NCBI GenBank assembly: GCA_026708325.1
Contig: JAPOVC010000021.1
Location: forward strand, 62,001 to 126,000
Direction of reading: 5' to 3'
DNA from: Anaerolineaceae bacterium
Lineage (GTDB): Bacteria > Chloroflexota > Anaerolineae > Aggregatilineales > Phototrophicaceae
Length of the DNA stretch: 64,000 nucleotides
Part shown: in pieces, positions 1-64,000 of the stretch
Layout of the letters: every line of letters begins with the position of its first letter
Position numbering within the stretch: position 1 is the first letter of the stretch
Program-made: the position numbers and the translations under genes
Notes under the pieces: model-generated
The model's database searches: none
Seen by the model: only the letters and a program-made list of their open reading frames with translations
Told to the model about the DNA's origin: nothing

Positions 1-2
1 GC

Positions 3-455
3 GAGACCGAGGCGCGCATCCTCGCGCCGCTGGTCGACGCCCTCGGCGAGGAGTTCGGCCGCGAGCGGGTGCTGGAGGTGCTGCGCGCGACGATAATCAG
101 GATCGCGCGCGAGCAGGGCGCGGCCATGGCCGAAGAGAGGGACGACCACGACCTTGACGCCTTCGCCGATACGCTGCCCGCCTGGCAGAAAGACGACGCG
201 ATGCGCATCGAGACCCTGCGCCAGGACGACGAGGCCTTCCACTTCAACGTCACGCGCTGCCGCTACGCCGAGATGTACCGCGCGCTGGGCATCCCGGATC
301 TGGGCGCGCTGCTCTCCTGCAACCGCGACTTCGCGCTCATCGAGGGCTTCAACCCGGACGTGCAGCTGGAGCGCACGCAGACGATCATGCAGGGCGCGAC
401 GCATTGTGATTTTCGGTATTCGTTGCCTGGTCAGGAAGAATCCGGCGCCTCCTGA
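3..455 (+). CDS. ATC hydrolase-like protein, 5' truncated by window edge
   Basis: The reading frame is open from base 3, so the true start lies before the window. The visible 150 residues resemble the C-terminal part of the L-2-amino-thiazoline-4-carboxylate hydrolase family (Pfam ATC_hydrolase). They show the family-like run [19 protein letters not shown], then a Cys-containing [12 protein letters not shown] segment and a closing [16 protein letters not shown]. Known members open a thiazoline ring, giving a cysteine-type product. Many family members are uncharacterised, so the substrate is open. It lies about 200 bp upstream of a NicX/M24 gene set on the same strand, which fits a ring-opening role in that island. 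Confidence 0.7.
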
Positions 456-594
456 AATCCTGAAGTCTTTCGTCGCTCCCACCACGCCGAACCCGCGTCT
501 TCGCTCCACTGAGACACCACCCTGAGGAGTGCGTACAGCCAGGCCTGCACTTCCCTAGTAACCGCCGCCACACCTGAGCCCCAACACCTCCCGT

Positions 595-624
595 TTGAAT
601 ACCGCGCGCGCTTCGGGTTATCTT
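595..624 (+). promoter_or_regulatory. Candidate sigma70-type promoter of the first NicX-like gene
   Basis: TTGAAT at 595-600 and TATCTT at 619-624 are separated by 18 bp. The predicted transcript starts near 631, leaving about 30 nt before the ATG at 661, with the ribosome site CAGGAGACATGAC just upstream of it. Found by eye only. Confidence 0.35.
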
Positions 625-660
625 ACGGGGCATACAGCGGATTTATTCAGGAGACATGAC

Positions 661-1719
661 ATGGTCGAATCGATGGCTCTGGACTATTCGGCAAGTACCC
701 AACTGGTCGACATGTTCCGCAGGCACCTGGAACTCTGCAAGGTGCATGCGGGCGAACACATCCTCATCCACACCGACCCGGGCAGCTACCCCCACTACGC
801 CGCCGCCTACATGGGCGCGGCCATCCAGCTCGGCGCCGACGTCTTCCAGATCGTGCACCCCAACCGCGAGGAGAAAGCCGTCATCGACGCCTGGAAACGC
901 GCCGACCTGGTCATCGACGTCTCCTCCGGCCCCCATGCCTACGGCCACATCATGCGCGAATCGATGGACAGCGGCACGCGCCTGCAGCGCATCGGCGTGG
1001 CCGTCAACACCATGCGCCGCCTCTTCCCCACCCAGGAACTGCGCGAGCGCGTTCTAGCCGGCAAGGCGCTCATGGCCAACGCCAAAACCATGCGCATCAC
1101 CTCGCCCGGCGGGACCGACCTCACCTTCCACAAGGAGGGGCGCGGGCCGATGGGCATCTACAGCGTCTCCGACGTCCCCGGCCGCTGGGACATCTGGCCG
1201 AGCGGGATGGTCTGCTGCGCGCCGGAAGAACACAAGGGCGGCGGCGTCCTGGTGCTGTCCCCGGGCGATTACATGCTGGTGCTCAACCAGTACATCAACG
1301 ACTACGTCTATCTGGAGATGAACGACGGCCGCATCACCGACATCAAGGGCGGCATGCAGGCCGAGTTGCTCAAGCGCTGGTTCGCCCAGTTCAATTCCGA
1401 AGACTCCTACCGCATCGCCCACGTCGGCTGGGGTTGCGAGAAGCGCGCCAACTGGCTGATCCCCGGCCAGGACAACGAGTGCATGTACGCCAACATGCAG
1501 ATAGCTTTCGGTTCCAACATCGGCATCTTCGAGGGCGCGACCACGCTCACCAATTCGCACATCGATTTCCCCTGCCTCAACAACAGCTACTGGGTGGATG
1601 ACATCCAGATCATGGAGAACGGCGAATTCGTGCTCGACGAGCTGCGCTACAAGGGCGACGTCGGCATCACCACGGAGACCGGCGGCACGCAGACCGGCCA
1701 CGGCTCCCGTCCGGGCTGA
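661..1719 (+). CDS. NicX-like (M29-superfamily) Fe(II) dioxygenase/aminopeptidase, paralogue 1
   Basis: A 352-residue member of the family that contains 2,5-dihydroxypyridine 5,6-dioxygenase (NicX) and M29 aminopeptidase-like proteins. NicX opens a dihydroxylated pyridine ring using Fe(II) held by two His and one Asp. Here the equivalent set is His254 (in RIAHVGWGC) and His300/Asp302 (in NSHIDF). The spacing between the two His is 46, against 53 in the two paralogues nearby, so a loop is shorter. The ATG at 661 is chosen because AGGAG precedes it; an upstream TTG at 595 has no site. Metal and substrate are inferred; dioxygenase or peptidase activity are both possible. Confidence 0.7.
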   Translation: MVESMALDYSASTQLVDMFRRHLELCKVHAGEHILIHTDPGSYPHYAAAYMGAAIQLGADVFQIVHPNREEKAVIDAWKRADLVIDVSSGPHAYGHIMRESMDSGTRLQRIGVAVNTMRRLFPTQELRERVLAGKALMANAKTMRITSPGGTDLTFHKEGRGPMGIYSVSDVPGRWDIWPSGMVCCAPEEHKGGGVLVLSPGDYMLVLNQYINDYVYLEMNDGRITDIKGGMQAELLKRWFAQFNSEDSYRIAHVGWGCEKRANWLIPGQDNECMYANMQIAFGSNIGIFEGATTLTNSHIDFPCLNNSYWVDDIQIMENGEFVLDELRYKGDVGITTETGGTQTGHGSRPG

Positions 1720-1731
1720 TCGGGACGAACA

Positions 1732-2862
1732 ATGGCCACCCATAGCCAGCCCTTTGACTACGCGGCGCGCTGCCAGCGGGTGCGGGAGAGCCTGCGCGCC
1801 GCCGGTATCGACGCCCTGCTCGTCGGCCCGTCCAGCGATCTCTTCTACCTGATCGGCCTGAACCGGCCGCAATCCGAGCGCCTGACCCACTTCATCCTGC
1901 CCGCCGCCGCAGACGAGAGCCCGCGCCTGATCCTGCCCTCCTTCGAGACGGCCCTGGCGGAGCCCCTGGCGCATTTCTTCGATCTCGTCCCATGGGAGGA
2001 GACCGAAAGCCCCTTCGAGCTTTTCGCCGCCTCCCTGCCCGCGGCCCGCACCGGGCAGCCGCTGCGTCTGGCCGTCGCCGACCAGATCTATGCCCACTTC
2101 CTCTATCGCCTGCAGGCCGCCGCGCCGGATGCTGAATTTCTGCCCGGCGGCAATCTGCTCAACCCCGTCCGCATGGTCAAGGAGGCGCAGGAACTGGAAT
2201 ACCTGACCCAGGCCGGCGCCGCCGCCGACCGCACCTACATGGCCCTGCTGGAATTGCCGCTCCTGGGCATGAGCGAGGCGGAGGTCAAGCAGCAACTGAT
2301 GGCGCTGCTGCCGCAACACGGTCACGACCCCGGCGCGCCCGCCGGCGCCATCGTCGGCGTCGGCGAGAACGGCGCGTCGCCGCATCACCACGTCGGACCG
2401 CGGCGTATCCAGGCCGGCGATGCCGTCGTCGTCGATTTCGGCAGCGGCGTGAACGGCTACTGGTCCGACATGACCCGCAGCTTCCACTTCGGCCCGCCTT
2501 CGGACGAATACCGCCGCGTCTACGACATCGTCAACGAGACCAACCAGGTGGCCTTCGAGGCCGTCCGGCCCGGCGTCACGGCGGAGTCGATCGATGCCGT
2601 TGCCCGCGCGCACATTATCGCCGCCGGTTATGAGGAAGGCATCCTGCACCGCACCGGCCACGGCCTCGGTTTCGATCTCCACGAGGCGCCCTACATCGTC
2701 CAGGGCGACACCACCGTCCTGCAGGAGGGGATGGTCTTCAGCATCGAGCCCGGCATCTACCTGAAGGGCCGCTTCGGCGTGCGCATCGAGGACATCGTCA
2801 CCGTGACGGCCGACGGCGCGCGCCGCTTCAACCTCAGCACGCACGACCTGCAGGTCCTGTGA
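1732..2862 (+). CDS. M24 family metallopeptidase (Xaa-Pro dipeptidase/creatinase-like), paralogue 1
   Basis: 376 residues with an N-terminal creatinase-type domain (about 1-150) and a C-terminal pita-bread domain. The five metal ligands are visible: Asp235 (VVDFG), Asp246 (WSDMTR), His310 (HRTGHGLG), Glu339 (SIEPG) and Glu353 (RIED). This predicts an active dinuclear metallohydrolase cleaving Xaa-Pro or other C-N bonds. It starts 12 bp after the NicX-like gene and its stop lies within a few bases of the next start, so the three genes form an operon. Substrate unknown; in this setting it may act on a small amide and not on a peptide. Confidence 0.85.
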   Translation: MATHSQPFDYAARCQRVRESLRAAGIDALLVGPSSDLFYLIGLNRPQSERLTHFILPAAADESPRLILPSFETALAEPLAHFFDLVPWEETESPFELFAASLPAARTGQPLRLAVADQIYAHFLYRLQAAAPDAEFLPGGNLLNPVRMVKEAQELEYLTQAGAAADRTYMALLELPLLGMSEAEVKQQLMALLPQHGHDPGAPAGAIVGVGENGASPHHHVGPRRIQAGDAVVVDFGSGVNGYWSDMTRSFHFGPPSDEYRRVYDIVNETNQVAFEAVRPGVTAESIDAVARAHIIAAGYEEGILHRTGHGLGFDLHEAPYIVQGDTTVLQEGMVFSIEPGIYLKGRFGVRIEDIVTVTADGARRFNLSTHDLQVL

Positions 2863-2864
2863 TC

Positions 2865-3953
2865 ATGGGCGCCATCGAACGCATCCTGGTGATGGGCGCC
2901 GGCCCCGGCGGGATGGCGGCCGCCGCCGCCCTCTCCCGCCGCGGTTACCACGTCCATCTCTACAACCGCAGCCCCGAACGGATCGCCGCCATCGTGGAGC
3001 AGGGTGGCGTGACCATCGAGGGCGACCTGGTCGGCGGGGACGAGGCCGGGGAGCTGGTGCCCCTGGCCCTCATCACCACCGATATCGCCGCCGCCATGGA
3101 GCAGGTCGAGCTGGTGCTCATCGCCGTGCCCGCCTACGGACAACGGGCGATGCTGGAGGCCTGCCTGCCTCATGTCCGCAGCGGCCAGATCATCCTGCTG
3201 CTGACCGGTTCGGCCGGCTCGCTGGAACTGGCGCCACTGCTGCGCCAGGCCGGGCACAGTCTCGACGACGTCCTGCTGGGGGAAACGGTCACCCTGCCGC
3301 AGTCGGCGCGCATGGTCGCGCCGGGCAAGCTGCGCATCCGCCTGCCCTCAAATTTGCGCTTCTCCGCCTTCCCCGGCCGCAATACCGGGCGGCTGCATGA
3401 ACGCCTGGGCGAAACGCTGCGCCTGATCCCCAAGCCCAACGTGCTGGACCCCGGCCTCAACAACCCCAACTTCATGATTCACCCCGCGCCGATGCTGCTG
3501 AACTACGCCGCCGTCGAGCGCCAGGACGGGTACCTGTCCATCATGAACGAAGGGATGACGCCCGGCGTGTTGCGCCTGCTGGACGCCGTCGACGAGGAGA
3601 AAATGGCCCTGCAGCGCGAACTGGGGCTGGACGTCGTCTATATCGACGACCTCTACCGCGAGACCGGCAGCGGCCCACATGTCTACCGCGTCCAGGGCGA
3701 GCCCTTCAACCTGCGCGACCGCATTTGGGACCGCTACGTCACCGAAGACGTGCCCTACGGCTCGGTGCTCTATTCCGCGCTGGGGCAACTGCTGGACGTG
3801 CCGACGCCCGTCAACGACAGCATCAACCACATCTTCTGCGTCACGGAAGAAGAGGACTACTGGGTCACGGGCCGCAACGCCGACGCGCTGGGCATCGCCG
3901 GCATGAATCGCGAGAGTCTCTTGCACTACCTGGAGACGGGCGAACGCCTTTAG
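2865..3953 (+). CDS. NAD(P)-dependent opine (octopine/nopaline) dehydrogenase-like protein
   Basis: 362 residues. The N-terminal Rossmann fold shows ILVMGAGPGGMAAAAAL; the C-terminal octopine-dehydrogenase domain contains NPNFMIHPAPMLLNYAAVE, whose Asn-His segment matches the opine dehydrogenase active site. Family members reversibly oxidise N-(carboxyalkyl)amino acids, releasing a 2-oxo acid and an amino acid. ATG at 2865 is preferred to a GTG at 2859 that overlaps the upstream stop. As last gene of the NicX1-M24 operon it could oxidise a secondary amine made by its neighbours. The family also has NAD-malate/ketopantoate-like relatives, so the substrate is not fixed. Confidence 0.75.
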   Translation: MGAIERILVMGAGPGGMAAAAALSRRGYHVHLYNRSPERIAAIVEQGGVTIEGDLVGGDEAGELVPLALITTDIAAAMEQVELVLIAVPAYGQRAMLEACLPHVRSGQIILLLTGSAGSLELAPLLRQAGHSLDDVLLGETVTLPQSARMVAPGKLRIRLPSNLRFSAFPGRNTGRLHERLGETLRLIPKPNVLDPGLNNPNFMIHPAPMLLNYAAVERQDGYLSIMNEGMTPGVLRLLDAVDEEKMALQRELGLDVVYIDDLYRETGSGPHVYRVQGEPFNLRDRIWDRYVTEDVPYGSVLYSALGQLLDVPTPVNDSINHIFCVTEEEDYWVTGRNADALGIAGMNRESLLHYLETGERL

Positions 3954-3956
3954 GGC

Positions 3957-3983
3957 GAGCGGCGACTGTGAGCGCCGTCGCTC
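3957..3983. terminator. Hairpin between convergent genes
   Basis: GAGCGGCG at 3957-3964 pairs with 3976-3983 (one G-T wobble) across an 11-nt loop, between the convergent ends of the opine dehydrogenase-like and second NicX-like genes. There is no clear T-run, so this is a weak candidate for a shared terminator. Confidence 0.3.
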
Positions 3984-5030
3984 TCAATCGAATGAAATGT
4001 GCGCCAGGTCCGGGTGGACGAAGCGCCCGTCTTCCGTGATCGGCACGCCATCCAGCGCGATGCTGTGCGCCAGGCCGTTGAAGTCGATGTGGGCGACGAC
4101 GTCGTTCGTGCCGTCGCCGATGTACCAGGAGGTATCGCGCCCGAAGGCGATCTGGAAGACGCCGGGGTAAGACTCCGCGTCGCCGATGCCGCCGGTCGGC
4201 CCCGCCATCCGGCCCCAGTCGGCGCGCTCGTCGCAGCCCCAGCCGACGTGCGAAATGTGATACGCGCGCTCGTCGCCCCAGCTGGCGAACCAGTTGCGCA
4301 GCAAATGCGCGTCCAGCCCTTCCCCCTCAATGCGGGTGATGATTCCCTCCTCAATGATGAGGTCGATGCGGGTGGTCGCGTAGCGCCGCATGCCGAGAAT
4401 GATGTCGCCGACGTCGATGACCAGGCGGCCGTTGCTGTTGGGGCGGTTGGCGCCGCCCACGACGACCGCCACCGACCAGTGGTCCCACTTGCCCGGCTGG
4501 TCCGCCGCGCCCCAGAGCCCGAAGGCCTTGCGCTCCGCCGTGTTCAGGACCAGGTCCGTCCCCGCCGGTGAGGTCGCCCGCAACTCTTTCGCCGCGGCCA
4601 GCAGGGCCTCGCAGCGCAGCACGCGGTCGCGCAGGGCGGGCAGCGGCCGCAGACGCGAGAGCACGTCCTCCGGCTGCGTCACCCGCAGGACGCGCACGCC
4701 CGCTTCCAGCGCGCTGACCCGCATGGGCCGGTAGATGCTGGTGCCGATCGATTCCAGGTCCACCACCAGATCGACGGCGTGCCAGATGTCCCACACCGGC
4801 CCGGAGAGGATGTCGCCGCCTTCCGTCGGCACTTCCAGCTGAAAGACATCCGCGCCCAGACCCTGCGCCGCTGCCATGGAGGCCTTGGCGTAGTGCATCG
4901 GCGTATGGTGATCGCAATAGACCATCACACGCTCGCCCTCGCGCAGTTGACAAAGCTCCAGCGTGTGCCGGAAGAGCGGGATCAGGTCCGTCAGCGCCCC
5001 GCCGGAATCGCGATACGTCCAGTGAAACAT
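3984..5030 (-). CDS. NicX-like (M29-superfamily) protein, paralogue 2
   Basis: 348 residues, same fold family as its two neighbours but on the opposite strand. The putative Fe(II) set is His261 (YHISHVGWGCD) and His314/Asp316 (VAHIDF), 53 residues apart as in characterised NicX. The ATG at 5030 has GGGAGG just upstream; a longer frame to 5102 would run into the divergent promoter region. It shares about 85 bp of intergenic DNA with paralogue 3, so the two are divergently transcribed. The N-terminus (MFHWTYRDSG) differs from the LDYSAST opening of the other two, suggesting a different substrate. Confidence 0.7.
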   Translation of the reverse strand: MFHWTYRDSGGALTDLIPLFRHTLELCQLREGERVMVYCDHHTPMHYAKASMAAAQGLGADVFQLEVPTEGGDILSGPVWDIWHAVDLVVDLESIGTSIYRPMRVSALEAGVRVLRVTQPEDVLSRLRPLPALRDRVLRCEALLAAAKELRATSPAGTDLVLNTAERKAFGLWGAADQPGKWDHWSVAVVVGGANRPNSNGRLVIDVGDIILGMRRYATTRIDLIIEEGIITRIEGEGLDAHLLRNWFASWGDERAYHISHVGWGCDERADWGRMAGPTGGIGDAESYPGVFQIAFGRDTSWYIGDGTNDVVAHIDFNGLAHSIALDGVPITEDGRFVHPDLAHISFD

Positions 5031-5051
5031 AAACCCTCCCCGCGCCACGTG

Positions 5052-5081
5052 TTGCGGCCAGCTCTTGTGCCTGAGTATAGT
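5052..5081 (+). promoter_or_regulatory. Candidate promoter of NicX-like paralogue 3 (divergent intergenic region)
   Basis: TTGCGG at 5052-5057 and TATAGT at 5076-5081 are 18 bp apart. An AGGAG ribosome site follows near 5103, nine bases before the GTG start at 5116. The minus-strand paralogue begins at 5030, so a regulator bound here could control both. Confidence 0.35.
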
Positions 5082-5115
5082 CGTTGCGCAGGAGCAGACC
5101 ACAGGAGCGGCAACC

Positions 5116-6138
5116 GTGAAAAAATTTCCGCTGGATTACAGCGCCTCCACCGAGTTGATCCCCCTCTTCAAGCGCTCGTTCGAACTCTGCAACCTGCACG
5201 CGGGGGAGACCCTGCTGATCTACAGCGACACGCATACCTCGCCGCATTACCCGGCCGCCGCCCTCGGCGCGGCCATCGACCTGGGTGTGGAGGCCTTCCA
5301 GGTCACCGTGCCCACCACCGTGCCGGAGAACGACAAGGGCATCATCGCCGACATCTGGGCCGGCGTCGACATGGTGATCGACCTCGTCAGCACCGTCGCC
5401 CACGCCTATTCGCTGCTCAACGCGGCGGCGCTCGAAAACGGCGGCCGCGTGCTCCGTTGCGGCCAGCCACAGGACGTCCTGATGCGCCTGGCGCCCGATC
5501 CCGTCATTCGCCGCCGCGCCCTGGCCGGCGCCGACCTGCTGCGCGGGGCGGAGACCATGCGCGTCACCTCCGCCATGGGCACGGACCTCACCTGCAACGT
5601 CAGGGACCGCGTCGTGCTGGGCCTGTACAGCCTCGCCGACGAGCCCGGCCGCTGGGACAACTGGCCCAGCGGTATGGTCACCGTCGGCCCGGATGAATAC
5701 AGCGCCAACGGCACCCTGGTGCTCGACGTCAACGACGTCATCCTGCGCCTGGGCCGCTACGTCACCTCGCCGGTGAAAATGACCATCCGCGATGGCCTGA
5801 TCGTCAAGATCGAGGGCGGCCTGGACGCGCGTCTGCTGGAGGACTGGTTCTCCGCCTTCAACGATGAGACAGCCTACCGCATCGCCCACATCGGCTGGGG
5901 CTGCGAGCACCGCGCCGACTGGAATCGCATGGGCGCTTACCTGATGGAAGGCGCCGTCCAGGACCAGGAAGCCTTCTACGGCAACATGCAGATCGCCTTC
6001 GGCGCCAACACGGCCATCTTCCAGGGCCAGAACGTCTCGAAGGCCCACATGGACTTCCCCTGCCGCAACAAGAGCATCTGGCTTGACGACTTGCAGGTCA
6101 TGGAAAAGGGGCAGTTCCTGATCCCCGAATTGCAATGA
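5116..6138 (+). CDS. NicX-like (M29-superfamily) Fe(II) dioxygenase/aminopeptidase, paralogue 3
   Basis: 340 residues, opening KKFPLDYSASTELIPLFKR much like paralogue 1. The ligand set is His258 (RIAHIGWGCEH) and His311/Asp313 (KAHMDF), with the exact 53-residue spacing reported for NicX of Pseudomonas putida (His265, His318, Asp320). The start is GTG at 5116, supported by AGGAG nine bases upstream. Its last codons overlap the ATG of the aminotransferase (ATGA), indicating translational coupling. Extradiol-like opening of a hydroxylated N-heterocycle is the best-supported hypothesis; peptidase activity is the alternative annotation. Confidence 0.72.
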   Translation: MKKFPLDYSASTELIPLFKRSFELCNLHAGETLLIYSDTHTSPHYPAAALGAAIDLGVEAFQVTVPTTVPENDKGIIADIWAGVDMVIDLVSTVAHAYSLLNAAALENGGRVLRCGQPQDVLMRLAPDPVIRRRALAGADLLRGAETMRVTSAMGTDLTCNVRDRVVLGLYSLADEPGRWDNWPSGMVTVGPDEYSANGTLVLDVNDVILRLGRYVTSPVKMTIRDGLIVKIEGGLDARLLEDWFSAFNDETAYRIAHIGWGCEHRADWNRMGAYLMEGAVQDQEAFYGNMQIAFGANTAIFQGQNVSKAHMDFPCRNKSIWLDDLQVMEKGQFLIPELQ

Positions 6139-7325
6139 CGGAGGGCGCAGCGCCCCTGCCCTACCGCCGCCTCAACCCGCCGGAGCGCACCCTCCTCGGC
6201 CCGGACCTCAGCAACGCCTCGCCGCGCGCGCGACAGGGGCTCATCGGCGTGCTCGAAGGCGCCAACGACCCCAGTTTCCTCGCCGTGCTGGACGAGGCCA
6301 TCGCGCGCCTGCGCCAGCTCTGGCGCACGGAGAACGAGGACACTTACCTGGTCCCCGGCTCCGAGGAAACCGCCCTGGAGGCTGCCCTGCTGAACGCCCT
6401 GCAGCCAGGCGAGACCGCCGTCGTCGCCATCAGCGGCTTCTTCGGCGAGCGCCTGGCCGACGCGGCCGAACGCTGCGGCGCCCAGGTCGTCCGCGTCGTC
6501 GCGCCGGCGGGCGAAGCCGTCTCTCTGGAAGCGTTGCGGGAGGCTCTCGGCGCCCGGCCGACGCGCCTGCTGGCAGTCCTGCACGGCGAGGGCTCGACCG
6601 GCGTCCAGCAGCCATTGACCGGCCTTGGCGAACTGGCTCGCGAGCACGACGCGCTGCTGCTGGTCGATTCGCGCTGGACGATCAGCGCCGTCGACGCGCC
6701 CCACGACGAAGCGGGCATCGACATCGGCGTCGCCGGCAGCCAGAAAGCGATCAGCGCCTACCCCGGCCTGGGCCTGATCACCTTCAGCGCGCGCGCCGCC
6801 GCCGTCCACAATGCCCGCCAACAGCCGGTCGCCAGCCCCTCGCTGGACCTGGCGCAACTGCGCCGCTTCCGCGAGGAAGAACGCGCCGCCCAGACCATGC
6901 CGGCGCCGATCGTCTACGCCCTCACCGAGTTGCTGCAGCTGATTTCCGAGCAGGGCATGGACTATCGCGCGGACCGCATGGTCAACCGCCGCGATGCCCT
7001 GGTCGCCGCCTTCGCGGAGCTGGGCCTCTCCGTGTATGCGCAGCCCGGTTTCCGCCTGCCGACAGTGACGGCCTTCAAGGTGCCGCAGGGCGTGGACGCC
7101 GACGCCATCCGCCGGGCCCTGCTGACCCCCTACCGCATCGACATCGGCGGCGGCCTGGGCGACCTGCGCGGCCGCGTCTGGCGCGTCGGCATGCTGGGCC
7201 ATTCCGCCCAGCCGACCTTCCTGCTGGCGCTGGTGACCCTGATGGAAATCTTGCTGGAGGAGGCCGGGCAGCCGATTCGCGAACGCGGCGCGGCCGCGCG
7301 CACCCTGCTGGCTCAACTGGACTGA
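6135..7325 (+). CDS. Class V aminotransferase (PLP-dependent)
   Basis: 396 residues of the alanine-glyoxylate/serine-pyruvate aminotransferase type (fold type I). The PLP-binding Lys is Lys204 in GVAGSQKAISAYPG, preceded by LLLVDSRWTISAVD, where the Asp contacts the PLP ring nitrogen; the family phosphate-binding loop lies near residue 75 (PGSEETALEAA). Pyridoxamine-pyruvate aminotransferase, which degrades a pyridine vitamer, belongs to this family and would fit a neighbour of NicX-like genes, though that assignment is only inference. It overlaps the preceding dioxygenase-like gene by four bases and is followed 27 bp later by the enolase-superfamily gene. Confidence 0.85.
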   Translation: MTEGAAPLPYRRLNPPERTLLGPDLSNASPRARQGLIGVLEGANDPSFLAVLDEAIARLRQLWRTENEDTYLVPGSEETALEAALLNALQPGETAVVAISGFFGERLADAAERCGAQVVRVVAPAGEAVSLEALREALGARPTRLLAVLHGEGSTGVQQPLTGLGELAREHDALLLVDSRWTISAVDAPHDEAGIDIGVAGSQKAISAYPGLGLITFSARAAAVHNARQQPVASPSLDLAQLRRFREEERAAQTMPAPIVYALTELLQLISEQGMDYRADRMVNRRDALVAAFAELGLSVYAQPGFRLPTVTAFKVPQGVDADAIRRALLTPYRIDIGGGLGDLRGRVWRVGMLGHSAQPTFLLALVTLMEILLEEAGQPIRERGAAARTLLAQLD

Positions 7326-7351
7326 TCCGACACAGAGGGGAATGGGAATTC

Positions 7352-8482
7352 ATGAAAATCACGCATGCGGAACTGATTCTGACCAAAATTCCGACCGTGC
7401 GCACGCACCGCATGTCCTTCGCCACCACCAGCCACCAGGAATGCGTATTCCTGCGCCTGCATACCGACGAGGGCATCGTCGGCCTCGGCGAAGCGCCGCA
7501 CATGGCCGGTTTCTCGGGCGCCGGGGAGACGCAATTGACCGTCGCGCTGCAGCTGCGCGAGCGTTTGCTGCCCGCCATTTTCGGCAAGGACCCGCGCGAG
7601 ATCGAGGCCCGTCAGCTGGACATGGACCGCGCCCTGCCCTGGAACCCGCGCGCCAAGAGCGCCGTCAACATCGCCCTCTACGACATCGTCGGCAAGGCCC
7701 TTAACACGCCGGTCTACAACCTGCTCGGCGGCCTGTACCGCGACCGCATCCCGCTCAGCTGGTCGATTCCGATCACGGACCACGACCACGCCGCCGAAGA
7801 CGCCGAAACGGCCCTGTCGCGCGGCATCCGCATCCTCAAGATGAAGACCGGCCACGAAGACCCCGACCACGACATCGAACGCACGCGCCGCGTCCGCAGC
7901 GTCGCCGGCGACGGGATTCGCCTGCGCGCCGACGCCAACCAGGCCTGGGACGTCAACACGGCCATCTACGTCATCAACGCCCTCGACGAATGCGGCCTGG
8001 AATTCATGGAACAGCCGGTGAAGGCCTGGGACCTCGACGGCATGGCCGAGGTGCGCCGCGCCACCAGCGTCTACATCATGGCGGACGAGGGTGCCAATTC
8101 GCCGCGCGACGTCTTTGAGCACGCCAGGAAGCGCGCCTGCGACCTGATCAGCGTCTATATCAACAACGGCGGCGGCATCATCAGCGCCAAAAAGATGGCC
8201 ATCGTCGCCGAACCGGCCGGCATCGGCTGCTACGTCGGCGGCGCGCTGGAAGGGGCGATCGCCTCGCGCGCCTGCCTGCACTTCGCCGCCTCGACGCCCA
8301 ACGTCACCTGGGGCTGCGAGATGGGCGGCCAGTTCCTGCTTGAGGCCGACCTCAGCGCCGAGCCCGTCCCCTTCGTGGATGGCGCGATGGTCGTGCCCCA
8401 GGGGCCCGGTCTGGGCGGGGACCTGGACCCCGACCAGGTCGCGCGCTACCAGAGCGATTCCTTTGAAGTCCACCCGGCCTGA
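7352..8482 (+). CDS. Enolase-superfamily enzyme (muconate-lactonizing-like) lacking the second lysine
   Basis: 376 residues with the N-terminal capping domain and C-terminal barrel. Metal ligands are Asp194 (RADANQAW), Glu220 (FMEQP) and Asp245 (MADEG). The KxK motif is present as Lys163-Met-Lys165, spaced 29 before Asp194 as in muconate lactonizing enzymes. The second base, expected 24 residues after the third ligand, is Tyr269 in ISVYINNGGG and not Lys; the mandelate-racemase Asp/His dyad is also not evident. This predicts one-sided chemistry (dehydration or cycloisomerisation) and argues against two-base racemisation. SD-like GGGA lies before the ATG. It sits between the aminotransferase and an LLM enzyme in an apparent operon. 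Confidence 0.85.
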   Translation: MKITHAELILTKIPTVRTHRMSFATTSHQECVFLRLHTDEGIVGLGEAPHMAGFSGAGETQLTVALQLRERLLPAIFGKDPREIEARQLDMDRALPWNPRAKSAVNIALYDIVGKALNTPVYNLLGGLYRDRIPLSWSIPITDHDHAAEDAETALSRGIRILKMKTGHEDPDHDIERTRRVRSVAGDGIRLRADANQAWDVNTAIYVINALDECGLEFMEQPVKAWDLDGMAEVRRATSVYIMADEGANSPRDVFEHARKRACDLISVYINNGGGIISAKKMAIVAEPAGIGCYVGGALEGAIASRACLHFAASTPNVTWGCEMGGQFLLEADLSAEPVPFVDGAMVVPQGPGLGGDLDPDQVARYQSDSFEVHPA

Positions 8483-8515
8483 GTCCCGCCGGATATCCCG
8501 CGAAAGGAGCAGCAG

Positions 8516-9520
8516 ATGCGTTTCGGTTTCGGCTTCGTTCCCTCACTTCCACCGGCGGACAGTCTGCGCGTCGTCCGGCTGGGCGAGCGGCTCGGCTACG
8601 AAATGGCCTGGATCCCGGACCAGACCTTCTACCGCGATCCCTTCCTGGTGATGGCCCACTGGGCGCAGGCGACGGAAAACATCCAGTTGATGATCGGCGT
8701 CACCAACCCCTACACGCGCCACCCGGCCCAGGTGGCCCGCGCGATCGCGACGGTGGACGAAATGAGCGGCGGCCGCGCCAACCTGGGCATCGGCAGCGGC
8801 AACCGGCGCGAACTCCTGCTGCCGATGGGCCACGAGCAGGACGCCGCCGCGGCCCGCAGCCGCGAGATGCTGCTTCTCGTGCGCGCCCTCCTGCGTGGCG
8901 AGACCCTGCATCACGAGTCCGCCTGGGTCACCGCCAAGGACCTGCAACTGACCTGGACGCCGGAGCGCGCCGACATCCCGATCTACATCGCCGCCCGCGG
9001 CGCGCGCATGCTGGAAGCGGCCGGCGAACTGGCCGACGGCGGGGCCATCGGCGCCCTCGTCTCCGAAGACGGGCTGGACTACGCCTTCGGCGCCCTGGAA
9101 CGGGGCGCGGCCCGCGCCGGCCGTAGCCTGGGCGATTTTGAAATCGTCAGCTGGGTGACCTGCCGCGTGGTCGATGACGAGGTTGCGGCCCACGAACGTC
9201 TCAAACCCTCCGTGGCCCACATCATCGGCGGCGCGCCGCTCTCGCTGCTGCGGGCCATCGGCATGGAGGAGGGCTACATCGCCGACCTGAAACGCGCCTA
9301 CGCCGCGGGCGGCCCGGCCGGCGCCGCGCACCTGGTCACCCGGCGCGAGATTGACATGCTCACCATCGTGGGCAGCGCCGCGCGGGTGCGCGAGACCTGC
9401 CAGCGCCTGGCGGAGCGCGGCGTCGGGCAAATCGGCATCCTGCTCACCGGCGCCGACGCCGACAGCAATTGCCAGGTGCTGGAGCGCATCGCCCGCGACG
9501 TGATGCCGCACTTCCGCTAA
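8516..9520 (+). CDS. LLM-class (bacterial luciferase-like) flavin/F420 oxidoreductase, paralogue 1
   Basis: 334 residues, a luciferase-like TIM barrel. Signature segments are WIPDQTFYRDPF, GVTNPYTRHPAQVARAIATV and LGIGSGNRRELLLPMG, close to the Mer/F420-dependent branch of the family. Members reduce or monooxygenate substrates with FMN or F420. GGAG seven bases before the ATG supports the start. It follows the enolase-superfamily gene by about 30 bp. A minus-strand paralogue lies at 13219-14220. Cofactor choice cannot be settled from sequence inspection. Confidence 0.85.
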   Translation: MRFGFGFVPSLPPADSLRVVRLGERLGYEMAWIPDQTFYRDPFLVMAHWAQATENIQLMIGVTNPYTRHPAQVARAIATVDEMSGGRANLGIGSGNRRELLLPMGHEQDAAAARSREMLLLVRALLRGETLHHESAWVTAKDLQLTWTPERADIPIYIAARGARMLEAAGELADGGAIGALVSEDGLDYAFGALERGAARAGRSLGDFEIVSWVTCRVVDDEVAAHERLKPSVAHIIGGAPLSLLRAIGMEEGYIADLKRAYAAGGPAGAAHLVTRREIDMLTIVGSAARVRETCQRLAERGVGQIGILLTGADADSNCQVLERIARDVMPHFR

Positions 9521-9529
9521 CGCGGAGAC

Positions 9530-10855
9530 GTGAATACAGGGCGGCCCAGGGACCCAACGCCGCGCAAGACCCTGTCCCTCGCGCTGCAAATGGCCGCCGA
9601 GCAGACGCTGCTCTATGGCGTCATCCTCTTCGATGCCGTCGTTGCCGGGCAACTGGGCGTCGACCCGCTGGCGGCCCAGGTCGTCGTTGCCCGTCTTGTG
9701 GCGATGATAACGGTCCTCTTCCAGATAACCGCGATCGGCGGTTCGATCCTGGTGGCCCAGGCGGTCGGCCGCGGCGACGGGCAGGACGCCGGCCTGATCC
9801 TGCGCAGCGCCTCGCTGCTCTCCCTGTCCATCGGTTTCGCGCTGATGCTGCTGCTCCAGGCCTTCAGCCCGCAACTCATGTCCCTGATGGGCGTCTCCGG
9901 CGCGGTCGGGCAGCTGGGCACGCCTTACATGCGCGCGCTGGCGCTCGCCCTGCCGCTGCAATTCCTGCTCCTGAGCGCCAATGGCTGCCTGCGCGGCGCC
10001 GGCGATGCGCGTCGGCCCCTGCTGGTGATGGGCCTGGCCAATGGGCTGCATGTCGTATTGGCCCTGTTGCTGGCCCTGGCGCAGGGGGCCGGCCTGACAG
10101 GCCTGGCGCTGGCCCATTTCGTCAGCCGCGCCGCTGGCATCCTCCTGCTGGCCCACTGGCTCTGGCGCGGCACGGGCGTCCTGCGCTGGCGCGGCTGGCG
10201 GACCTCGCGGCGGACCATGCGGGACCTGCTGCGCCTGGGCACGCCGGTCGGCCTGGAGCAACTGGCGATACGCGGCGCGCAACTGCTGCAACTGCGCCTG
10301 GTGACCGAGCTCGGCGTGGCTGCCCTCGCCGCCTGGGCCGTAACAACCCACACTCTGGCCATCATCCTGATGCTGGGCCTGGGTTTCCTGCTGGCCGCGC
10401 TCACCGTCACCGGTCAATTGACCGGCGCGGGCCAGACCGAACTGATCTACCGCAGCGCCTGGCAACTGCAACGCCAGGCCTGGCTGGTCCTGGGCGGTCT
10501 GGCGCTGCTATTCCTTGCGTGGCCGGACGTAACCCGGCTATTCTCTGGCGATGACGTGGTGCGGGCGGCGGCCCTGCCGGGTTTGCGATTGATCCTGCTG
10601 GCGGTGCCGCTGGAGGCCATCAATCAGGTCTTGACCGGCGCGCTGCGGGGGGCGGGCGATACGCGTTACCCGATGTGGGTGACGATCGTCGGCCACTGGC
10701 TGGTCTCCCTGCCGCTGATCGTCCTGTTCACAAACGTCCTGGGTTGGGGGCTGAACGGCGTCTGGTCAGCGATGTTCCTGCAGATGCTCCTGCGGGCGCT
10801 GGCGACCGGCGGGCGCTTCTGGCGTCGCTACCACCCCAGGTACACGTCAGTATGA
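9530..10855 (+). CDS. MATE family multidrug/metabolite efflux transporter
   Basis: About 441 residues with roughly 12 hydrophobic segments and the internal duplication of MATE exporters (NorM/DinF type). Paired motifs NGCLRGAGDARRPLLVMG and TGALRGAGDTRYPMWVT mark the two halves. It would export a cation or toxic intermediate with Na+ or H+ exchange across the inner membrane. GTG at 9530 directly follows the LLM gene (9 bp gap); an ATG at 9587 is an alternative start but would remove part of the first membrane region. Its placement in the catabolic operon suggests export of a by-product or of the heterocycle itself. Confidence 0.85.
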   Translation: MNTGRPRDPTPRKTLSLALQMAAEQTLLYGVILFDAVVAGQLGVDPLAAQVVVARLVAMITVLFQITAIGGSILVAQAVGRGDGQDAGLILRSASLLSLSIGFALMLLLQAFSPQLMSLMGVSGAVGQLGTPYMRALALALPLQFLLLSANGCLRGAGDARRPLLVMGLANGLHVVLALLLALAQGAGLTGLALAHFVSRAAGILLLAHWLWRGTGVLRWRGWRTSRRTMRDLLRLGTPVGLEQLAIRGAQLLQLRLVTELGVAALAAWAVTTHTLAIILMLGLGFLLAALTVTGQLTGAGQTELIYRSAWQLQRQAWLVLGGLALLFLAWPDVTRLFSGDDVVRAAALPGLRLILLAVPLEAINQVLTGALRGAGDTRYPMWVTIVGHWLVSLPLIVLFTNVLGWGLNGVWSAMFLQMLLRALATGGRFWRRYHPRYTSV

Positions 10856-10885
10856 CCTGTTTTGAATGAAGAGAGGAGATTCTGT

Positions 10886-12094
10886 ATGTCCCATCGCGAA
10901 CCCAACTATGCCATGTTCCCGACCGCGGAATATCTGGACCGCGTCGAGCGCGCGCGCGAACGAATGGACGCCCATGGCATCGACGCCATTATCATTACCG
11001 CCAAGGAAAATGGCATCTACTTCTCCGGCATCCGCACCATCGGCTGGAATTCCAAACACCGCCCGCTGGGCATCATCGTCCCGCGCGACAACAGCAAGCC
11101 CGTCATCAGCGTCGTCGCCGAGAGTCTCTTCGACGTCGCTTACCAGTCCTCCTGGATCGAGGAGGTGCGCCCCTGGGGCGGCTGGCGCATCGCCGACGCC
11201 GCGCCGGACCCGCTGACGGCCATCCATGACGCCTGCGAGCAGCTGGGCGTGGCCGACGGTACCATCGGCCTCGAGCTCGGCTACGGCCAGCGCATCGCCA
11301 TGTCGCAAACGGACTTCGAAGACCTCACCGGCCGCTTCACGAAGGCCACCTTCGTCGACGTCGGCCCCCTGATGTGGGAACTGCGCATGATCAAGTCCGC
11401 GCGCGAGGTGGAGAAGCTGAGAAAGGCCGCCGACGCGACGACCCGCGCCTACGAAAAGGCCTTCGCCGAACTGCGCCCCGGCATGACCGAGCGCGAGCTG
11501 GGCAGTCTGCTGCTCTCCGAGATGGTGCTGCAGACCGGCGAAATGCCGGGCTTCATCATGGTGCGCTCCGGCATCGAGAAATACGGCATGGTCAACGTCG
11601 AGCCCTTCGAACGCCCCATTCAGCCCGGCGAACTAATCGTCGTCGACGCCGGCGCCAATTATCACTACTACTGGTCGGACTACATGCGCATGGCCTCCAT
11701 GGGCGAGCCCAGCGCGGAGCAGCGCCGCTTCTTCGATGCCAACCTGGCCGCGCAAAGGGCCGGCGTCGCAGCCGTCAAACCGGGCAACACCATGAACGAC
11801 GTCTTCTCCGCCTGTTACGACGTGCTGATGGAACACGACATGAAAGAGCACGTCCCCGGCCTGGAGCGCGTCGGCCACGGCCTCGGTCTCGACGTCCACG
11901 AACCGCCCTCGATCGCCAAAGGCAGCGATACGGTCATCGAACCGGGCATGGTGCTCACCGTGGAGCCGATCTTTTGGGACCGGCCGGACCACGTCGTCGG
12001 CAATTTCGCGATCGAGGATATCCTGCTGGTGACCGAAAACGGCAGCGAAACCCTCAGTGGCTTTCCCATAGAACTCTACATTGCGGACTGCTGA
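10886..12094 (+). CDS. M24 family metallopeptidase-like protein, paralogue 2
   Basis: 402 residues with a creatinase-type N-domain and pita-bread C-domain. The metal set D-D-H-E-E is visible in VVDAGANYHYYWSDY, RVGHGLGLDVHE, LTVEP and FAIED. It differs clearly from the other two copies: it has GMVLTVEPIFWD where they have MVFSIEPGIYL, and an ectoine-hydrolase/DoeA-like character in its N-terminal NGIYFSGIRTIGW segment. The start is the ATG at 10886, with AGGAG seven bases upstream; a longer frame from 10862 lacks a site. The stop TGA shares its last base with the ATG of the next M24 gene, so the two are coupled. Confidence 0.85.
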   Translation: MSHREPNYAMFPTAEYLDRVERARERMDAHGIDAIIITAKENGIYFSGIRTIGWNSKHRPLGIIVPRDNSKPVISVVAESLFDVAYQSSWIEEVRPWGGWRIADAAPDPLTAIHDACEQLGVADGTIGLELGYGQRIAMSQTDFEDLTGRFTKATFVDVGPLMWELRMIKSAREVEKLRKAADATTRAYEKAFAELRPGMTERELGSLLLSEMVLQTGEMPGFIMVRSGIEKYGMVNVEPFERPIQPGELIVVDAGANYHYYWSDYMRMASMGEPSAEQRRFFDANLAAQRAGVAAVKPGNTMNDVFSACYDVLMEHDMKEHVPGLERVGHGLGLDVHEPPSIAKGSDTVIEPGMVLTVEPIFWDRPDHVVGNFAIEDILLVTENGSETLSGFPIELYIADC

Positions 12095-13197
12095 TGAACG
12101 ACTACGCAGAGTTCGCGGACCGCGCCCGACGTGCCCAGGCCGCCATGGCCGCGGCCGATTGTGACTGGCTTTTCGTCTCCCACTCGACCGACCTGCTCTA
12201 CCTGATCGGCTTCACCAAGCGGCCCAGCGAGCGCCTGGCCCTCCTGCTTCTGCCGCGCGAGGGGCGCGCCACCATGGTCGTCCCCGGCTTCGAGGTGCAG
12301 ATCTTCCAGCCCTACGCCAGTTTCTTCGACGTCATCGGCTGGGAAGAGACCGAAGACCCGGTGGCGAAGGTCGCCGACGTCGTCGGCGCCGGCGCCGGGC
12401 AGACCATCGCCATCGCCGACCACCTGCACACCGTCTTCACCCTGAGGCTGCAGGCCGCCCTGGCCGGGGCGCGCTACATGGAAGGCAACCGTATCCTGGC
12501 CAGCATCCGCATGATCAAGACCGCCGCCGAAATCGACCATCTGCGGGGAGCCGCCGCCAGGACCGAGGACGCCCTCGCGTCCCTCTTCGCCGAACCCGTC
12601 AGCGGCAAGTCGGAACGCGAAGTGCTGCGCTTCCTGCACAATGGCCTGACGGAACGCGGCCTCGAGCTCAGCGGCGGGGGCATCGTCGGCGCGGGGCCGC
12701 ACAGCGCCTCGCCGCACCACAAGACGGGCGAGAAACGCCTGGCCGACGGCGACGCCCTGGTCATCGATTTCGGCGGCGGCTGGAATGGCTACCGCTCGGA
12801 CTTGACGCGCAGCTTCCACGTCGGCGAGCCGGAGGAGGAATTCCGCCTCATCTACCGCATCACGCAGGAGGCGCAGCAACTGGCCTTCGAGGCGACCCGG
12901 CCCGGGATAACCACGGAGCAGATCGATTCGGTCGCGCGCGACTACATCACGGCACAGGGCTACGGGCCCGCCTTCATACACCGCACCGGGCACGGCGTCG
13001 GCATGGACGGCCACGAATACCCCTACCTGATTCAGGGGGATACGACCGTCGTCGAAGAGGGGATGGTCTTCAGCATCGAGCCCGGCATCTACCTGGCGGG
13101 CAAGTACGGCGTGCGCATCGAGGACGTCGTCGCCGTGACGGCGGACGGCGCCGAACGACTGAATCACTACCCGCGCGACCTGCAGATTGTGGACTGA
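12094..13197 (+). CDS. M24 family metallopeptidase (Xaa-Pro dipeptidase-like), paralogue 3
   Basis: 367 residues, closely similar in layout to paralogue 1 at 1732-2862: both share DLxYLIG, the FxxPFASFFDVxxWEET-like N-domain run and a C-domain ending GVRIEDVV. Metal ligands are visible in VIDFGGGWNGYRSDLTRS, HRTGHGVG, SIEPG and RIED. The ATG at 12094 overlaps the preceding stop by one base (TGATG). Paralogues 1 and 3 probably arose by duplication inside the island. An intracellular aminopeptidase or amidohydrolase role is predicted; substrate unknown. Confidence 0.85.
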   Translation: MNDYAEFADRARRAQAAMAAADCDWLFVSHSTDLLYLIGFTKRPSERLALLLLPREGRATMVVPGFEVQIFQPYASFFDVIGWEETEDPVAKVADVVGAGAGQTIAIADHLHTVFTLRLQAALAGARYMEGNRILASIRMIKTAAEIDHLRGAAARTEDALASLFAEPVSGKSEREVLRFLHNGLTERGLELSGGGIVGAGPHSASPHHKTGEKRLADGDALVIDFGGGWNGYRSDLTRSFHVGEPEEEFRLIYRITQEAQQLAFEATRPGITTEQIDSVARDYITAQGYGPAFIHRTGHGVGMDGHEYPYLIQGDTTVVEEGMVFSIEPGIYLAGKYGVRIEDVVAVTADGAERLNHYPRDLQIVD

Positions 13198-13218
13198 AGC
13201 GGGCTGCGAGCGTCGCGC

Positions 13219-14220
13219 CTAAACCAGGCGGGGCATCACCTCGTCGGCGAAGCGGCGAATGGCGTCTTCGGAGTCGCTGATGTCCGGCGCGTTGACGAGG
13301 ATGCCGATTTCATTGATCCCCTGCCCGATCGCCCGCTGCAGCTGGTCGGCGACTTCGTCCGCGCTGCCGATGGCCATCATGCGCCGGACCAGATCGTCGG
13401 AGACAAGGTGAGCGGCGCTTTCGCTGCCCCCTTCGCCGTAGACCGCCTTCAACTCGTCACGGAAACGATCCCCCAGGCGCAGGGCCTCAAAAACGCCCGG
13501 CGGCGCCCCGGCCAGGACGTGCGCGGCCATGGGGCGCGAGTGATCGAGCCAGCGCGCGGCGTCTTCGGTGATGTGGCAGGTGATCCAGATCATGCGGCCG
13601 ATGTCTTCAAGACGGCGACCGCTCCTCTCCGCCCCTGCCGCCACCTGCCCCAGCGACCAGGCCAGCGCCTCTTCATCCAGCAGGGCGCCGATGACCGCGC
13701 AATCGGCCAGTTCGCCGGCCACCTGCAGCACCAGCGGGCCGCGCGCGGCCAGATAGAGCGGCACGTCCGGGTGCGGCGCCATCTCCAGTTCGACGCCATC
13801 GGCGACGAAGCAGTCGCCGCGATGGTTCAGCGTGTCGCCGCGCAGCAGACGACGACACAGGACCAGGGCCTCGCGGCAGTGGGCGGCCGCCCGCTCCTGT
13901 TCGCCCCCGAGCGGCAGGATGAGTTCGCGGCGGTTGCCCGCGCCATAGCCGAGGGCCACCCGACCGGGGCAATGGTCGTCCAGTGTGGCGGCCGCGCGGG
14001 CGACCTGCACCGGATGGCGCGTGAAGGGGTTGGCGACGCCGATTACCAGTTCGATGCGTTCGGTCTGGCTGGCGACGACGGCCAGGGTCACGAAGGGGTC
14101 CGGGAAGAAGGTCTGGTCGGGAATCCAGGCCGCGTCGTAGCCGAGGCGCTCCCCCAGTTGCACGAGCCGCGTGAAGTTGGTGATCGGCGCCTTGGGCTTG
14201 GCGCCAAAGATGAATTTCAT
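13219..14220 (-). CDS. LLM-class flavin/F420 oxidoreductase, paralogue 2
   Basis: 333 residues, paralogue of the gene at 8516: it shares RLGERLGYxxAWIPDQTF, GVANPFTRHPVQVARAAATL and GYGAGNRRELILPLG. Luciferase-like barrel, probably using F420 or FMN. Its ATG overlaps the stop of the ABC permease gene (ATGA), so it is the last gene of the importer operon and the imported compound is probably its substrate or precursor. The two copies differ in the mid-region (about residues 120-220), where substrate contacts usually lie in this family. Confidence 0.85.
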   Translation of the reverse strand: MKFIFGAKPKAPITNFTRLVQLGERLGYDAAWIPDQTFFPDPFVTLAVVASQTERIELVIGVANPFTRHPVQVARAAATLDDHCPGRVALGYGAGNRRELILPLGGEQERAAAHCREALVLCRRLLRGDTLNHRGDCFVADGVELEMAPHPDVPLYLAARGPLVLQVAGELADCAVIGALLDEEALAWSLGQVAAGAERSGRRLEDIGRMIWITCHITEDAARWLDHSRPMAAHVLAGAPPGVFEALRLGDRFRDELKAVYGEGGSESAAHLVSDDLVRRMMAIGSADEVADQLQRAIGQGINEIGILVNAPDISDSEDAIRRFADEVMPRLV

Positions 14221-15185
14221 GCCTGTTCCGTCCCCCGCAGTCTTGGGTCAAGCGCGTCGCGCAGTCCGTCGCCGAGCAGGTTGATGCACATCACGGTGAT
14301 GAATATCGCCAGGCCGGGGAAGACGGTCATCCACCATTCGCCCGAGCGGATGTAATTGCGGCCCAGGCTGAGCATCGCGCCCCATTCCGGGTGCGGGATT
14401 TGCGCGCCCAGCCCGAGAAAGCTCAAACCGGCGGCGATCTGAATCGCGCTGGCGACGCGCAGGGTTCCCACCACGATCACGGAGGAGACCACATTCGGCA
14501 GAATGTGTTGCCACATGATGTGCCAGTGCGAGGCGCCCATCGCGCGCGAACTTTCGACGTAGATCTTGTTCTTCTCCACCAGGGTATCGCCGCGCACCAG
14601 GCGCGCGAAGGCCGGCATGCTGGCGATGCTCACCGCCAGCATCGCGTTCTGCAGCCCCGCTCCCAGGATCGTCACCACGACGATGGCCATCAGAATCGCC
14701 GGCAGCGTCAGCATGATGTCGAGAAAACGGCTGATGACGTCATCCACGCCGCCGCCGAAATAGCCGGCCATCAGGCCCAGCACCAGACCGATGCTGATCG
14801 CCGCGCTGATGGAGACCACCCCGACGCTGATGGTCGTGCGCCCGCCATGCAAGACGCGCGAAAACACGTCGCGCCGCAGGTCGTCCGTGCCCATCCAGTG
14901 CTGCGCGTTGGGGGACACGAGCAAATCGGCGCTGTCCTTGCTCTGTTCCAGGGGGTCAAAGGGGGAAATGGAATCCGCCAGCATTGTCAGCGCGATGATG
15001 ATCAGCAAAATGGCGCCGCCCAGCAGGGCCGCCTTGTCCTGACGCAACTGACGGCGGATGAAATACCACTGGTTCTGCGACTGCCCGGCGCCCGCGTTGT
15101 TTTCCGGCAGGGTCTTGATGGCCGCCGGCCCGGCAGCCGGCTGTCCTGCGGAGGGCGGTCCCGCGGCCGGGCTGCGCTCAGGCAT
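14217..15185 (-). CDS. Peptide/nickel-type ABC transporter permease (DppC-like)
   Basis: 322 residues, inner-membrane permease with six predicted helices and the binding-protein-dependent transport motif around ESSRAMGASHWHIMWQHILPN (the EAA loop that docks the ATPase). It has a DppC-type N-terminal extension with a Pro/Gly/Ala-rich cytoplasmic tail of about 45 residues. It overlaps the DppB-like gene upstream by eight bases and the LLM gene downstream by four, so the genes are tightly coupled. No DppD/DppF ATPase genes occur in this window; they must be supplied from elsewhere. Confidence 0.9.
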   Translation of the reverse strand: MPERSPAAGPPSAGQPAAGPAAIKTLPENNAGAGQSQNQWYFIRRQLRQDKAALLGGAILLIIIALTMLADSISPFDPLEQSKDSADLLVSPNAQHWMGTDDLRRDVFSRVLHGGRTTISVGVVSISAAISIGLVLGLMAGYFGGGVDDVISRFLDIMLTLPAILMAIVVVTILGAGLQNAMLAVSIASMPAFARLVRGDTLVEKNKIYVESSRAMGASHWHIMWQHILPNVVSSVIVVGTLRVASAIQIAAGLSFLGLGAQIPHPEWGAMLSLGRNYIRSGEWWMTVFPGLAIFITVMCINLLGDGLRDALDPRLRGTEQA

Positions 15186-16170
15186 AGCGGATGCGCGGGT
15201 CCACGGCGGTGTACAGCATGTCCACGCCGAAATTGATGAGCACGAAAATCGTTGCCGAAAAGAGCGTCACGCCCTGCACCAGCGGGAAATCGCGATTGAT
15301 GATCGCCGTGACGACCTCGCGCCCCAGGCCGGGGAAGACGAACACCGTCTCCACGATCACCGCGCCGCCCAGCAGATAGCCGAACTGCAGGCCGAGGATC
15401 GTCAACACGGGGATGAAGGCGTTGCGCAGCACGTGGGCCGTCAAGACCCAGGCTTCGCGCACGCCCTTGGCGCGCGCCGTGCGCACGTAGTCCTCCCCCA
15501 GCACGTTCAACATGCTGGAGCGGGTCAGGCGCGCGATGATGGCCACCGTCGGCGCCGCCAGCGTGATCGTGGGCAATATCAGGGTGATAAAGCCGCGATC
15601 GCCGACGAAGGGCCGCACCCAGCGCAACTCCACGCCGAAGACGTACATCAGCATCAGGCCGAGCCAGAAGGGCGGGATCGACACGCCCACCAGCGCGCCC
15701 AGCATCGTCAGATAGTCGTGGATCGTCTCGCGTCGAATCGCGGCGATGATGCCGGCCAGAATCCCGACCGGCAGCGCCAGCAGCATCGCGGCCACCGTCA
15801 ACTTGAGAGTTGCGGGGAAGCGGTCCGCGATGATGTCGATCACCTGGGCGCGCTTGAAAATGGAGCGGCCGAAATCGCCGCGCAGGATGCCGCGGCGCGT
15901 GCCGTAGGAATCCGGGACTTCATCGCCGTCGGTATCCACCCGCACGTAATCGTTGCCCATCAGCCAGAAGAGGTATTGTTCCGGCAGCGGGCGGTCCAGC
16001 CCCAGGTTGCGGCGCATCTCCTCGATGGCGCCGGGGCCGGACTTCACCTCATGCAGCATGATCGCCACGGGATCGCCCGGCACCAGGTGAATCATGGCGA
16101 AGATCAACACGCTGACGCCCAGCAGGATCAGAATCGAAGCCAGCAAGCGACGGATGAGGTAGGCGGTCAC
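15178..16170 (-). CDS. Peptide/nickel-type ABC transporter permease (DppB-like)
   Basis: 330 residues, starting GTG, with the DppB hallmark N-terminus RRLLASILILLGVSVLIFAM and the EAA-loop region YVRTARAKGVREAWVLTAHV. The large loop after the first helix has an extra segment, DTDGDEVPDSYG, shaped like a calcium-binding Asp-rich loop, just before the usual GDFGRSIF. A similar loop occurs in the binding protein of the same operon. Forms the translocation pore with the DppC-like partner encoded downstream. Confidence 0.9.
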   Translation of the reverse strand: MTAYLIRRLLASILILLGVSVLIFAMIHLVPGDPVAIMLHEVKSGPGAIEEMRRNLGLDRPLPEQYLFWLMGNDYVRVDTDGDEVPDSYGTRRGILRGDFGRSIFKRAQVIDIIADRFPATLKLTVAAMLLALPVGILAGIIAAIRRETIHDYLTMLGALVGVSIPPFWLGLMLMYVFGVELRWVRPFVGDRGFITLILPTITLAAPTVAIIARLTRSSMLNVLGEDYVRTARAKGVREAWVLTAHVLRNAFIPVLTILGLQFGYLLGGAVIVETVFVFPGLGREVVTAIINRDFPLVQGVTLFSATIFVLINFGVDMLYTAVDPRIRYA

Positions 16171-16215
16171 GCCTCAGGGCTCCTGTTTCGCCCGGCGAGG
16201 AAGCGGAGTAACGGG

Positions 16216-16250
16216 CCCGACCCGGGCGCCGCGCGGGCGTCCGGGCCGGG
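16216..16250 (-). other. GC-rich hairpin between binding-protein and permease genes
   Basis: Bases 16216-16230 pair with 16236-16250, with one mismatch and one wobble around a 5-nt loop, in the 108-bp gap after the substrate-binding protein gene. There is no T-run. Hairpins here commonly protect or attenuate the transcript so that more binding protein than permease is made; that role is inference. Confidence 0.45.
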
Positions 16251-16278
16251 ATTGAATCAGAGTGAAGGCGCTACTCTC

Positions 16279-17877
16279 CTATGCGTCAGAGAGCCAGGTG
16301 TCATAGAAGTCGAAGAAGCCCTGTGCGTTGGTGCGGAAGTTCTGCACGCGCGAGTTGACCACGAAGGCGTTCTCGATCACGTAGAAGGGGATGTAGGGCA
16401 TCTGGTCCAGCATGATCTCCTGAATCCGGTGGTAGATCGCCGCCCGCGCCTCCAGGTCCAGCGTGCGCCGTCCCTCCTCGATGAGACCGTCCACCTCCGC
16501 GTTGTTGAAGCGCGCGGTATTCCAGGCGGCGTCAATCGACGACGAGTGCGCGATGATGTTGAACACGTCCGGGTCCGTGGCGGGGAAGAGCATGCCGGAG
16601 AGTTCCCACTTGCCGGCGCGCATATCGGCCAGGTAAGCGCCGATTTCTTCCGTCTCCACCGTGATTTCGATGCCCAGTTGCGTCAGATCATTGACGACGA
16701 TCTGGCCATACTGGTCAAAGGGGAAGCCCGGGCTGATGCCGTAGGTGATGCTGAAGGCCTGGCCGTCCCTGTCGAGGATGCCATCGCCGTCGGCATCGCC
16801 CCAGCCGGCTTCCGCCAGCAGCGACGCCGCCATTTCGGGATCGTAGCCGGGCCACTGGTCCATGCCCTCGGTCCAGTAGCCGAAAAGGCCGGGCGTCAGG
16901 ATGGCCTGCGGCACGGCGCCGATGCCACCAAACACCTCGTCCAGAATGCGCTGGCGGTCCACCGCCCAGGCGACGGCGCGGCGGGTGGCCGCGTCATCGA
17001 AGGGGAAGAGTTCCGTATTCAGCACCAGGATGCGCGGCACGCCGGTGCGCGCCGCCGTGGGCACGTAGAAGTCCGGATCGTCCTGGAAGAAAGGCAGCTG
17101 ACTCGCCAGCGGGCTGTAGATCACGTCGACCTCGAAGGTCTCCACCAGCGCCATGCGGGTGCTGTCCTCGCCGACGTGCAGGGCGACCAGCTCTTCCAGG
17201 TAGGCGGGGCCCTGATGATCGTAGTAGTCCGGCGCCCAGTTGTAGTCCTCGTTGCGCGCCATCACCACTTCTTCATCCGGCATGGTGCTGACGAAGCGGA
17301 AGGGACCCGTGCCCACGGGGTTCAGGCCGTAGTCCGCGCCATGCTCCATAACGGCCGCCGGCGAAACGGGCGCCAGGCCGATTTGCGTCAGTGAATCGAG
17401 GTAGGGGGCGAAGGGCTCCTTGAGGGTCATCACGACGGTGTAGTCATCCGGCGTATCGATGGTCTCCACCGGGCCGACGATCGCGGCCGCCCAGGGAGAA
17501 GCCAGTTCGGGATCGCTGATGCGCTCGAAGGAGAAGCGTACCGCCTCCGCGTTGAAGGGCGTGCCATCATGGAAGGTGACGCCCTGGCGCAGGTTCAGGG
17601 TGATGACCGTGCCATCGTCGCTGAAGGAGAAGGACTCCGCCAGCCCCGGCCCGATGGCGCCGGTTGTCGGGTGTTTGCGCAGCAGCGGATCATAGATGAA
17701 CTGCATGATGTTGCGGCCGAAGGTGTTGGTGTTGGCCGCCGGGTCCAGAACGCCCCATTCCGAGGAGAAGACCACCGACAGGGAGCCACCGGACATCGGC
17801 TCCTGCGCCCCGACCACCCCCACGAACAGGAGCAACAACGTGCTCAGTAACAACACAAAACGAGTGCGACTTCTCAT
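16279..17877 (-). CDS. ABC transporter substrate-binding protein, family 5 (peptide/opine type)
   Basis: 532 residues with a clear signal peptide (RTRFVLLLSTLLLLFVGVVGAQ) and the SBP_bac_5 fold: a YDPLLRKHP-like segment, LRQGVTFHDGTPFNAEAVRFS, and late AIYHRIQEIMLDQMPYIPFY. It would capture peptides, opines or related amides outside the membrane and hand them to the permeases encoded next. GGAGGAAAG precedes the ATG. An unusual DADGDGILDRDG loop near residue 365 looks like a calcium-binding motif. First gene of the operon that also contains the LLM paralogue 2. Confidence 0.9.
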   Translation of the reverse strand: MRSRTRFVLLLSTLLLLFVGVVGAQEPMSGGSLSVVFSSEWGVLDPAANTNTFGRNIMQFIYDPLLRKHPTTGAIGPGLAESFSFSDDGTVITLNLRQGVTFHDGTPFNAEAVRFSFERISDPELASPWAAAIVGPVETIDTPDDYTVVMTLKEPFAPYLDSLTQIGLAPVSPAAVMEHGADYGLNPVGTGPFRFVSTMPDEEVVMARNEDYNWAPDYYDHQGPAYLEELVALHVGEDSTRMALVETFEVDVIYSPLASQLPFFQDDPDFYVPTAARTGVPRILVLNTELFPFDDAATRRAVAWAVDRQRILDEVFGGIGAVPQAILTPGLFGYWTEGMDQWPGYDPEMAASLLAEAGWGDADGDGILDRDGQAFSITYGISPGFPFDQYGQIVVNDLTQLGIEITVETEEIGAYLADMRAGKWELSGMLFPATDPDVFNIIAHSSSIDAAWNTARFNNAEVDGLIEEGRRTLDLEARAAIYHRIQEIMLDQMPYIPFYVIENAFVVNSRVQNFRTNAQGFFDFYDTWLSDA

Positions 17878-17952
17878 CTTCTTTCCTCCATAAGCCGTCT
17901 TTGCGATGCTTCCCGCGAAGAATTACGCGCAGGATTGTAACGCAAGGCTACG

Positions 17953-17986
17953 ATACCGGCCACACACCTGGCAGCAGTTCCGGTAT
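17953..17986. promoter_or_regulatory. Inverted repeat upstream of the importer operon (possible operator)
   Basis: ATACCGG at 17953-17959 and CCGGTAT at 17980-17986 form a 7-bp inverted repeat with a 20-bp spacer, about 75-110 bp upstream of the binding-protein start. This could be an operator for an unlinked regulator. The match is short and could be chance. Confidence 0.25.
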
Positions 17987-18090
17987 GGGACGCCAGGTCC
18001 CCGTCGACCGCGCCCGGCCTGCGGCGACCCTGCCCGACCTCCGCCTGCGTGTTACAATTCAGTCATGCAAGACGCCGTCGCCTACCCCGC

Positions 18091-19299
18091 ATGAAACTGC
18101 TCGTCGTCCCGGCCTCGCTCGACCTGCGTCAGCCCTTCAGCGCGACGCCGGCCTGGTGGCAGTTGCTCAAGGCGCTGCACGAGGAGGGCGCCGAACTCAT
18201 CGCCAGCCCCTGGCAGGGCCCGCCCATCGAGACGCTCTGGTGGCGCGCCGGGGGCAACCCGGCCAAATGGCAGGGCGACGCCTGGCTGGGCGCGCGCCGG
18301 CTCTGGCGGCAAGTGGTCGGCACGCCGCCGCCGGTGCAACTGGACGAATACGACGTGCCGCCCGCCGGCCTGATGCGCGAGGCCTGGTCCGAAAAGCTGC
18401 TGCGCTACGTCTCCCGCGCCACCATCGCGCCGCTGTGGTACGCGCATCTGAAGAGCACGCTGCGGGAGCAGCCGGACATCGATGCCCTGCTCTTCCTGAC
18501 CCTGCCGCTCAACCAGTTGACCGGCGTACCGCGCCAACTGTCGCAGGAATTCGATATCCCGGTCTTCTTCTATGACGGCGACGTGCCCGCCAGCCTGCCG
18601 CAGATGGCCGGCTTCGCCAGCGGCTTTCGCATCTACCAGGGCGCGCGGCCGGAAGAATTCACGGCCTTCATTTGCAACAGCCTGGGCGGCGCCGCCGAAC
18701 TGCGCAAGCTGGGCGCGAAGGCGGCCTACACCGTCTACTACGGCGTCGACGAAACGGTCTTCAGCCCGGCGCAGGTGCCTGCGCAGGACTTCGACTTCTT
18801 CTTCTACGGCCACGGCCGCGAGTACCGCTCGCTGTGGATCGACGACATGATCGCGCGGCCGGCGGCGGCCCTGCCCGAGGCGCGCTTCGCGGTGCGCGGC
18901 ACGAACCTCGGCGAGCTCGGGCCGACGCAGCAGTTGCCCTATCTCAGCTTCAGCAAGCTGCGCGAGTACGTGGGGCGCAGCCGCATCAACCTCTGCATCA
19001 CGCGCCGCGCGCACGCCAGCGTCTACGGCTCCTCCAGTTCGCGTCCCTTCGAACTGGCCGGCATGGGCGCCTGCATCGTCGCCAGCCCCTACGAGGGCAT
19101 CGAGCTGTGGTTCGAGCCGGAGCGGGAGATCATCGTGGTCCATTCCTATGAGGAGGCGCTGGAGCGTTACCGCTGGCTGCTGGAACACGACAGTGAGCGG
19201 CAGCGCATGGGCGCGGCGGCGCGGCGGCGCGTGCTTTCCGAACACACCATGCGCCACCGCGCCCGTCAGCTGCTGGGCATCATGCGCGGGCATATGTAG
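18091..19299 (+). CDS. CgeB-like glycosyltransferase (GT-B fold)
   Basis: 402 residues. The C-terminal third matches the Glyco_trans_1_2/CgeB type: SSSRPFELAGMGACIVASPYEGIE followed by a YEEALERYRWLLEHDSERQRMG-type helix. The N-terminal domain is Trp-rich and unassigned. It probably transfers a sugar from a nucleotide donor to a cell-surface or small-molecule acceptor. The ATG at 18091 is chosen because the sequence becomes family-like there (KLLVVPASLDLR); the upstream frame to 18049 is arginine-rich and unlikely. Single gene, divergent from the importer operon. Confidence 0.75.
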   Translation: MKLLVVPASLDLRQPFSATPAWWQLLKALHEEGAELIASPWQGPPIETLWWRAGGNPAKWQGDAWLGARRLWRQVVGTPPPVQLDEYDVPPAGLMREAWSEKLLRYVSRATIAPLWYAHLKSTLREQPDIDALLFLTLPLNQLTGVPRQLSQEFDIPVFFYDGDVPASLPQMAGFASGFRIYQGARPEEFTAFICNSLGGAAELRKLGAKAAYTVYYGVDETVFSPAQVPAQDFDFFFYGHGREYRSLWIDDMIARPAAALPEARFAVRGTNLGELGPTQQLPYLSFSKLREYVGRSRINLCITRRAHASVYGSSSSRPFELAGMGACIVASPYEGIELWFEPEREIIVVHSYEEALERYRWLLEHDSERQRMGAAARRRVLSEHTMRHRARQLLGIMRGHM

Positions 19300-19327
19300 A
19301 ATGCCCGGCCCGGCCGGGGAAACGACG

Positions 19328-19537
19328 ATGATCGCGCAATACGAATCCTGCATCCTGACCACGGATTTGCCACAGTACGACCTGCGCGCCGGTGACCGGG
19401 GCGTCGTGGTAGATTTCACTTCTGATGGAGAAGCCTACATCGTGGAGTTCTTCACGCCCGAAGGCGAGACCATCGACGTGATCTTCGTCGAGCAAGATCA
19501 GGTGCGTCCCGCTCCGGAAACGATGCCTGCGGACTAA
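19328..19537 (+). CDS. DUF4926 domain small protein
   Basis: 69 residues matching the DUF4926 pattern: LTTDLPQYDLRAGDRGVVVDF, a GEAYIVEFF strand and a final VEQDQVRP. The family is a small SH3-like beta barrel of unknown function, often next to toxin or nuclease-like genes. GGGGA seven bases before the ATG supports this start; an in-frame ATG at 19301 is the alternative. Begins about 30 bp after the glycosyltransferase stop. Confidence 0.7.
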   Translation: MIAQYESCILTTDLPQYDLRAGDRGVVVDFTSDGEAYIVEFFTPEGETIDVIFVEQDQVRPAPETMPAD

Positions 19538-19592
19538 CCGCCAGCCAAACGTCTGACATCATGCGCGGACATGCGCGACGCCCGCTCGCTGG

Positions 19593-20006
19593 CTACAGCG
19601 TTCCGTCCCACAGGTTGAAACGGGGACTTTGCTGATCCACATAGTCAAGCGCGATTTGCAAGACGCGGTCCTGTACCTGCCTGTATACGTAACGGAAACC
19701 CTCGTCCCGGCGACTATCGGAAAGGAGCACGGGGACGACCTCTACACTCCTTGCCTCCGGGTCCTGAAACAATCCGTTGATCAGGCGATGACCGCCGCGG
19801 GCGCCGACGTGCGCCCTCCAGGTGACAATTTCACAGGGAAAATAGTAGACCGTCCATAGCTTGCCGAAGCCTGGGCCGCGTGGATTCAGACTGGCCTCAT
19901 GCAGAATGTCGTTGACCTGCTGCCTCAGCCTTGAGCGCGGTGGCGCAATTTCGTCAAGTTCACGCAGAAATAGTTGATGCAGCAGAATGTCATACGCCGG
20001 CGCCAA
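19593..20006 (-). CDS. Candidate toxin-like small protein paired with a Panacea-like gene
   Basis: 137 residues from a TTG start at 20006, which has GAGGAG seven bases upstream and lies inside the end of the upstream gene (17-bp overlap). Longer starts at 20027 lack a site. I do not recognise a named family. The middle, KLWTVYYFPCEIVTWRAH then SVEVVPVLLSDSRRDEGFRY, reads as an antiparallel sheet with basic/aromatic residues, loosely like RelE/ParE-type RNases. Coupling to a Panacea-like partner suggests a toxin, but this is inference from context. Confidence 0.5.
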   Translation of the reverse strand: MAPAYDILLHQLFLRELDEIAPPRSRLRQQVNDILHEASLNPRGPGFGKLWTVYYFPCEIVTWRAHVGARGGHRLINGLFQDPEARSVEVVPVLLSDSRRDEGFRYVYRQVQDRVLQIALDYVDQQSPRFNLWDGTL

Positions 20007-20610
20007 TGGTGGACTCCTCACTTTCAAGGAGCGCCCGTTTGGCGAAAGCCATTCCCATCGATTTCATGGCCCGCAGAAAGCCGGGGTAGAGCACCAACTC
20101 CAGGTCCTCGGCGTCGTCCTCGTCCTGCAGGGTCGGGACGGAACGGCCGGGGTGCGCCGCCAATAGGACCTGTTCAGGCGGCGCCTCTTTCATGGCCGGG
20201 TCCTCGTCCGCGCGCGCGTTTAGTTCGGCGAGTTCGAGAAAGGCATGGTCCCGCATGGCACAACGGATGGACTGCAGCAACTGCGGGAAGCCCGTGTTCA
20301 TGTGGCGGCGCACGGTCTCATGGTCCACGACGTCACTCGTCTGCCAGTGAGAGCCTTCCTGTTGCCCCGGAAGCTGTTTGTGCAGCAGCAGCTCCGCCTC
20401 CAGCAGGAGTGTGAGCTGGGCGGCGAGGTCGTGGCTGAACTGTCCGTAACGCGTGTGGCGAAAGGTGAAGGGCTTTGGCTCAACATCGCGTGTCGCGAAG
20501 TACAGCACCTTCTGCAGGCGAAAGCTGCTGGACACGCCCTGCGGAAACAGCCCGATCACGTAGAGAAGCGTCAGCCGCTGAAAGGTCTCCTTGTCCAGTG
20601 TGGCGGACAT
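19990..20610 (-). CDS. Panacea/DUF4065-like protein (candidate antitoxin)
   Basis: 206 residues from an ATG with GGAG eight bases upstream. The N-terminal half shows the Panacea-like pattern: SSSFRLQKVLYFATRDVEP, then FTFRHTRYGQFSHDLAAQL and a Leu-rich helix (compare KLQKLLYYA...YGP in DUF4065/SocA/GepA proteins). Panacea domains act as versatile antitoxins fused or linked to varied toxins. The C-terminal acidic segment DEDDAEDLELV could neutralise the basic partner. It overlaps the downstream gene by 17 bp. The match is by motif reading, so a distant relative remains possible. Confidence 0.5.
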   Translation of the reverse strand: MSATLDKETFQRLTLLYVIGLFPQGVSSSFRLQKVLYFATRDVEPKPFTFRHTRYGQFSHDLAAQLTLLLEAELLLHKQLPGQQEGSHWQTSDVVDHETVRRHMNTGFPQLLQSIRCAMRDHAFLELAELNARADEDPAMKEAPPEQVLLAAHPGRSVPTLQDEDDAEDLELVLYPGFLRAMKSMGMAFAKRALLESEESTIGAGV

Positions 20611-20754
20611 AGTGATTGCTCCGATGCCTGACAGACATTCTAGCAGAACTGCGTTCCTGCTGCTGTCAGCGAAATACACGGATTCTGTCGGTGTGTGCCG
20701 AAAGAATTCGTGCCGTCCCGCATTGCCGTCTGATTGGTAGATGAATGGAAATGA

Positions 20755-20785
20755 GGGCGCGCGGGAGACTGTTACCCGCGCGCCC
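20755..20785 (-). terminator. Perfect 11-bp stem, terminator of the two-small-gene operon
   Basis: GGGCGCGCGGG at 20755-20765 and CCCGCGCGCCC at 20775-20785 form a perfect 11-bp stem with a 9-nt loop. On the minus strand it begins 8 bases after the stop of the small acidic gene and is followed by a T-rich stretch (TCATTTCCATTCATC). It separates that operon from the Panacea-like pair. Confidence 0.65.
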
Positions 20786-20792
20786 CTTGTAT

Positions 20793-20993
20793 CTAGAGAT
20801 TCAGCCAGGTCAGCGAGTTGTTCATGACCTGCTGATGCCGCCATTCACTGCCACCTTCACGGTCGCAGTCCCGTACTTCATCTTCACGTATTTCCACTGC
20901 CGGCGCAGGCGCTTCCTCTTCACTGTGCCCTTCGTGTTTGCGTCTCTGCCACGGCAGCGGCAGTCCCGGCCTGATCAGGACACTCGTCGTCAT
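20793..20993 (-). CDS. Small acidic orphan protein
   Basis: 66 residues beginning MTTSVLIRPGLPLPWQRRK, then a strongly acidic stretch (HSEEEAPAPAVEIREDEVRD) and an uncharged tail, NNSLTWLNL. GGGGGAG nine bases upstream supports ATG 20993; an in-frame ATG at 21029 would add 12 residues. No family recognised. It follows a small basic gene by about 90 bp and is closed by a strong hairpin, which supports a real two-gene transcript. Possibly a protein-protein partner of the basic neighbour; not demonstrable from sequence. Confidence 0.45.
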   Translation of the reverse strand: MTTSVLIRPGLPLPWQRRKHEGHSEEEAPAPAVEIREDEVRDCDREGGSEWRHQQVMNNSLTWLNL

Positions 20994-21084
20994 TTGCAGC
21001 GTCTCCCCCTCTTTAAAGACGTCCCTCATCCACCAGCTGCCCGGCGCCGGGCGTTATCACATCGCCGGCGCGTCCGGCAGCACA

Positions 21085-21294
21085 CTAATTCAGCCTTGAC
21101 CAGATGGAGTCCAGTTGCCGTTGCCGCCGCGCACTGCCGCCCATGGCGTTGCGCGCGCGCAGCCCGTCGTCGTAGGTCGCGGCTGGCGCCTCACCTCGCG
21201 AAGCGTCCCACAGGGGGGTCGTCCGTCGGACCAGACCCTGCGCGCGCGTCCGGTGCGGTTGCCATAATCCGCGCAGCAGACTGACCGTTGCCAT
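21085..21294 (-). CDS. Small basic orphan protein
   Basis: 69 residues, rich in Arg (RTRAQGLVRRTTPLWD, GGSARRQRQLDSIWSRLN) and predicted basic. It has a strong ribosome site, GAGGAGGAACAAACG, directly before the ATG at 21294, better than most genes here. No family recognised. It is transcribed divergently from the DUF89 gene and co-directionally with the small acidic gene downstream. Confidence 0.5.
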   Translation of the reverse strand: MATVSLLRGLWQPHRTRAQGLVRRTTPLWDASRGEAPAATYDDGLRARNAMGGSARRQRQLDSIWSRLN

Positions 21295-21449
21295 CGTTTG
21301 TTCCTCCTCTTCTCCTGTCTCCAGTATTCATTACGCGACAGAAGGCAAGGCGGTTCAAGAGGCCAAGCAGTCCAACTGCCACATTTCCGTATTTTCTTGC
21401 GGCCTTCCAACACTTGTCGGGGAGAAGCCGGCCAGGTAGGCTGAGGGCC

Positions 21450-22604
21450 ATGGACTCATGCCCCATCCGCACCGACAGCAGCAACCCCTTCGCGCAGCGC
21501 ACCATCCGCGAACGCCTGCCCGCCATCCTGCGCGAGACGCGCCAGCTCAACCCGGACTATGCGCCGCAGGTCCACGACAGTATCCAGCGCCTGCATGACG
21601 AGCTGGTCGCTGACGCGCCGGTCCGCCTGATCGAGACGCCCGCTCCGGATTACGACGACTGGCGCCATGCCTGGTTGCCGTTCCGCGCGACCACCTGGCA
21701 GCACTGTCAGTGGTTCTTCGCCGAGGTCTATACCTACCGCCTGCTGATGGAGGCCGTGCGCTGGTGGGAAACGGGTCGCGACCCCTTCGCGCCGAAGAAG
21801 GCGGAGGAATACGCCAGTGAGGAGCACTGGCAATTGCTGACGCGCGCTTTGGCGGCAAGTGGTTCCCTGGAAGAGCGCCTGGCGACGCTGCTGGAACTGA
21901 CCGTCTGGGGCAACCGCATCGACCTCAGCTACGCGCTCGCCTCGTCGCACGGCAGCGAGGTTGCCGTCGATGACCTGCTGGTCGACGAGCGCGCGCTCTA
22001 CGTCGATCACCTGCTGCGCGAGCGCGGCGAGCTACATATCATCGCCGACAACGCCGGCAGCGAACTGACGATGGACCTCGTGCTGGCGGCCATGCTGCTG
22101 AGGGAAAACATCGCGTCGCGGGTCGTGCTGCATCTCAAGCAGCACCCCACCTTCGTCAGCGACGCGATTGTCGCCGACGTGCTGAACTTTCTCGACCTGT
22201 TGCGCCAGCGCAGCCAGGATCCGGCGGCGCAGCGCCTCGGCGCGCAACTGGAGACGCATCTGGAAGGGGGTCGCCTGCGCCTGGCGCCGGACCCCTGGTG
22301 GAACAGCAGCAACTTTCTCTACGCCCTGCCGCCGCGCCTGCAGATCCCTTTCGCCGGTGCCCGTCTGACGCTCATCAAGGGCGACGCCAACTACCGCCGC
22401 ATGGTCTACGACACGGTCTGGCCGGCCGAGACCCCGCTACAGGCCATCGCCGGCCACTTCCCCTGCCCCCTGCTGGCCCCGCGCACACTGAAGAGCGACC
22501 CGGTGGTCGGCCTGCCGCCCGGTCTGGCCGAAAGGCTGGACGGCATCGACGCCGACTGGCGCGTCAACGGCAAGCGCGCCGTGTTGCAAGGTACGTTGCG
22601 GTAG
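21450..22604 (+). CDS. DUF89/ARMT1-like metal-dependent damage-control phosphatase
   Basis: 384 residues with the DUF89 layout: a helical N-domain (RTIRERLPAILRETRQLNPDY), then the catalytic core ELHIIADNAGSELTMDLVLA and LIKGDANYRRMVYD. The Asp-Asn pair and the later Asp-Asn mark the metal site. Family members hydrolyse damaged or surplus phosphometabolites, such as sugar phosphates, with Co2+/Mn2+/Ni2+. ATG 21450 is chosen because family similarity begins there (the preceding 54 codons are low quality) and GAGGG lies just upstream. Confidence 0.85.
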   Translation: MDSCPIRTDSSNPFAQRTIRERLPAILRETRQLNPDYAPQVHDSIQRLHDELVADAPVRLIETPAPDYDDWRHAWLPFRATTWQHCQWFFAEVYTYRLLMEAVRWWETGRDPFAPKKAEEYASEEHWQLLTRALAASGSLEERLATLLELTVWGNRIDLSYALASSHGSEVAVDDLLVDERALYVDHLLRERGELHIIADNAGSELTMDLVLAAMLLRENIASRVVLHLKQHPTFVSDAIVADVLNFLDLLRQRSQDPAAQRLGAQLETHLEGGRLRLAPDPWWNSSNFLYALPPRLQIPFAGARLTLIKGDANYRRMVYDTVWPAETPLQAIAGHFPCPLLAPRTLKSDPVVGLPPGLAERLDGIDADWRVNGKRAVLQGTLR

Positions 22605-22612
22605 AGGTGGGC

Positions 22613-23173
22613 TCAGCCTCCCTCAAACTCCCGCCAGGGAACGAAACGCTCGCGATAGACCAGGTCCTGCCAGTAACGCCGCTTGCCCGGTTTCATCACG
22701 AACTGCGGGTTCGGCTGCGCGTGCCCCAGACAGAGCACGATCCAGGGCGTGAAACGATCCGGCAGATTGAGGATCTTGCGCAGGGCGGGCACGTTGAAGG
22801 AGGTCACCGGCCCGCTGGCCAGCCCCAGGGAATGGGCCGCCAGCGCCATGGTCTGCGCCGCCTGGCCCACGTCCATCAGGAAGACGGGGTCGTCGGCCTC
22901 CTCGTCAATGTAGGTGGGGAAGTTGCGCCGATCCACGCAGACGAAAATGTAGGTCGGCGCGTTGGAATAGATGCCCGGCGACACGCGGCGAATCAACTCG
23001 ATCAGTTCGGCGTCCTGCACCACCAGAAAGCGGTTGGGCAAATGGTTGCTGCCGGTCGGTGACCAGCGGCCGGCCTCGAGGATGATCTCCAGGTGTTCTT
23101 CCGAGACCTGCTCGTCAGTCATTTCGCGCACCACGCGGCGCGTTTTTATGTTTTCAAGCACCGGGTTGCTCAT
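22613..23173 (-). CDS. Nitroreductase-family flavoprotein
   Basis: 186 residues with FMN-binding TRRVVREMTDEQV and WSPTGSNHLPNRFLVV near the N-terminus, and a late GLASGPVTSFN. Reduces nitro, quinone or related groups with NAD(P)H as a cytosolic dimer. Its ATG overlaps the stop of the small gene upstream (ATGA), and GGAGG lies six bases before it. Convergent with the DUF89 gene. Actual substrate unknown. Confidence 0.85.
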   Translation of the reverse strand: MSNPVLENIKTRRVVREMTDEQVSEEHLEIILEAGRWSPTGSNHLPNRFLVVQDAELIELIRRVSPGIYSNAPTYIFVCVDRRNFPTYIDEEADDPVFLMDVGQAAQTMALAAHSLGLASGPVTSFNVPALRKILNLPDRFTPWIVLCLGHAQPNPQFVMKPGKRRYWQDLVYRERFVPWREFEGG

Positions 23174-23499
23174 GCCCCACCTCCCGTCGTCAGTCCGGCG
23201 CGCGCGGCCAGGCAATCGCCCAATGCCTCGTTGAGTTCCACCACGATCGCCTTGTAGCGGTCCCGCTGGCCGGTGACCGTGTGCGAGACCGGGATGCGCT
23301 CCAGCGCCACGTCCAGCAAGGTGCGCACCTCCGGCGAGACGTCATCGTAGACCATCGCCGCCAGGCGCTCGGCGGCGGTCAACTGGCGCAGGGGCCCGTA
23401 AAGCGCCGGCTCGCGCAACAGCAGCAGCGAGCAACTCAGAAACAGCGCCGTTAACTCGACCACCTGGTCTTCCGTCAGAAATTTCTTTTCCTCAGCCAT
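23170..23499 (-). CDS. Small helical protein, DUF6092-like
   Basis: 109 residues beginning AEEKKFLTEDQVVELTALFL, predicted mostly helical, with EPALYGPLRQLTAAERLA and a C-terminal helix carrying GQRDRYKAIVVELNEALG. The pattern resembles DUF6092, a family of unknown function, as far as I can judge from memory. AAGGAG six bases before the ATG fixes the start. It is translationally coupled to the nitroreductase, so a helper role for that enzyme is plausible. Confidence 0.6.
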   Translation of the reverse strand: MAEEKKFLTEDQVVELTALFLSCSLLLLREPALYGPLRQLTAAERLAAMVYDDVSPEVRTLLDVALERIPVSHTVTGQRDRYKAIVVELNEALGDCLAARAGLTTGGGA

Positions 23500-23574
23500 G
23501 GGCAGCTCCTTCCCCTGCGCGGAGTATGACACGCCGCGCATACGGCGGCGACCGTTATGGTACACTGCCGCGCC

Positions 23575-25023
23575 ATGAGCGACTGGATCCCCGTCATCGG
23601 CCTCGAAGTCCACGCCGAGCTGGAAACCGGCAGCAAGATGTTCAGCCCCTGCCCGGTCGTCGACAGCGTCGAGGCCGCGCCCAACAGCGCCGTCGACGTC
23701 GTCTCGCTGGGCCTGCCGGGTACGCTGCCGGTCATCAACCGCCGCGCCATGGAGTACGGCATGATGGTCGGCCTGGCGCTCAACTGCGAGATTCCGCCAG
23801 TCAACCGCTTCGACCGCAAGAGCTACTTCTACCCGGACCTGCCCAAGGGCTACCAGATCAGCCAGTACGAGCATCCCCTGGCCATAAACGGCCACGTCGA
23901 TATCGGCCTGGCCGATGGCCGCTGCAAGCGCATCCGGGTGCGCCGCGCCCACATGGAGGAGGACACCGGCAAGCTGACCCACGTCGCCGGCGGCTTCAGC
24001 CTCGTCGATTACAACCGCGCCGGCGTGCCCCTGCTGGAGATCGTGACCGAGCCCGACCTGGCCAGCGCCGCCGAGGCCGAGGCCTTCGCGCGCGACCTGC
24101 GCGCCATCCTGCGCTGGCTGGGCGTCAACAGCGGCGACATGTCGAAGGGCGTGTTGCGCTTCGAGGCCAACGTCAGCCTGCGCCAGCCCGATGACCCTGA
24201 CTTGCGCACGCGCACGGAAATCAAGAACCTCAACAGCATCCGCCACATGACGCGCGCCATCGAGAGCGAACTGCGCCGGCAGCGGCGTCTTTACGAGAAG
24301 GGCGAGGAGCTGCGTCAGGCCACGCTGGGCTGGGACGAGGACGCGCAACGCATCGTGGTGCAGCGCTACAAGGAGCGCGCCGACGAGTACCGCTACTTCC
24401 CGGAGCCGGACCTGCCCGTCGTCGAGGTCAGTGAGGCCTGGGTGCACGAAGTGCGCGCGCGCATCCCCGAAATGCCGGCCGCGCGCCGTCAGCGCTTCAT
24501 GGATGAACAGGGTCTGCAGGCCGCCGACGCGCAGCAACTGACCTCCGAACGGGCCGTCGCGGACTTCTACGAGGCCGTGCTGGAGAGCGGAATCGAGGCA
24601 CAGGTCGCCGCCAACTGGATCTGCGGCGCGCTCTTCGCCCTGATGAACGCCAGAGAGACTCCGCGCGAAACCATCGGCGAGTTGCGCTTCGGCGCCGCCG
24701 CATTCGCCGCCCTGCTGCGCATGGTCGTTGACGGGACGCTCAACCGCGGCACGGCGACCGCGGTGCTGGAGGCCATGTGGGAGAGCGGCGCCGACCCGCA
24801 GCAGATTGTGCGCGAGCGCGGACTGGCGCAGATCTCCGACAGCGACGTCATTGAGGAGACCGTCGACCAGGTGCTGGCGCAGCAGGTGCAACTGGTCGAG
24901 CGCTATCGCGCCGGCGAAACAAAGCTACTGGGCGCCCTGATGGGCCAGGCGATGAAGGCCCTGCGCGGCCAGGGCAACCCGGCTGCCGTGCGTCAGGCCC
25001 TGCAACAGCGTCTCGACGTCTGA
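23575..25023 (+). CDS. gatB: Aspartyl/glutamyl-tRNA amidotransferase subunit B
   Basis: 482 residues, full length. It opens WIPVIGLEVHAELETGSKMF and continues through the GatB_N core (LGLPGTLPVINRRAMEYGMM; RRAHMEEDTGKL; SLVDYNRAGVPLLEIVTEPD) to the C-terminal GatB/YqeY tRNA-binding domain (TVDQVLAQQVQLVERYRAGETKLLGALMGQAMKALRGQ). With GatA and GatC it converts misacylated Asp- or Glu-tRNA to Asn- or Gln-tRNA. ATG 23575 gives the canonical N-terminus. gatC and gatA are not next to it. Confidence 0.97.
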   Translation: MSDWIPVIGLEVHAELETGSKMFSPCPVVDSVEAAPNSAVDVVSLGLPGTLPVINRRAMEYGMMVGLALNCEIPPVNRFDRKSYFYPDLPKGYQISQYEHPLAINGHVDIGLADGRCKRIRVRRAHMEEDTGKLTHVAGGFSLVDYNRAGVPLLEIVTEPDLASAAEAEAFARDLRAILRWLGVNSGDMSKGVLRFEANVSLRQPDDPDLRTRTEIKNLNSIRHMTRAIESELRRQRRLYEKGEELRQATLGWDEDAQRIVVQRYKERADEYRYFPEPDLPVVEVSEAWVHEVRARIPEMPAARRQRFMDEQGLQAADAQQLTSERAVADFYEAVLESGIEAQVAANWICGALFALMNARETPRETIGELRFGAAAFAALLRMVVDGTLNRGTATAVLEAMWESGADPQQIVRERGLAQISDSDVIEETVDQVLAQQVQLVERYRAGETKLLGALMGQAMKALRGQGNPAAVRQALQQRLDV

Positions 25024-25116
25024 TTCGTCCGGGGCAACCCTTCTGGCCGCGCTCACGAGAGTGCCGGCCAGTCCCTTCGTCACATTTCGCAGGCTGCTAT
25101 CGTTTTGTCCTGGCTC

Positions 25117-25554
25117 TCATGCGGGAGACTCGGCCTCGCCTTCGGTGGCCAGGCGCTCCTCACGGCCCTCAAAGCGACCCTCCAGCCGCGCCAGGCGCTG
25201 GTTGCCGTCGTCGACTTTCACATCGACGCGGTCAATTCTCGTCTCCAGGCGCTGTTGGACGTCATCGATTTTCGTCTCCAGGCGCTGTTGGACGTCATCG
25301 ATTTTCGTCTCCAGACGCTGCTGGACGTCATCGATTTTCGTCTCCAAACGCAGAATGTCACCCTTGAGTTCCTTGCGCGTTTCATCGATTTTCTCGTCCA
25401 GACGCCGGATTTCGCCCCCGAGTTCCCTGCGCGAGTCGACGATCCGTCCCTCCAGACGCCAGGCCGCGCCCAGGATCGCCAGGATCGCGAGAATCACTTC
25501 CAGAGATAAAGAGGTGTCCAGGTTCACGGGAGTGCAGCGTCGCGCTTCATGCAT
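25117..25554 (-). CDS. Membrane-anchored coiled-coil protein with in-frame repeats
   Basis: 145 residues. A single membrane helix (SLEVILAILAILGAAWRL, about 16-33) is followed by about 100 residues of heptad-like coiled coil, including three exact copies of an 11-residue unit, RLETKIDDVQQ. Similar small bacterial proteins have no assigned function; a periplasmic or cytoplasmic spacer or scaffold is possible. No clear ribosome site precedes the ATG at 25554, and a GTG nine codons later is an alternative. Another coiled-coil protein of related style is encoded at 40865-41377. Confidence 0.6.
   Translation of the reverse strand: MHEARRCTPVNLDTSLSLEVILAILAILGAAWRLEGRIVDSRRELGGEIRRLDEKIDETRKELKGDILRLETKIDDVQQRLETKIDDVQQRLETKIDDVQQRLETRIDRVDVKVDDGNQRLARLEGRFEGREERLATEGEAESPA
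25235..25333 (-). repeat. Three tandem 33-bp coding repeats
   Basis: Units at 25235-25267, 25268-25300 and 25301-25333 follow each other without spacers, with a decayed fourth unit from 25334. Each encodes RLETKIDDVQQ inside the coiled-coil gene. Near-identity of the DNA indicates recent slippage or recombination. Confidence 0.9.
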
Positions 25555-25668
25555 TGATGTTAACGCGTTCCGCGAGTCGGGTCAATTGGGCGGGCGACGC
25601 CTCCGGGAAACCGTCATCGCCGTGGTATGGCCTCCCTGCGGCCGGCGTTCTTCCAGTGCCGGCGCGCT

Positions 25669-27228
25669 TCAGTAGCCCGCGCGCAGCAGTGCCCAGCTGA
25701 CCAGCGCCAGACCCGCCAGAATCAGCGCGCCGTAGAGCAGCAGACTGCGCAGCACACGGCCCTCGTCACCCTGGCCTATGCCGACCGTGCTGGCGCCCAC
25801 CAGAATCTTGGCCGGCGCCATCATGCTGGCGATGGCCCCCGCCGAGGTCTGCAACGCCAGCACCAGCGGTACGCTCAGCCCCAGCAACTGCGCACTATCC
25901 ATCTGCAGGCCGGCGAAGACCGCGTTGGAGTTGGTGTTGCTGCCGGTCATGAAGGAGCCGAGGGCGCCGATCAACGCGCCCACCAGCGCGTACCAGTCGG
26001 GCGCGACGGCGCGGCTGAGCCACTCGGCCAGGGTGCGCGTCATCCCGGCGTGCTGCATGACCGTCGCCATGGCCACCATTGCCAGAATGCCGATGGCCGG
26101 GCGCGTGCCCTGGCGATGCACGCCCGTCAACACCTCGCGCGCCGCCCCTGAAGCCAGCCAGCCACGCCGGCGGTAAAGCCAGAAGGACAGCAGGGTGCTG
26201 TAGAGCAGCACCGACGCGCCGTGCACCAGCAACGGGATGCCCACGACGCCGGCATCCGTCACCCAGCCCGCCGACGTCTGCAGCTGCGGAATCTGCAGGG
26301 AGAGTCGCAGTTGGGCGAGCGCGGTCTTCACCGGCTGCACGCCGATCAACGCGACGGCGAGGACGATCAGGATGACGTAGGGCGCGATCGCCAGGGGCAG
26401 TGGCGGGCCCTGCTTCTGACTCCCTGCGTCAGCGGCGCCCTTTCCGCGCCAGCGACGCCCGCGCGTGAGCAACAGGCCGGTCGCCAGTCCCGCCAGGCCG
26501 GCGCAGGCCGAGGCGATATTCCACAGGTCGATGACCGACATCGCATACTGCACCAGGGCCATCACCGCGCCGATGACCAGCAGCGGCGGCAGCGCTCGCC
26601 ACAGGCCGCGCAGGCCGGCCGCCGCGTACGCCGCCAGCGCGCCGCAGACCGGCGCGGCCAGTCCCAGCAGAATCGAGGTGGGCGGCGCCAGCAGGGCCGC
26701 CGCCTGGCCGGTGGCGCCGGTCAGCGCGATGAAAGAGGACCCCAGCGAGCCGTAGGTCACCGCCCAGGAATGGCCGATGAAAGGCACGATGACGGCCGGC
26801 AGGGGCGCCAGGCCAATGCCTACCAGCAGCGGCGCCGTCACCGCGACCGGGACGCCGAAGCCGCCCACGCCCTGCAGAAAGGAGGCGAAGACCCAGCCCA
26901 GCAGCAGGACGCGCAACACCGGGTCGCCGGTCAGGCTGCCAAACCAGGCGGCGATCACGTCCAGCGCGCCGGCCGCCCGCACGACCATGTAGAGCGCCAG
27001 CGCCGTCCAGACGATGAGCACGACGTCGAGCGTCAGCACCAGGGCCCGCAGATGGGCGTAGAGCAGCAGTTCGCCACCCGCGCCGAAGCGCAGCAGGGCG
27101 ATCAACAGCGCCACCAGCCAGCCGACCGGGCCGGCTTTGGCGCCGCCCATGCGCAGGCCGGTCATCAATACCAGCACGGTCAGCGGCGGGGCCGCCGCCA
27201 GCACTACGCTCAGGGGGTCAGAGGGCAT
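25669..27228 (-). CDS. L-lactate permease family transporter (LctP/LldP)
   Basis: 519 residues with 12 or more membrane helices. Family hallmarks include LQGVGGFGVPVAVTAPLL, FIGHSWAVTYGSLGSSF and the late GALGSFMTGSNTNSNAVF. Imports lactate, glycolate or a related 2-hydroxy acid with protons. Slightly short compared with the usual 540-560 residues. Stands alone, with no lactate dehydrogenase or lutABC genes nearby. Confidence 0.9.
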   Translation of the reverse strand: MPSDPLSVVLAAAPPLTVLVLMTGLRMGGAKAGPVGWLVALLIALLRFGAGGELLLYAHLRALVLTLDVVLIVWTALALYMVVRAAGALDVIAAWFGSLTGDPVLRVLLLGWVFASFLQGVGGFGVPVAVTAPLLVGIGLAPLPAVIVPFIGHSWAVTYGSLGSSFIALTGATGQAAALLAPPTSILLGLAAPVCGALAAYAAAGLRGLWRALPPLLVIGAVMALVQYAMSVIDLWNIASACAGLAGLATGLLLTRGRRWRGKGAADAGSQKQGPPLPLAIAPYVILIVLAVALIGVQPVKTALAQLRLSLQIPQLQTSAGWVTDAGVVGIPLLVHGASVLLYSTLLSFWLYRRRGWLASGAAREVLTGVHRQGTRPAIGILAMVAMATVMQHAGMTRTLAEWLSRAVAPDWYALVGALIGALGSFMTGSNTNSNAVFAGLQMDSAQLLGLSVPLVLALQTSAGAIASMMAPAKILVGASTVGIGQGDEGRVLRSLLLYGALILAGLALVSWALLRAGY

Positions 27229-27270
27229 GGGCAGGACTATACACCTGGGCCTGGCCCCTGTCAGGCGCGC

Positions 27271-27873
27271 TCAGGGCCGGCGCGCGCGCAGAAAGGCCAC
27301 ACGGGCCCCGGCACCGTGACTGGCGCGCGGGTCGGCGGGATCGGGGTACATGTCCGGGATGCAGCGCAGCCCGGCCTCTTCGACAATCAGCCCCGGCACG
27401 GCAGCGAGAAGCTTTTCAACCGTGGTGAATTCGTCGGCGTCAACCCCCCACAGCTCGCCCATCGAGCGGTCCCATTCGGCGACGAGCAGGGTACCGCCCG
27501 GGACAAGCGCCTGTGCGGCCATGCGCAAGACGCCCTGGCCCGCCGCGCCGGCGGGCAGCGCGTAGGTGCTGATGACCAGGTCATGGCGTGCATCCGGCTG
27601 CCATTTCGTAAAGTCCCGACGCAGGAAGCGCACGTCGAGGCCCCGGCCCCGGGCGGCGTCCCTGGCCAGCGCAATGGCCCGTGCCGAGCAGTCCACGCCG
27701 GTGACGCGCCAGCCGGCCCCGGCCAGCATCATGGCGTTTTCGCCGTTGCCGCACCCCAGGTCAAGCGCGGACCCCGGCCGCAGCGACGCCAGTTCGCCCT
27801 GCAGCACCCGCTCCGCCACCATGACGCTGCCGGCGTCGCTGTGCCAGGCTTCTTCCCAAAAGGCGCTGTCCAT
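27271..27873 (-). CDS. Class I SAM-dependent methyltransferase
   Basis: 200 residues. The SAM-binding motif I is SALDLGCGNGENAMMLAGAG, followed by motif II VTGVDCSARAIALAR and a DLVISTYAL motif. TehB/TPMT-like small-molecule methyltransferase; the acceptor is unknown. It is divergent from the HEAT-like gene, with about 80 bp between starts. Confidence 0.85.
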   Translation of the reverse strand: MDSAFWEEAWHSDAGSVMVAERVLQGELASLRPGSALDLGCGNGENAMMLAGAGWRVTGVDCSARAIALARDAARGRGLDVRFLRRDFTKWQPDARHDLVISTYALPAGAAGQGVLRMAAQALVPGGTLLVAEWDRSMGELWGVDADEFTTVEKLLAAVPGLIVEEAGLRCIPDMYPDPADPRASHGAGARVAFLRARRP

Positions 27874-27956
27874 GGGTTCTCACCTCCGCAGACGCCAGTA
27901 TTGCGCGGCGTGGCCTGCGCGGACAAGATACTGCGCATCGCAATCCGGGATAAACC

Positions 27957-28895
27957 ATGAAACTGGCCGAACTGGCCCGACAACTGGGACGCACGCAGGA
28001 TGAGGCCAGGCGCCGCGACCTGGCGCTGGAGTTGCTGGAGCGCAGCCGTCGCCGGGAGCACGTCGACGCGGCCCTGCGCGCGCTGGAAGGCAGCGACCTC
28101 GACGACGACGCGCGGCCCCTGCTGCGCGAGCGTGCGCTCTACTATTTCGAGGAGACCAGGCGCGACAACGGCGCCCTGATTCGCGAGCAACTGCTGCGCC
28201 TGCTGCTGGCCATCGGCCACCCGGACGAGCGCGATCTCTGGTTGCGCGCCCTGCACTGTTACGAAATCGAGCCCATGATGGGCGAGGTCACGCAGAACCT
28301 GCGCGCCATTGGCCTCGTGGGTCTGGCCATACACGAACCGGAACTGGCGCAGCTGCACGCGCTGCGTCTGCTGCACGAGCCGGAATCCGCCTCACGTTTC
28401 AACAGCGAGCCGGCGCTGACCGCGCTCAACCTGCTGGCGCAACAGGAGCAGGCGCAGCTGGTCTACGCCTGGCTGCTCTCCAGCGCCAGCGAGGCGCTGG
28501 ACCTGGCGCTGGACGAACTGGTGGGGCGCGCCCTGGAATCGCTGGGAGAAGACTTCCCCGCCGACCTGTACCGCCCGCTGCTGGAGCAGTTCGCCCGGCG
28601 CGACCGGGCGCTGGTCAGCATGGGCCTGGCGACGCATATCATTGAAAGTCGCTCGGAAACGCTATACGACGCGCTGGAAACGATCCTCATCAAAACGCGG
28701 CACGACGAACTGCACCATTACATCCTGGTGCTGCTGGCCGGCGCGCGCGATGATGAACTGGAAGGGCGTCTGCTGGCCCTGGCCAAACTCAGCCCGCCCC
28801 GACGCCGCAAGAATTTCCTCGCCGCCCTGGAGCTGCTGCCCGCTGAGCCGGACCAGGACCTGCTGACCCTGTTGCGTCAGCCGCAGGACTTCTGA
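27957..28895 (+). CDS. Uncharacterised all-helical (HEAT-like) repeat protein
   Basis: 312 residues, almost entirely amphipathic helices rich in Leu, Ala, Glu and Arg (LLRLLLAIGHPDERDLWLRALH, LALDELVGRALESL). This is consistent with a HEAT/ARM-type solenoid used for protein contacts. No catalytic motif or signal peptide, so cytosolic. Its 3' end overlaps the convergent LivK-like gene by 19 bp. No family name can be given. Confidence 0.6.
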   Translation: MKLAELARQLGRTQDEARRRDLALELLERSRRREHVDAALRALEGSDLDDDARPLLRERALYYFEETRRDNGALIREQLLRLLLAIGHPDERDLWLRALHCYEIEPMMGEVTQNLRAIGLVGLAIHEPELAQLHALRLLHEPESASRFNSEPALTALNLLAQQEQAQLVYAWLLSSASEALDLALDELVGRALESLGEDFPADLYRPLLEQFARRDRALVSMGLATHIIESRSETLYDALETILIKTRHDELHHYILVLLAGARDDELEGRLLALAKLSPPRRRKNFLAALELLPAEPDQDLLTLLRQPQDF

Positions 28896-30130
28896 GGGCA
28901 GGCGCTGGCCCAGTCGATGCCGTAGGCGCCGCCGTAGCGTTTGAGTATGTTGATCTCGCCACCCTCGATGACGAAAACGCCGCTCGGCGCGCTCACGCAT
29001 TCGCCACCTGGCTGGCAAGTGATCGTGCCGGATGCGCCCTCGTAACCCTCCAGCGAGTCGACGTAGTCCAGCAACGCAGCGCGGTCGATGCGCAGCCCGC
29101 CGTCGTCCCCCGGCTCCGCGACGGCCTCAATCGCGTCCAGCAGAATGTGCCAGGCGTCATAGCCGCCGAGGAAGTAGGGCGCGGAAGGTGGCTCGCCATA
29201 CGCCGCCTCGAAGCGCTCCTTCAGCGCGGTCGCCGCCTCCGAATCCGGCTCCAGCGGCGTGACTCCGTAGAGCCCGTCCGCGCCTGCTCCGAGCTCGTCA
29301 ATCAGGCTGTTGGCCCAGCCCAGTTCATTGCCAAGAAATGGCAGGTCGCCGAGGCCCGCCGCCTCGCGCCCGGCCAGCACGGCCAGGGTGTGCGCCATGT
29401 CGCAGGAGCAGAACAACCAGTCCGGCCCGGCCGCCGCGATCTCCCGCAACTTTTCGTCCAGCGCCTCTTGCTCCATGCCGGTCGGCAGCAGCGTTTCGCC
29501 CACAATCTCGCCGCCCATCCCGCTGAAGCGCTGGTCCAGTTCCCCGGCCAACCCCTGGTAGAAGAGGTTGCTTTCGCTATAGACGATGGCGACGCGACGC
29601 GCCCCGACCTCTTCGTAGAGGTAATGGGCGGCCCCGGCCATCACACCCGTATCCGGCGCCACCAGGCGATGAAAGCTGCTGAAGCCCTGCTCGCTGAGGG
29701 CCGGCAGCGTGCAACTGGGGGTGATGCTGGTGTAGCCGGCCTCGTCCAGCAGTGGCGCGACGGCCATGCAGGCGCTGGAACAGTTGGGGCCGACGATGGC
29801 GGCGACGCGCCCCTGGGCGACGTGGTCCGCCGCCAGCGCCGCGGCCTGGTCGGCGTCACAGCCTGAATCGCCGTCTATCAGTTCCACGGAAACGTTGCGC
29901 CCGGCGATGCTCAGGCCCGGTCGCTCCGCCTGGGCCAGCAGCAGGCCCAGTTTGCTGACGTGGTTGTCGTCCCCTTCAGCCGAGGAGCGCGTCATCACGC
30001 CCAGGGCCACCGGCTCATCCGGCGCCACGACGAGCACCCCTTCGTCAGCGACCAGTGGGAAAGCAAACAGCATGACCAAACAGAGGCCAGACGCCACGGC
30101 CAGGCGGCGCATCCTTCCTGCCATGCTCAT
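28877..30130 (-). CDS. Branched-chain amino acid-type ABC substrate-binding protein (LivK-like)
   Basis: 417 residues. Signal peptide GRMRRLAVASGLCLVMLFAF, then a type I periplasmic-binding fold: VAAIVGPNCSSACMAVAPLLDEAGYTSITPS, RVAIVYSESNLFYQGLAGEL and PYFLGGYDAWHILLDAI. Binds an amino acid or small amide outside the membrane. The ATG at 30130 has GGGAGGT six bases upstream, so an extended frame to 30178 is rejected. No livHMGF permease or ATPase genes are adjacent, so it is an orphan receptor. Confidence 0.85.
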   Translation of the reverse strand: MSMAGRMRRLAVASGLCLVMLFAFPLVADEGVLVVAPDEPVALGVMTRSSAEGDDNHVSKLGLLLAQAERPGLSIAGRNVSVELIDGDSGCDADQAAALAADHVAQGRVAAIVGPNCSSACMAVAPLLDEAGYTSITPSCTLPALSEQGFSSFHRLVAPDTGVMAGAAHYLYEEVGARRVAIVYSESNLFYQGLAGELDQRFSGMGGEIVGETLLPTGMEQEALDEKLREIAAAGPDWLFCSCDMAHTLAVLAGREAAGLGDLPFLGNELGWANSLIDELGAGADGLYGVTPLEPDSEAATALKERFEAAYGEPPSAPYFLGGYDAWHILLDAIEAVAEPGDDGGLRIDRAALLDYVDSLEGYEGASGTITCQPGGECVSAPSGVFVIEGGEINILKRYGGAYGIDWASACPQKSCG

Positions 30131-30174
30131 GTAGTTACCTCCCTGCATGACGGCATCAAAGACATTTCCGGTCA

Positions 30175-30522
30175 TCAACGATCACGGTCTTCGCGCAGCA
30201 TTTGCTGCGGTGTTGCAGCGTCCGCCGGAGGCGTCCAGCCAATCCGGTCAATCTCCTCACTGACTTCAGCCCGATTCCGTTTGCGGATCGCTTCCCGTTC
30301 CTCAACAACCGGATTCGACCATGATTCGCTGGCGCGCCCGAGTTTTCTGCTACGGCGGCGAATTTCCTCCAGAATTTCCTTGCGACTGCCTGCGTTCCGC
30401 TCCCTGTCCCGTGACGGCCCTGTGATCCCGTTTTCGCGCAACGCGCGCTCCAGCCGTTCCTCGACGACCTCGCCGACCAGTTGCCTCAATTCCTCGCGCG
30501 TCATGTCGCCAACGCGTTCCAT
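30175..30522 (-). CDS. Small charged hypothetical protein
   Basis: 115 residues starting MERVGDMTREELRQLVGEVV. The N-terminal 30 residues look like the helix common to small antitoxin-like or DNA-associated proteins; the rest is a charged, probably disordered segment (RSRKLGRASESW, EEREAIRKRNRAEV). No adjacent toxin candidate. A GTG eight codons earlier (30546) is an alternative start. Function unknown. Confidence 0.4.
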   Translation of the reverse strand: MERVGDMTREELRQLVGEVVEERLERALRENGITGPSRDRERNAGSRKEILEEIRRRSRKLGRASESWSNPVVEEREAIRKRNRAEVSEEIDRIGWTPPADAATPQQMLREDRDR

Positions 30523-30572
30523 GAGAGTCCCACGCTGTCTCACCAACGTCCCGATTGTAGCACAGGGGGAAA

Positions 30573-31520
30573 TTAGTCCGTCCGCGATCCTCGCGGCGCT
30601 TCTTCGGGCGCGTCGCGCTCCGCGCGGGCGGCGAGGCGGCGACGGGCGCGCTGCAGGTCCTGTTCATGCTTGAGCAGCACCGACAGCGTACGTTCCAGCG
30701 TGCGCCGGTCGAGCGTGTCGGCTTCCAGCGCCACCAGCGCCTTCGCCCAGTCGATCGTCTCGGAGATGCCGGGGTTCTTGCGCAGGTCCAGGTCGCGCAG
30801 GCCCTGCACCAGCGCCACCACGCGGGCCGCCAGACGTTCGTTCAGTTGCGGCACGTGCAGGCGCAGGATTTCGAGTTCGGCTTCCTGAGTGGGATAGTCG
30901 ATGAAGATGTAGAGGCAACGCCGCCGCAGCGCCTCGGAAAGCTCGCGCGTGTGGTTGCTGGTGAGCACCACGGCGGGGCGATGGCGCGCGCGGATCGTGC
31001 CCAGCTCCGGCACGCTGACCTGGAACTCGCTCAGTACCTCCAGCAGAAAGGCCTCAAACTCCGCGTCGGCGCGGTCGATCTCGTCGATCAGCAACAGCGC
31101 CGGTTCCTCGCTGGTGATGGCCTGCAACAGCGGCCGCGCCAGCAGAAAGCGCTCGGAGAAGAAGACCTCTTCCTCGGCCGCCAGGCGGTTGGCGGCGTCG
31201 GTCAGGCTGCTGGCCCGGGCCAGCATCTCGCCCAGCTTGTCGCGCAGCAACTGCGTATACAACATCTGCCGCGCGTATTCCCATTCATAGAGCGCGCGGC
31301 TCTCGTCCAGTCCCTCGTAACATTGCAGGCGAATCAGGCGGCGGCCGCTGGCGGCAGCCCAGGCGCCGGCCAGCGCCGTCTTGCCGACGCCCGCCGGGCC
31401 CTCGGCCAGCAGCGGGCGCTCCAGTCGCTGCGCGAGGAACAGTACCGTCCTGAGCTCGTCGCCGGCGATGTAGCCCTGCGCGCCCAGGGCCTGACCCAGG
31501 GCGGCGGGGGCGTCAGACAT
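30573..31520 (-). CDS. MoxR-family AAA+ ATPase
   Basis: 315 residues. Walker A is AEGPAGVGKTALA near residue 40, Walker B ALLLIDEIDRAD, sensor 1 VVLTSNHTRELSEALRRRC. MoxR ATPases act as chaperones that insert metal cofactors or activate VWA-domain partners. No VWA gene is adjacent. Its ATG TCT GAC start lies in DNA duplicated at 32220, where the same bases form the end of uppS; originally the two genes overlapped (ATGTCTGA), and an insertion has separated them. Confidence 0.9.
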   Translation of the reverse strand: MSDAPAALGQALGAQGYIAGDELRTVLFLAQRLERPLLAEGPAGVGKTALAGAWAAASGRRLIRLQCYEGLDESRALYEWEYARQMLYTQLLRDKLGEMLARASSLTDAANRLAAEEEVFFSERFLLARPLLQAITSEEPALLLIDEIDRADAEFEAFLLEVLSEFQVSVPELGTIRARHRPAVVLTSNHTRELSEALRRRCLYIFIDYPTQEAELEILRLHVPQLNERLAARVVALVQGLRDLDLRKNPGISETIDWAKALVALEADTLDRRTLERTLSVLLKHEQDLQRARRRLAARAERDAPEEAPRGSRTD

Positions 31521-31582
31521 GCGGTGTGGAGAGTTTGTGCCGCAGTTGTTCGTCGGTTTCGCCGAAGCGCCGCGTGCGCCGG
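31509..31582. repeat. 74-bp perfect direct repeat, left copy
   Basis: Identical over 74 bp to 32220-32293. This copy holds the moxR start codon plus an inactive duplicate of the last codons of uppS (RFGETDEQLRHKLSTPHV). With the right copy it brackets the AT-rich insert at 31583-32219. Confidence 0.95.
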
Positions 31583-32219
31583 AACTGTATTGAACTGTTG
31601 GAGCGAGAAATACTCAATGTTGTCACTCTTTCTAATATTTCATTGGGCGCATGATTCTTGGAGATTTTGAGTTTTATCTGCGCTGCCTTTGACTATGAGT
31701 ATGATGTGATCAAATTGCAAATCCTCACGAGATCTGCAATTCACACAGTGCCCCCAGTCTCTTGTCCACAAAGCCTTCTTCACTTGTGATGGCAAGGCTT
31801 CCTGTTTGAACTGTTAGTATCGTCGACGCCATCCCGTAACAGTCTCAAATGCTCAATTTCCTCTTGGTATTTTTGCTTCCTTCCCCAAACTAAGAGGGCT
31901 ATTTCTTCAGCAGTCGGTCCTCGTTCTGTCCAGTAGAATCCATCCTCCGTCCACCAAAGAATACGCCCCTTTTCGGCGCCGATTTTGGCTGCACCATGTT
32001 CATCTAGTAGTCTCGCAACCTCAAAGTATTCTTCTTTCGAGTATCTAAAGAAACGTTTGTTCGTAATGTAAAACCTGTAGTGAGTGAAAAGCAGACCATT
32101 TCTGCTTATCAGTATGTTGTTGGCTTTTTCCAAAGTCATGACGCAACTGTCGAGAATGTGTCCAATGGATTAACCGGATTAGTGTTTGCTTGGTCTACCG
32201 CCTGATTCTCATTGTCGCA
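31583..32219. mobile_element. AT-rich 637-bp insert between uppS and moxR
   Basis: Flanked by the perfect 74-bp direct repeats. By hand count 21 of 60 bases at 31621-31680 are G or C, against 43 of 60 at 31441-31500 in moxR. It encodes one small gene (31780-32139, minus strand) and has about 200 bp with no gene on its left. No transposase, integrase or terminal inverted repeat is seen. Mobile origin is inferred from composition and the duplication. Confidence 0.55.
31780..32139 (-). CDS. Cargo gene of the insert: unknown WTEDGFYW-motif protein
   Basis: 119 residues. The first half, NGLLFTHYRFYITNKRFFRYSKEEYF, is basic and aromatic; the centre has LLDEHGAAKIGAEKGRILWWTEDGFYWTERG; then a helix TAEEIALLVWGRKQKYQEEIEHLR. 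The Trp/Tyr-rich ILWW..DGFYW hairpin looks like a conserved small domain, but I cannot name it. No good ribosome site precedes the ATG. A mini-nuclease or regulator is possible; there is no catalytic motif I can defend. Confidence 0.5.
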   Translation of the reverse strand: MTLEKANNILISRNGLLFTHYRFYITNKRFFRYSKEEYFEVARLLDEHGAAKIGAEKGRILWWTEDGFYWTERGPTAEEIALLVWGRKQKYQEEIEHLRLLRDGVDDTNSSNRKPCHHK

Positions 32220-32293
32220 GGCGTCAGACATGCGGTGTGGAGAGTTTGTGCCGCAGTTGTTCGTCGGTTTCGCCGAAGCGCCGCGTGCGCCGG
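32220..32293. repeat. 74-bp perfect direct repeat, right copy
   Basis: Same 74 bp as 31509-31582. This copy contains the genuine end of uppS, including its TGA at 32224-32226, and an orphaned ATGTCTGAC that would have started moxR before the insertion. Confidence 0.95.
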
Positions 32294-32991
32294 CTGTATT
32301 CCTCCAGCGCCTCGCGCAGATGCTCGCGGCCGAAATCCGGCCAGTAGACGGCCGTGAAATGGTATTCGGCGTAGCTGCCCTGCCAGACGAGGAAGTTGCT
32401 CAGGCGCTGCTCGCCGCTGGTGCGAATGATGAGGTCCGGGTCGGGCAGGGAGCCTGTGTACATGTAGCGGTCGATCAGGTCCTCGTCGATGGCCTCCGGC
32501 GCGATGCCCTCGGCGACGATGCGGCGCACGGCCCGCACGATTTCGTCGCGGCCGCCGTAGTTGAGCGCCACGTTGAGGATCAGAGTGCGATTGTGGCGCG
32601 TCAGGGCCACGGCATGGCGGATCTTGCGCTGCAGTTTGGGGGGGATGCCCTCCAGTTCGCCGATATGGCGGATCTGCACGCCCTGCTCATCCAGTTCGCG
32701 CAGTTCGCGGTCGATGACCAGTTCGAGGGTCTCCATCAACACGCGGATCTCGGCGCGCGGGCGTTTCCAGTTCTCCGTGGAGAAAGCGAAGAGCGTAAGC
32801 ACCTCGATGCCGGTTTCAACGGCGGCGCGCAGGATTTCGCGCAGGTTTTCCGTGCCCTGGCGATGACCAACCGCCCGCGGCAGGCCGCGCGCCCGGGCCC
32901 AGCGCCCGTTGCCATCCATGATGATGGCCACGTGCCGCGGCACGTGCACCGGCGAACTGCCGTTTGGGAAAGCGCCCATGGTTTCGCTCAT
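32224..32991 (-). CDS. uppS: Undecaprenyl diphosphate synthase (cis-prenyltransferase)
   Basis: 255 residues. The catalytic HVAIIMDGNGRWARARGLPR motif lies near residue 20, followed by GHRQGTENLREIL and FAFSTENWKRP, with the C-terminal IIRTSGEQRLSNFLVWQ and DFGREHLREALEEY segments. Makes the C55 lipid carrier for cell-wall synthesis. It lies 18 bp after frr, in the standard bacterial frr-uppS order. The next original gene, moxR, has been pushed away by the insert. Confidence 0.97.
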   Translation of the reverse strand: MSETMGAFPNGSSPVHVPRHVAIIMDGNGRWARARGLPRAVGHRQGTENLREILRAAVETGIEVLTLFAFSTENWKRPRAEIRVLMETLELVIDRELRELDEQGVQIRHIGELEGIPPKLQRKIRHAVALTRHNRTLILNVALNYGGRDEIVRAVRRIVAEGIAPEAIDEDLIDRYMYTGSLPDPDLIIRTSGEQRLSNFLVWQGSYAEYHFTAVYWPDFGREHLREALEEYSRRTRRFGETDEQLRHKLSTPHV

Positions 32992-33009
32992 TGGCGGCCC
33001 TGCGCGGGT

Positions 33010-33567
33010 TCAGACCTCCAGGATTTCCGTTTCCTTGGCCTCACCCATCTCGTCGATCCTGGAGATGGTGTCATCGGTGAGTTTCTGCACCTTCTCCTGA
33101 CCCGATTTCATCTCGTCCTCGGAGATCAGCTTTTCGCGCTCGAATTCCTTCAGGTCGTCATTGGCCGAGCGCCGGATGTTGCGCGCCGACACGCGCGCCT
33201 CCTCAATGCGCCGGTTGAGCACCTTCACCAGTTCCTGGCGCCGCTCCCGCGTCAGGGGCGGCATGTTCAGGCGGATGACGTCGCCATCCGTGCCCGGTGT
33301 TGCGCCCACGTTGGCCTGCAGGATGGCGCGCTCGATGCCCTTGATGGACGCCTTGTCGTAGGGGCGGATGAGGATTTGCAGGGCCTCGGGCGTCGAAATG
33401 TTGGCCAGCTGACGCAACTCCGATTCCTGACCGTAGTACTCGACCTTGAGCCGGTCCACCAGCGCCGTGCTGGCGCGACCGCTGCGAATCCCCGCCAGGT
33501 CCTCGCCCAGAAAGGACAAGGTCGCGCGCATCTTTTCCCTGGCTTCGTCCATGATGTCGTCAATCAT
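33010..33567 (-). CDS. frr: Ribosome recycling factor
   Basis: 185 residues, normal length. Opens IDDIMDEAREKMRATLSFL, then GRASTALVDRLKVEYYG, NISTPEALQILIRPYDK and a C-terminal DEMKSGQEKVQKLTDD helix. Splits the post-termination ribosome with EF-G. Its ATG overlaps the rlmB stop (ATGA), so it is translated with the upstream methyltransferase. Confidence 0.98.
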   Translation of the reverse strand: MIDDIMDEAREKMRATLSFLGEDLAGIRSGRASTALVDRLKVEYYGQESELRQLANISTPEALQILIRPYDKASIKGIERAILQANVGATPGTDGDVIRLNMPPLTRERRQELVKVLNRRIEEARVSARNIRRSANDDLKEFEREKLISEDEMKSGQEKVQKLTDDTISRIDEMGEAKETEILEV

Positions 33568-34355
33568 GGTCGTCCCCCTGTTCCACGGGCGGCCACCGGA
33601 GCCGCCTGCCCTTCCCAGCCGCGCGCCTGCCAGGCGCTGTAGAGCGCGATGGAGCCGACCGTGGCCACGTTCAGACTGGCGACCTGGCCGCGCATCGGCA
33701 ATGATAACAGCATATCACAGTTGTCGCGCACCAGCCGGCGCATGCCCTGCCCTTCACTGCCCAGCACCAGCCCCAGCGCCATGTTAAGGTCCGTCTGCCC
33801 GAGGGGCGGGATGTCTCCCCCAGGCTCCAGTCCGACCAGCCACACGTCCTGCGCCTTGAGCGCCTTCATCGCGTTGACCAGGTTGGGCACGCGAATGACG
33901 TTCAGATGCTCGATGGCGCCGGCCGAGGCATTGACCACCGCCGGCGTGATGGTCACCGCGTTGCGCTGCGGCAGAAAGACGCCGTGCACGCCCACCGCGT
34001 CCGCCACCCGCAGCAGACTGCCGACGTTCTGCGGATCCTGCAGCAGGTCCAGCAGCAAGAGAAAGGGGCGCTCGTCGCGCTCCTCCGCCAGGGCCAGCAC
34101 GTCCTCGCTGCTGGCGTAGGGGTAGGGACTGACGCGCAGCACGACGTTCTGATGATTGGCGCCGTCCGCCAGGTCGTCCATGATGCGGCGCGGCACCCGC
34201 CGCAGGGGCAGACTGCGCTCCTCCGCCAGCGCGATGATGCCGGCGCTGCGGCCGCCTTCATCGGCGCCTTCGGTCAGCAGGAGCTGCTCGCCCTGCCGGC
34301 GATTGGCGCGCAGGGCTTCCATTACGGCCCAGTGACCGTAAAGGAAGTCGCTCAT
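33564..34355 (-). CDS. rlmB: 23S rRNA 2'-O-methyltransferase, TrmH/RlmB (SPOUT) family
   Basis: 263 residues. N-terminal substrate-binding domain (FLYGHWAVMEALRAN) and C-terminal SPOUT knot with motif 1 DPQNVGSLLRVADAVG, motif 2 LVLGSEGQGMRRLV and motif 3 LPMRGQVASLNVATVGSIAL. Expected to methylate G2251 of 23S rRNA. It overlaps cysS by four bases upstream and frr by four downstream; cysS-rlmB is a common bacterial pairing. Other TrmH-type targets cannot be fully excluded. Confidence 0.93.
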   Translation of the reverse strand: MSDFLYGHWAVMEALRANRRQGEQLLLTEGADEGGRSAGIIALAEERSLPLRRVPRRIMDDLADGANHQNVVLRVSPYPYASSEDVLALAEERDERPFLLLLDLLQDPQNVGSLLRVADAVGVHGVFLPQRNAVTITPAVVNASAGAIEHLNVIRVPNLVNAMKALKAQDVWLVGLEPGGDIPPLGQTDLNMALGLVLGSEGQGMRRLVRDNCDMLLSLPMRGQVASLNVATVGSIALYSAWQARGWEGQAAPVAARGTGGRP

Positions 34356-35815
34356 GCTCCCTCCCGGCGCCAGACGGTGCCGCCAGGCCCGTCCTCCAGC
34401 ACAAAGCCGAGGCCGGCCAGTTCGTCGCGGATGCGGTCGCTGGTGGCGTAATCGCGATTGACGCGGGCTTCGGCGCGCAGGGCGATGAGCATTTCAACCA
34501 GGTCGCCCTCGCGCCGGCCGTCGCCGCCCTCCTGCTCCGCCGACGTCACGACGCCCAGCACCGCAGCACCCAGATCGCTGTAGAGCGCCTCAATCGCCGC
34601 CAGTGTCGACAGGCCGGGTTGCGCCGGGCTGTTAAGCAGGGTGTTGACCTCACGCGTCAGGTCGTGCAGCACCGCCAGGGCCCGTGGCGCATTGAAGTCG
34701 TCGTCCATCGCCGCCGCGAAGTCCGCGCGGGCGCGCTCCAGGCGCGGCAGGAAGGCGTTGCCCTCGTCCCCCTCCGCCGCGTTGTTCATGCGCTGCCGCG
34801 TCTGCCGCAGGGCGCCCTGCAGCCGTTCCTGACCGGCGGCCGCCGCCGCCAGCGCGTCCTCGCTCCAGGTGACCGGGTTGCCGTAGTGGGCGCCGAGCAC
34901 AAAGGCCCGCAGCGCTTCGGGACGGGCGCGGGTCAGCATGTCGCGCACGGTGATGAAGTTGCCCAGGCTCTTGGACATCTTGACGGGGATGCCCTCGTCG
35001 TCGAGCACCATCAGGCTGCCCACCAGCAGCCAGTAGCGCGCGAAGTCGGCGTCGTTGGCGCATTCGCTTTGCGCGATCTCGTTTTCGTTGTGCGGGTAGA
35101 TGTTGTCGATGCCGCCGCCATGGATGTCGAAGGTCGGGCCGAGGTACTTGCGCGCCATCGCCGAGCATTCGATGTGCCAGCCAGGGAAGCCGATGCCCCA
35201 GGGACTGTTCCAGCGCAGGATGTGCTCCGGCTCGGCCCGCTTCCACAGGGCGAAGTCCGCCGGATGGCGCTTTTCGTCGCGCACGGCCTCGCGGCTGCCG
35301 GCCTCCTGCTCCTCCAGCACGCGGTTGGAAAGCTTGCCGTAGCCCACGTGCGAGGTGACGTCGAAGTAGACGTTGCCCGCCACGTCGTAGGCATTGCCGC
35401 TGCGGATGAGTGTTTCGATCATTTCAATCTGTTCGGGGACATGGGCACTGGCGCGCGGCGAAATATCGGGCCGCTGCACGCCCAGCGCGTCCATGTCGGC
35501 GAAATAGCTGCGGGTGTAGGTCTCGACGACCTGCATCGGCCCTGCCTGTAACTGGCGCGCCTTGCGCAGGATGCGGTCCTCGCCGCTGTCCAGCAGATGA
35601 CCGACGTCGGTCAGGTTCTGCACGTAGAGGACGTCCCAGGCGCTGTGACGCAGCCAGCGGACCATCACGTCGAAGGAGACGTAGGTGCGGGCGTGGCCAA
35701 TGTGCGCGTCGTCGTAGACGGTGGGCCCACAGACGTACATGCTGACCTGGCCCTCAGTCAGCGCTTCAAAGGGCTGTTTCTCGCGTCCGAGCACGTTGAA
35801 CAGCTGCAGGGCCAT
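34352..35815 (-). CDS. cysS: Cysteinyl-tRNA synthetase
   Basis: 487 residues, class I. HIGH signature in [21 protein letters not shown] in [11 protein letters not shown], and zinc-site residues in [19 protein letters not shown] and [15 protein letters not shown]. The DALR anticodon-binding region follows, and the C-terminus ends [27 protein letters not shown] 35815 gives the canonical [15 protein letters not shown] opening; the longer frame to 36100 overlaps the divergent ABC gene region and is rejected. First gene of the cysS-rlmB-frr-uppS-moxR run. Confidence 0.97.
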
Positions 35816-35969
35816 GTAACGCCTCTCTCCATGTCGCATTAATGGCCGCCATTCTGGCGCAGAGGGGGCGGGGCTGTCAACGCCCGTGGCAGGCCATTGA
35901 CTGCTTGCAGGCAGCCCCCGACGCGCTAGACTCAGTTCCATCCAGTGCAGCCAATCGGAGCGGGGTGGC

Positions 35970-36917
35970 ATGAGTCTGGCGAGCGCACGCAGCGGCACGT
36001 CCCGTCCGCTCCTGCGCCTTTCTCTCAGTTCGCGCCAGAGCGAGGCGCTGACCGGCATCCTGATGGCCTCGCCCTGGATTCTGGGCTTCATCATCTTCAT
36101 CGCCGGCCCGATGCTGGTCAGCCTCTATCTGTCCTTCACCCGCTGGGACCTCTTCACCGAGCCGCGCTGGATCGGCCTGCGCAACTATGAGCAGCTCTTC
36201 CTGCGTGACGCGAAGTTCCTGCTCTCGCTGAAGGTGACCACCATCTACGCCTTCGTCAGCGTACCCCTGCAGGTCAGCCTGGGCCTGGTGCTGGCCAACC
36301 TGCTCAACCAGAAGATCCGCCTGCTGGGCTTCTTCCGCACCGTCTATTACCTGCCCTCGGTCATCGGCGGCATCGCCGTGGCGGTCATGTTCCGCTGGAT
36401 TTTCGGCACGCAATTCGGGCTGATCAACGGCATGCTGTCCACCATCGGCATCCAGGGCCCTTCCTGGCTGGGCGACCCGGACCTGGTGCTGGTCTCCTTC
36501 GTCCTGATGAGCATGTGGGGCGCCGGCGCGTCGATGCTGATCTACCTTGGCGCTCTGCAGGGCATCCCGACCGAGCTCTACGAGGCCGCCGACGTCGACG
36601 GCGCGGGCAACCTGGCCCGTTTTCTGCGAATCACGGTGCCGATGATGACGCCCGTCATCTTCTTCAACATGATCATGGGCATCATCACCGCCCTGCAGGA
36701 GTTCGTGCTGCCATTCATCATGACGCGCGGCGGCCCGGCCAATTCGAGCACTTTCCTCGTGCTTTATCTCTACCGCAACGCCTTCGAACTCTTCAAGATG
36801 GGCTACGCCTCGGCGATCGCCTGGATCATCTTCATCTACATCATGGTGCTGACCGTCTTCATCATCCGTTCCTCCAGCATGTGGGTCTACTACGAGGGGT
36901 CGCTGAAGGGTCGCTGA
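35970..36917 (+). CDS. Carbohydrate ABC transporter permease 1 (MalF/UgpA type)
   Basis: 315 residues with six helices, starting in PWILGFIIFIAGPMLVSLYLSF. The EAA loop is in ELYEAADVDGAGNLARFLRI, the docking site for the ATPase. Together with the next gene it forms the pore of a CUT1-type sugar importer. A GGGGTGG site lies directly before the ATG. The operon has no ATPase gene, as is usual when an MsmK/UgpC-type ATPase is shared. Confidence 0.93.
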   Translation: MSLASARSGTSRPLLRLSLSSRQSEALTGILMASPWILGFIIFIAGPMLVSLYLSFTRWDLFTEPRWIGLRNYEQLFLRDAKFLLSLKVTTIYAFVSVPLQVSLGLVLANLLNQKIRLLGFFRTVYYLPSVIGGIAVAVMFRWIFGTQFGLINGMLSTIGIQGPSWLGDPDLVLVSFVLMSMWGAGASMLIYLGALQGIPTELYEAADVDGAGNLARFLRITVPMMTPVIFFNMIMGIITALQEFVLPFIMTRGGPANSSTFLVLYLYRNAFELFKMGYASAIAWIIFIYIMVLTVFIIRSSSMWVYYEGSLKGR

Positions 36918-36918
36918 G

Positions 36919-37797
36919 ATGGCGGAAGGCGTAGCGCGGCTGCCGGCGCAGGGCAGCGACACACAGTGGCCGGAACAGGCCAAACGCCTGTCGATTTACC
37001 TCGTGTTGCTGGCGGGCGCGGTCGTCGTTTTCATCCCCTTCGCCTGGACGCTCTCCACCGCGCTCAAGGCGCCCGACCGCCTCGCCGAGTTCCCGCCGCG
37101 CTGGATCCCCGACCCGATTGTCTGGGGCAACTTCCCCGAAGCGGTGACCATCAAGCCTTTCGGTCGCTGGTTTCTTAACACGCTTTTCGTGGTCGGCGTG
37201 GCCACCACCGGCACCATCATGTCCGCCAGTCTGGTGGCCTTCTCCTTCGCGCGCCTGCGCTGGCCCGGTCGCAACCTGCTTTTCCTGGTGCTGCTGGCCA
37301 CCATGATGCTGCCCGACCAGGTGACGCTGATCCCGACCTTCGTGCTCTTCCGCCACCTGGGCTGGGTCAACACCTATCTACCGCTGATCGCGCCGCCCTT
37401 CTTCGCGCGCAACGCCTTCTTCGTCTTTCTGTTGCGCCAGTTCTTCATGACGATTCCCCTGGACCTCGATGACGCGGCGCGCATGGACGGCGCCAGCTTC
37501 TTCCAGATTTACCTGCGCATCATGCTACCCATGAGCAAACCGGCGCTGGCGGTGGCGGCCATCATGTTCTCCCAGTTCAAGTGGAAGGAGTTCCTCGCGC
37601 CGCTGATCTACCTCAACAAGCAGGAGATGTTCACCGTCTCGCTGGGCCTGCGCACCTTCATCGGCGAAAGCTGGGGCACGGAGTGGCATTTGATGATGGC
37701 CGCCAACATCATCTTCATGATTCCGCTCATCCTGATTTTCTTCTTCGCCCAGAAGTACTTCATCCAGGGCGTGGTCATCACCGGCGTCAAGGGATAG
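36919..37797 (+). CDS. Carbohydrate ABC transporter permease 2 (MalG/UgpE type)
   Basis: 292 residues with six helices. Typical features are the FGRWFLNTLFVVGVATTGTI start of the core, MLPDQVTLIPTFVLFRHLGWVNTYLPL and the EAA-loop equivalent LDLDDAARMDGASFFQIYLRIMLP. Starts one base after the stop of permease 1. Partner of that permease in uptake of an oligosaccharide or glycoside. Confidence 0.93.
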   Translation: MAEGVARLPAQGSDTQWPEQAKRLSIYLVLLAGAVVVFIPFAWTLSTALKAPDRLAEFPPRWIPDPIVWGNFPEAVTIKPFGRWFLNTLFVVGVATTGTIMSASLVAFSFARLRWPGRNLLFLVLLATMMLPDQVTLIPTFVLFRHLGWVNTYLPLIAPPFFARNAFFVFLLRQFFMTIPLDLDDAARMDGASFFQIYLRIMLPMSKPALAVAAIMFSQFKWKEFLAPLIYLNKQEMFTVSLGLRTFIGESWGTEWHLMMAANIIFMIPLILIFFFAQKYFIQGVVITGVKG

Positions 37798-37884
37798 GCC
37801 AGTCCGGTACAGGTAGCGAAAGGAGTCGCCCGCGACAAGACTGCATCATCACAGATCACCTTCTTTATTGGCAGGGAGAAAACC

Positions 37885-39177
37885 ATGTCTGAGAATACAA
37901 AGGGTCTTTCGCGCAGGGGTTTTCTGCGCGCCTCGGCGGCGGCCACTGCTGCGCCCGTGCTGGGTCAGGTCGCGACGACCGTCGTCAATGCCCAGGAGCC
38001 GGTCACCATCCGGCTGACGGCCTGGGGCAACCCCACCGAATTCACCGCGCGCGAAGCGACCAACGCGCTATTTGAGGAGTCGCAGGACGCCATCAAAATC
38101 GAGTTCATCCACATTCCCGACAGTTACAGCACCAAACTGCAGACCATGCTGGCCGGCGGCGACTACCCGGACGTGATGTACATCGGCAATGGCTGGACCG
38201 TGCCTTTCGTATCCCGCGGGCAACTGGAGTCGCTTGACGCCTATATCGAACGCGACATGTTCGATACCTCGGACATCTTTGAGGCCAACCTGAAGCTTTA
38301 TCAGGTGGATGGCGTACAGTACGGCTTCCCGCTGGACGCGCCCAACCAGCAGATCTTCTACAACGTCACCTGGTTTGAGGAGATGGGCGTGCCGCGCCCC
38401 TCTTCGGACTGGGAGGACGAGAGCTGGAACTGGGACACCTTCCTTGAGGCGGCCCTGGCCCTCACCGACCGCGACAACAACCTCTGGGGCTTCCAGGTCA
38501 AGAACGGCTTCCGCCCCTGGTGGATCTGGGTGACGGCCAACGGCGGCGGTTTCTACAACGAAGACTACACGGCCTGCATACTCAACGAGCCGCCCGCGGT
38601 GGAGGCCTTCGAGTTCCTCGCCAGCCTGATTCACGAGCATCAGGTGGCGCCGCCCATCGACGTGGCCAGCGAAATGGGCGCCTGGAATATCTTCGAGGCC
38701 GGCGTGGTCGCCATGGACACCTTCTGGCCGGCCATGGGCCGCATGCGCAACAACATCGGCGACAAGTTCGCCTGGGACGTGGCGCCGCACCCCGCTGGCG
38801 CGGCCGGCAAGTCCACCGCCGGTGGCGGTTCCGGCCAGGCCATCTCGGCCTTTTCGGAAAAGAAGGATGCCGCCTGGGAGTTCCTCAGGTTCATGGCCAG
38901 CACCGACGGCGTCGAGGTCTGGACGGACATCATGGGCATCGTGCCGCCGCTGCAGTCGGTGGCCGCCAGCGACGTCTTCCTCAAGCCCGGCGAACCGCCG
39001 GAGCACATCTCGGTCTTCACCGACGGCGCGCCCTACCTGCACCCGGACCCGCGCCATCCCACCTTCGCCCAGGCGTCGTCGATCGCCGTCAGCGAACTGG
39101 ACCGCCTGTGGATCGGCCAGGCCGGCGCCCAGGAAGTGGCCGACAGCCTCGTCGCACAGATCAACGACCTGCTTTAG
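37885..39177 (+). CDS. Extracellular sugar-binding protein with Tat signal
   Basis: 430 residues. The N-terminus SRRGFLRASAAATAAPVLG is a twin-arginine export signal, so it is folded before export. The rest is a type 1 extracellular solute-binding protein (SBP_bac_1): ITVRLTAWGNP-like start, QTMLAGGDYPDVMYIGNG, and KDAAWEFLRFMASTDG near the C-terminus. Gram-negative-type periplasm or lipid tethering cannot be decided; there is no lipobox Cys. It lies 87 bp after the permeases and is followed by a strong terminator. Confidence 0.92.
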   Translation: MSENTKGLSRRGFLRASAAATAAPVLGQVATTVVNAQEPVTIRLTAWGNPTEFTAREATNALFEESQDAIKIEFIHIPDSYSTKLQTMLAGGDYPDVMYIGNGWTVPFVSRGQLESLDAYIERDMFDTSDIFEANLKLYQVDGVQYGFPLDAPNQQIFYNVTWFEEMGVPRPSSDWEDESWNWDTFLEAALALTDRDNNLWGFQVKNGFRPWWIWVTANGGGFYNEDYTACILNEPPAVEAFEFLASLIHEHQVAPPIDVASEMGAWNIFEAGVVAMDTFWPAMGRMRNNIGDKFAWDVAPHPAGAAGKSTAGGGSGQAISAFSEKKDAAWEFLRFMASTDGVEVWTDIMGIVPPLQSVAASDVFLKPGEPPEHISVFTDGAPYLHPDPRHPTFAQASSIAVSELDRLWIGQAGAQEVADSLVAQINDLL

Positions 39178-39189
39178 GCCGCAACATTC

Positions 39190-39222
39190 GGGAGGTCCGG
39201 CTACCGGGCCTCCCTTCTTCTT
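39190..39222 (+). terminator. Intrinsic terminator of the sugar ABC operon
   Basis: 39190-39200 (GGGAGGTCCGG) pairs with 39204-39214 (CCGGGCCTCCC) across a CTA loop: an 11-bp stem with one G-T wobble, followed by TTCTTCTT. It begins 12 bases after the binding-protein stop. Strongest terminator seen in the window. Confidence 0.85.
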
Positions 39223-39281
39223 AAGTTGCAACAGCAGTGCATCAGCAAAGGTCAAGCCCTCTGCAACAGGGGAGGTCAGCC

Positions 39282-40772
39282 ATGAGCGAGCGGCCCAACA
39301 TCGTCATCATCATGAGCGACCAGCAACGGGCCGACGTCTCCGCGCGGGAAGGCTTCGCGCTGGACACCACGCCCTTCCTCGACTCCCTGGCGACCGAAGG
39401 CGCATGGTTCAACCGCGCCTACACCTCCATGCCCGCCTGCCTGCCCGCCCGCGTCAGCATGTTGACCGGACGCTATCCCGGCGCCACGCGCGCCCGCACC
39501 AACCACAACGAGGAGGACGCCACTTACGAACAGGACCTCTACCAGTTGATGCGCGAAGCCGGCTACCGCACGGCGCTCTGCGGCAAGAACCACAGCCATG
39601 TCGGCCCCGACGATATGGACCACTACTTCCCGCTGGGACATCACGGCGGCTTCGGCCCGCAGCGCGCGCCGGCGGAAGTGGCTTTCGACGACTACCTCGC
39701 CGGCCTGCGTCACCGCGCCGACTTCAACCCCGCGCCCGGCGGCGTCGAGGTCCAGTGTCCCTACCGCGCCGTCAGCAGCGCCATCGATTTCGTCGACAGC
39801 GCCGCTGAGGACCCCTTCTTCCTCTGGCTCTCCTTCCCGGAACCGCACAATCCCTACCAGGCGCCGGAGCCTTATTTCTCGCTCTTCCCGCCCGAGACGC
39901 TGCCGCCCACCCTCTCCGACGTCTCCGCGCTGGAAGGCAAAAGCTTCAAGTACCGCTGGCTGCGGCAGATCGGCGAGACCGCCTTCCCCGACTATGCCGA
40001 ACAGCTGCCGCAGGCGCGCAGCAACTACTTCGCCATCCTGCGCCTGATCGACGACCAGGTGCGCCGCTTCGTCGAGCATCTGGACGGGCGCGGCCTGCGC
40101 GAAAACACCCTCCTCTTCTTCCTCTCCGACCACGGCGACTACGTCGGCGAGTACGGCCTGGTGCGCAAGGGCGCCGAACTGCCGGAGGTGCTGGCGCGCA
40201 TCCCCTTCCAGGTTTGCGGGCCGGGCATCCAGGCCAACGCGGGACCCCACGAGGCGCACGTCAGCATCGTCGACATCCTGCCCACGATCTGCGAGGCGAC
40301 GGGCATCCCCGTCCCTGACGGCGTGCAGGGCCGCAGTCTCTGGCCCTTGCTGAGCGGCGACGACTGGCCGCGCGAGGAGTTCGCCAGCGCCTACGCCGAG
40401 CAGGGCTTCGGCGGCCTGCACTACAGGGAAGACGACGACTTCGACCCGCAGCAGGACGGCTTCCACCCCGCCATCAGCTTCGACGAACTCAATGGCTGGA
40501 CGCAGAGCGGCAACATGCGCATGCTGCGCCGCGGCGACTGGAAGCTGCTCTTCGACATGCAGGGCCGCGGCCAGCTCTACAACCTGGCCCAGGACCCGGT
40601 CGAGCTGAACGACCTCTACGACGACCCGGCCTGTGCGGCCATCCGGAGCGAGTTGCTGGCCGAATTGCTGGCCTGGACCCTGCGTGCCCAGGACCCCCTG
40701 CCGCATCCGCGCCGCCGCTACCGCTTCAAGTCCGACCCGCGCAATTACTGGTCGCCGTACCGGGACAACTGA
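39282..40772 (+). CDS. Sulfatase (type I, Cys-type, alkaline-phosphatase superfamily)
   Basis: 496 residues. Asp13 in NIVIIMSDQQRAD helps bind calcium; the active-site signature is Cys53 in ACLPARVSMLTGRYPG (CxPxR), the residue converted to formylglycine by FGE or an anaerobic maturase. Further metal residues are in LLFFLSDHGDYVGEYG. No signal peptide, so cytosolic. GGGGAGGT sits before the ATG. It removes sulfate from an organic ester, probably a sulfated sugar brought in by the adjacent importer. Confidence 0.93.
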   Translation: MSERPNIVIIMSDQQRADVSAREGFALDTTPFLDSLATEGAWFNRAYTSMPACLPARVSMLTGRYPGATRARTNHNEEDATYEQDLYQLMREAGYRTALCGKNHSHVGPDDMDHYFPLGHHGGFGPQRAPAEVAFDDYLAGLRHRADFNPAPGGVEVQCPYRAVSSAIDFVDSAAEDPFFLWLSFPEPHNPYQAPEPYFSLFPPETLPPTLSDVSALEGKSFKYRWLRQIGETAFPDYAEQLPQARSNYFAILRLIDDQVRRFVEHLDGRGLRENTLLFFLSDHGDYVGEYGLVRKGAELPEVLARIPFQVCGPGIQANAGPHEAHVSIVDILPTICEATGIPVPDGVQGRSLWPLLSGDDWPREEFASAYAEQGFGGLHYREDDDFDPQQDGFHPAISFDELNGWTQSGNMRMLRRGDWKLLFDMQGRGQLYNLAQDPVELNDLYDDPACAAIRSELLAELLAWTLRAQDPLPHPRRRYRFKSDPRNYWSPYRDN

Positions 40773-40864
40773 CCCCGAAGGTCCTGCGCGCGATCGTTTG
40801 ACCCCGACGCGTGGCCGCGCTATGCTCTACTCAACATCGCAGCCTGACTCCGGAGCAACCCGCC

Positions 40865-41377
40865 ATGGCAGCCGAAACAACCGTTCTCGAATCCCTCGAC
40901 GTTCGACTGGCAAGAATTGAAGGGGCCCTGCCCTACCTCGCCACGAAGGAGGACATCAGCGACCTTCGCGGCGAATTGCTCCGTGAATTGCAGAGTGAAA
41001 GCGGCGCGCTGCGCAATGATTTCCAGGGCCAGATCGGCGCGTTGCGCAGTGATATACAAGGAGAGATCGGCACGTTGCGCAGCGATATGCAGAGCGATAT
41101 TGGGTCACTGCGCAGCGAGTTGGTCGGCAAGATCGACGCGCAGGGCAGTGGCCTGCAGGGCGAGGTCAGTGCGCAGGGCAACAAGTTGAGTGGCAATGTC
41201 GACGCGCTGGCCCGCAAGATGGATGATGAAACTGGTTCGCTGCGCCGGGAAATTGGCGAAATTCGGGGCGAGATTGGCGAAATTCGAGGTGAAATCAAGT
41301 CATTGCGCTGGTCAATGACCTTGTCCATGTCTCTTCTGGGCGTTGTCCTGGGCGTCCTGATGTTCGTGTTGCGCTAG
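40865..41377 (+). CDS. Coiled-coil protein with C-terminal membrane anchor
   Basis: 170 residues. The N-terminal segment ESLDVRLARIEGALPYLATKEDI is common in DUF1640/coiled-coil-like small proteins. It is followed by repeated 11-residue heptad-like units (GALRNDFQGQI, GALRSDIQGEI, GTLRSDMQSDI, GSLRSELVGKI) and a C-terminal helix MTLSMSLLGVVLGVLMFVLR. GGAG nine bases before the ATG. Function unknown; a structural spacer. It lies about 190 bp before the helicase gene, with no clear promoter signal between them. Confidence 0.65.
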   Translation: MAAETTVLESLDVRLARIEGALPYLATKEDISDLRGELLRELQSESGALRNDFQGQIGALRSDIQGEIGTLRSDMQSDIGSLRSELVGKIDAQGSGLQGEVSAQGNKLSGNVDALARKMDDETGSLRREIGEIRGEIGEIRGEIKSLRWSMTLSMSLLGVVLGVLMFVLR

Positions 41378-41567
41378 CCGGTCGGCGACCGCCCGCGGCG
41401 GGTGATTTCCAAGCTGATCAAGACATTGTGCATGTGATGCCTTGCCCAAGCGGTCAAGTCATTGCATGGAGTGCTGGCTAATGCACCCAACGAAACCTCA
41501 ATGAATATAGACTTGCCAAGTGATGCTCCTGTAGAGTCTGTCAAGACTGTTTGTTGAGGGGACGGCT

Positions 41568-44500
41568 GTGCAACCCGATGCGCTTTTGCCTGACGTACGA
41601 GTCCGCAATCTGATTCCCGGTCAGGTTGTCACCATTACCCATGTCGATAGTACCAACGAAGAATACCTGACTGTCGGTTTCCGCAACGACTGCGGTCAAA
41701 CATCTGAGAAGATAGTTTTCCTCCCCGACGGCCTGTCTTCAATCGAGATAGTCCATGAGCGAATGTTGCATTTTGACGTCGACGGTGAACTCTTTCGCCT
41801 GATTGCTGAGGCTTGGCGTCTGCGGAATGCGCATCTCTTTGACCCCTATTCCGCACTGCACAGCGCGCGCATCCGACCCTTGCCGCATCAGGTCGCCGCA
41901 GTATATGGCGAGATGCTGCCCCGTTTGCCACTTCGATTCTTGTTGGCGGATGATCCCGGTGCCGGCAAGACGATTATGACCGGCCTTTACATTCGCGAAC
42001 TCATGGCTCGCTCGGCCCTGAGCCGCTGTCTGGTTTGTGTTCCTCCCGGGTTGGCGCTCCAGTGGCAACAGGAATTGCATGAAAAATTCGATCTGAAATT
42101 CGCGTTTCCAGAGCGACTGGACGCCGTCCAAAACCCCTTTTTCAACAACCGCCTTATCATCGTAAGCATGGATACGCTCAAGCAGGAAAGACACGTCAAA
42201 CGGCTCCAGGGAACGGAGGTCACGTGGGACCTGATTGTCTGTGACGAGGCGCACAAAATGGCCGCGCACTTTTCTGGAGATGAAATCACACGTACAGATC
42301 GTTACCGCCTCGGAGAGAGCCTTGGAAGCCTGACGAGAAACCTTTTGCTGCTGACAGCCACACCCCATAACGGCAAACAGGAGGAGTATGAACTCTTCCT
42401 GAACCTGCTGGATCCTGACCGCTTCCGCAGCCGGCCTGTGAGCTTGGTCGGCGTTGGGAAGAACAATGCGCACGGAGCCAAAGGCCGTACCGACTACATG
42501 CGACGGATGGTCAAGGAAGATCTGCGTGACTTCAGCGGGAAACCTCTCTTTCCGGAACGCCACGCCAAAACGCTTGGATATGAATTGCCAGTCGCTGAGG
42601 AAGAACTTTACCGGGATGTTACGAATTACGTTCGTGAGGAGTATAACCGCGCCGAACGTTTGGAAAGCGGCAAGCGTCACAGTGTTGGCTTCGCCCTGAC
42701 CATCCTTCAGCGCCGACTCGCCTCTTCGCCGCTGGCCATTTTTCGCTCCCTGTCGCGGAGGCGCGAGCGTCTGGAGGCTTTGCTAAGACAGCCCGTTGGG
42801 AGCTATTCGTTGAACCTGCGCGAAGAAGATTTCGATGCCGAGGAACTTGAGAGCGAAAGTGACGCGCATCGCAGCGTTGGCGCCACCGCCGCAATCAACA
42901 GGGAAGAACTGACACAGGAGATCGCCTCACTCCATAAACTGGAGCAAGAAGCCGACCGGCTTTGCCGCCATGGTGTAGACCGCAAATGGGACGAGTTGAA
43001 AGTTCTCCTGCAGGACCCGCGCATGCGACAGGAGGGAAGGCGAGGCCGTCACAAGCTTGTCATCTTTTCGGAGTATCGTGACACGCAAGAATATCTTGCG
43101 AAACGACTGCGTGATTTGCAGGGCCTCAAAAGGGAAGTTGTTGAAATCCACGGCGGTGTTGGCCAACTTGAACGCCAAAGAATTCAGAAGCAATTCAATC
43201 GCGAATCAGGGCCATCCATTTTAGTCGCCACCGATGCAGCAGCCGAAGGCATCAACCTGCAGTCCGCCCACCTCATGATAAATTACGATTTGCCCTGGAA
43301 CCCCAACAGGCTGGAGCAACGCTTTGGTCGCATCCATCGCATCAACCAACAGGAGGTTTGCCATCTGTGGAATCTCGTGGCGACAAACACCCGTGAAGGC
43401 GCTGTCTTTCAACTCCTGGAAGAGAAGATTCGTGTCATTGGCAAGTCTCTGACACTGTTCGACGTGCTGGGGGAAGACCTGCCGGGTGTCCCCTTGCGCA
43501 AGCTGATGGTAGACGCCCTGCGCTACAACGAGTCCCCGGAGGTGCGCGCGCGTCTTCAGAAAAGCGCTGACAACTACGTCGAAGAATACAGACGCGAACG
43601 CGAATTGCTGCAAGGTGCTCTCGCGCATGATGTTATGGATCTGAGTGAGATTAACGAGGTCAACGACAAGGTGTCTCGTCAGGAGCCTTCTCGCCTGCAC
43701 CCTTGGTTCGTGCGGGGCTATCTCCTCCAAGCGCTGAGACATCACAAGGTAAGAGTGAAAGGATTGGGCAAGGGACGTTTCGAAATAATACGAGTTCCAT
43801 ACAAGCTTCGCCGGCTCGCGCCACAATACCAGGAGTTGGCAGAGCGATATCGACGGGTGTGTTTCGAACCTTCCCGCATAGAGATTGCAAATGAGCCGGA
43901 TGCTGAACTCTTGCACGCCGCCCACCCGCTGGCCCATGCTGTTACCAATCTCATGCTTGAGGACAGCAGCTCATTGCGCCGAGGCGCCCTGCTGGTTGAT
44001 GAAACCGGCAGCTTCGACAAGCCCGCCGCCATTTTTACAGTGAAAATCTCCATCTTCAACGGCAATGGGGAAGAAGTTGAGGGCGAAGCCTGTTTCATCT
44101 CAATCGGCCAAGACGGAGAAGCGAACCAGGTCGGAGTACCACCTTGGCTGGAGTTTCGTCCGGCAAGTGATGTTGAACGGGCGCGCGTGGACAGAATGCT
44201 TCACGAAGACTGGTTGATGCAGGAGGATACAGCAGGAACGGCACAGCGTTTCGCCACGAGTTATCTCGCCCGCGACCTATTGGCTAGATCCAGCGACAGG
44301 CAGAAAAGATTGATTGGCAAAGAACGCGAGGAAGTCAGTTCCACGCTCAAACAAGCAATCCAGCATGAAGAGAAAAATGTAAGTACAGAGCGACAGAACG
44401 AAGAGAACGAGCGAGACGAAGATCGACGCAACCTCGCTCGAGGACGCCGCCTTCAGGCAGAAAGACGCCGTGACGAAGAACAACAGAAACTCAGCGATCG

Positions 44501-44996
44501 ATTGAGGGACCTAGAGATGCGGGAACATCTGTCAGTGCAGCCTCCCGTCGTTCACAGCGCCGTGTTGGTCTTGCCGAAGCACATGGTGAGCGACTCAGAC
44601 ACTGCGCCACGCCTGCGGGACTGTCGGCGTCTGGCGATAGGAAGCGTTCTACAAGCTGAGCGGGCTCTGGGCAACAAACCAACTGACATTGTTGAGCGTC
44701 GACATCCATTTGACATTGAGAACCGTGACGCAGCGGGCAACCTTCGCTTCATCAAGGTCAGAAGTTATCCCGAGGGAGCAAGCCACATCATGCTCACACA
44801 GAATGAGTTGGTCGCAGCACTCAATTCTCCGGAACGTTTCATACTGGCCTTGGTAAAAGTCAGGGACGGCCACGCCACCGATCCACGCTATCTTCGTGGC
44901 ACCGAATTCCCCAAACAAATCATGGATCAAGTAAATGTTTCCGTCGAACTGAGTTCCCTGTTGCCAAAATGCATCGGCCCGGAAGAAATCTCCTGA
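41568..44996 (+). CDS. SNF2/SWI-type superfamily 2 helicase with coiled coil and DUF3883-like C-terminus
   Basis: 1142 residues from a GTG start. Motif I is LLADDPGAGKTIM (Lys134), DEAH box in LIVCDEAHKM, motif III LLTATPHNGK, motif VI QRFGRIHRINQ. A charged coiled coil (about 920-985) leads to a C-terminal domain with RRHPFDIENRDAAGNLRFIKV and MLTQNELVAALNSPERFILALVKV, like DUF3883. The usual ExK of that domain reads KVR here, so nuclease activity is doubtful. Similar proteins include DrmD of DISARM, but no drmA, drmB or methylase gene is near. Codon composition is AT-richer than its neighbours (29 of 60 G+C at 43081-43140), indicating transfer. Confidence 0.85.
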   Translation: MQPDALLPDVRVRNLIPGQVVTITHVDSTNEEYLTVGFRNDCGQTSEKIVFLPDGLSSIEIVHERMLHFDVDGELFRLIAEAWRLRNAHLFDPYSALHSARIRPLPHQVAAVYGEMLPRLPLRFLLADDPGAGKTIMTGLYIRELMARSALSRCLVCVPPGLALQWQQELHEKFDLKFAFPERLDAVQNPFFNNRLIIVSMDTLKQERHVKRLQGTEVTWDLIVCDEAHKMAAHFSGDEITRTDRYRLGESLGSLTRNLLLLTATPHNGKQEEYELFLNLLDPDRFRSRPVSLVGVGKNNAHGAKGRTDYMRRMVKEDLRDFSGKPLFPERHAKTLGYELPVAEEELYRDVTNYVREEYNRAERLESGKRHSVGFALTILQRRLASSPLAIFRSLSRRRERLEALLRQPVGSYSLNLREEDFDAEELESESDAHRSVGATAAINREELTQEIASLHKLEQEADRLCRHGVDRKWDELKVLLQDPRMRQEGRRGRHKLVIFSEYRDTQEYLAKRLRDLQGLKREVVEIHGGVGQLERQRIQKQFNRESGPSILVATDAAAEGINLQSAHLMINYDLPWNPNRLEQRFGRIHRINQQEVCHLWNLVATNTREGAVFQLLEEKIRVIGKSLTLFDVLGEDLPGVPLRKLMVDALRYNESPEVRARLQKSADNYVEEYRRERELLQGALAHDVMDLSEINEVNDKVSRQEPSRLHPWFVRGYLLQALRHHKVRVKGLGKGRFEIIRVPYKLRRLAPQYQELAERYRRVCFEPSRIEIANEPDAELLHAAHPLAHAVTNLMLEDSSSLRRGALLVDETGSFDKPAAIFTVKISIFNGNGEEVEGEACFISIGQDGEANQVGVPPWLEFRPASDVERARVDRMLHEDWLMQEDTAGTAQRFATSYLARDLLARSSDRQKRLIGKEREEVSSTLKQAIQHEEKNVSTERQNEENERDEDRRNLARGRRLQAERRRDEEQQKLSDRLRDLEMREHLSVQPPVVHSAVLVLPKHMVSDSDTAPRLRDCRRLAIGSVLQAERALGNKPTDIVERRHPFDIENRDAAGNLRFIKVRSYPEGASHIMLTQNELVAALNSPERFILALVKVRDGHATDPRYLRGTEFPKQIMDQVNVSVELSSLLPKCIGPEEIS

Positions 44997-45058
44997 CTTC
45001 GCTATAAGTCCAGAACCAACACTCGGAGCTCAAGAAAGGGACGGGGGAGGCAACAACA

Positions 45059-46579
45059 ATGGCCAGCATTCGCGTCGCGCCGGAGCAGGGCCTCGGCCGC
45101 ATCAACCCCAACATCTACGGCCACTTCGCCGAGCACCTCGGCGCCTGCATCTACGAGGGCGTTTGGGTCGGCGAGGACTCGAGCATCCCCAACACCAGGG
45201 GCCTGCGCAACGACGTCATCGCCGCCCTGCGCAGCCTCGCGCCGCCGGTCATTCGCTGGCCCGGCGGCTGCTTCGCCGACGACTACCACTGGCGCGATGG
45301 CATCGGCCCGCGTGAGGAGCGCCCGCGCCGCATCAACCTCTGGTGGGGCGGGGACATCGAGACCAACCATTTCGGCACCCACGAATTCATCGAACTCTGC
45401 CGCCAGACCGGCGCGCAGCCCTACATCGTCGGCAACGTCGGCAGCGGCACGCCCGGCGAAATGCGCAACTGGATCGAATACTGCAACTTCGACGGCGACA
45501 GCACGCTCGCGCGTGAGCGGGCCGCCAACGGCGCGACGGAGCCTTTCGACGTGCGCTACTGGGGCGTCGGCAACGAGAACTGGGGCTGCGGCGGCAACAT
45601 GGACCCCGAAGACTACGCCGCCGCCTACCGCCAGTTCGCCACCTACCTGGGCGGTTTCGGTGGTCCGGAGCCTTTCCTCATCGCCTGCGGCCCGCGCGGC
45701 AACGACGTCGACTGGACGCTGCGCTTCTTCGAAAAGCTGGGGCATCGCCCTCGCTCGCGCATCGACGCCTTCGCCCCCCACTACTACGCCCGCTCCGCCG
45801 CCGCACAGGGTGGCGCCGATGCCTGGCTGGCCGAAACGGGTTCGGCCACCGAATACGATGCGGGCCAGTGGTATGCCCAACTCCATCTGGGGTTGCAGAT
45901 GGAAGCGCTGGTGCTGCAGCAGCGCGCCGCCATGGACAGTTTCGACCCGGAGCGCCGCATCGGCATGATCGTCGATGAGTGGGGCACCTGGCATCCGCCG
46001 ACGCCTGGCCGCCATCCGCGCCACCTCTGGCAGCAGAACACCATGCGCGACGCCGTCGTCGCCGCCAGCACCCTGGATATCTTCAACCGCCACGCGGACA
46101 AGGTCGTCATGGCCAACATCGCCCAGACCGTCAACGTGCTGCAGGCCATGGTGCTCACAGCCGGCGACCGCATGCTGGTCACACCGACCGGCCACGTCTA
46201 CGCCATGTACCGCGCCCACCAGGGCGGCCAGAGCCTGCACACCCGCTTTGAAAGCGAGGGCCTGGGCTACAACTTCAGGGGCGAGGCGCAGGAAATGCCG
46301 GCGCTGGCCGGTTCCGCTTCACTGAAGGGCGAGGAACTCACGCTCAGCGTCGTCAACTGTAGCGCCAGCGACGAGATCGAGGCGGAAATCAGTCTGGTGG
46401 ATGCGTCCGCGCGGGAGGTGGCCTTGACCAGGCTGGCGGGGCCGGGCATTCACGCCCACAACCGCTTCGAGGCGCCCAACCTGGTGCGGCCGCAGACGCA
46501 ATCGCTGGACGTCAACGGGGTGGCCTGGACGCAGAGCTTCGCGCCCGCTTCGGTCAACGTGCTGCGGATATTGCTATAG
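45059..46579 (+). CDS. Alpha-L-arabinofuranosidase, GH51
   Basis: 506 residues. GH51 opening GRINPNIYGHFAEHLGACIYEGVWVG and PPVIRWPGGCFADDYHWRDGIG. The acid/base is Glu173 (GVGNENWGCGG) and the nucleophile Glu307 (IVDEWGTWHPP), followed by a C-terminal beta-sandwich. Removes terminal alpha-L-arabinofuranose from oligosaccharides in the cytosol (no signal peptide). GGGGGAGG nine bases before the ATG. Probably works on glycans imported by the ABC system at 35970-39177, although the helicase gene now lies between. Confidence 0.93.
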   Translation: MASIRVAPEQGLGRINPNIYGHFAEHLGACIYEGVWVGEDSSIPNTRGLRNDVIAALRSLAPPVIRWPGGCFADDYHWRDGIGPREERPRRINLWWGGDIETNHFGTHEFIELCRQTGAQPYIVGNVGSGTPGEMRNWIEYCNFDGDSTLARERAANGATEPFDVRYWGVGNENWGCGGNMDPEDYAAAYRQFATYLGGFGGPEPFLIACGPRGNDVDWTLRFFEKLGHRPRSRIDAFAPHYYARSAAAQGGADAWLAETGSATEYDAGQWYAQLHLGLQMEALVLQQRAAMDSFDPERRIGMIVDEWGTWHPPTPGRHPRHLWQQNTMRDAVVAASTLDIFNRHADKVVMANIAQTVNVLQAMVLTAGDRMLVTPTGHVYAMYRAHQGGQSLHTRFESEGLGYNFRGEAQEMPALAGSASLKGEELTLSVVNCSASDEIEAEISLVDASAREVALTRLAGPGIHAHNRFEAPNLVRPQTQSLDVNGVAWTQSFAPASVNVLRILL

Positions 46580-46590
46580 CTTGCCGGCGC

Positions 46591-47358
46591 TTACCAAAGC
46601 GTGTAGCCGCCGTCCACCACCAGGTCGTGCCCGGTGACGTAGGCCGAGGCCGCAGACGCCAGGTAGAGGACAGCGCCCTGCAGGTCTTCGGGCGTGCCCA
46701 CCCGCCCCATCGGCGTATTGGAGACCCACTCGTCGCCCATCACCGGGATGGCTTCCACCGTCATCGGCGAAACGGTGTGGCCGGGGCTGATGCAGTTGAC
46801 GCGCACGCCGCGCGCCGCCCACTCCGCCGCGCAGGAACGCGAATACTGGATGACGCCGGCCTTGGCCGCGTTGTAGTGCGAATGCAGTTGCGGCCGGTTG
46901 ACGATCTGCCCGGACATGGAGGCGATGTTGATGATCGAGCCGCTGCCGCGCGCCAGCATGGCGCGTCCCTCGGCGCGCGTGCTGAGGTAGATACCCTTGA
47001 GGTCGATGCCCACCACGTGGTCCCAGTCGTCTTCTTCCAGGTCCTCGGCGCGGGCGCGGGTGGCGACTCCCGCGCTGTTGACGGCCACGTCCAGCTGCCC
47101 CCAGGCGTCCAGCACCTGGTCGACCATGCGTTGCACCTGGTCGGCCTGCGTCACGTCCACCTCGATGGCCAGCGTCGCCACGCCCTGCGCCGCCAGCTGT
47201 CGCGCCACGTCCTGCGCCATGTCCAGGTGGCGGTCCGCCAGCGCGACCTTGGCGCCGGCCTCGGCCAGCGCGGCGGCCAGGCAGGCGCCGATGCCGCTGG
47301 CGCCGCCGGTCACCAGGGCGCTCTGACCGACCAGGGAGAAACGCTCGCCAACACCCAT
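46591..47358 (-). CDS. Short-chain dehydrogenase/reductase (SDR)
   Basis: 255 residues of the classical SDR type. Cofactor motif TGGASGIGACLA, NSAG in AVNSAGVATRA, catalytic Ser in NIASMSGQIV, and the Tyr-Lys pair in HSHYNAAKAGV; ends VTGHDLVVDGGYTLW. Oxidises or reduces a sugar or polyol with NAD(P). GGGAGGG precedes ATG 47358; longer frames run into the tRNA. Convergent with the GH51 gene, and may act on the released sugar. Confidence 0.9.
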   Translation of the reverse strand: MGVGERFSLVGQSALVTGGASGIGACLAAALAEAGAKVALADRHLDMAQDVARQLAAQGVATLAIEVDVTQADQVQRMVDQVLDAWGQLDVAVNSAGVATRARAEDLEEDDWDHVVGIDLKGIYLSTRAEGRAMLARGSGSIINIASMSGQIVNRPQLHSHYNAAKAGVIQYSRSCAAEWAARGVRVNCISPGHTVSPMTVEAIPVMGDEWVSNTPMGRVGTPEDLQGAVLYLASAASAYVTGHDLVVDGGYTLW

Positions 47359-47412
47359 GATCACCCTCCCGCTCGTGTAAGACAAAGGCCCGACGCGCCC
47401 GTCAGGCCTCTG

Positions 47413-47485
47413 TGCCAGGGCCCGGACTCGAACCGGGGACACCCTCATTTTCAGTGAGGTACTCTACCAGCTGAGCTACCCTGGC
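47413..47485 (-). tRNA. tRNA-Phe (GAA anticodon)
   Basis: 73 nt on the minus strand. Acceptor GCCAGGG pairs with CCCTGGC, discriminator A; D-arm AGCTCAGCTGGTAGAG; anticodon stem CCTCA/TGAGG with loop CTGAAAA (anticodon GAA); T-loop GGTTCGAGTCC. No CCA is encoded immediately after the acceptor. All arms pair. Confidence 0.97.
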
Positions 47486-47494
47486 GCCGCGCGC

Positions 47495-47523
47495 ACTATA
47501 GCACAGCCACCGGGTGGCAACAA
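47495..47523 (-). promoter_or_regulatory. Candidate promoter of tRNA-Phe
   Basis: Minus strand: TTGTTG (47523-47518) and TATAGT (47500-47495) with a 17-bp spacer; the tRNA 5' end is 9 bases after the -10 box. Good sigma70-like geometry. Confidence 0.55.
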
Positions 47524-47590
47524 GAGAGGTCGTTTTGATTCAGTCGCCGGCCCGGTAAGATTGGCGCATCGCGTTCAGGAGGCAGGGACC

Positions 47591-48220
47591 ATGAGCGAAG
47601 ACGCCGCGGCCAGATTGCTCGACATCGCCGAACGCGTGCGACGTTGCCAGGAATGCGGCCTCTACCAGGGCACGAACAACGCCGTTCCCGGCAGCGGCAG
47701 CGCCACGGCCGACATCGTCTTCATCGGCGAAGGGCCCGGCTTCCATGAAGACCGGCTCGGCCTGCCTTTCGTCGGTCGCTCCGGTGACTATCTCGAATAC
47801 CTGCTGGGCCTGATCGACATGCACCGCGACGAGGTCTTCATCGCCAACGTCGTCAAGCATCGCGCGCCCGACAACCGCGACCCGCGCGCCGACGAAATCT
47901 TCGCCTGCAAGCACTGGCTCGACGAGCAACTGGACATCATCCGGCCGGCCGTCATCGCCACCCTGGGCCGCTTCAGCATGGCGCGCTACTTTCCCGACGC
48001 GCGCATCAGCCGCATCCACGGCAAACCGCGCTTCGGCGGTTCCCCGATCACGGCGTACTACCCCCTCTTCCACCCGGCGGCCGCGCTGCGCAACCCCGGC
48101 CTGCGGCGCGACATGGAGGCTGACATCCGCCGCCTGCCGGACCTCGTCGCCGAGGTGAAGCAGCGCCGCGCGCGTCAGGAAGAGGCGGACGAGGCGCCCA
48201 CCCAGCTCAGCCTGTTCTGA
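47591..48220 (+). CDS. Uracil-DNA glycosylase, family 4-like, with altered cluster ligand
   Basis: 209 residues. Motif A GEGPGFHEDRLGLPFVGRSG and motif B HPAAALRNP match iron-sulfur family 4 UDGs, which remove uracil from DNA. Three of the four cluster cysteines are present: Cys19, Cys22 (RRCQECGLY) and Cys106 (FACKHWL). The fourth, expected 16 residues before Cys106 in a VVKCRPP context, is His90 (NVVKHRAPDNR). The UdgX-type KRRIH insertion is absent. GGAGG precedes the ATG at 47591. Transcribed with the beta-propeller gene 14 bp downstream. Confidence 0.9.
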   Translation: MSEDAAARLLDIAERVRRCQECGLYQGTNNAVPGSGSATADIVFIGEGPGFHEDRLGLPFVGRSGDYLEYLLGLIDMHRDEVFIANVVKHRAPDNRDPRADEIFACKHWLDEQLDIIRPAVIATLGRFSMARYFPDARISRIHGKPRFGGSPITAYYPLFHPAAALRNPGLRRDMEADIRRLPDLVAEVKQRRARQEEADEAPTQLSLF

Positions 48221-48234
48221 AGCGGAGACGCAGC

Positions 48235-49644
48235 ATGCGCGCCACCCTTGCATTCCTGCTGTTGCTGCTGGTTTCCGGGCCGCCGCTCGCCGCGCAGGGG
48301 ACGCTGGTCATCACGGCGGAGGGCCCGGCGACGGCCTTCGCCTGCGTGGAGGCGGACTGCGAACGCCTCGCCTGGCTGCCCGGGGGCGCCGAGGTCACCG
48401 TTATCGGCCAGGCGGAAGGTCGCGAGCTGGAAGGCAGCACAGGGTGGATCGAAGTGCTGCTGGACTGCCCCTGCTTCGACTATGAACTCAGGTTTCTTGA
48501 GAACGCGCCCGCGGTCCCCGTTTCGGATGAGGGCACCTGGAGTCTGTGGCAGCCCCGCTGGTCCTTCGACGGAAGCCGCATCGCCGCCGTTGTCGACACG
48601 AACCTTTACGTCTGGGACGCTGCCAGCGGCACGCTGCTGACGCAGGACTCCCACGCCCCTTTCACCCTGCTGCCTCCGGCCTGGTCGCCAAAGGGCCCAC
48701 ACATGGTGCTGACGGGCATTGGCCAGGGTGAGCGGAAAAGTCTCTTGCTGTTGCTGGACGCCAACGGACAGGTCCTGCAGTCTCCGGGCGAGTACAACGG
48801 CTGGATCGCCGGCGCGGCATGGTCACCCGACGGGAGCCGCATCGCAACGGTCGGCGATGAACTTCACCTGTGGGATGTAAATCAACAACGGTCGCTCTTT
48901 GCGATGGAGGCCTCCGCGATCGCCATGCACTGGTCGCCGGACGGCGAGCGCATCGTCACGATCAACCACGGGGGTGAAGCCGCGCAGCTGCGGGATGCCT
49001 CCAACGGTCAGTTGCTCTTCAGCCTGGGCGAGGAGTCAGGCGGCCAGTTGCCTTTTGTGGACTGGTCGCCGGACGGCGAGCGCATCGTCACTATTGACGT
49101 CCTGGCGGGCAGCATTCACGTCTGGAATGCTGCCGATGGACAACTTGTCAGCACGCTGGATGAAAGTGATTCCGGCTACGTCATTGATGCAAACTGGTCG
49201 CCAGACGGGAAGTATCTGCTGTATGCGTTGACCGCGGATCTCAGTGGCAAGCTGAGGCGCTGGAGCGGCCGGGAACAGGACCCGCCGCGTACGCTGTTCG
49301 ATTCGGACCAGGGGATTCTGGATTTCTCGCTTTCGCCTGATGGCCGTTTCCTCGTCGCCGGCATCGAGGGCGAGGTCCGCATTCTGGATTCAGCCGACGG
49401 ACAACAATTGGCCACCCTGTGGCAGCCCGACATCGACCAGCGGCCATGGTTCAGCGGCCACGTGGCCTGGTCACCGGACGGCCTGCGCGTGGCGGCGGCA
49501 GAGACGGTTCATGGCCGGCGCAGCCCCGTCGGCATGCGCAACTCCGTAGCCAGTGTCTGGGACCTGACGCTCATCCCTGAAGGACCGACCCGCGCCTTCA
49601 TTCACAGCAGCCGGCTCGGCGCTGCAGCAGCAGAAGACCGCTGA
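48235..49644 (+). CDS. Exported SH3-like plus WD40/PD40 beta-propeller protein 1
   Basis: 469 residues. A signal peptide (ATLAFLLLLLVSGPPLAAQG) is followed by an SH3b-like domain of about 70 residues with four Cys (ACVEADCERLAW, DCPCFDY). Seven or so propeller repeats then carry WSPDGSRIA, WSPDGERIVTI, WSPDGKYLLYA and LSPDGRFLVAG. Ends WDLTLIPEGPTRAFIHSS. Likely a surface or periplasmic interaction protein, no enzyme motif. Tandem paralogue of the next gene; begins 14 bp after the UDG gene. Confidence 0.75.
   Translation: MRATLAFLLLLLVSGPPLAAQGTLVITAEGPATAFACVEADCERLAWLPGGAEVTVIGQAEGRELEGSTGWIEVLLDCPCFDYELRFLENAPAVPVSDEGTWSLWQPRWSFDGSRIAAVVDTNLYVWDAASGTLLTQDSHAPFTLLPPAWSPKGPHMVLTGIGQGERKSLLLLLDANGQVLQSPGEYNGWIAGAAWSPDGSRIATVGDELHLWDVNQQRSLFAMEASAIAMHWSPDGERIVTINHGGEAAQLRDASNGQLLFSLGEESGGQLPFVDWSPDGERIVTIDVLAGSIHVWNAADGQLVSTLDESDSGYVIDANWSPDGKYLLYALTADLSGKLRRWSGREQDPPRTLFDSDQGILDFSLSPDGRFLVAGIEGEVRILDSADGQQLATLWQPDIDQRPWFSGHVAWSPDGLRVAAAETVHGRRSPVGMRNSVASVWDLTLIPEGPTRAFIHSSRLGAAAAEDR
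48332..48391 (+). repeat. 60-bp block identical to 49831-49890
   Basis: Identical DNA in the SH3-like regions of the two propeller genes, encoding AFACVEADCERLAWLPGGA. Offset 1499 bp. The remainder of the genes has diverged far more, suggesting recent duplication with selection or gene conversion at this block. Confidence 0.9.
49555..49601 (+). repeat. 47-bp block identical to 51009-51055
   Basis: Identical DNA near the 3' ends of both propeller genes, encoding the WDLTLIPEGPTRAF tail. The offset of 1454 bp differs from that of the 5' block, so length changes occurred between the two conserved ends. Confidence 0.9.
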
Positions 49645-49727
49645 CAACCCCGTCGCGCCGGCGCACTGCCCGGCGTAACTACTCTAGATTTGGATGGAAC
49701 GACACAGGATGTGGAGAGAAGAGACTC

Positions 49728-51083
49728 ATGCACTCCAGACTGTTGCCACTACTAACGTTGCTATTGTTGCTGTCAGCGTTGCCACTCACCGCGCAGGAGA
49801 CCCTCGTCGTCACGGGGGAGGGATCGGCGCCGGCCTTCGCCTGCGTGGAGGCGGACTGCGAACGCCTCGCCTGGCTGCCCGGGGGCGCCGGGGTCAGCGT
49901 CATCGGAGAGCTGGTGGGCCGCGAGCTTGAGGGCAGCGCGCTTTGGTACGAGGTGCAGCTGGACTGCCCCTGCTTCGACTTTGAGCGCAATAGTCTGCAC
50001 GATATGCCGGACACGAAGGACCCGGAGCGGACCGTCTGGTATGACTTGCACCTCTACTGGGCGCCGGACAGCCGGCGCATCGCCACCGTCGCGCGCGACG
50101 GCTTCCACGTCTGGGACGCCGACAGCGGCGAGCGCCTGCTGCACGAGACGCTGAACCTCTTCCATCCCTCCAGCATGGCCTGGTCGCCGGACGGGTCGCG
50201 CATCGCCGCGGGCGGGGGTTACCACTTCGCCCACAAGGGCGACGAGGGCGTCACGCAGGTCGAGCCGGAACGCAGCTTGCTGCTCATCGACGCCGACGGC
50301 CGCTCGCCGCAGCCGCTCAGCGGGCAGGCAGGCGGCGTGCGGGGCCTGGCCTGGTCGCATGACGGGACGCGCATCGCCACGGTTGGAGAGACGCTGCGCA
50401 TCCTGGACGCGCAGCAGGGTAATGTCTTGCTCAATGTCGAGGCACGTGGCATGCACCTGGCCTGGTCGTCCGACGACCGGTTTGTCGCCCTGATCGAGCA
50501 TGACCAGGACCTCGAAACCAGCGTGTTGCGCCTTCGCGATGCGCTCAATGGCAAAGTGCTCATGTCCATTGAAGAAGATGCCAGTACACATTTCGGCGGG
50601 CCGGTCTGGGCGCCGGAGAGCGAGCGCTTCGCCTACACGACCTACAAGGTGGTCGAGCGGGAGGGCGACAGCGGTCTCGTCACTGGCAGCGAGTTGCACG
50701 TCCGGGACGCATTCGGGGAGAATCCCCCGCGAACCCTGCTCACGACAGACAACTGGATTCTACATTTCGACTGGTCGCCCGACGGCCGCTTCATTGTGCT
50801 TCCGCTACAGGGCGGCATCCACGTGCTGGACTCGCGCGATGGCCGCCGCGTCGCCAGTCTGGCGCCGGAGAGCATCTCGAATAACCGGCTGTGGCAGGAG
50901 AACAACCTCATACTGGATTCCGCGGACTGGTCACCGGATGGCGAGCGCATCGTTGCTTCCGGCATGGAGACGGGCAGCGGGTTGGGAACATTTCATTCGG
51001 CGGGCCTGGTCTGGGACCTGACGCTCATCCCTGAAGGACCGACCCGCGCCTTCATCCACAGCAGTCAACTGGGCGGCGCCTGA
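49728..51083 (+). CDS. Exported SH3-like plus WD40/PD40 beta-propeller protein 2
   Basis: 451 residues, tandem paralogue of the previous gene. Signal peptide SRLLPLLTLLLLLSALPLTAQ, then the same Cys-bearing SH3-like domain and propeller repeats (WAPDSRRIATV, WSPDGSRIAAG, WSHDGTRIATV, WSPDGRFIVLP, WSPDGERIVAS). The two proteins differ most in the middle blades, where binding surfaces would vary. No catalytic motif. The start ATG at 49728 has GAGAAGAG upstream. Role unknown; possibly sensing or binding at the cell envelope. Confidence 0.75.
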   Translation: MHSRLLPLLTLLLLLSALPLTAQETLVVTGEGSAPAFACVEADCERLAWLPGGAGVSVIGELVGRELEGSALWYEVQLDCPCFDFERNSLHDMPDTKDPERTVWYDLHLYWAPDSRRIATVARDGFHVWDADSGERLLHETLNLFHPSSMAWSPDGSRIAAGGGYHFAHKGDEGVTQVEPERSLLLIDADGRSPQPLSGQAGGVRGLAWSHDGTRIATVGETLRILDAQQGNVLLNVEARGMHLAWSSDDRFVALIEHDQDLETSVLRLRDALNGKVLMSIEEDASTHFGGPVWAPESERFAYTTYKVVEREGDSGLVTGSELHVRDAFGENPPRTLLTTDNWILHFDWSPDGRFIVLPLQGGIHVLDSRDGRRVASLAPESISNNRLWQENNLILDSADWSPDGERIVASGMETGSGLGTFHSAGLVWDLTLIPEGPTRAFIHSSQLGGA

Positions 51084-51270
51084 ACCTATATCCAATACAG
51101 GCCAATCTTGTCAGGCAGGCCATGCGACCTGTAGAATGAATCACGCTGTCCAACCAGCGCCCGCGTGGAAGGAGAAACCAGGGTCAGCCAGGCAAGAGGG
51201 CTGGCCGCGTCATGCCCGCAGATACAGACTGTAGCTCTCAATCAATCGAAACAAGGGACGGTCAGCCTCA

Positions 51271-53064
51271 ATGATCGTTCCCCGCCTCGAACAGTACCGC
51301 CACATTCTCAGAGAATACATGTTGCCCTGGCGCAACCGCGTGTTGCTGCTGGCCCTGATGCTCTTCACCAGCATCGGCCTGCAACTGGTCACGCCGCAGT
51401 TGCTGGGCCTCTTCATCGATACGGTGCGCGGTGACCGCACGGGCCTGCCGCTGGAGCCGCCGCCCTGGCTGGGGGTCGACCCCCTGCAGGGTCGGCTGCT
51501 GCTGATCGCGCTGGTCTTCATGCTGGTGGCCCTGGCACAGCAGGTGGTGGCCGTAGGCGCCGTCTACTTCGGCGAAGACGTGGGCTGGAAGGCCACCAAC
51601 AAGCTGCGCTCCGACCTGGCGAACCACTGCCTGCGCCTGGACATGAGCTTTCATCACAAGCGCACGCCCGGCGAAATGATCGAACGCGTCGACAGCGACG
51701 TGACGCAAATTGCCAACTTCTTCTCGCAGTTCGTCGTCACGGTGCTCGCCAACATCCTGCTGCTGGCGGGCGTCGTCTTCATGGTCTTCCTTGTGAACGA
51801 GCAGGTGGGCATGGTTATGGCCGTCTACGCGCTCTTCACCCTCTGGGCGCTCAACGCCGTGCGCAGCCTGGCCATCCCGGCCTGGGGCTCGGCGCGGGAG
51901 GCCAGCGCCAGTTTCTACGGCTTTCTGGAAGAACAGCTTTCCGGCACCGAGGACACGCGCTCCAGCGGCGCCGTGCCCTGGACGCTGCGCAACTTCGCGC
52001 GCCTGATGTACTTCCGCCTCAAGAGCGAACAAAAGGCCAGCATCATGAATGCGGCCATCTTCGGCGTGGTGGCCTTCTGCGCCATCCTCGGCCTCGGCAT
52101 CTCCCTGGTGGCGGGTTACATGCTCTACCAACAGGGACTCATCACGCTGGGCACGATCTTCCTCTTCGTGACCTACACGCACATCCTCGTGCGACCGATG
52201 CGCGAACTGACCATGCAGGTCCAGGAATTGCAGAAGGCCGGCGCCGGCATCGGCCGCGTCATCGAACTGCTCAACATCAAGACCAAAATCGAGGACGGGC
52301 CGGGCGTACCCGTGCCGGCCGGGCCGCTGGACGTCGAGTTCGCCGACGTCAGCTTCGCCTACAACGACAGGGAAGTCGTGCTGCAAAACGTCGACTTCCA
52401 CCTGGAGCCGGGCAAGGTGCTCGGCCTGCTGGGACGCACCGGCAGCGGCAAGACGACCATCAGCCGCCTGCTCTTCCGCCTCTACGACCCCGTGGAGGGC
52501 AGCGTGCGCCTGGGCGGCACCGACCTGCGCGAGGCCTCGCTGCAGCAATTGCGGCAAAGCGTGGGCATCGTCACCCAGGACGTGCAACTCTTTCGCGCTT
52601 CCGTGCGCGACAACCTGACCTTCTTCGACGACAGCATCCCCGACGAGCGCATTCACGAGGCCATCCACGACCTGGGGCTGGGCCCCTGGCTGGCGCAGCT
52701 TCCCGAAGGCCTCGACACGCGCATCGAATCCGGCGGGCGCGGCCTCTCCGCCGGGGAAGCGCAACTGCTGGCCTTCACGCGCGTCTTTCTCAAGGACCCC
52801 GGCCTCGTCATCCTCGACGAAGCCTCCTCACGGCTCGACCCCTTAACCGAGCATCGCATCGAACGCGCCATCGACAAGCTGCTGCACCGGCGCAGCGGCA
52901 TCATCGTGGCGCACCGCCTCGCCACCGTGCAGCGCAGCGACGAAATCATGGTCATCGACAGGGGCCGCATCATCGAGCATGACAGTCGCGCCCGCCTCGC
53001 CGCGAATCCGGACTCGCGCTTTTCGCAATTGCTGCGCACCGGCCTGGAGGAAGCGCTGGCATGA
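51271..53064 (+). CDS. ABC exporter half-transporter A (catalytic Walker B)
   Basis: 597 residues: six-helix membrane domain (1-320) and C-terminal ATPase. Walker A GLLGRTGSGKTTISRLL, Q-loop VTQDVQLF, Walker B LVILDEASSRLD with the catalytic Glu, H-loop IIVAHRLATV. Its signature reads LSAGEAQ where LSGGQ is usual. Pairs with the next gene (ATGA overlap) as a heterodimeric exporter of the type TM287/288 or BmrCD, moving lipids, drugs or peptides outward. Confidence 0.92.
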   Translation: MIVPRLEQYRHILREYMLPWRNRVLLLALMLFTSIGLQLVTPQLLGLFIDTVRGDRTGLPLEPPPWLGVDPLQGRLLLIALVFMLVALAQQVVAVGAVYFGEDVGWKATNKLRSDLANHCLRLDMSFHHKRTPGEMIERVDSDVTQIANFFSQFVVTVLANILLLAGVVFMVFLVNEQVGMVMAVYALFTLWALNAVRSLAIPAWGSAREASASFYGFLEEQLSGTEDTRSSGAVPWTLRNFARLMYFRLKSEQKASIMNAAIFGVVAFCAILGLGISLVAGYMLYQQGLITLGTIFLFVTYTHILVRPMRELTMQVQELQKAGAGIGRVIELLNIKTKIEDGPGVPVPAGPLDVEFADVSFAYNDREVVLQNVDFHLEPGKVLGLLGRTGSGKTTISRLLFRLYDPVEGSVRLGGTDLREASLQQLRQSVGIVTQDVQLFRASVRDNLTFFDDSIPDERIHEAIHDLGLGPWLAQLPEGLDTRIESGGRGLSAGEAQLLAFTRVFLKDPGLVILDEASSRLDPLTEHRIERAIDKLLHRRSGIIVAHRLATVQRSDEIMVIDRGRIIEHDSRARLAANPDSRFSQLLRTGLEEALA

Positions 53065-54869
53065 AGGACTGGCAAATCGTCCTGCAGCTGATCCGCTTCC
53101 GGCCCGGCCTTTTCGCCATCACGATTCTCTTCGCCGCCCTCGGCCAGCTGGCCCAGCAGGCCCCGGCGCTGGTGACGCGGGAGTTTTTCAACGTCCTGAC
53201 GGACAGCGCCCCCGTCCGCTTCGACCTCTGGGCGCTGGTGGCCCTGCTGGCCGCCTCCGGCCTGGCCGAGATCGTCGTGCGCTTCGGCGTCAGCTGGACG
53301 CGCGCGACCTTCCAGTTCACGGTCATGGCGCTCATGCGGCTGAACGTCTTCCGCCACGTGTTGAAGCAGCCCGGCGCGCGCCCCATGCCCACCTCGCCCG
53401 GCGAGTCGATCAGCCGTTTCGGCGGCGACCTGGACGAGATCGGCATGTTCTTCCGCCTGCTGGAAATGCTGGTGGGACACTTCATCGCCTCGCTGGTGGC
53501 GGTGTACATCATGGTGAGCATCAACCCGCTCATCGCCCTGGTGGCCTTCGCGCCCCTGCTGCTGGTGGCCCTCATCGCCAACCTGACGCACCAGCGCGTG
53601 CAGCATTACCGCCGCGTACGCCGTCGCGCCGCCGCGCGCGTCGTCGGCTTCGTGGCCGAGACTTTCGGCGCCGCCCAGAGCGTCAAGGTGGCCGGCCGGG
53701 AAGAGCCGGTGATCCGCGAGTTCCAGCGCCTCAACGAGGTGCGACGGGTGGCCGCGCTTAAGGACCGCGTCTTTGAGGAAGTCCAGCGCTCCACCTATTA
53801 CAACGCCGTCAACATCGGCACCGGCGTCGTCCTGATCCTCTCCGCCAGCGCCATGCGCGACGGGACCTTCACACTCGGCGACTTCGCGCTCTTCGTCTTC
53901 TATCTGGAACGCATGACCCAGTTCATGCGCATGTTCGGCTTCTCCCTCTCGCGCTACAAGCAGATTGGCATCTCCATCGATCGCGTGGAGTGGCTGCTGG
54001 GCGGCGCCCCGCGCCAGATCATGGTCGAGCACAACCCGGTCTGGCTGGACGGCAAGCTGCCCGGCATCCCGAAGGTGTCGGTGGGCGAGGACGATCGCCT
54101 GCACGCGCTCGAAATCGAGGGGCTGAGCTACCAGCACCCGGGCAGCCAGAACGGCATCGACAACATCAACCTGCGCCTCGAGCGCGGCACCTTCACGGTG
54201 GTCACCGGGCGCATCGGCGCCGGCAAGACCACGTTTCTGCGCACGCTGCAGGGCCTGCTGCCGCCGGACCGCGGCGAGATTCGCTGGAACGGCGAGCCGG
54301 TCGAGCATCTGGCGGAGTTCTTCGTGCCGCCCCACACGGCCTACACGCCCCAGGTGCCGCGTCTCTTCAGCGATCCGCTGCGCGACAACATCCTGATGGG
54401 CATACCGGAGAAGGATGCCGACGTCCCCGAGGCCATTCGTTCGGCGGTGATGGAGCGCGATCTGAAGGAACTCGACGAAGGCCTGGACACGCTGGTTGGC
54501 CCGCGTGGCGTGCGCCTGAGCGGCGGTCAGATGCAGCGCACGGCGGCCTCGCGCATGTTTGTGCGCGAACCGGAACTGCTGATCTTCGACGACCTCTCCA
54601 GCGCCCTCGACGTGGAGACCGAGCAGCGCCTCTGGAACCGCGTTTTCTCGCGGGACGGCGCCACCTGCCTGGCAGTCTCCCATCGCAAGGCCGCCCTGCG
54701 GCGCGCGGACCAGATCATCGTGATGAAGGACGGACGCATCCACGCCCAGGGGCGGCTCGACGATCTGCTGCAGCATTGCAGCGAAATGCAGCGCCTGTGG
54801 GAAGGAAACTTCAGCGAGGAAGCGCGCAACGGCAACAGGAGTTACCCGAAGCCTGCCGCGGCGACCTGA
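53061..54869 (+). CDS. ABC exporter half-transporter B (degenerate Walker B)
   Basis: 602 residues with a membrane domain and ATPase. Walker A TGRIGAGKTTFLRTL, canonical signature RLSGGQMQR, but Walker B is LLIFDDLSSALD, with Asp in place of the catalytic Glu. H-loop CLAVSHRKAA. Its ATG overlaps the stop of half A. In the dimer, B's Walker motifs face A's odd LSAGEAQ signature, giving one degenerate site, and A's Walker motifs face B's normal signature, giving one active site. Confidence 0.92.
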   Translation: MKDWQIVLQLIRFRPGLFAITILFAALGQLAQQAPALVTREFFNVLTDSAPVRFDLWALVALLAASGLAEIVVRFGVSWTRATFQFTVMALMRLNVFRHVLKQPGARPMPTSPGESISRFGGDLDEIGMFFRLLEMLVGHFIASLVAVYIMVSINPLIALVAFAPLLLVALIANLTHQRVQHYRRVRRRAAARVVGFVAETFGAAQSVKVAGREEPVIREFQRLNEVRRVAALKDRVFEEVQRSTYYNAVNIGTGVVLILSASAMRDGTFTLGDFALFVFYLERMTQFMRMFGFSLSRYKQIGISIDRVEWLLGGAPRQIMVEHNPVWLDGKLPGIPKVSVGEDDRLHALEIEGLSYQHPGSQNGIDNINLRLERGTFTVVTGRIGAGKTTFLRTLQGLLPPDRGEIRWNGEPVEHLAEFFVPPHTAYTPQVPRLFSDPLRDNILMGIPEKDADVPEAIRSAVMERDLKELDEGLDTLVGPRGVRLSGGQMQRTAASRMFVREPELLIFDDLSSALDVETEQRLWNRVFSRDGATCLAVSHRKAALRRADQIIVMKDGRIHAQGRLDDLLQHCSEMQRLWEGNFSEEARNGNRSYPKPAAAT

Positions 54870-54877
54870 GGGACGCT

Positions 54878-55683
<806 letters not shown>

Positions 55684-55687
<4 letters not shown>

Positions 55688-57156
55688 ACGGTCCTTCGCG
55701 CCCTGGCGCTGTAACGGTTGCGCAGAATGATGGCCGTGGCGTTGAGCGAAAGCAACAACAGCAGCAACACAATGATCGTGGCGGCGGCGACGTCCTGAAA
55801 GCCCTCGCGCGGGTCCGCCGTCCAGCGGTAGATCTGGATCGGCAACACGGTGAAACGCGAGAAGGGACTGTCCGGGTCGATGAAGATGGTCGTGGCCGCG
55901 CCAACCACCACCAGCGGCGCGGTCTCCCCGATGGCGCGCGAGACCGACAGGATGACGCCGGTCAGCATGCCGGGCAGGGCCACCGGCAGCACCTGGCGCG
56001 CGATTGTCTGCAAACGCGTCGCGCCCAGGGCATGGCTGCCCTCGCGCAACGCCTGGGGCACGGCGCGGATGGCTTCCTGGGCATTGATGATGATGATCGG
56101 CAGGATCAGCAGCGCCATCGTCAGCCCGGCGGAGAGGACGGTGCGGCCGTCCGTGCCCTCCATCCCGGCCAGACGACCGCTGGTCAGGGGTTCCATGGCG
56201 CGCACGAACACCGTCAGACCGAGAATGCCGTAAATGATGGAGGGCACGCCGGCCAGGTTGCGGATGTTGGTCTCAATGAAGCCGTTGAGCAGGCGCAACA
56301 AACGGTGGTTGTTGGCGTCGCGCGCGTACTCCTCCAGATAGATGGCCGCGCCCAGCCCCAGTGGCAGGGACACGCCGATGGCGATCACCAGCATCCAGAG
56401 CGTACCCAGCAGGGCCACGCGGATGCCGCTGGTCAACGCCTGGCTGGAGCCGGGCGTGCGCAGGAAGTCGGCGTTCAGCCAGGAGCGGAATTCAAGCGTC
56501 GCCTGCGGGAAGTCCCGCGCGGCCCGCGCCTGGATCTCTTCCTGCCGCGCCAGCGAATCGATCAGATTCCAGCTTTCCAGCAACTCGATTTGCACGATGT
56601 CGCTATAGACCAGTTCCAGCAGGCGACCCTGCTCCACGTTGTCGGCCAGCAGCGTGGCGATGTCGGCCCTGGCCCCGGCGTCCCGTTCGCTGCGCTCAAC
56701 ATCCGGCAAACGCAGGTCGAACAGGCTTCGGTCGGCCCACTCCGGCGGGAAATTCTGGCCTTCAATCAGGGCCTGGCCCACAGTCAGGTCGCGCAGCGCG
56801 GAAGGCGGCAGGGCCGTCCGGGCGACCTCGTCAAGGAACAGGGTGAAGAGGCGGTCGGTGCTGACGTAGGGACGTCCCTTCTCGTCGAGGGTGTCGCGGG
56901 CGAGGCCGGCCAGTTCTGTTGCGCTCTGCTGATCAAGGCTGCGGCCGTCGGCGCTGACCAGGCTGGCCGGATCGACGACGTTGACGACCGCGACGGTGCC
57001 GAAGGCGTCATCCACGATCTTGAGCAGCAGAATGACCAGGGCCAGGGCCGCCAGCCCGACGCAGGCCTGATAGACCCGCGACCAGACGCGACCGATGCGC
57101 CGGCGTCGCGCAAGACCGCCCTGTTCCGGGATGTTGGCCACCTCAGGTCGCTTCAC
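55684..57156 (-). CDS. pstA: Phosphate ABC permease PstA with large extracytoplasmic insertion
   Basis: About 490 residues, against the usual 280-300. After the first helix ([18 protein letters not shown]) comes an extra extracytoplasmic segment of about 200 residues. The normal PstA core follows: [35 protein letters not shown] and the EAA region [20 protein letters not shown]. Start uncertain: GTG 57156 overlaps the pstC end by 14 bp, GTG 57141 is an alternative, and there is no ATG nearby, so translation is probably coupled. Confidence 0.92.
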
Positions 57157-58618
57157 GATAGCGGCGGGTAATGGTGCCGCTGACGATATTGAAGGCCAGC
57201 GTGAGCAGGAAAAGCAGCAGGCCAATGGCGAAGAGGCTGTTGTAATCGATGGTGTTGTAGCTGATGTCGCCGCCGGAGATGCGGACGATGTGCCCCGTCA
57301 TCGTCTCCGCCCCTTCAAGGGGGTTGAAGGTGAAGTTGGGGCCGGCGCCCGCCGCCAACGCCACGATCATGGTCTCACCCACCGCGCGCGAGATGCCCAG
57401 CAGGAAGGCCGCCATGATGCCCGATACGGCCGCCGGCAAGACCGCGCGCCGAATCGTCTCCTGGCGCGTGGCGCCCAGCGCATAGGAGGCCTCGCGCAGG
57501 GCCCGCGGCACCGCCCCCAGCGCGTCCTCACTGATGGAAGCGATGGTCGGCACGATCATGATGCCCATCACCAGCCCCGCCGACAGGGTGTTGAACTGTT
57601 TCACTTCCGGCCCGATGATCTGCTGCAGGAGCGGCGTCATCCAGGTGAGCGCGAAGTAGCCAAAGACCACCGTCGGCACGCCCACCAGCAATTCCAGCAC
57701 GGGTTTGACGAAGGAGCGGACGCGCGTGCTGGCGAATTCGCTGAGGTAAATCGCCACGCCCAAGCCGACGGGCAGCGCCGTCAGCAGCGCGAAGAAGGTC
57801 GTCATCAGGGTGGCGTTCAGCAGCGGCCAGATTCCCAGATGCCCCAGTTGCGGGTTCCAGCGTGTGCCGGTCAAAAACTCGCCCAGGGTGACGGCAGCCG
57901 GGCTGAACAGGGGCAGGCCGGCGCTGTGACGGGCGGGGTTGCTGCCGTCCTCGCCGCGGCGCACGGCCAGCATGTCGCTCACGGGCTCGACCAGCAGGAC
58001 GCGCATCACCTCCTCGTCAGCCTGGATCAGGTCATCGACCTGAAAGGCGGCGGCCGCGCCTGGCGACAGTTGAATCACCGTGTCGTCGGCCGTCATTTCC
58101 ACGCCCAGCAGAACCGTGCGTTCCTTGTGCACGAACAGCGCCGTATCGACCGGGTGGGCCAGCGCCTGCGTGCCATTGGCGCCGCGTTCCACTTCCAGGC
58201 CCTCGCGGCTGGCCGTCAGCACCCGCATCTGCTCCTCGCCCAGTTCAATTGTCTGGCCCGCGCTGAAGGGCAGCGTGGCCCGTTCATCGAGGTTGAGCGT
58301 CACATACCGGTCCTGAGCGTCCATGGCCGCGGCGAGGGACACGTCCTGCCCCAGATTGACCACCCCGGCGCGCTCCACACTGTCGTATTTCACCTGCTGC
58401 CAGGAGCGTTGACTGAAAAAGAGCAGCGAGTTCTCGCCCAGGGTGACGAGGATGCCGATGGTGGAGAGAATGGAGACCAGCCCGCAGAGCAGGAGCAGCA
58501 GGCGCACGATGGCTTCAAGCGGCCGCGGCCGTCGTCTGAGGCTGCGGCTGCGCAGCGCGCGTTCCAGCGTGGCCGACTTGCCGGCCCCCGGACCCTGCAC
58601 CGCCTGAACCTGCGCCAT
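57143..58618 (-). CDS. pstC: Phosphate ABC permease PstC with duplicated beta-repeat insertion
   Basis: 491 residues, longer than the usual 300-340. A first helix (about 37-61) is followed by an insertion of about 200 residues, holding two related units at about 105-158 (GEEQMRVLTASREGLEVERG) and 179-236 (ADEEVMRVL...LAVRRGEDGSN). Each ends in a His-Ala/Ser turn. The conserved core follows: LPVGLGVAIYLSEFA, LVGVPTVVFGYFALTWMTP and VPRALREASYALGATRQETI. Start ATG 58618, with a PHO-box-like promoter just upstream. First gene of pstCAB. Confidence 0.93.
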   Translation of the reverse strand: MAQVQAVQGPGAGKSATLERALRSRSLRRRPRPLEAIVRLLLLLCGLVSILSTIGILVTLGENSLLFFSQRSWQQVKYDSVERAGVVNLGQDVSLAAAMDAQDRYVTLNLDERATLPFSAGQTIELGEEQMRVLTASREGLEVERGANGTQALAHPVDTALFVHKERTVLLGVEMTADDTVIQLSPGAAAAFQVDDLIQADEEVMRVLLVEPVSDMLAVRRGEDGSNPARHSAGLPLFSPAAVTLGEFLTGTRWNPQLGHLGIWPLLNATLMTTFFALLTALPVGLGVAIYLSEFASTRVRSFVKPVLELLVGVPTVVFGYFALTWMTPLLQQIIGPEVKQFNTLSAGLVMGIMIVPTIASISEDALGAVPRALREASYALGATRQETIRRAVLPAAVSGIMAAFLLGISRAVGETMIVALAAGAGPNFTFNPLEGAETMTGHIVRISGGDISYNTIDYNSLFAIGLLLFLLTLAFNIVSGTITRRYREAT

Positions 58619-58655
58619 ATCTGCCTGCCTGAATCTCGGGGATCGTCCGCGCGGC

Positions 58656-58709
58656 AGTATAGCCGAAGGCAGGTTAAGGAACGGGCCTGCCGTGTTAACT
58701 CGCGATTAA
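58656..58709 (-). promoter_or_regulatory. PHO/PhoP-box-like promoter of pstCAB
   Basis: Minus strand: TTAATC (58709-58704) and TTAACA (58698-58693) are exactly 11 bp apart. TTAACC (58677-58672) lies 21 bp further on and 10 bp upstream of a TATACT -10 box (58661-58656). Response regulators of the PhoB/PhoP group bind 11-bp direct repeats in place of the -35 box, which fits a pst promoter. Confidence 0.5.
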
Positions 58710-58716
58710 GTTGCAG

Positions 58717-59031
58717 GGGCGCCATACCATGGCGCCCGCCACACAGGCAGGCGTGGGTGGCGGGATGATGCGGGCAATCTGATCAATCGTCCCTGCCGGA
58801 TGCACAGATTGAGGATTGCTGTACGGGCGACATATCATGTCGCCCGCGGATACTGGTTGCCACCTGCGAGCTTCGCGGGTTGCGGCGGGCGACTTGACAA
58901 GTCGCCCGTACAATGTCGTTGCGTTTTGTGGAATGCAGCCGTTCTGATCAATTGCCCCTGTGGGATGCTGCGAGCTTGCGCTCTCGCTGCCCACGCAGCG
59001 AAGGCTGTACGGGCGACATACCATGTCGCCC
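58717..59031. repeat. Cluster of four 21-bp palindromic units (REP-like)
   Basis: Units at 58717-58737, 58825-58845, 58887-58907 and 59011-59031 each have a 9-bp perfect stem and 3-nt loop, of form GGGCGnCAT-AyC-ATGnCGCCC (the third has CTT/AAG). Flanks also recur: CTGTAC before units 2 and 4, GCCCGCC then CACAGGCA after units 1 and 4, and a CTGATCAAT motif in two spacers. This fills the gap between pstC and the coiled-coil gene, which otherwise holds no gene. Confidence 0.9.
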
Positions 59032-59158
59032 GCCCCACAGGCACGCGCAGCGCCGGCCCCCGACTGGCCCATGAAGACAACGTTTTGGGCAGGCGGTCAT
59101 CCTTCGCCTTTCACAACGCTATACTCCCCTGCGGACAAGGAATGATTGCGAGGCCCGT

Positions 59159-60364
59159 ATGGCAGATTACTTCTTCGACAGTCGCGATGACTTCCACTAC
59201 GACAACAGCGGCTACTACGGCTACATCGTCTTCAATGGCGATGAGCAGACGCGGGACCGCCTGCGCAATGCTCTGGGCCAGGGACGGCAATCCCATGGAC
59301 TGGGTTGGTACCGATACGGCAAAAGCTTCCGCCCGGCCAACGACGGCAGGATGTACGACTGGTACATCCGCCTGCACAGTGGCGGCAACGAGAAGCCGGC
59401 CGCGAAGGCCGTCGATGAGTTTCTGCGTAGCTACCTGCAACCGCCGGCGTCCTCCCCGCAGCCACCGGAAACTCAGTCAACCGGTCTCGCTCCGCAGCAA
59501 ACCGGAGAAGATTATCTCCGGGTGCAGAAGGTAATTGCCAGTCTTGAAGGGACCGAGGCACGTTTCCGGAAGGAGCTCAACCGGCTCGGCCAGGACAGTT
59601 CATTGGCGCAGGGGGAGGTACTGAACAGACTGCGTGTGATTGAGGCGGGCGTCAGCAATCTGCAGGAAGTAACCGGCTCTGTCAGCGAGGCACGATTCGA
59701 AGCCGTACGCCTGCAGGATCGCCTGGAGGAAGCAAGGGACGAACTTGAAGAGAAAGACAGGCAAATTGACGATCTAAACAAGCAACTGTCAACGACGGAC
59801 CGAAGTGCCGAAATACAGGAGCTAAATGCCAGGATCAGGAGACACAACAACAAGGTCAACTATCAGGAAGGGCTAATTGCCAAACACAAAAAAGAACTGC
59901 AAGAGATTCGAAGCGATAACAATGCATTGGAAGCAAGGCTGAAGTCTTCAAACATCAAGAAAGATGAATGGGAAGAAAAGTATCACAAACTGAAATCTGA
60001 AATTCCGTCGGACTCAGGTATAGATTCTGACGAGGAATCATTTGAAACCACTGTCGCGAAACTGGCCCCTCAAATGTATCTGATCAGGGGGACAACCGAT
60101 ATTGTTCGTCATGAATTCGAACACAGCAAACCCGTTCTGGATTTGTTGCGGAGAATCGTCTTGATAAAGGATTTCAACGGGCGAAACAAAATCGCGAATA
60201 CCAAGTGGCGTGAGAGCCACGTCGGGAACACGGACTGGCGCATGTATTTCTGCAAGGAGAAACGTCTGATGAATGGACGTATTGTCGCCTTCCTGAGCGA
60301 CAAGAACAGCCAGCCCGATGACATCCGCTGGATGCAGGCACACTCACCGGATACATGTTTCTGA
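59159..60364 (+). CDS. Coiled-coil protein with unknown N-domain and possible RelE/ParE-like C-domain
   Basis: 401 residues, no signal peptide. The N-terminal domain (1-95) is aromatic-rich (YFFDSRDDFHYDNSGYYGY, GLGWYRYGKSFRP). A Pro/Gln linker leads to a long coiled coil (about 120-285). The C-terminal 100 residues include VLIKDFNGRNKIANTKWRE and GNTDWRMYFCKEKR, then GRIVAFLSDKNSQPDDIRWM. These read like a RelE/HigB-type sheet (compare WRIYF... and HKNxxxDI). The second half is AT-rich (24 of 60 G+C at 59881-59940). It lies inside the pst locus on the opposite strand. No named family; a toxin or defence effector is conceivable. Confidence 0.6.
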   Translation: MADYFFDSRDDFHYDNSGYYGYIVFNGDEQTRDRLRNALGQGRQSHGLGWYRYGKSFRPANDGRMYDWYIRLHSGGNEKPAAKAVDEFLRSYLQPPASSPQPPETQSTGLAPQQTGEDYLRVQKVIASLEGTEARFRKELNRLGQDSSLAQGEVLNRLRVIEAGVSNLQEVTGSVSEARFEAVRLQDRLEEARDELEEKDRQIDDLNKQLSTTDRSAEIQELNARIRRHNNKVNYQEGLIAKHKKELQEIRSDNNALEARLKSSNIKKDEWEEKYHKLKSEIPSDSGIDSDEESFETTVAKLAPQMYLIRGTTDIVRHEFEHSKPVLDLLRRIVLIKDFNGRNKIANTKWRESHVGNTDWRMYFCKEKRLMNGRIVAFLSDKNSQPDDIRWMQAHSPDTCF

Positions 60365-60379
60365 AACGACAACATTGAA

Positions 60380-60400
60380 GGCGGCAGGGTTTCCCCCGCC
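60380..60400. terminator. Hairpin between convergent genes
   Basis: GGCGG (60380-60384) and GGG (60387-60389) pair with CCC (60393-60395) and CCGCC (60396-60400), with a 2-nt bulge and TTT loop, between the coiled-coil gene and pstS1. There is no T-run, so it is a modest candidate. Confidence 0.35.
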
Positions 60401-60430
60401 GCTCAAACAGTCTCGCGCTGACCCCGCCGC

Positions 60431-61678
60431 TCAACCGCCGGTGGCCGCCGCCACCAGCAGGCGCGCCAGGTTCAGACCGGCCGCGTCCGCCGGGAAGTAG
60501 CCGGCCGCCTCAACCTCGTCGTTGACGACGCTCAGGAACCAGGCCAGGAAGTCGCCGACCTGCGGCTTCCCGGCGATGACCTCCGGCGCCGCGTAGAGGA
60601 AGAGCGGCCGCGCCAGCGGGTAGCTGCCATCATCCACGCTGCTGCCGGACGGCGCCACGCCCTCAATCGCGACCGCGTTCAGAATCTCGCTGTTAGCCTC
60701 GTAGTAAGCGTAGCCGAAGAAGCCCACGGCCCAGGGGTTGCCCGACACGCCCTGCACCAGCACGTTGTCGTCCTCGCTCAGGCTGGTGCGTGCGGCATCC
60801 AGAACGGGCGCCTGGTCCTTGTCGAAGACCTCTTCCACGAAGTAGTCAAAGGTGCCGCTGTCGGTGCCAGGGATGAAACGCTCGATCGGCTCCGCGGGCC
60901 AGTCCGCGTTGACGTCCTGCCAGGTGTCGGCCGTGCTGAAGAGACGGGCCAGTTCCTCAGGGGTCAGGCTGTCGGCGAAGTCATTGGCCCTGTTGACGAC
61001 CACCGCCAGGGCGTCCGTCCCCACGCGGATGGGGAAGACGCTGCGGTCGATGGCGTGGCAGTTCTCCACCTCGGCATCCCTGATCGGGCGACTGGCATTG
61101 GCGATGTCGGTCACGCCTTCGGCGCAGAAACGCTCGAAGCCGGCGCCCGAGCCAATGCTGTCGACGGTGATGTTGCCCGCATAGCCTTCGTCACGGAAGC
61201 GCGTGGCAATGGCGTCGCTGAGCGGGAACAGAGTCGAGCTGCCGGCGGCGATGATGTCACCGTCCACGAAGGCGGGGATCACCACGGCCAGTTCGATGAC
61301 GGGCAGCAACAGGGCGTCAACCATTTGTAGCGTGCCGTTGTCGGCCTCCACCGGGTCGCCAACGGCATTGACGCCCGTCATGTCGCCGCCCGGATGTTCG
61401 CCGATCACCGCGGCCAGTTGATCGGGATTGTCCAGCAGCCAGTTCACTGCGAAGTCGGGCAGAACCGCGAAGGCCTCGTTGACCGGCGCGTAAAGGGTCA
61501 GGGGACCTTCTGCGGCGAGGGCGTCGCCCAGTCCGGCCGCGTCAATCAGCGATTGCAGCGTGATCAGTTCTTCGTTTTCGGCGACCAGTGCGGCCAGTGA
61601 GTGGCCCTCCGCCTGAACGACCGCGAGTGGCGGGGCCAGTACTGCGATCAGAAAGAGGATGCTGCGGACTCTCGTCAT
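60431..61678 (-). CDS. pstS: FAS1-PstS fusion phosphate-binding protein 1
   Basis: 415 residues. A signal peptide (VRSILFLIAVLAPPLAVVQA) is followed by a compact fasciclin (FAS1) domain (about 25-130) with LTLYAPVNEAFAVLP and a closing VDALLLP. The PstS domain follows: IIAAGSSTLFPLSDAIATRF, SIGSGAGFERFC, PGTDSGTFDYFVEEVF, NPWAVGFFGYAYY. Binds phosphate outside the membrane; FAS1 may tether it to a surface or polymer. ATG 61678 has GGGAG upstream. Separated from pstC by the inserted coiled-coil gene. Confidence 0.9.
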   Translation of the reverse strand: MTRVRSILFLIAVLAPPLAVVQAEGHSLAALVAENEELITLQSLIDAAGLGDALAAEGPLTLYAPVNEAFAVLPDFAVNWLLDNPDQLAAVIGEHPGGDMTGVNAVGDPVEADNGTLQMVDALLLPVIELAVVIPAFVDGDIIAAGSSTLFPLSDAIATRFRDEGYAGNITVDSIGSGAGFERFCAEGVTDIANASRPIRDAEVENCHAIDRSVFPIRVGTDALAVVVNRANDFADSLTPEELARLFSTADTWQDVNADWPAEPIERFIPGTDSGTFDYFVEEVFDKDQAPVLDAARTSLSEDDNVLVQGVSGNPWAVGFFGYAYYEANSEILNAVAIEGVAPSGSSVDDGSYPLARPLFLYAAPEVIAGKPQVGDFLAWFLSVVNDEVEAAGYFPADAAGLNLARLLVAAATGG

Positions 61679-61693
61679 CCTTTTGCGCTCCCT

Positions 61694-61730
61694 GTGACAG
61701 TAAACTTTCGTCCGCCACACATGCTGTCAC
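61694..61730. promoter_or_regulatory. Inverted GTGACAG/CTGTCAC pair before pstS1
   Basis: GTGACAG at 61694-61700 and CTGTCAC at 61724-61730 are 7-bp inverted copies with centres 30 bp apart, in the leader of pstS1. CTGTCAC resembles the E. coli PHO half-site CTGTCAT, but the inverted layout is not that of a PHO box. Confidence 0.35.
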
Positions 61731-61757
61731 GGAAGCTTTAAGTGCAGGCTGCCCCTG

Positions 61758-61796
61758 GATTAAGAAAAGTCATTGCATTCCTTAACCGCAGGATAA
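61758..61796 (-). promoter_or_regulatory. Four 11-bp-phased repeats upstream of pstS1 (PHO/PhoP-box-like)
   Basis: Minus strand hexamers TTATCC (61796), TTAAGG (61785), AATGAC (61774) and TTAATC (61763) begin exactly 11 bp apart. Three match TTAnnn, as in PhoP-type boxes. The block lies about 80-120 bp before the pstS1 start, in the gap after pstS2. Confidence 0.5.
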
Positions 61797-61821
61797 TCCG
61801 GCCCTGCTTTTTGCGGTCAAC

Positions 61822-63126
61822 TCAGTCCCCGATGGCCGCCCTCAGAATGAGGCGCGAGCGATTGAGCACCTGCGCATCCGCCGGAAAGTAGCCGGCCGTT
61901 TCGATTTCCTCGTCAACCACCGAGAGATAGTAGCTCAGGAATTCGCCCACCTGCGGCCGCCCGGCGATGATCCCTGGCGCAGAATAGAGCAGGAGCGCGC
62001 GCGCCAGGGGATAGCTGCCATCGGACACCCTGGCGGCCTGCGGCGCCACGCCCCCGATCGCGACAGCGTTCAGGCGGTGGCTGTTGGCCTTGTAGGCCGC
62101 GTAGCCCAGGAAGCCGACGGCATGAGGGTTGCCCGCCACGCCATGCGCCAGCACGTTGAAGTCGCCGCTCACATTGCTGCGCGCAGCGCCCAGGACGGGC
62201 CCGCGGTCCCCGTCGAATAGCGCCTCCACAAAGTAATCGAAACTGCCGCTGTCGCTGCCCGGGATGAAGCGTTCCACCGCTTGCGCCGGCCAGGCCGGGT
62301 CGACGTCCTGCCAGGTGTCCGCCGTGCTGAACAGTCGCGCCAGTTGCGTCAAACTCAGGTCATCGGCGAAGGCATTGCCGCTGTTGACGACCACAACCAG
62401 CATGTCCATGCCCACCTGCAACGGAAAGGGCTCGCGCCCGATGGCCTCACACTTCTTCCGCTCGGCATCCCTGACAGGCCGGCTGGCATTGACGATGTCG
62501 GCGATGCCCTCCCTGCAAAAGCGCTCGAAGCCGGCGCCGGTGCCGATGCTGTAGACGCTGACGTCTCCGCCGCGATAGCCCTCGCGGCGAAAACGCGCGG
62601 CGATCACTTCGCTGAGCCAAAAGACGGTCGAACTGCCGGCGCTGATGATGCTGCCCTCCACAAAGGCGGGGACGACCACCTCCAGCTCCTGGGGCGGCAG
62701 CAAGACTCGATCGATCGCGCGCAGCAAGCCATTCCCTGCGCGCAGGTCGGGGGCGATGACCCAGGCGTCTTCGACCCTCTGGCTGCCCGTGCCGGGGCCC
62801 GCTGCGCCTGTCGCGGCGCCTGCCGGCTCCCGCGCCTCGACGTGAAAGCGCAACAACTCGCCCAGGGCCGCCGGATGGTCCAGCAGCCACGCCGGCACGA
62901 AATCCGGCAGGTCGGCGAAGGCCTCGTTCACCGGCGCATGGAGGGTCATGGGCCCTTCAGCGGCCAGAAAGTCCAGCAGCCCTGCCTCGCCGGCCAGCAG
63001 AGAGAAGGTGGAGAAGCGTTCGTCGCCGGCGACCAGGTCCGCCAGACTCGCCTCCCGGGCACGGAGGCCGGCCAGGGGCAGAAAGAGCAGGACGAAGAGC
63101 AGGAGGAGCCGCCCGCGTCTGCTCAT
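61822..63126 (-). CDS. pstS: FAS1-PstS fusion phosphate-binding protein 2
   Basis: 434 residues, tandem paralogue of the previous gene with the same order: signal peptide (RLLLLFVLLFLPLAGLRA), FAS1 domain (MTLHAPVNEAFADLP ... AIDRVLLP) and PstS domain (IISAGSSTVFWLSEVIAARF, SIGTGAGFERFC, PGSDSGSFDYFVEALF, NPHAVGFLGYAAY). Its FAS1 domain has a longer Gly/Ala-rich loop (AGAATGAAGPGTGSQ). ATG 63126; a longer upstream frame has no similarity and is rejected. The two copies may differ in affinity or expression. Confidence 0.9.
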   Translation of the reverse strand: MSRRGRLLLLFVLLFLPLAGLRAREASLADLVAGDERFSTFSLLAGEAGLLDFLAAEGPMTLHAPVNEAFADLPDFVPAWLLDHPAALGELLRFHVEAREPAGAATGAAGPGTGSQRVEDAWVIAPDLRAGNGLLRAIDRVLLPPQELEVVVPAFVEGSIISAGSSTVFWLSEVIAARFRREGYRGGDVSVYSIGTGAGFERFCREGIADIVNASRPVRDAERKKCEAIGREPFPLQVGMDMLVVVVNSGNAFADDLSLTQLARLFSTADTWQDVDPAWPAQAVERFIPGSDSGSFDYFVEALFDGDRGPVLGAARSNVSGDFNVLAHGVAGNPHAVGFLGYAAYKANSHRLNAVAIGGVAPQAARVSDGSYPLARALLLYSAPGIIAGRPQVGEFLSYYLSVVDEEIETAGYFPADAQVLNRSRLILRAAIGD

Positions 63127-63316
63127 GACCTGGTTCCCCTGACGCCCTTGCGACCGGGCCGCGCCAGGGCCCCTGACGGCGACCTGCGCGGCGTCCTGAC
63201 GGAAACAGGGAGAAAAGCAGTCATGGCGGGCATCAGCATAGCATGGCAGTTCAGCGCGGGATACGCAGCCGCCCCAGGCTGCACTATAATCACCGGCACC
63301 GAAGACCGGAGACTCA

Positions 63317-64000
63317 ATGCCCTTCCGCCGCACAGGCATTCTGGCGCACCCGCGCCGCCCGCAGTCCGCACCCGTCGCCAGGGAAATGGCCGCCCTGCTG
63401 CGCGAACGCGGCCTCGAGACCTGGGTGCGCGAGGTCTGGACGGAGGAAGACGTCCGCCAGGAAGTGAAAGACTCGGACCTCGTGGTCGCCATCGGCGGCG
63501 ACGGCGCCATGCTGCACGCCGCGCGCGTCTGCGCCGAACCCCGCGTGCCGGTGCTGGGCGTGAACATGGGCAACCTCGGCTTTCTGACCGAAATCGTCAA
63601 TCCGGGTGACTGGGCGCAGTACCTGGACCGCCTGCTGGGCGGCGATTTCTGGATCGAGGAGCGCATGATGATCCGCGCCCAGGTGCTGCGCGACGACGCC
63701 GTGCTGGCCAGCGAGGACGCGCTCAACGACGTGGTCGTCAGCAGCAACCGGGTCACGACGACCGCGCGCATGGACATGTACATCGACGGGGACTGGGCCA
63801 CGACCTACACTGCGGACGCGCTCGTGATCGCCACGGCGACCGGCGCCACCGCCTACGCCCTGGCCGCCGGCGGCCCCATTTTGCCGCCGGAACTGTTCAA
63901 CATCCTCGTCGTCCCGGTCGCGCCGCACCTCAGCATGAACCGCCCGATCGTGCTCTCCCAGGGCTCCGTCGTCGACGTCATCCCGGCGGCGGGCGACCGC
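63317..64000 (+). CDS. nadK: NAD kinase, 3' truncated by window edge
   Basis: The first 228 residues are visible and open to the window end. Hallmarks: VVAIGGDGAMLHAAR (GGDG catalytic loop), VNMGNLGFLTEI, EDALNDVVVSS, and ATGATAYALAAGGPI, a variant of the usual TPTGSTAYSLSAGGP. Phosphorylates NAD to NADP in the cytosol. ATG 63317 begins FRRTGILAHPRRPQ, as expected for the family N-terminus. Divergent from pstS2. Confidence 0.95.
   Translation, partial: MPFRRTGILAHPRRPQSAPVAREMAALLRERGLETWVREVWTEEDVRQEVKDSDLVVAIGGDGAMLHAARVCAEPRVPVLGVNMGNLGFLTEIVNPGDWAQYLDRLLGGDFWIEERMMIRAQVLRDDAVLASEDALNDVVVSSNRVTTTARMDMYIDGDWATTYTADALVIATATGATAYALAAGGPILPPELFNILVVPVAPHLSMNRPIVLSQGSVVDVIPAAGDR

What the first reader, a model, noticed from the sequence alone, without database searches (positions are those of the whole stretch)
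3..17877. Uncharacterised catabolic island with three NicX-like and three M24 paralogues
Seen: three NicX/M29-family genes with His...HxD ligand sets (two with the 53-residue spacing of NicX), three M24 hydrolases with intact metal sites, an ATC-hydrolase-like protein, an opine dehydrogenase, a PLP aminotransferase, an enolase-superfamily enzyme, two LLM oxidoreductases, a MATE exporter and a family 5 ABC importer, joined by 1-8 bp overlaps. Known: NicX opens 2,5-dihydroxypyridine; ATC hydrolase opens a thiazoline. Inference: a pathway that imports and opens an N-containing ring or amide, not matching a pathway I know.
Basis: partly seen in the sequence, partly recalled or inferred. Interest (0 to 1): 0.8.

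Follow-up and report, generated by a model that had tools for sequence, protein, structure and literature searches.

The report
Importer-linked catabolic island with NicX-like trio
A 17-kilobase set of 15 genes, shared and apparently swapped between bacteria related to marine-sponge symbionts, looks like a machine for importing and taking apart an unidentified nitrogen-containing molecule, and its three central enzymes belong to a branch whose metal site lies between that of a known ring-opening enzyme and that of a known protein-cutting enzyme.

Summary
In detail: every gene named is present. All three "NicX-like" proteins match NicX structures by sequence (E 4e-39 to 4e-54), and the NicX3 model fits NicX at Z 45 against 22 for M29 aminopeptidases. 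The 15-gene island is syntenic in three other Chloroflexota genomes, and a reduced version lies in a cold-seep Chloroflexota. Between two genera it is far more alike (74-93%) than gatB or cysS (57%, 63%), which points to horizontal transfer. The trio keeps NicX's His-His-Asp triad, but not Glu177 or His105 (nor, in two, His189), which bind 2,5-dihydroxypyridine, nor Ser302 or Arg293, both essential in NicX. At position 293 they carry Glu, as M29 proteins do. They form a sister subfamily of NicX. Within 10 kb, 21 of 24 loci of that subfamily carry a peptide-type ABC permease; 0 of 47 Arg293-type loci do. 2,5-DHP cleavage is therefore unlikely. Best guess: import and dismantling of a peptide-, opine- or lactam-like nitrogen compound by C-N cleavage plus F420- and NAD-dependent steps. 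Oxidative opening of another heterocycle is not excluded. The ATC-hydrolase gene is conserved beside the island only within the genus. The substrate is unknown.

The parts
1..455 (+). ATC-hydrolase-family protein (3' part; starts 66 bp upstream of the window). Flank gene, conserved beside the island only in the same genus
   Evidence: PF14196 143 bits; L001:13934-14455; found in G001 and G002, not in G013
661..1719 (+). NicX1, NicX-like protein, E293/A302 type
   Evidence: PDB 7cn3 E 3.7e-39; 57% orthologue in cold-seep G101
1732..2862 (+). M24a, creatinase/prolidase-type M24 hydrolase, five metal ligands intact
   Evidence: PF00557 198 bits; ligands
2859..3953 (+). Opine-dehydrogenase-type NAD(P) oxidoreductase
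   Evidence: PF02317 93 bits; PDB 1bg6 CENDH E 5e-40
3984..5030 (-). NicX2, NicX-like protein
   Evidence: PDB 7cn3 E 1.6e-44
5052..5081 (+). Conserved promoter-like element TTGCGG-18-TATAGT in the divergent NicX2/NicX3 spacer
   Evidence: Aligned and conserved in four genomes; the consensus scan gave no excess over shuffles
5116..6138 (+). NicX3, NicX-like protein
   Evidence: PDB 7cn3 E 4.4e-54; AF2 pLDDT 90.9; Z 45.4 to NicX
6135..7325 (+). Class V aminotransferase, alanine/serine/ureidoglycine:glyoxylate type
   Evidence: PF00266; PDB 1vjo E 8e-77
7352..8482 (+). Enolase-superfamily (muconate cycloisomerase-like) enzyme; sixth-strand Lys replaced by Tyr
   Evidence: TIGR02534 299 bits, below cut-off 335; PDB 3i4k, 1nu5 alignments
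8516..9520 (+). LLM1, Mer-like, probably F420-dependent oxidoreductase
   Evidence: PF00296 193 bits; best PDB hits are Mer; CofE in genome
9530..10855 (+). MATE exporter; least conserved gene of the island
   Evidence: PF01554; 74% identity, dN/dS 0.28 against G013
10862..12094 (+). M24b, M24 hydrolase (prolidase/ectoine-hydrolase-like)
   Evidence: PF00557 164 bits; 54% orthologue in G101
12094..13197 (+). M24c, M24 hydrolase
   Evidence: PF00557 197 bits; ligands
13219..14220 (-). LLM2, luciferase-like oxidoreductase
   Evidence: PF00296 204 bits
14217..15185 (-). Dpp/Opp-type ABC permease C
   Evidence: Conserved in four genomes; 48% in G101
15178..16170 (-). Dpp/Opp-type ABC permease B
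   Evidence: Conserved in four genomes; 49% in G101
16279..17877 (-). Family 5 solute-binding protein
   Evidence: PF00496 276 bits; PDB hits include AgaA 6hlx, YliB, AppA, NikA

Best explanation
This is a horizontally exchanged catabolic island, found in Chloroflexota that include apparent sponge associates, that imports and dismantles one class of small N-containing molecules. SHOWN: gene content, conservation, a core present even in a distant cold-seep relative (two NicX-like genes, M24b, opine dehydrogenase, MLE-like enzyme, SBP and two permeases), transfer-like divergence, and membership of the trio in a sister subfamily of NicX with a hybrid set of metal-site residues. INFERRED: the family 5 ABC importer brings in a peptide-, opine- or lactam-like compound. 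The NicX-like proteins, as mononuclear metal enzymes (His260, His313, Asp315, perhaps Glu287 in NicX3 numbering), and the M24 hydrolases cleave C-N bonds, more likely by hydrolysis than by dioxygenation. The opine dehydrogenase releases or remodels a secondary amine, the F420-type LLM enzymes and the MLE-like enzyme do redox and isomerisation steps, and the AGT-type aminotransferase recovers nitrogen.
For: Syntenic island in four genomes of two genera; reduced island in G101 with MLE 65%, ODH 59%, NicX1 57%, M24b 54%, permeases 48-49%, plus creatininase and M20 amidohydrolase genes, i.e. further C-N hydrolases. Purifying selection on every gene. Island 74-93% identical and dS 0.49-0.78 across genera, while gatB is 57% with saturated synonymous sites and cysS 63% with dS 1.15. 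Trio: Glu at NicX position 293, Ala at 302, Leu/Ile at 177, Tyr at 105; the corresponding Glu274 of CgnB is a zinc ligand (PMC10070186; the correspondence to CgnB is read from the shared motif order, not from a computed alignment). Peptide-type permeases in 21 of 24 E293-type loci against 0 of 47 R293-type loci. SBP relatives include AgaA. CofE supports an F420 pool.
Against: No substrate or activity evidence. The Glu250-, Glu316-, His345- and Tyr352-type residues of M29 hydrolases are missing, and the Glu316-to-His swap is shared with NicX, which favours iron. The 24 E293-type loci are not independent: 11 are near-identical Caldilineaceae, and by my count about five or six lineages remain. 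The MATE exporter and the F420 enzymes also fit biosynthesis. Sponge origin is inferred from isolate names and was not verified for most records or for the window's own genome.
Confidence: 0.42

Rival explanations
1. One reading: the trio are Fe(II) extradiol-type dioxygenases that open an N-heterocycle other than 2,5-DHP, LLM enzymes prepare it, and M24 (and ATC-type) hydrolases cut the resulting amides.
For: Closest solved relative is NicX by sequence and fold; the 2-His-1-Asp triad is invariant in the trio; the Glu316-to-His change specific to NicX is shared.
Against: Ser302 and Arg293, each essential in NicX, are Ala and Glu; Glu177 and His105 are lost in all three and His189 in two. The trio is outside the true-NicX clade. 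The LLM pair looks F420-type, so it probably does hydride transfer, not oxygenation. The reduced island in a cold-seep MAG keeps the NicX-like pair.
Confidence: 0.3
2. Genuine peptide utilisation island: the trio are aminopeptidases and the M24 proteins are prolidases acting on imported Xaa-Pro peptides.
For: M24 proteins are prolidase-like; Dpp-type importer; the four island genomes lack an M29 gene that 50 of 61 genomes searched have; L051 and L063 have NicX-like genes near what I read as hydroxyproline epimerase and P5C dehydrogenase genes.
Against: Four of six M29 ligand or catalytic positions are replaced; opine dehydrogenase, MLE and LLM genes are not needed for peptides.
Confidence: 0.12
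3. The NicX-like proteins are substrate- or peptide-binding partners, not catalysts, as CgnB and CgnE are in crocagin biosynthesis, and present the imported compound to the M24, opine-dehydrogenase or LLM enzymes.
For: The model aligns to CgnE and CgnB at Z 14.1 and 12.9; CgnB/CgnE may have arisen from M29-type ancestors with repeated duplication and metal-site loss (PMC10070186); one of three tandem NicX-like copies in Caldilineaceae loci has lost the metal Asp (HxG).
Against: All three island copies keep the His-His-Asp triad, and dN/dS is 0.07-0.15 against G013.
Confidence: 0.1
4. Opine-type metallophore system: opine dehydrogenase and aminotransferase build it, MATE exports it, the NikA-like ABC system re-imports it.
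For: Opine dehydrogenase, MATE exporter and an SBP with NikA and metallophore-binding relatives.
Against: No nicotianamine-synthase-like gene was seen. In G101 the core lacks the exporter and aminotransferase but keeps M24, MLE and NicX-like genes. Three M24 hydrolases and the NicX-like trio have no role in such systems that I know of.
Confidence: 0.06

Closest known systems
NicX, 2,5-dihydroxypyridine 5,6-dioxygenase, Pseudomonas putida KT2440 (PDB 7cn3, 7cup)
   Same: Fold (Z 45.4, rmsd 1.5 over 328 residues), length, about 33-34% structural identity, His265/His318/Asp320 triad
   Different: Ser302, Arg293, Glu177 and His105 replaced in all three (His189 in two); separate clade; different gene neighbourhood
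M29 aminopeptidases AmpS, PepS, AmpT (1zjc, 4ics, 2ayi)
   Same: Fold (Z about 22), HxD pair, and the Glu at NicX position 293
   Different: Glu250-, Glu316-, His345- and Tyr352-type residues missing; Pfam M29 cut-off not reached
CgnB/CgnE of crocagin biosynthesis (6zsv, 6zsu)
   Same: Related fold (Z 12.9-14.1); tandem paralogues; Glu274 of CgnB probably matches the Glu of the trio
   Different: CgnB has a dinuclear zinc site and binds a RiPP precursor; the trio keeps a His-His-Asp triad and sits beside an importer
Nicotinate/2,5-DHP catabolic clusters
   Same: NicX-fold enzyme next to amide hydrolases
   Different: None of the island proteins matches the maleamate-type amidohydrolases or nicotinate hydroxylases of those clusters (make-up of those clusters from memory)
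Opine catabolic loci (AgaA-type SBP, CENDH-type dehydrogenase)
   Same: SBP second-best PDB hit is AgaA; dehydrogenase best hit is CENDH
   Different: NicX-like, MLE, LLM and M24 genes are not part of opine loci that I know

Membership tests
2,5-DHP dioxygenase (NicX) | NicX fold | tested here: met
   Z 45.4 to 7cn3
2,5-DHP dioxygenase (NicX) | Fe ligands His265, His318, Asp320 | tested here: met
   All three proteins
2,5-DHP dioxygenase (NicX) | Fe ligand Ser302 and Asp320-positioning Arg293 (both essential by mutation, PMC7910607) | tested here: not met
   Ala and Glu in all three
2,5-DHP dioxygenase (NicX) | DHP-binding Glu177, His189, His105 | tested here: not met
   177: I/L/L; 189: I/H/N; 105: Y in NicX1/2/3
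2,5-DHP dioxygenase (NicX) | Position inside the true-NicX clade | tested here: not met
   Sister group; true-NicX clade support 1.0
2,5-DHP dioxygenase (NicX) | O2-dependent ring cleavage | not testable with these tools
   Needs an enzyme assay
M29 aminopeptidase | Pfam PF02073 above cut-off | tested here: not met
   22.1 bits for NicX3 against 27; none for NicX1 and NicX2
M29 aminopeptidase | Dinuclear ligand set Glu250/Glu316/His345/His376/Asp378 and Tyr352 | tested here: not met
   Only the HxD pair kept (M29 numbering from memory, alignment computed)
M24 (pita-bread) hydrolase | Asp-Asp-His-Glu-Glu metal site | tested here: met
   All three; which substrate is not testable
Muconate cycloisomerase | TIGR02534 cut-off and the two catalytic Lys | tested here: not met
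   299 against 335 bits; sixth-strand Lys is Tyr
Opine dehydrogenase | Octopine_DH domain with the conserved His | tested here: met
   93 bits; NFMIHPAP aligned with NAVMHPLP of CENDH
F420-dependent LLM | F420 biosynthesis in the genome | tested here: met
   PF01996 hits 236 and 201 bits; cofactor binding itself untested
ATC hydrolase pathway | ATC gene conserved with the island | tested here: not met
   Beside the island in genus g1 only

The most novel reading that the evidence does not exclude
The E293-type NicX-like proteins are an uncharacterised enzyme class, a mononuclear His-His-Asp(-Glu) site on the M29 fold, that opens a nitrogen-containing ring or lactam. The island is a mobile symbiont pathway for a host- or symbiont-made alkaloid, opine or lactam whose degradation has not been described.
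Probability: 0.3. Interest if true: 0.72.

Novelty: new variant of a known kind. Interest (0 to 1): 0.5.

Why it matters
NicX is, as far as I found, the only structurally solved member of this fold shown to cleave a pyridine ring, and its authors found no structural relatives of the full-length protein (PMC7910607). The subfamily found here carries NicX's histidine triad together with the M29-type Glu, so it makes testable how a dinuclear peptidase site turned into a mononuclear oxygenase site. The island also gives a concrete, transferable candidate for what sponge-associated Chloroflexota eat: Bayer et al. (PMC6306507) found only incomplete aromatic-degradation pathways in these bacteria.

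Tried and rejected
Homarine catabolism as a template: literature search gave nothing usable. Riboflavin and 4-hydroxypyridine pathways: checked, no NicX-like enzyme named in their pathways. F420 check with CofD alone: rejected as a marker because its control also rings in E. coli; replaced by CofE. cysS dS against G001 is an alignment artefact (dN larger than dS) and not used. The promoter and terminator scan found no excess over shuffles. No tRNA lies at the island's edges. A wider phylum search with NicX1 gave no further island; the best hit in another genome was 34%. Relatives of the cold-seep genome gave only 38-39% single hits. The Ircinia microbiome paper was not held. M29 sequences first extracted were partly out of frame; only L172, L175 and L177 were used for the ligand mapping, and the set was re-extracted for the tree. 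The crocagin-like binding role was kept as a rival.
Full report
OBSERVATION. The three NicX-like proteins match solved NicX chains at E 4.4e-54 (NicX3), 1.6e-44 (NicX2) and 3.7e-39 (NicX1). Only NicX3 touches the Pfam M29 model, below its cut-off (22.1 against 27 bits). His-to-HxD spacing is 53, 53 and 46 residues (NicX3, NicX2, NicX1). The genome has just these three copies.

ANATOMY. The island has four transcription blocks: NicX1-M24a-ODH (+); NicX2 (-); NicX3-AT-MLE-LLM1-MATE-M24b-M24c (+); SBP-PermB-PermC-LLM2 (-). Overlaps are 1-8 bp and other gaps 6-108 bp. In the 85-bp divergent spacer between NicX2 and NicX3, a TTGCGG-18-TATAGT element is conserved in the four genomes aligned, with small changes; a consensus scan gave no statistical support, so its role is inference. 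No ABC ATPase gene was seen, so the permeases would need shared ATPases (inference).

CONSERVATION. The full 15-gene set, in the same order and orientation, is in two same-genus genomes and in one of another genus, G013. In G013 the flanks differ, with restriction and methyltransferase-type genes (my reading of the ORFs), and the ATC gene was not found beside the island. A fifth genome, CSMAG_1213 (the CSMAG series comes from the cold-seep catalogue, PMC10491686), has a reduced island: NicX1 57%, a second NicX-like 44%, SBP 37%, permeases 48-49%, M24b 54%, ODH 59%, MLE 65%, plus GntR/FCD, creatininase, AroM and M20 genes. The shared core is thus two NicX-like genes, M24b, ODH, MLE, SBP and two permeases. 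A motif-based scan of 84,980 species genomes found no further full island among the 77 loci kept; divergent ones could be missed.

SELECTION AND TRANSFER. All 15 genes show dN/dS of 0.05-0.28, highest for MATE. Across the two genera the island is 74-93% identical with dS 0.49-0.78, while gatB is 57% with synonymous sites saturated (pS 0.76) and cysS 63% with dS 1.15. With different flanks this points to horizontal transfer. Only two vertical markers were compared.

WHAT THE TRIO IS. NicX's tested residues are His265, Ser302, His318 and Asp320 (iron), Arg293 (needed for iron), Glu177, His189 and His105 (substrate) (PMC7910607). Across 107 aligned family members, the Pseudomonas- and Bacillus-type proteins carry Arg293 and Ser302; the trio carries Glu293, Ala302, Leu/Ile177 and Tyr105, with His189 only in NicX2. 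The triad His-His-Asp is kept. Aligned with true M29 proteins, position 293 lies in the M29 DE(K/N) motif and, by residue count to the following conserved Gly, on its Glu; position 265 falls on M29 Glu316, and the M29 Glu250 and His345 positions are non-ligand residues. CgnB, an M29-fold protein, uses Glu274 of the corresponding motif as a zinc ligand (PMC10070186; correspondence read from motif order, not aligned here). So the trio has a hybrid site: NicX's His, M29's Glu. The tree puts the island copies and the cold-seep pair in one clade (0.951) inside a larger E293 group, sister to true NicX (support 1.0), with M29 far outside. AlphaFold2 of NicX3 (pLDDT 90.9) aligns to NicX at Z 45.4 and rmsd 1.5, to M29 enzymes at Z 21-22.5, and to CgnE/CgnB at Z 14.1/12.9.

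NEIGHBOURHOOD TEST. Among loci of at least 10 kb, 21 of 24 with E293-type copies carry a Dpp/Opp-type permease, against 0 of 47 with R293-type copies (Fisher p 4e-15). The loci are not independent (11 are near-identical Caldilineaceae), so the p value overstates the case, but by my count the pattern recurs in five or six lineages including Alphaproteobacteria. This suggests that the subfamily differs from true NicX in function as well as in sequence.

OTHER ENZYMES. ODH is closest to N-(1-D-carboxylethyl)-L-norvaline dehydrogenase. The aminotransferase is closest to alanine/serine/ureidoglycine:glyoxylate enzymes. The MLE-like protein lacks the sixth-strand Lys. LLM1 is Mer-like, and the genome has two F420 ligase genes, so the LLM pair probably uses F420 and transfers hydride rather than oxygen (inference). 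The SBP's PDB relatives include AgaA, YliB, AppA and NikA.

MECHANISM. I commit to import of a peptide-, opine- or lactam-like compound, C-N bond cleavage by the NicX-like and M24 enzymes, and redox and nitrogen recovery by ODH, LLM, MLE and AT (0.42). Oxidative opening of another N-heterocycle follows (0.30), then peptide utilisation, a binding-partner role, and a metallophore. All functional steps are inferred. DHP cleavage itself is unlikely.

HABITAT. Isolate names suggest sponges (RHO, COS), and Rhopaloeides odorabile and Coscinoderma matthewsi were sampled in PMC8163846, but I could not verify records.

VERDICT. Real, conserved and unassigned; interpretation partly supported; new variant of a known kind, interest 0.5.

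Noticed in passing
L049-L062, e.g. L052:7772-10999: Caldilineaceae MAGs carry a separate tandem array of three NicX-like genes followed by two ABC permeases; the middle copy has lost the metal Asp (HxG), as CgnE-type copies lose metal residues.
   Followed up: partly
L051:5640-11053 and L063:7057-11047: NicX-like genes of an Acidimicrobiia MAG and of bacterium OM1 sit near genes that read as hydroxyproline epimerase/proline racemase and P5C-type aldehyde dehydrogenase.
   Followed up: no
G000, G001, G002, G013 (whole genomes): The four island-bearing genomes have no M29 aminopeptidase, while 50 of 61 genomes searched (relatives and the window's own) do.
   Followed up: no
L064:4560-11797 and L067:4585-11811: Alphaproteobacterial NicX-like genes follow a Dpp-type ABC operon with a LacI-type regulator and are followed by an uncharacterised roughly 250-aa protein of the same kind in both.
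   Followed up: no
window 35970-40772: Sugar-type ABC importer genes followed by a sulfatase-like gene, possibly for sulfated polysaccharide use.
   Followed up: no
L044:4836-9599: A 1587-aa protein with many fibronectin-III-like repeats near the island in G013, the kind of eukaryote-like repeat protein reported from sponge symbionts.
   Followed up: no
G000:C24:108013-110178: CofD-like and CofE genes lie together, with a second CofE at C28:12426; supports F420 synthesis.
   Followed up: partly

What the first reader, a model, noticed from the sequence alone, without database searches (positions are those of the whole stretch)
41568..44996. Low-GC solitary SNF2 helicase with a degenerate DUF3883-like end
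Seen: complete helicase motifs, a charged coiled coil, and a C-terminal domain where the usual ExK reads KVR. Base composition is near 48% G+C in a sampled line against about 65-70% around it, and it separates the sugar importer and sulfatase from the GH51 gene. Known: DUF3883 helicases occur in anti-phage systems such as DISARM (DrmD). No DISARM partner is present, so this is either a single-gene system or a remnant.
Basis: partly seen in the sequence, partly recalled or inferred. Interest (0 to 1): 0.6.

Follow-up and report, generated by a model that had tools for sequence, protein, structure and literature searches.

The report
Solo HmaA helicase, nuclease switched off
A bacterium has picked up one lone gene for a DNA-pumping defence motor whose usual cutting domain has lost its key residues, and related bacteria carry similar lone motors, some with the cutter missing altogether, which suggests a defence motor that may work without cutting.

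Summary
The ORF at 41568-44996 is real, intact and low in G+C (54.9% against 65.9% for the rest of the window). It is not DrmD. It is HmaA, the SNF2 helicase-nuclease of Hma (Type-1 BREX-related) systems: full-length PADLOC match, 999 bits against 382 for DrmD. It is truly alone. No DUF499 ATPase or DUF1156 methylase was found in the genome, and both congeners have an empty site, so only this gene was inserted. The genome holds a second solo HmaA (38% identical) at another locus, conserved in a congener. Eleven solo copies occur in 10 of 154 genomes of the order. Seven of them sit at one insertion site, where another genome carries a type II restriction-modification system and others carry nothing.

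The C-terminal domain still models as a PD-(D/E)XK nuclease, but ExK reads KVR. It is the only such case among 115 aligned copies (113 are D/E/K). Five other solo copies end exactly before this domain; the one such pair with unsaturated dS shows purifying selection.

Best reading: a single-gene, horizontally moved defence motor of the HmaA family that has lost DNA cutting. Defence and the cut-free mechanism are inferred, not shown. A remnant remains possible for the window copy itself.

The parts
41369..45037 (+). largest extent of the inserted DNA; absent from both congeners
   Evidence: G001: sulfatase and GH51 only 173 bp apart; G002: coiled-coil ORF kept, then 446 bp to the GH51 match. G+C 54.8%
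41568..44996 (+). solo HmaA gene, 1142 aa
41556..41562 (+). ribosome-binding-like GAGGGGA, 5 nt before the GTG
   Evidence: read
41598..41720 (+). N-terminal small beta domain (residues 11-51; published as a TUDOR domain in Type-1 BR helicases)
   Evidence: strands in model; name from PMC12839542 section 29
41838..42437 (+). SNF2 helicase N-terminal lobe with motifs I-III (residues about 91-290)
43038..43367 (+). helicase C-terminal lobe, motifs V-VI (residues about 491-600)
43488..44525 (+). region after the helicase (residues about 641-986), including the long coiled-coil helices 887-986; less conserved in most solo copies
44631..44864 (+). NOV_C / DUF3883, PD-(D/E)XK-fold domain (residues 1022-1099)
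44754..44762 (+). KVR codons in place of ExK (residues 1063-1065); S1066 and Y1067 replace G and R
40811..41377 (+). small coiled-coil ORF next to the insert; native neighbour, not a partner
   Evidence: present beside the empty site in G002, missing in G001

Best explanation
The gene is an orphan HmaA (the helicase of Hma / Type-1 BREX-related systems) that entered this Chloroflexota genome as a single-gene insert. SHOWN by sequence: family, solitude, insertion, intact motor motifs, loss of the E and K of the PD-(D/E)XK site with the fold predicted to be kept, and recurrence of solo HmaA genes (with an intact, a mutated or an absent nuclease) at several loci of the same order. INFERRED: it acts as a stand-alone anti-phage or anti-plasmid motor. 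A RapA-like dsDNA translocase, guided by its TUDOR-like N-terminus and C-terminal region, loads on invading DNA and blocks or strips replication or transcription complexes rather than cutting, with the dead nuclease domain kept at most as a DNA-binding surface.
For: HmaA full-length match. No DUF499 or DUF1156 in the genome. Empty sites in both congeners. A second solo HmaA in the same genome, also in a congener at the same locus, dN/dS 0.12 with dS saturated and 0.16 over its nuclease part at dS 0.79. Eleven solo copies in 10 of 154 genomes of the order. At the genus-g18 site, 8 of 12 fetched genomes without solo HmaA there are empty and one carries an EcoRI-type methylase plus a GmrSD/HNH nuclease, i.e. 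the site takes defence genes. KVR: 1 of 115, others D/E/K in 113. In the window's nuclease domain 22 of 27 other conserved positions are kept, but 0 of 4 at the catalytic cluster. PD-(D/E)XK fold with K1063/R1065 on the active-site strand. Five solo relatives end at one point just before the nuclease; the pair L124/L129 has dN/dS 0.17 at dS 0.93. RapA is the closest solved structure of the whole chain.
Against: No experiment. The window copy has no relative closer than about 43% among the best 80 of 498 detected loci, so selection on it cannot be measured. As I recall its abstract (paper not held), the one experimental study reports that nuclease activity of HmaA is essential for defence, which would make a dead nuclease non-protective in that context. 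Departures are not confined to the catalytic site: the N-terminus keeps 6 of 14 conserved positions and the coiled-coil region 8 of 22. I saw no other defence gene among the neighbours scanned at the window and C24 sites. One-origin grouping of the solo copies is 95/96 in one tree but only 49 (SH-aLRT) when the longest branches are left out.
Confidence: 0.45

Rival explanations
1. Remnant: an HmaA that arrived alone or lost its partners, whose nuclease died because nothing selects for it; the frame is open only because decay is recent.
For: Dead catalytic site, longest branch among the solo rows (1.5-1.7 changes per column), weak N-terminal and coiled-coil conservation, no close relatives.
Against: 1142 codons open; 144 of 165 helicase columns that are at least 95% conserved are kept over that long branch, which neutral drift would not give; the insert carries no partner gene; solo relatives are constrained.
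Confidence: 0.25
2. Helper of the genome's second solo HmaA (C24, nuclease intact): the two form a mixed complex in which the window copy supplies motor or recognition and the C24 copy cuts.
For: Both are in one genome; the C24 copy keeps D/E/K.
Against: The congener G001 has only the C24 copy, and nuclease-less copies in G049, G055 and G064 have no second HmaA at E up to 1e-120.
Confidence: 0.1
3. Housekeeping RapA-like remodeller recruited from a defence helicase, unrelated to phage defence.
For: Whole-chain similarity to RapA; housekeeping neighbours at the insertion sites.
Against: Patchy presence with empty sites, low G+C, and exchange with a restriction-modification system at one site are the habits of defence genes, not of core genes.
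Confidence: 0.12
4. The C-terminal domain still cuts, with KVR used in an altered site or with a migrated acidic residue.
For: D1049 is kept and the fold is predicted at pLDDT 90.6.
Against: The metal-binding E and the K are replaced by K and R, and the next G and R are replaced too; 113 of 115 relatives keep D/E/K.
Confidence: 0.06
5. Orphan DISARM DrmD.
For: Secondary matches to DrmD models (381.5 bits).
Against: HmaA scores 999 bits over the full length; NCBIfam DrmD is below cut-off.
Confidence: 0.02

Closest known systems
HmaA of the Hma system (PADLOC) = helicase-nuclease of Type-1 BREX-related (BR) systems, PMC8565338 and PMC12839542
   Same: Full-length family match, same domain order (TUDOR-like, SNF2 helicase, middle alpha+beta, coiled coil, C-terminal PD-(D/E)XK)
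   Different: No HmaB methylase or HmaC DUF499 ATPase; active-site E and K replaced; single-gene insert
Solo HmaA copies of the same order (C24 copy, G001, G125, genus g18)
   Same: Single gene between housekeeping genes; grouped together in the tree
   Different: The full-length ones keep D/E/K; five lack the nuclease domain altogether
DISARM DrmD, BREX BrxHII, DpdE
   Same: Related SNF2 motor
   Different: Score far lower (at most 382 bits); none of their partners seen beside it
RapA
   Same: Closest solved structure over the whole chain apart from the nuclease end
   Different: RapA is an RNA-polymerase remodeller without the C-terminal nuclease domain (recalled)

Membership tests
HmaA (Hma / Type-1 BR helicase) | full-length family profile | tested here: met
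   PDLC00659 998.7 bits, 7-1138 on 8-1172 of 1176
HmaA (Hma / Type-1 BR helicase) | C-terminal active PD-(D/E)XK nuclease | tested here: not met
   fold predicted, but E and K replaced by K and R. The BR paper reports the fusion in 79% of taxa, so this is typical but not universal
Hma system | HmaB (DUF1156 methylase) and HmaC (DUF499 ATPase) beside it | tested here: not met
   neither in the window flanks nor in the genome, 96.5% complete
DISARM DrmD | NCBIfam equivalog score of at least 610 | tested here: not met
   359.3 bits
anti-phage defence gene | protection against phage | not testable with these tools
   needs challenge experiment
anti-phage defence gene | mobile, patchy, at sites shared with known defence genes | tested here: inconclusive
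   mobile and patchy: met for the window copy; shared site shown for the g18 relatives, not for the window site

The most novel reading that the evidence does not exclude
HmaA has given rise in one Chloroflexota order to a lineage of single-gene mobile defence motors, and within it DNA cutting was given up at least twice (clean domain loss in genus g18; active-site replacement in the window copy), so that the SNF2 motor alone is the effector.
Probability: 0.35. Interest if true: 0.75.

Novelty: new variant of a known kind. Interest (0 to 1): 0.55.

Why it matters
HmaA is thought of as the nuclease effector of a three-gene, restriction-like system with a methylase to protect self. A copy that moves alone, with no methylase, cannot safely be a general DNA cutter; loss of cutting would solve the self-attack problem and would point to a translocation-only way of stopping phages. 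The natural series here (nuclease intact, mutated, absent, with and without partners) makes that directly testable.

Tried and rejected
DISARM/DrmD membership: rejected on profile scores. The adjacent coiled-coil ORF as a partner: rejected, as it stays beside the empty site in G002 and is missing in G001. The variable convergent ORF downstream of the g18 copies as a partner: rejected, as it is present at empty sites, and it has no Pfam match. A split-off nuclease downstream of the truncated g18 copies: no convincing remnant by tblastn. Flanking direct repeats as an insertion mark at the window locus: none found, unlike the C24 copy. L109 first counted as solo (it is labelled so in the trees): dropped, it has a sacsin/HATPase gene next door. 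L070 (Selenomonadaceae) is solo but nests among partnered copies, so it is an independent case; L088 is frame-broken. L201 and L203 have no HmaB/HmaC hit in the fetched flanks but are not in the solo group. Phage records: no match. Plasmid records: 6 with a match at E up to 1e-100. Viral contigs: 15 loci; 10 of 15 show both an HmaB-like and an HmaC-like gene. Fold comparison says only that the listed folds match; unlisted families are not excluded. Papers: searches listed none that, by title or abstract start, describes solo or nuclease-dead HmaA; in PMC12839542 the words 'solo' and 'orphan' do not occur.

Full report
Observation. The ORF at 41568-44996 is open for 1142 codons from a GTG with a good ribosome-binding stretch. 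It is 54.9% G+C against 65.9% for the rest of the window; third positions are 59.8% G+C against 88-90% in the sulfatase, GH51 and solute-binding genes around it.

What it is. Against PADLOC the whole protein matches HmaA with 998.7 bits (residues 7-1138 on 8-1172 of 1176); the best DrmD model has 381.5 bits. NCBIfam's DrmD model gives 359 bits, below its cut-off of 610. Pfam finds SNF2, Helicase_C and NOV_C/DUF3883 at 1022-1099 (that NOV_C is the former DUF3883 is recalled). HmaA was named with HmaB and HmaC in PMC8565338 (passages read), and re-described as the helicase of Type-1 BREX-related systems with a TUDOR-like start, SNF2 core, an inactive REase, an alpha+beta domain and usually an active C-terminal PD-(D/E)XK nuclease in PMC12839542 (sections 28-31 and passages read). 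A Thermus brockianus plasmid carries a complete annotated example: helicase, Fic protein, DUF1156, DUF499.

Alone. The genome (3.31 Mb, 96.5% complete) has no DUF499 match and no DUF1156 match at E up to 1e-5. Both congeners have an empty site. In G001 the sulfatase and GH51 matches lie 173 bp apart, where the window has 4.3 kb. In G002 the small coiled-coil ORF is kept and 446 bp follow where the window has 3.7 kb. So the insert, at most 41369-45037, carries only this gene.

A second copy. Contig C24 holds another HmaA, 38% identical, 47-49% G+C in its body against about 60-66% around, between a sugar ABC transporter and a Rex-like regulator gene, with no partner beside it. It is flanked by a 58-base direct repeat (91%) that is the 3' end of the upstream permease gene. 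The congener G001 has it at the same place, with DNA alignable over the whole 20 kb at 85%. Between the two, dN/dS is 0.12 overall with dS saturated; over the nuclease part dS is 0.79 and dN/dS 0.16.

How common. Among 151 genomes (the window's and 150 relatives) 45 have HmaA at E up to 1e-120, 37 have DUF499 at E up to 1e-20 and 43 have DUF1156 at E up to 1e-5. Over the 154 genomes held for the order, 48 have HmaA. I count 11 solo copies in 10 of the 154: two here, G001, G125, and seven in genus g18. For 9 of the 11 both sides are in view; for G064 and G085 only the downstream side. Copies of the other genomes whose contigs end close to the gene were not judged, so 11 is a lower bound. Five of the seven g18 genomes (G049, G055, G064, G070, G076) have no DUF499 match anywhere. 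Outside the order, of 396 genomes drawn from the class, 97 have HmaA at E up to 1e-150 and 124 have DUF499 at E up to 1e-10.

A shared site. The seven g18 copies sit at one site downstream of molybdenum-cofactor-type genes where the upstream side is in view; in six of them the same convergent ORF follows, while L123 differs downstream and has an extra ATPase gene upstream. Of 12 further g18 genomes fetched from the 34 searched, eight have only about 70-140 bp there, two carry an unknown 532-aa ORF, one (G078) carries an EcoRI-type methylase (473 bits) and a GmrSD/HNH nuclease (PADLOC type II REase, 416 bits), and one could not be judged because only one side was in view. The g18 HmaA genes there are of two very different kinds, so the site has probably been filled more than once. 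This is the best evidence that solo HmaA travels as a defence gene; it concerns the relatives, not the window's own site.

The nuclease. Of 126 aligned HmaA rows, 10 have no letters at the motif (five g18 copies that end before it and five contig-end fragments) and one is an antisense artefact. Of the remaining 115, 113 read D/E/K, one (L054) D/E/I, and the window D/K/R. Seven more from the class sample with the motif in view, of eight fetched, all read D/E/K. Identical or contained sequences had been dropped (132 to 112); near-copies remain. In the window's domain 22 of 31 positions that are at least 95% conserved elsewhere are kept; at E, K, G and R of the catalytic cluster 0 of 4, at the other positions 22 of 27 (Fisher p 0.004, a grouping chosen after seeing the data). 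The AlphaFold model of residues 985-1142 has pLDDT 90.6, and K1063 and R1065 lie on one predicted strand, at the place of the ExK strand of the fold. The fold matches Holliday-junction resolvase Hjc (VIA-align Z 12.2, rmsd 2.8 over 113 residues; Foldseek E 1.4e-4 to another Hjc). So the domain is folded, but its known chemistry should be lost.

Nuclease-less relatives. Five g18 solo copies (L123, L124, L125, L128, L129) all end at the same place, just after the last strand of the alpha+beta domain (strands). Pairs of solo copies show dN/dS of 0.17 (L124/L129, dS 0.93, nuclease-less) and 0.22 (L126/L127, dS 0.83, nuclease intact); a third, L123/L124, gives 0.11 with dS saturated. The motor without a cutter is therefore kept by selection there, on one informative pair.

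Tree. With a mixture model and 47 rows the 11 solo copies lie on one side of a branch (95/96; 96% of 200 bootstrap trees), and the window joins the C24 pair (96/80) on a very long branch. With the window and L126-L128 left out the solo grouping has only 49 (SH-aLRT); with the window back it is 96. One origin of the solo group is thus suggested, not shown. In most solo copies the region between motor and nuclease has lost more conserved positions than in partnered copies (window 29 of 48 and 8 of 22), as expected if contacts to partners were no longer needed; but those columns were defined on the partnered copies, so general divergence is not excluded.

Mechanism. Shown: family, solitude, insertion, intact motor motifs, replaced catalytic residues, predicted fold. 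Inferred: defence role; motor-only action, by analogy with RapA, the closest solved structure over the whole chain. A study of HmaA in Halomonas (PMC11232893, not held; known to me from recall and from its citation in PMC12839542) reports that HmaA protects and, as I recall the abstract, that its nuclease is essential; if so, the window protein cannot work by that route, which is either the interest of the case or an argument for decay.

Verdict. Not DISARM; an orphan, nuclease-inactive HmaA within a small group of mobile solo HmaA genes: a new variant of a known kind.

Noticed in passing
L003:10778-10835 and 14485-14542 (own genome C24); L034:10706-10745 and 14412-14451: The second solo HmaA is bracketed by a 58-base direct repeat of the 3' end of the upstream sugar-permease gene; also present (40 bases, 98%) in the congener.
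   Followed up: partly
L177:1369-4515 (G078): A type II restriction-modification system (EcoRI-type methylase, GmrSD_N/HNH nuclease) occupies the same site as solo HmaA in other g18 genomes.
   Followed up: yes
L174:484-2079, L175 (G067, G155): A 532-aa ORF without Pfam or PADLOC match fills the same site in two genomes; possibly an undescribed defence gene.
   Followed up: partly
L124:2510-3499 and relatives: Convergent 308-329-aa ORF beside the g18 site, no Pfam match, diverging faster than its neighbours.
   Followed up: partly
L054:9923-13513: Partnered HmaA with EVI in place of EVK, the only other catalytic-motif departure seen.
   Followed up: no
L180:4505-7196 (G153:C187): HmaA beside HmaB-like pieces is broken into several frames, an example of real decay.
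   Followed up: no
L109:6348-10520: A 1390-aa sacsin/HATPase protein directly follows an HmaA in a Caldilineaceae contig, with no HmaB or HmaC in the stretch held.
   Followed up: no
window 47412-47485: tRNA-Phe overlaps the start of the longest SDR ORF 46591-47448 on the same strand; the true SDR start is probably further in.
   Followed up: no
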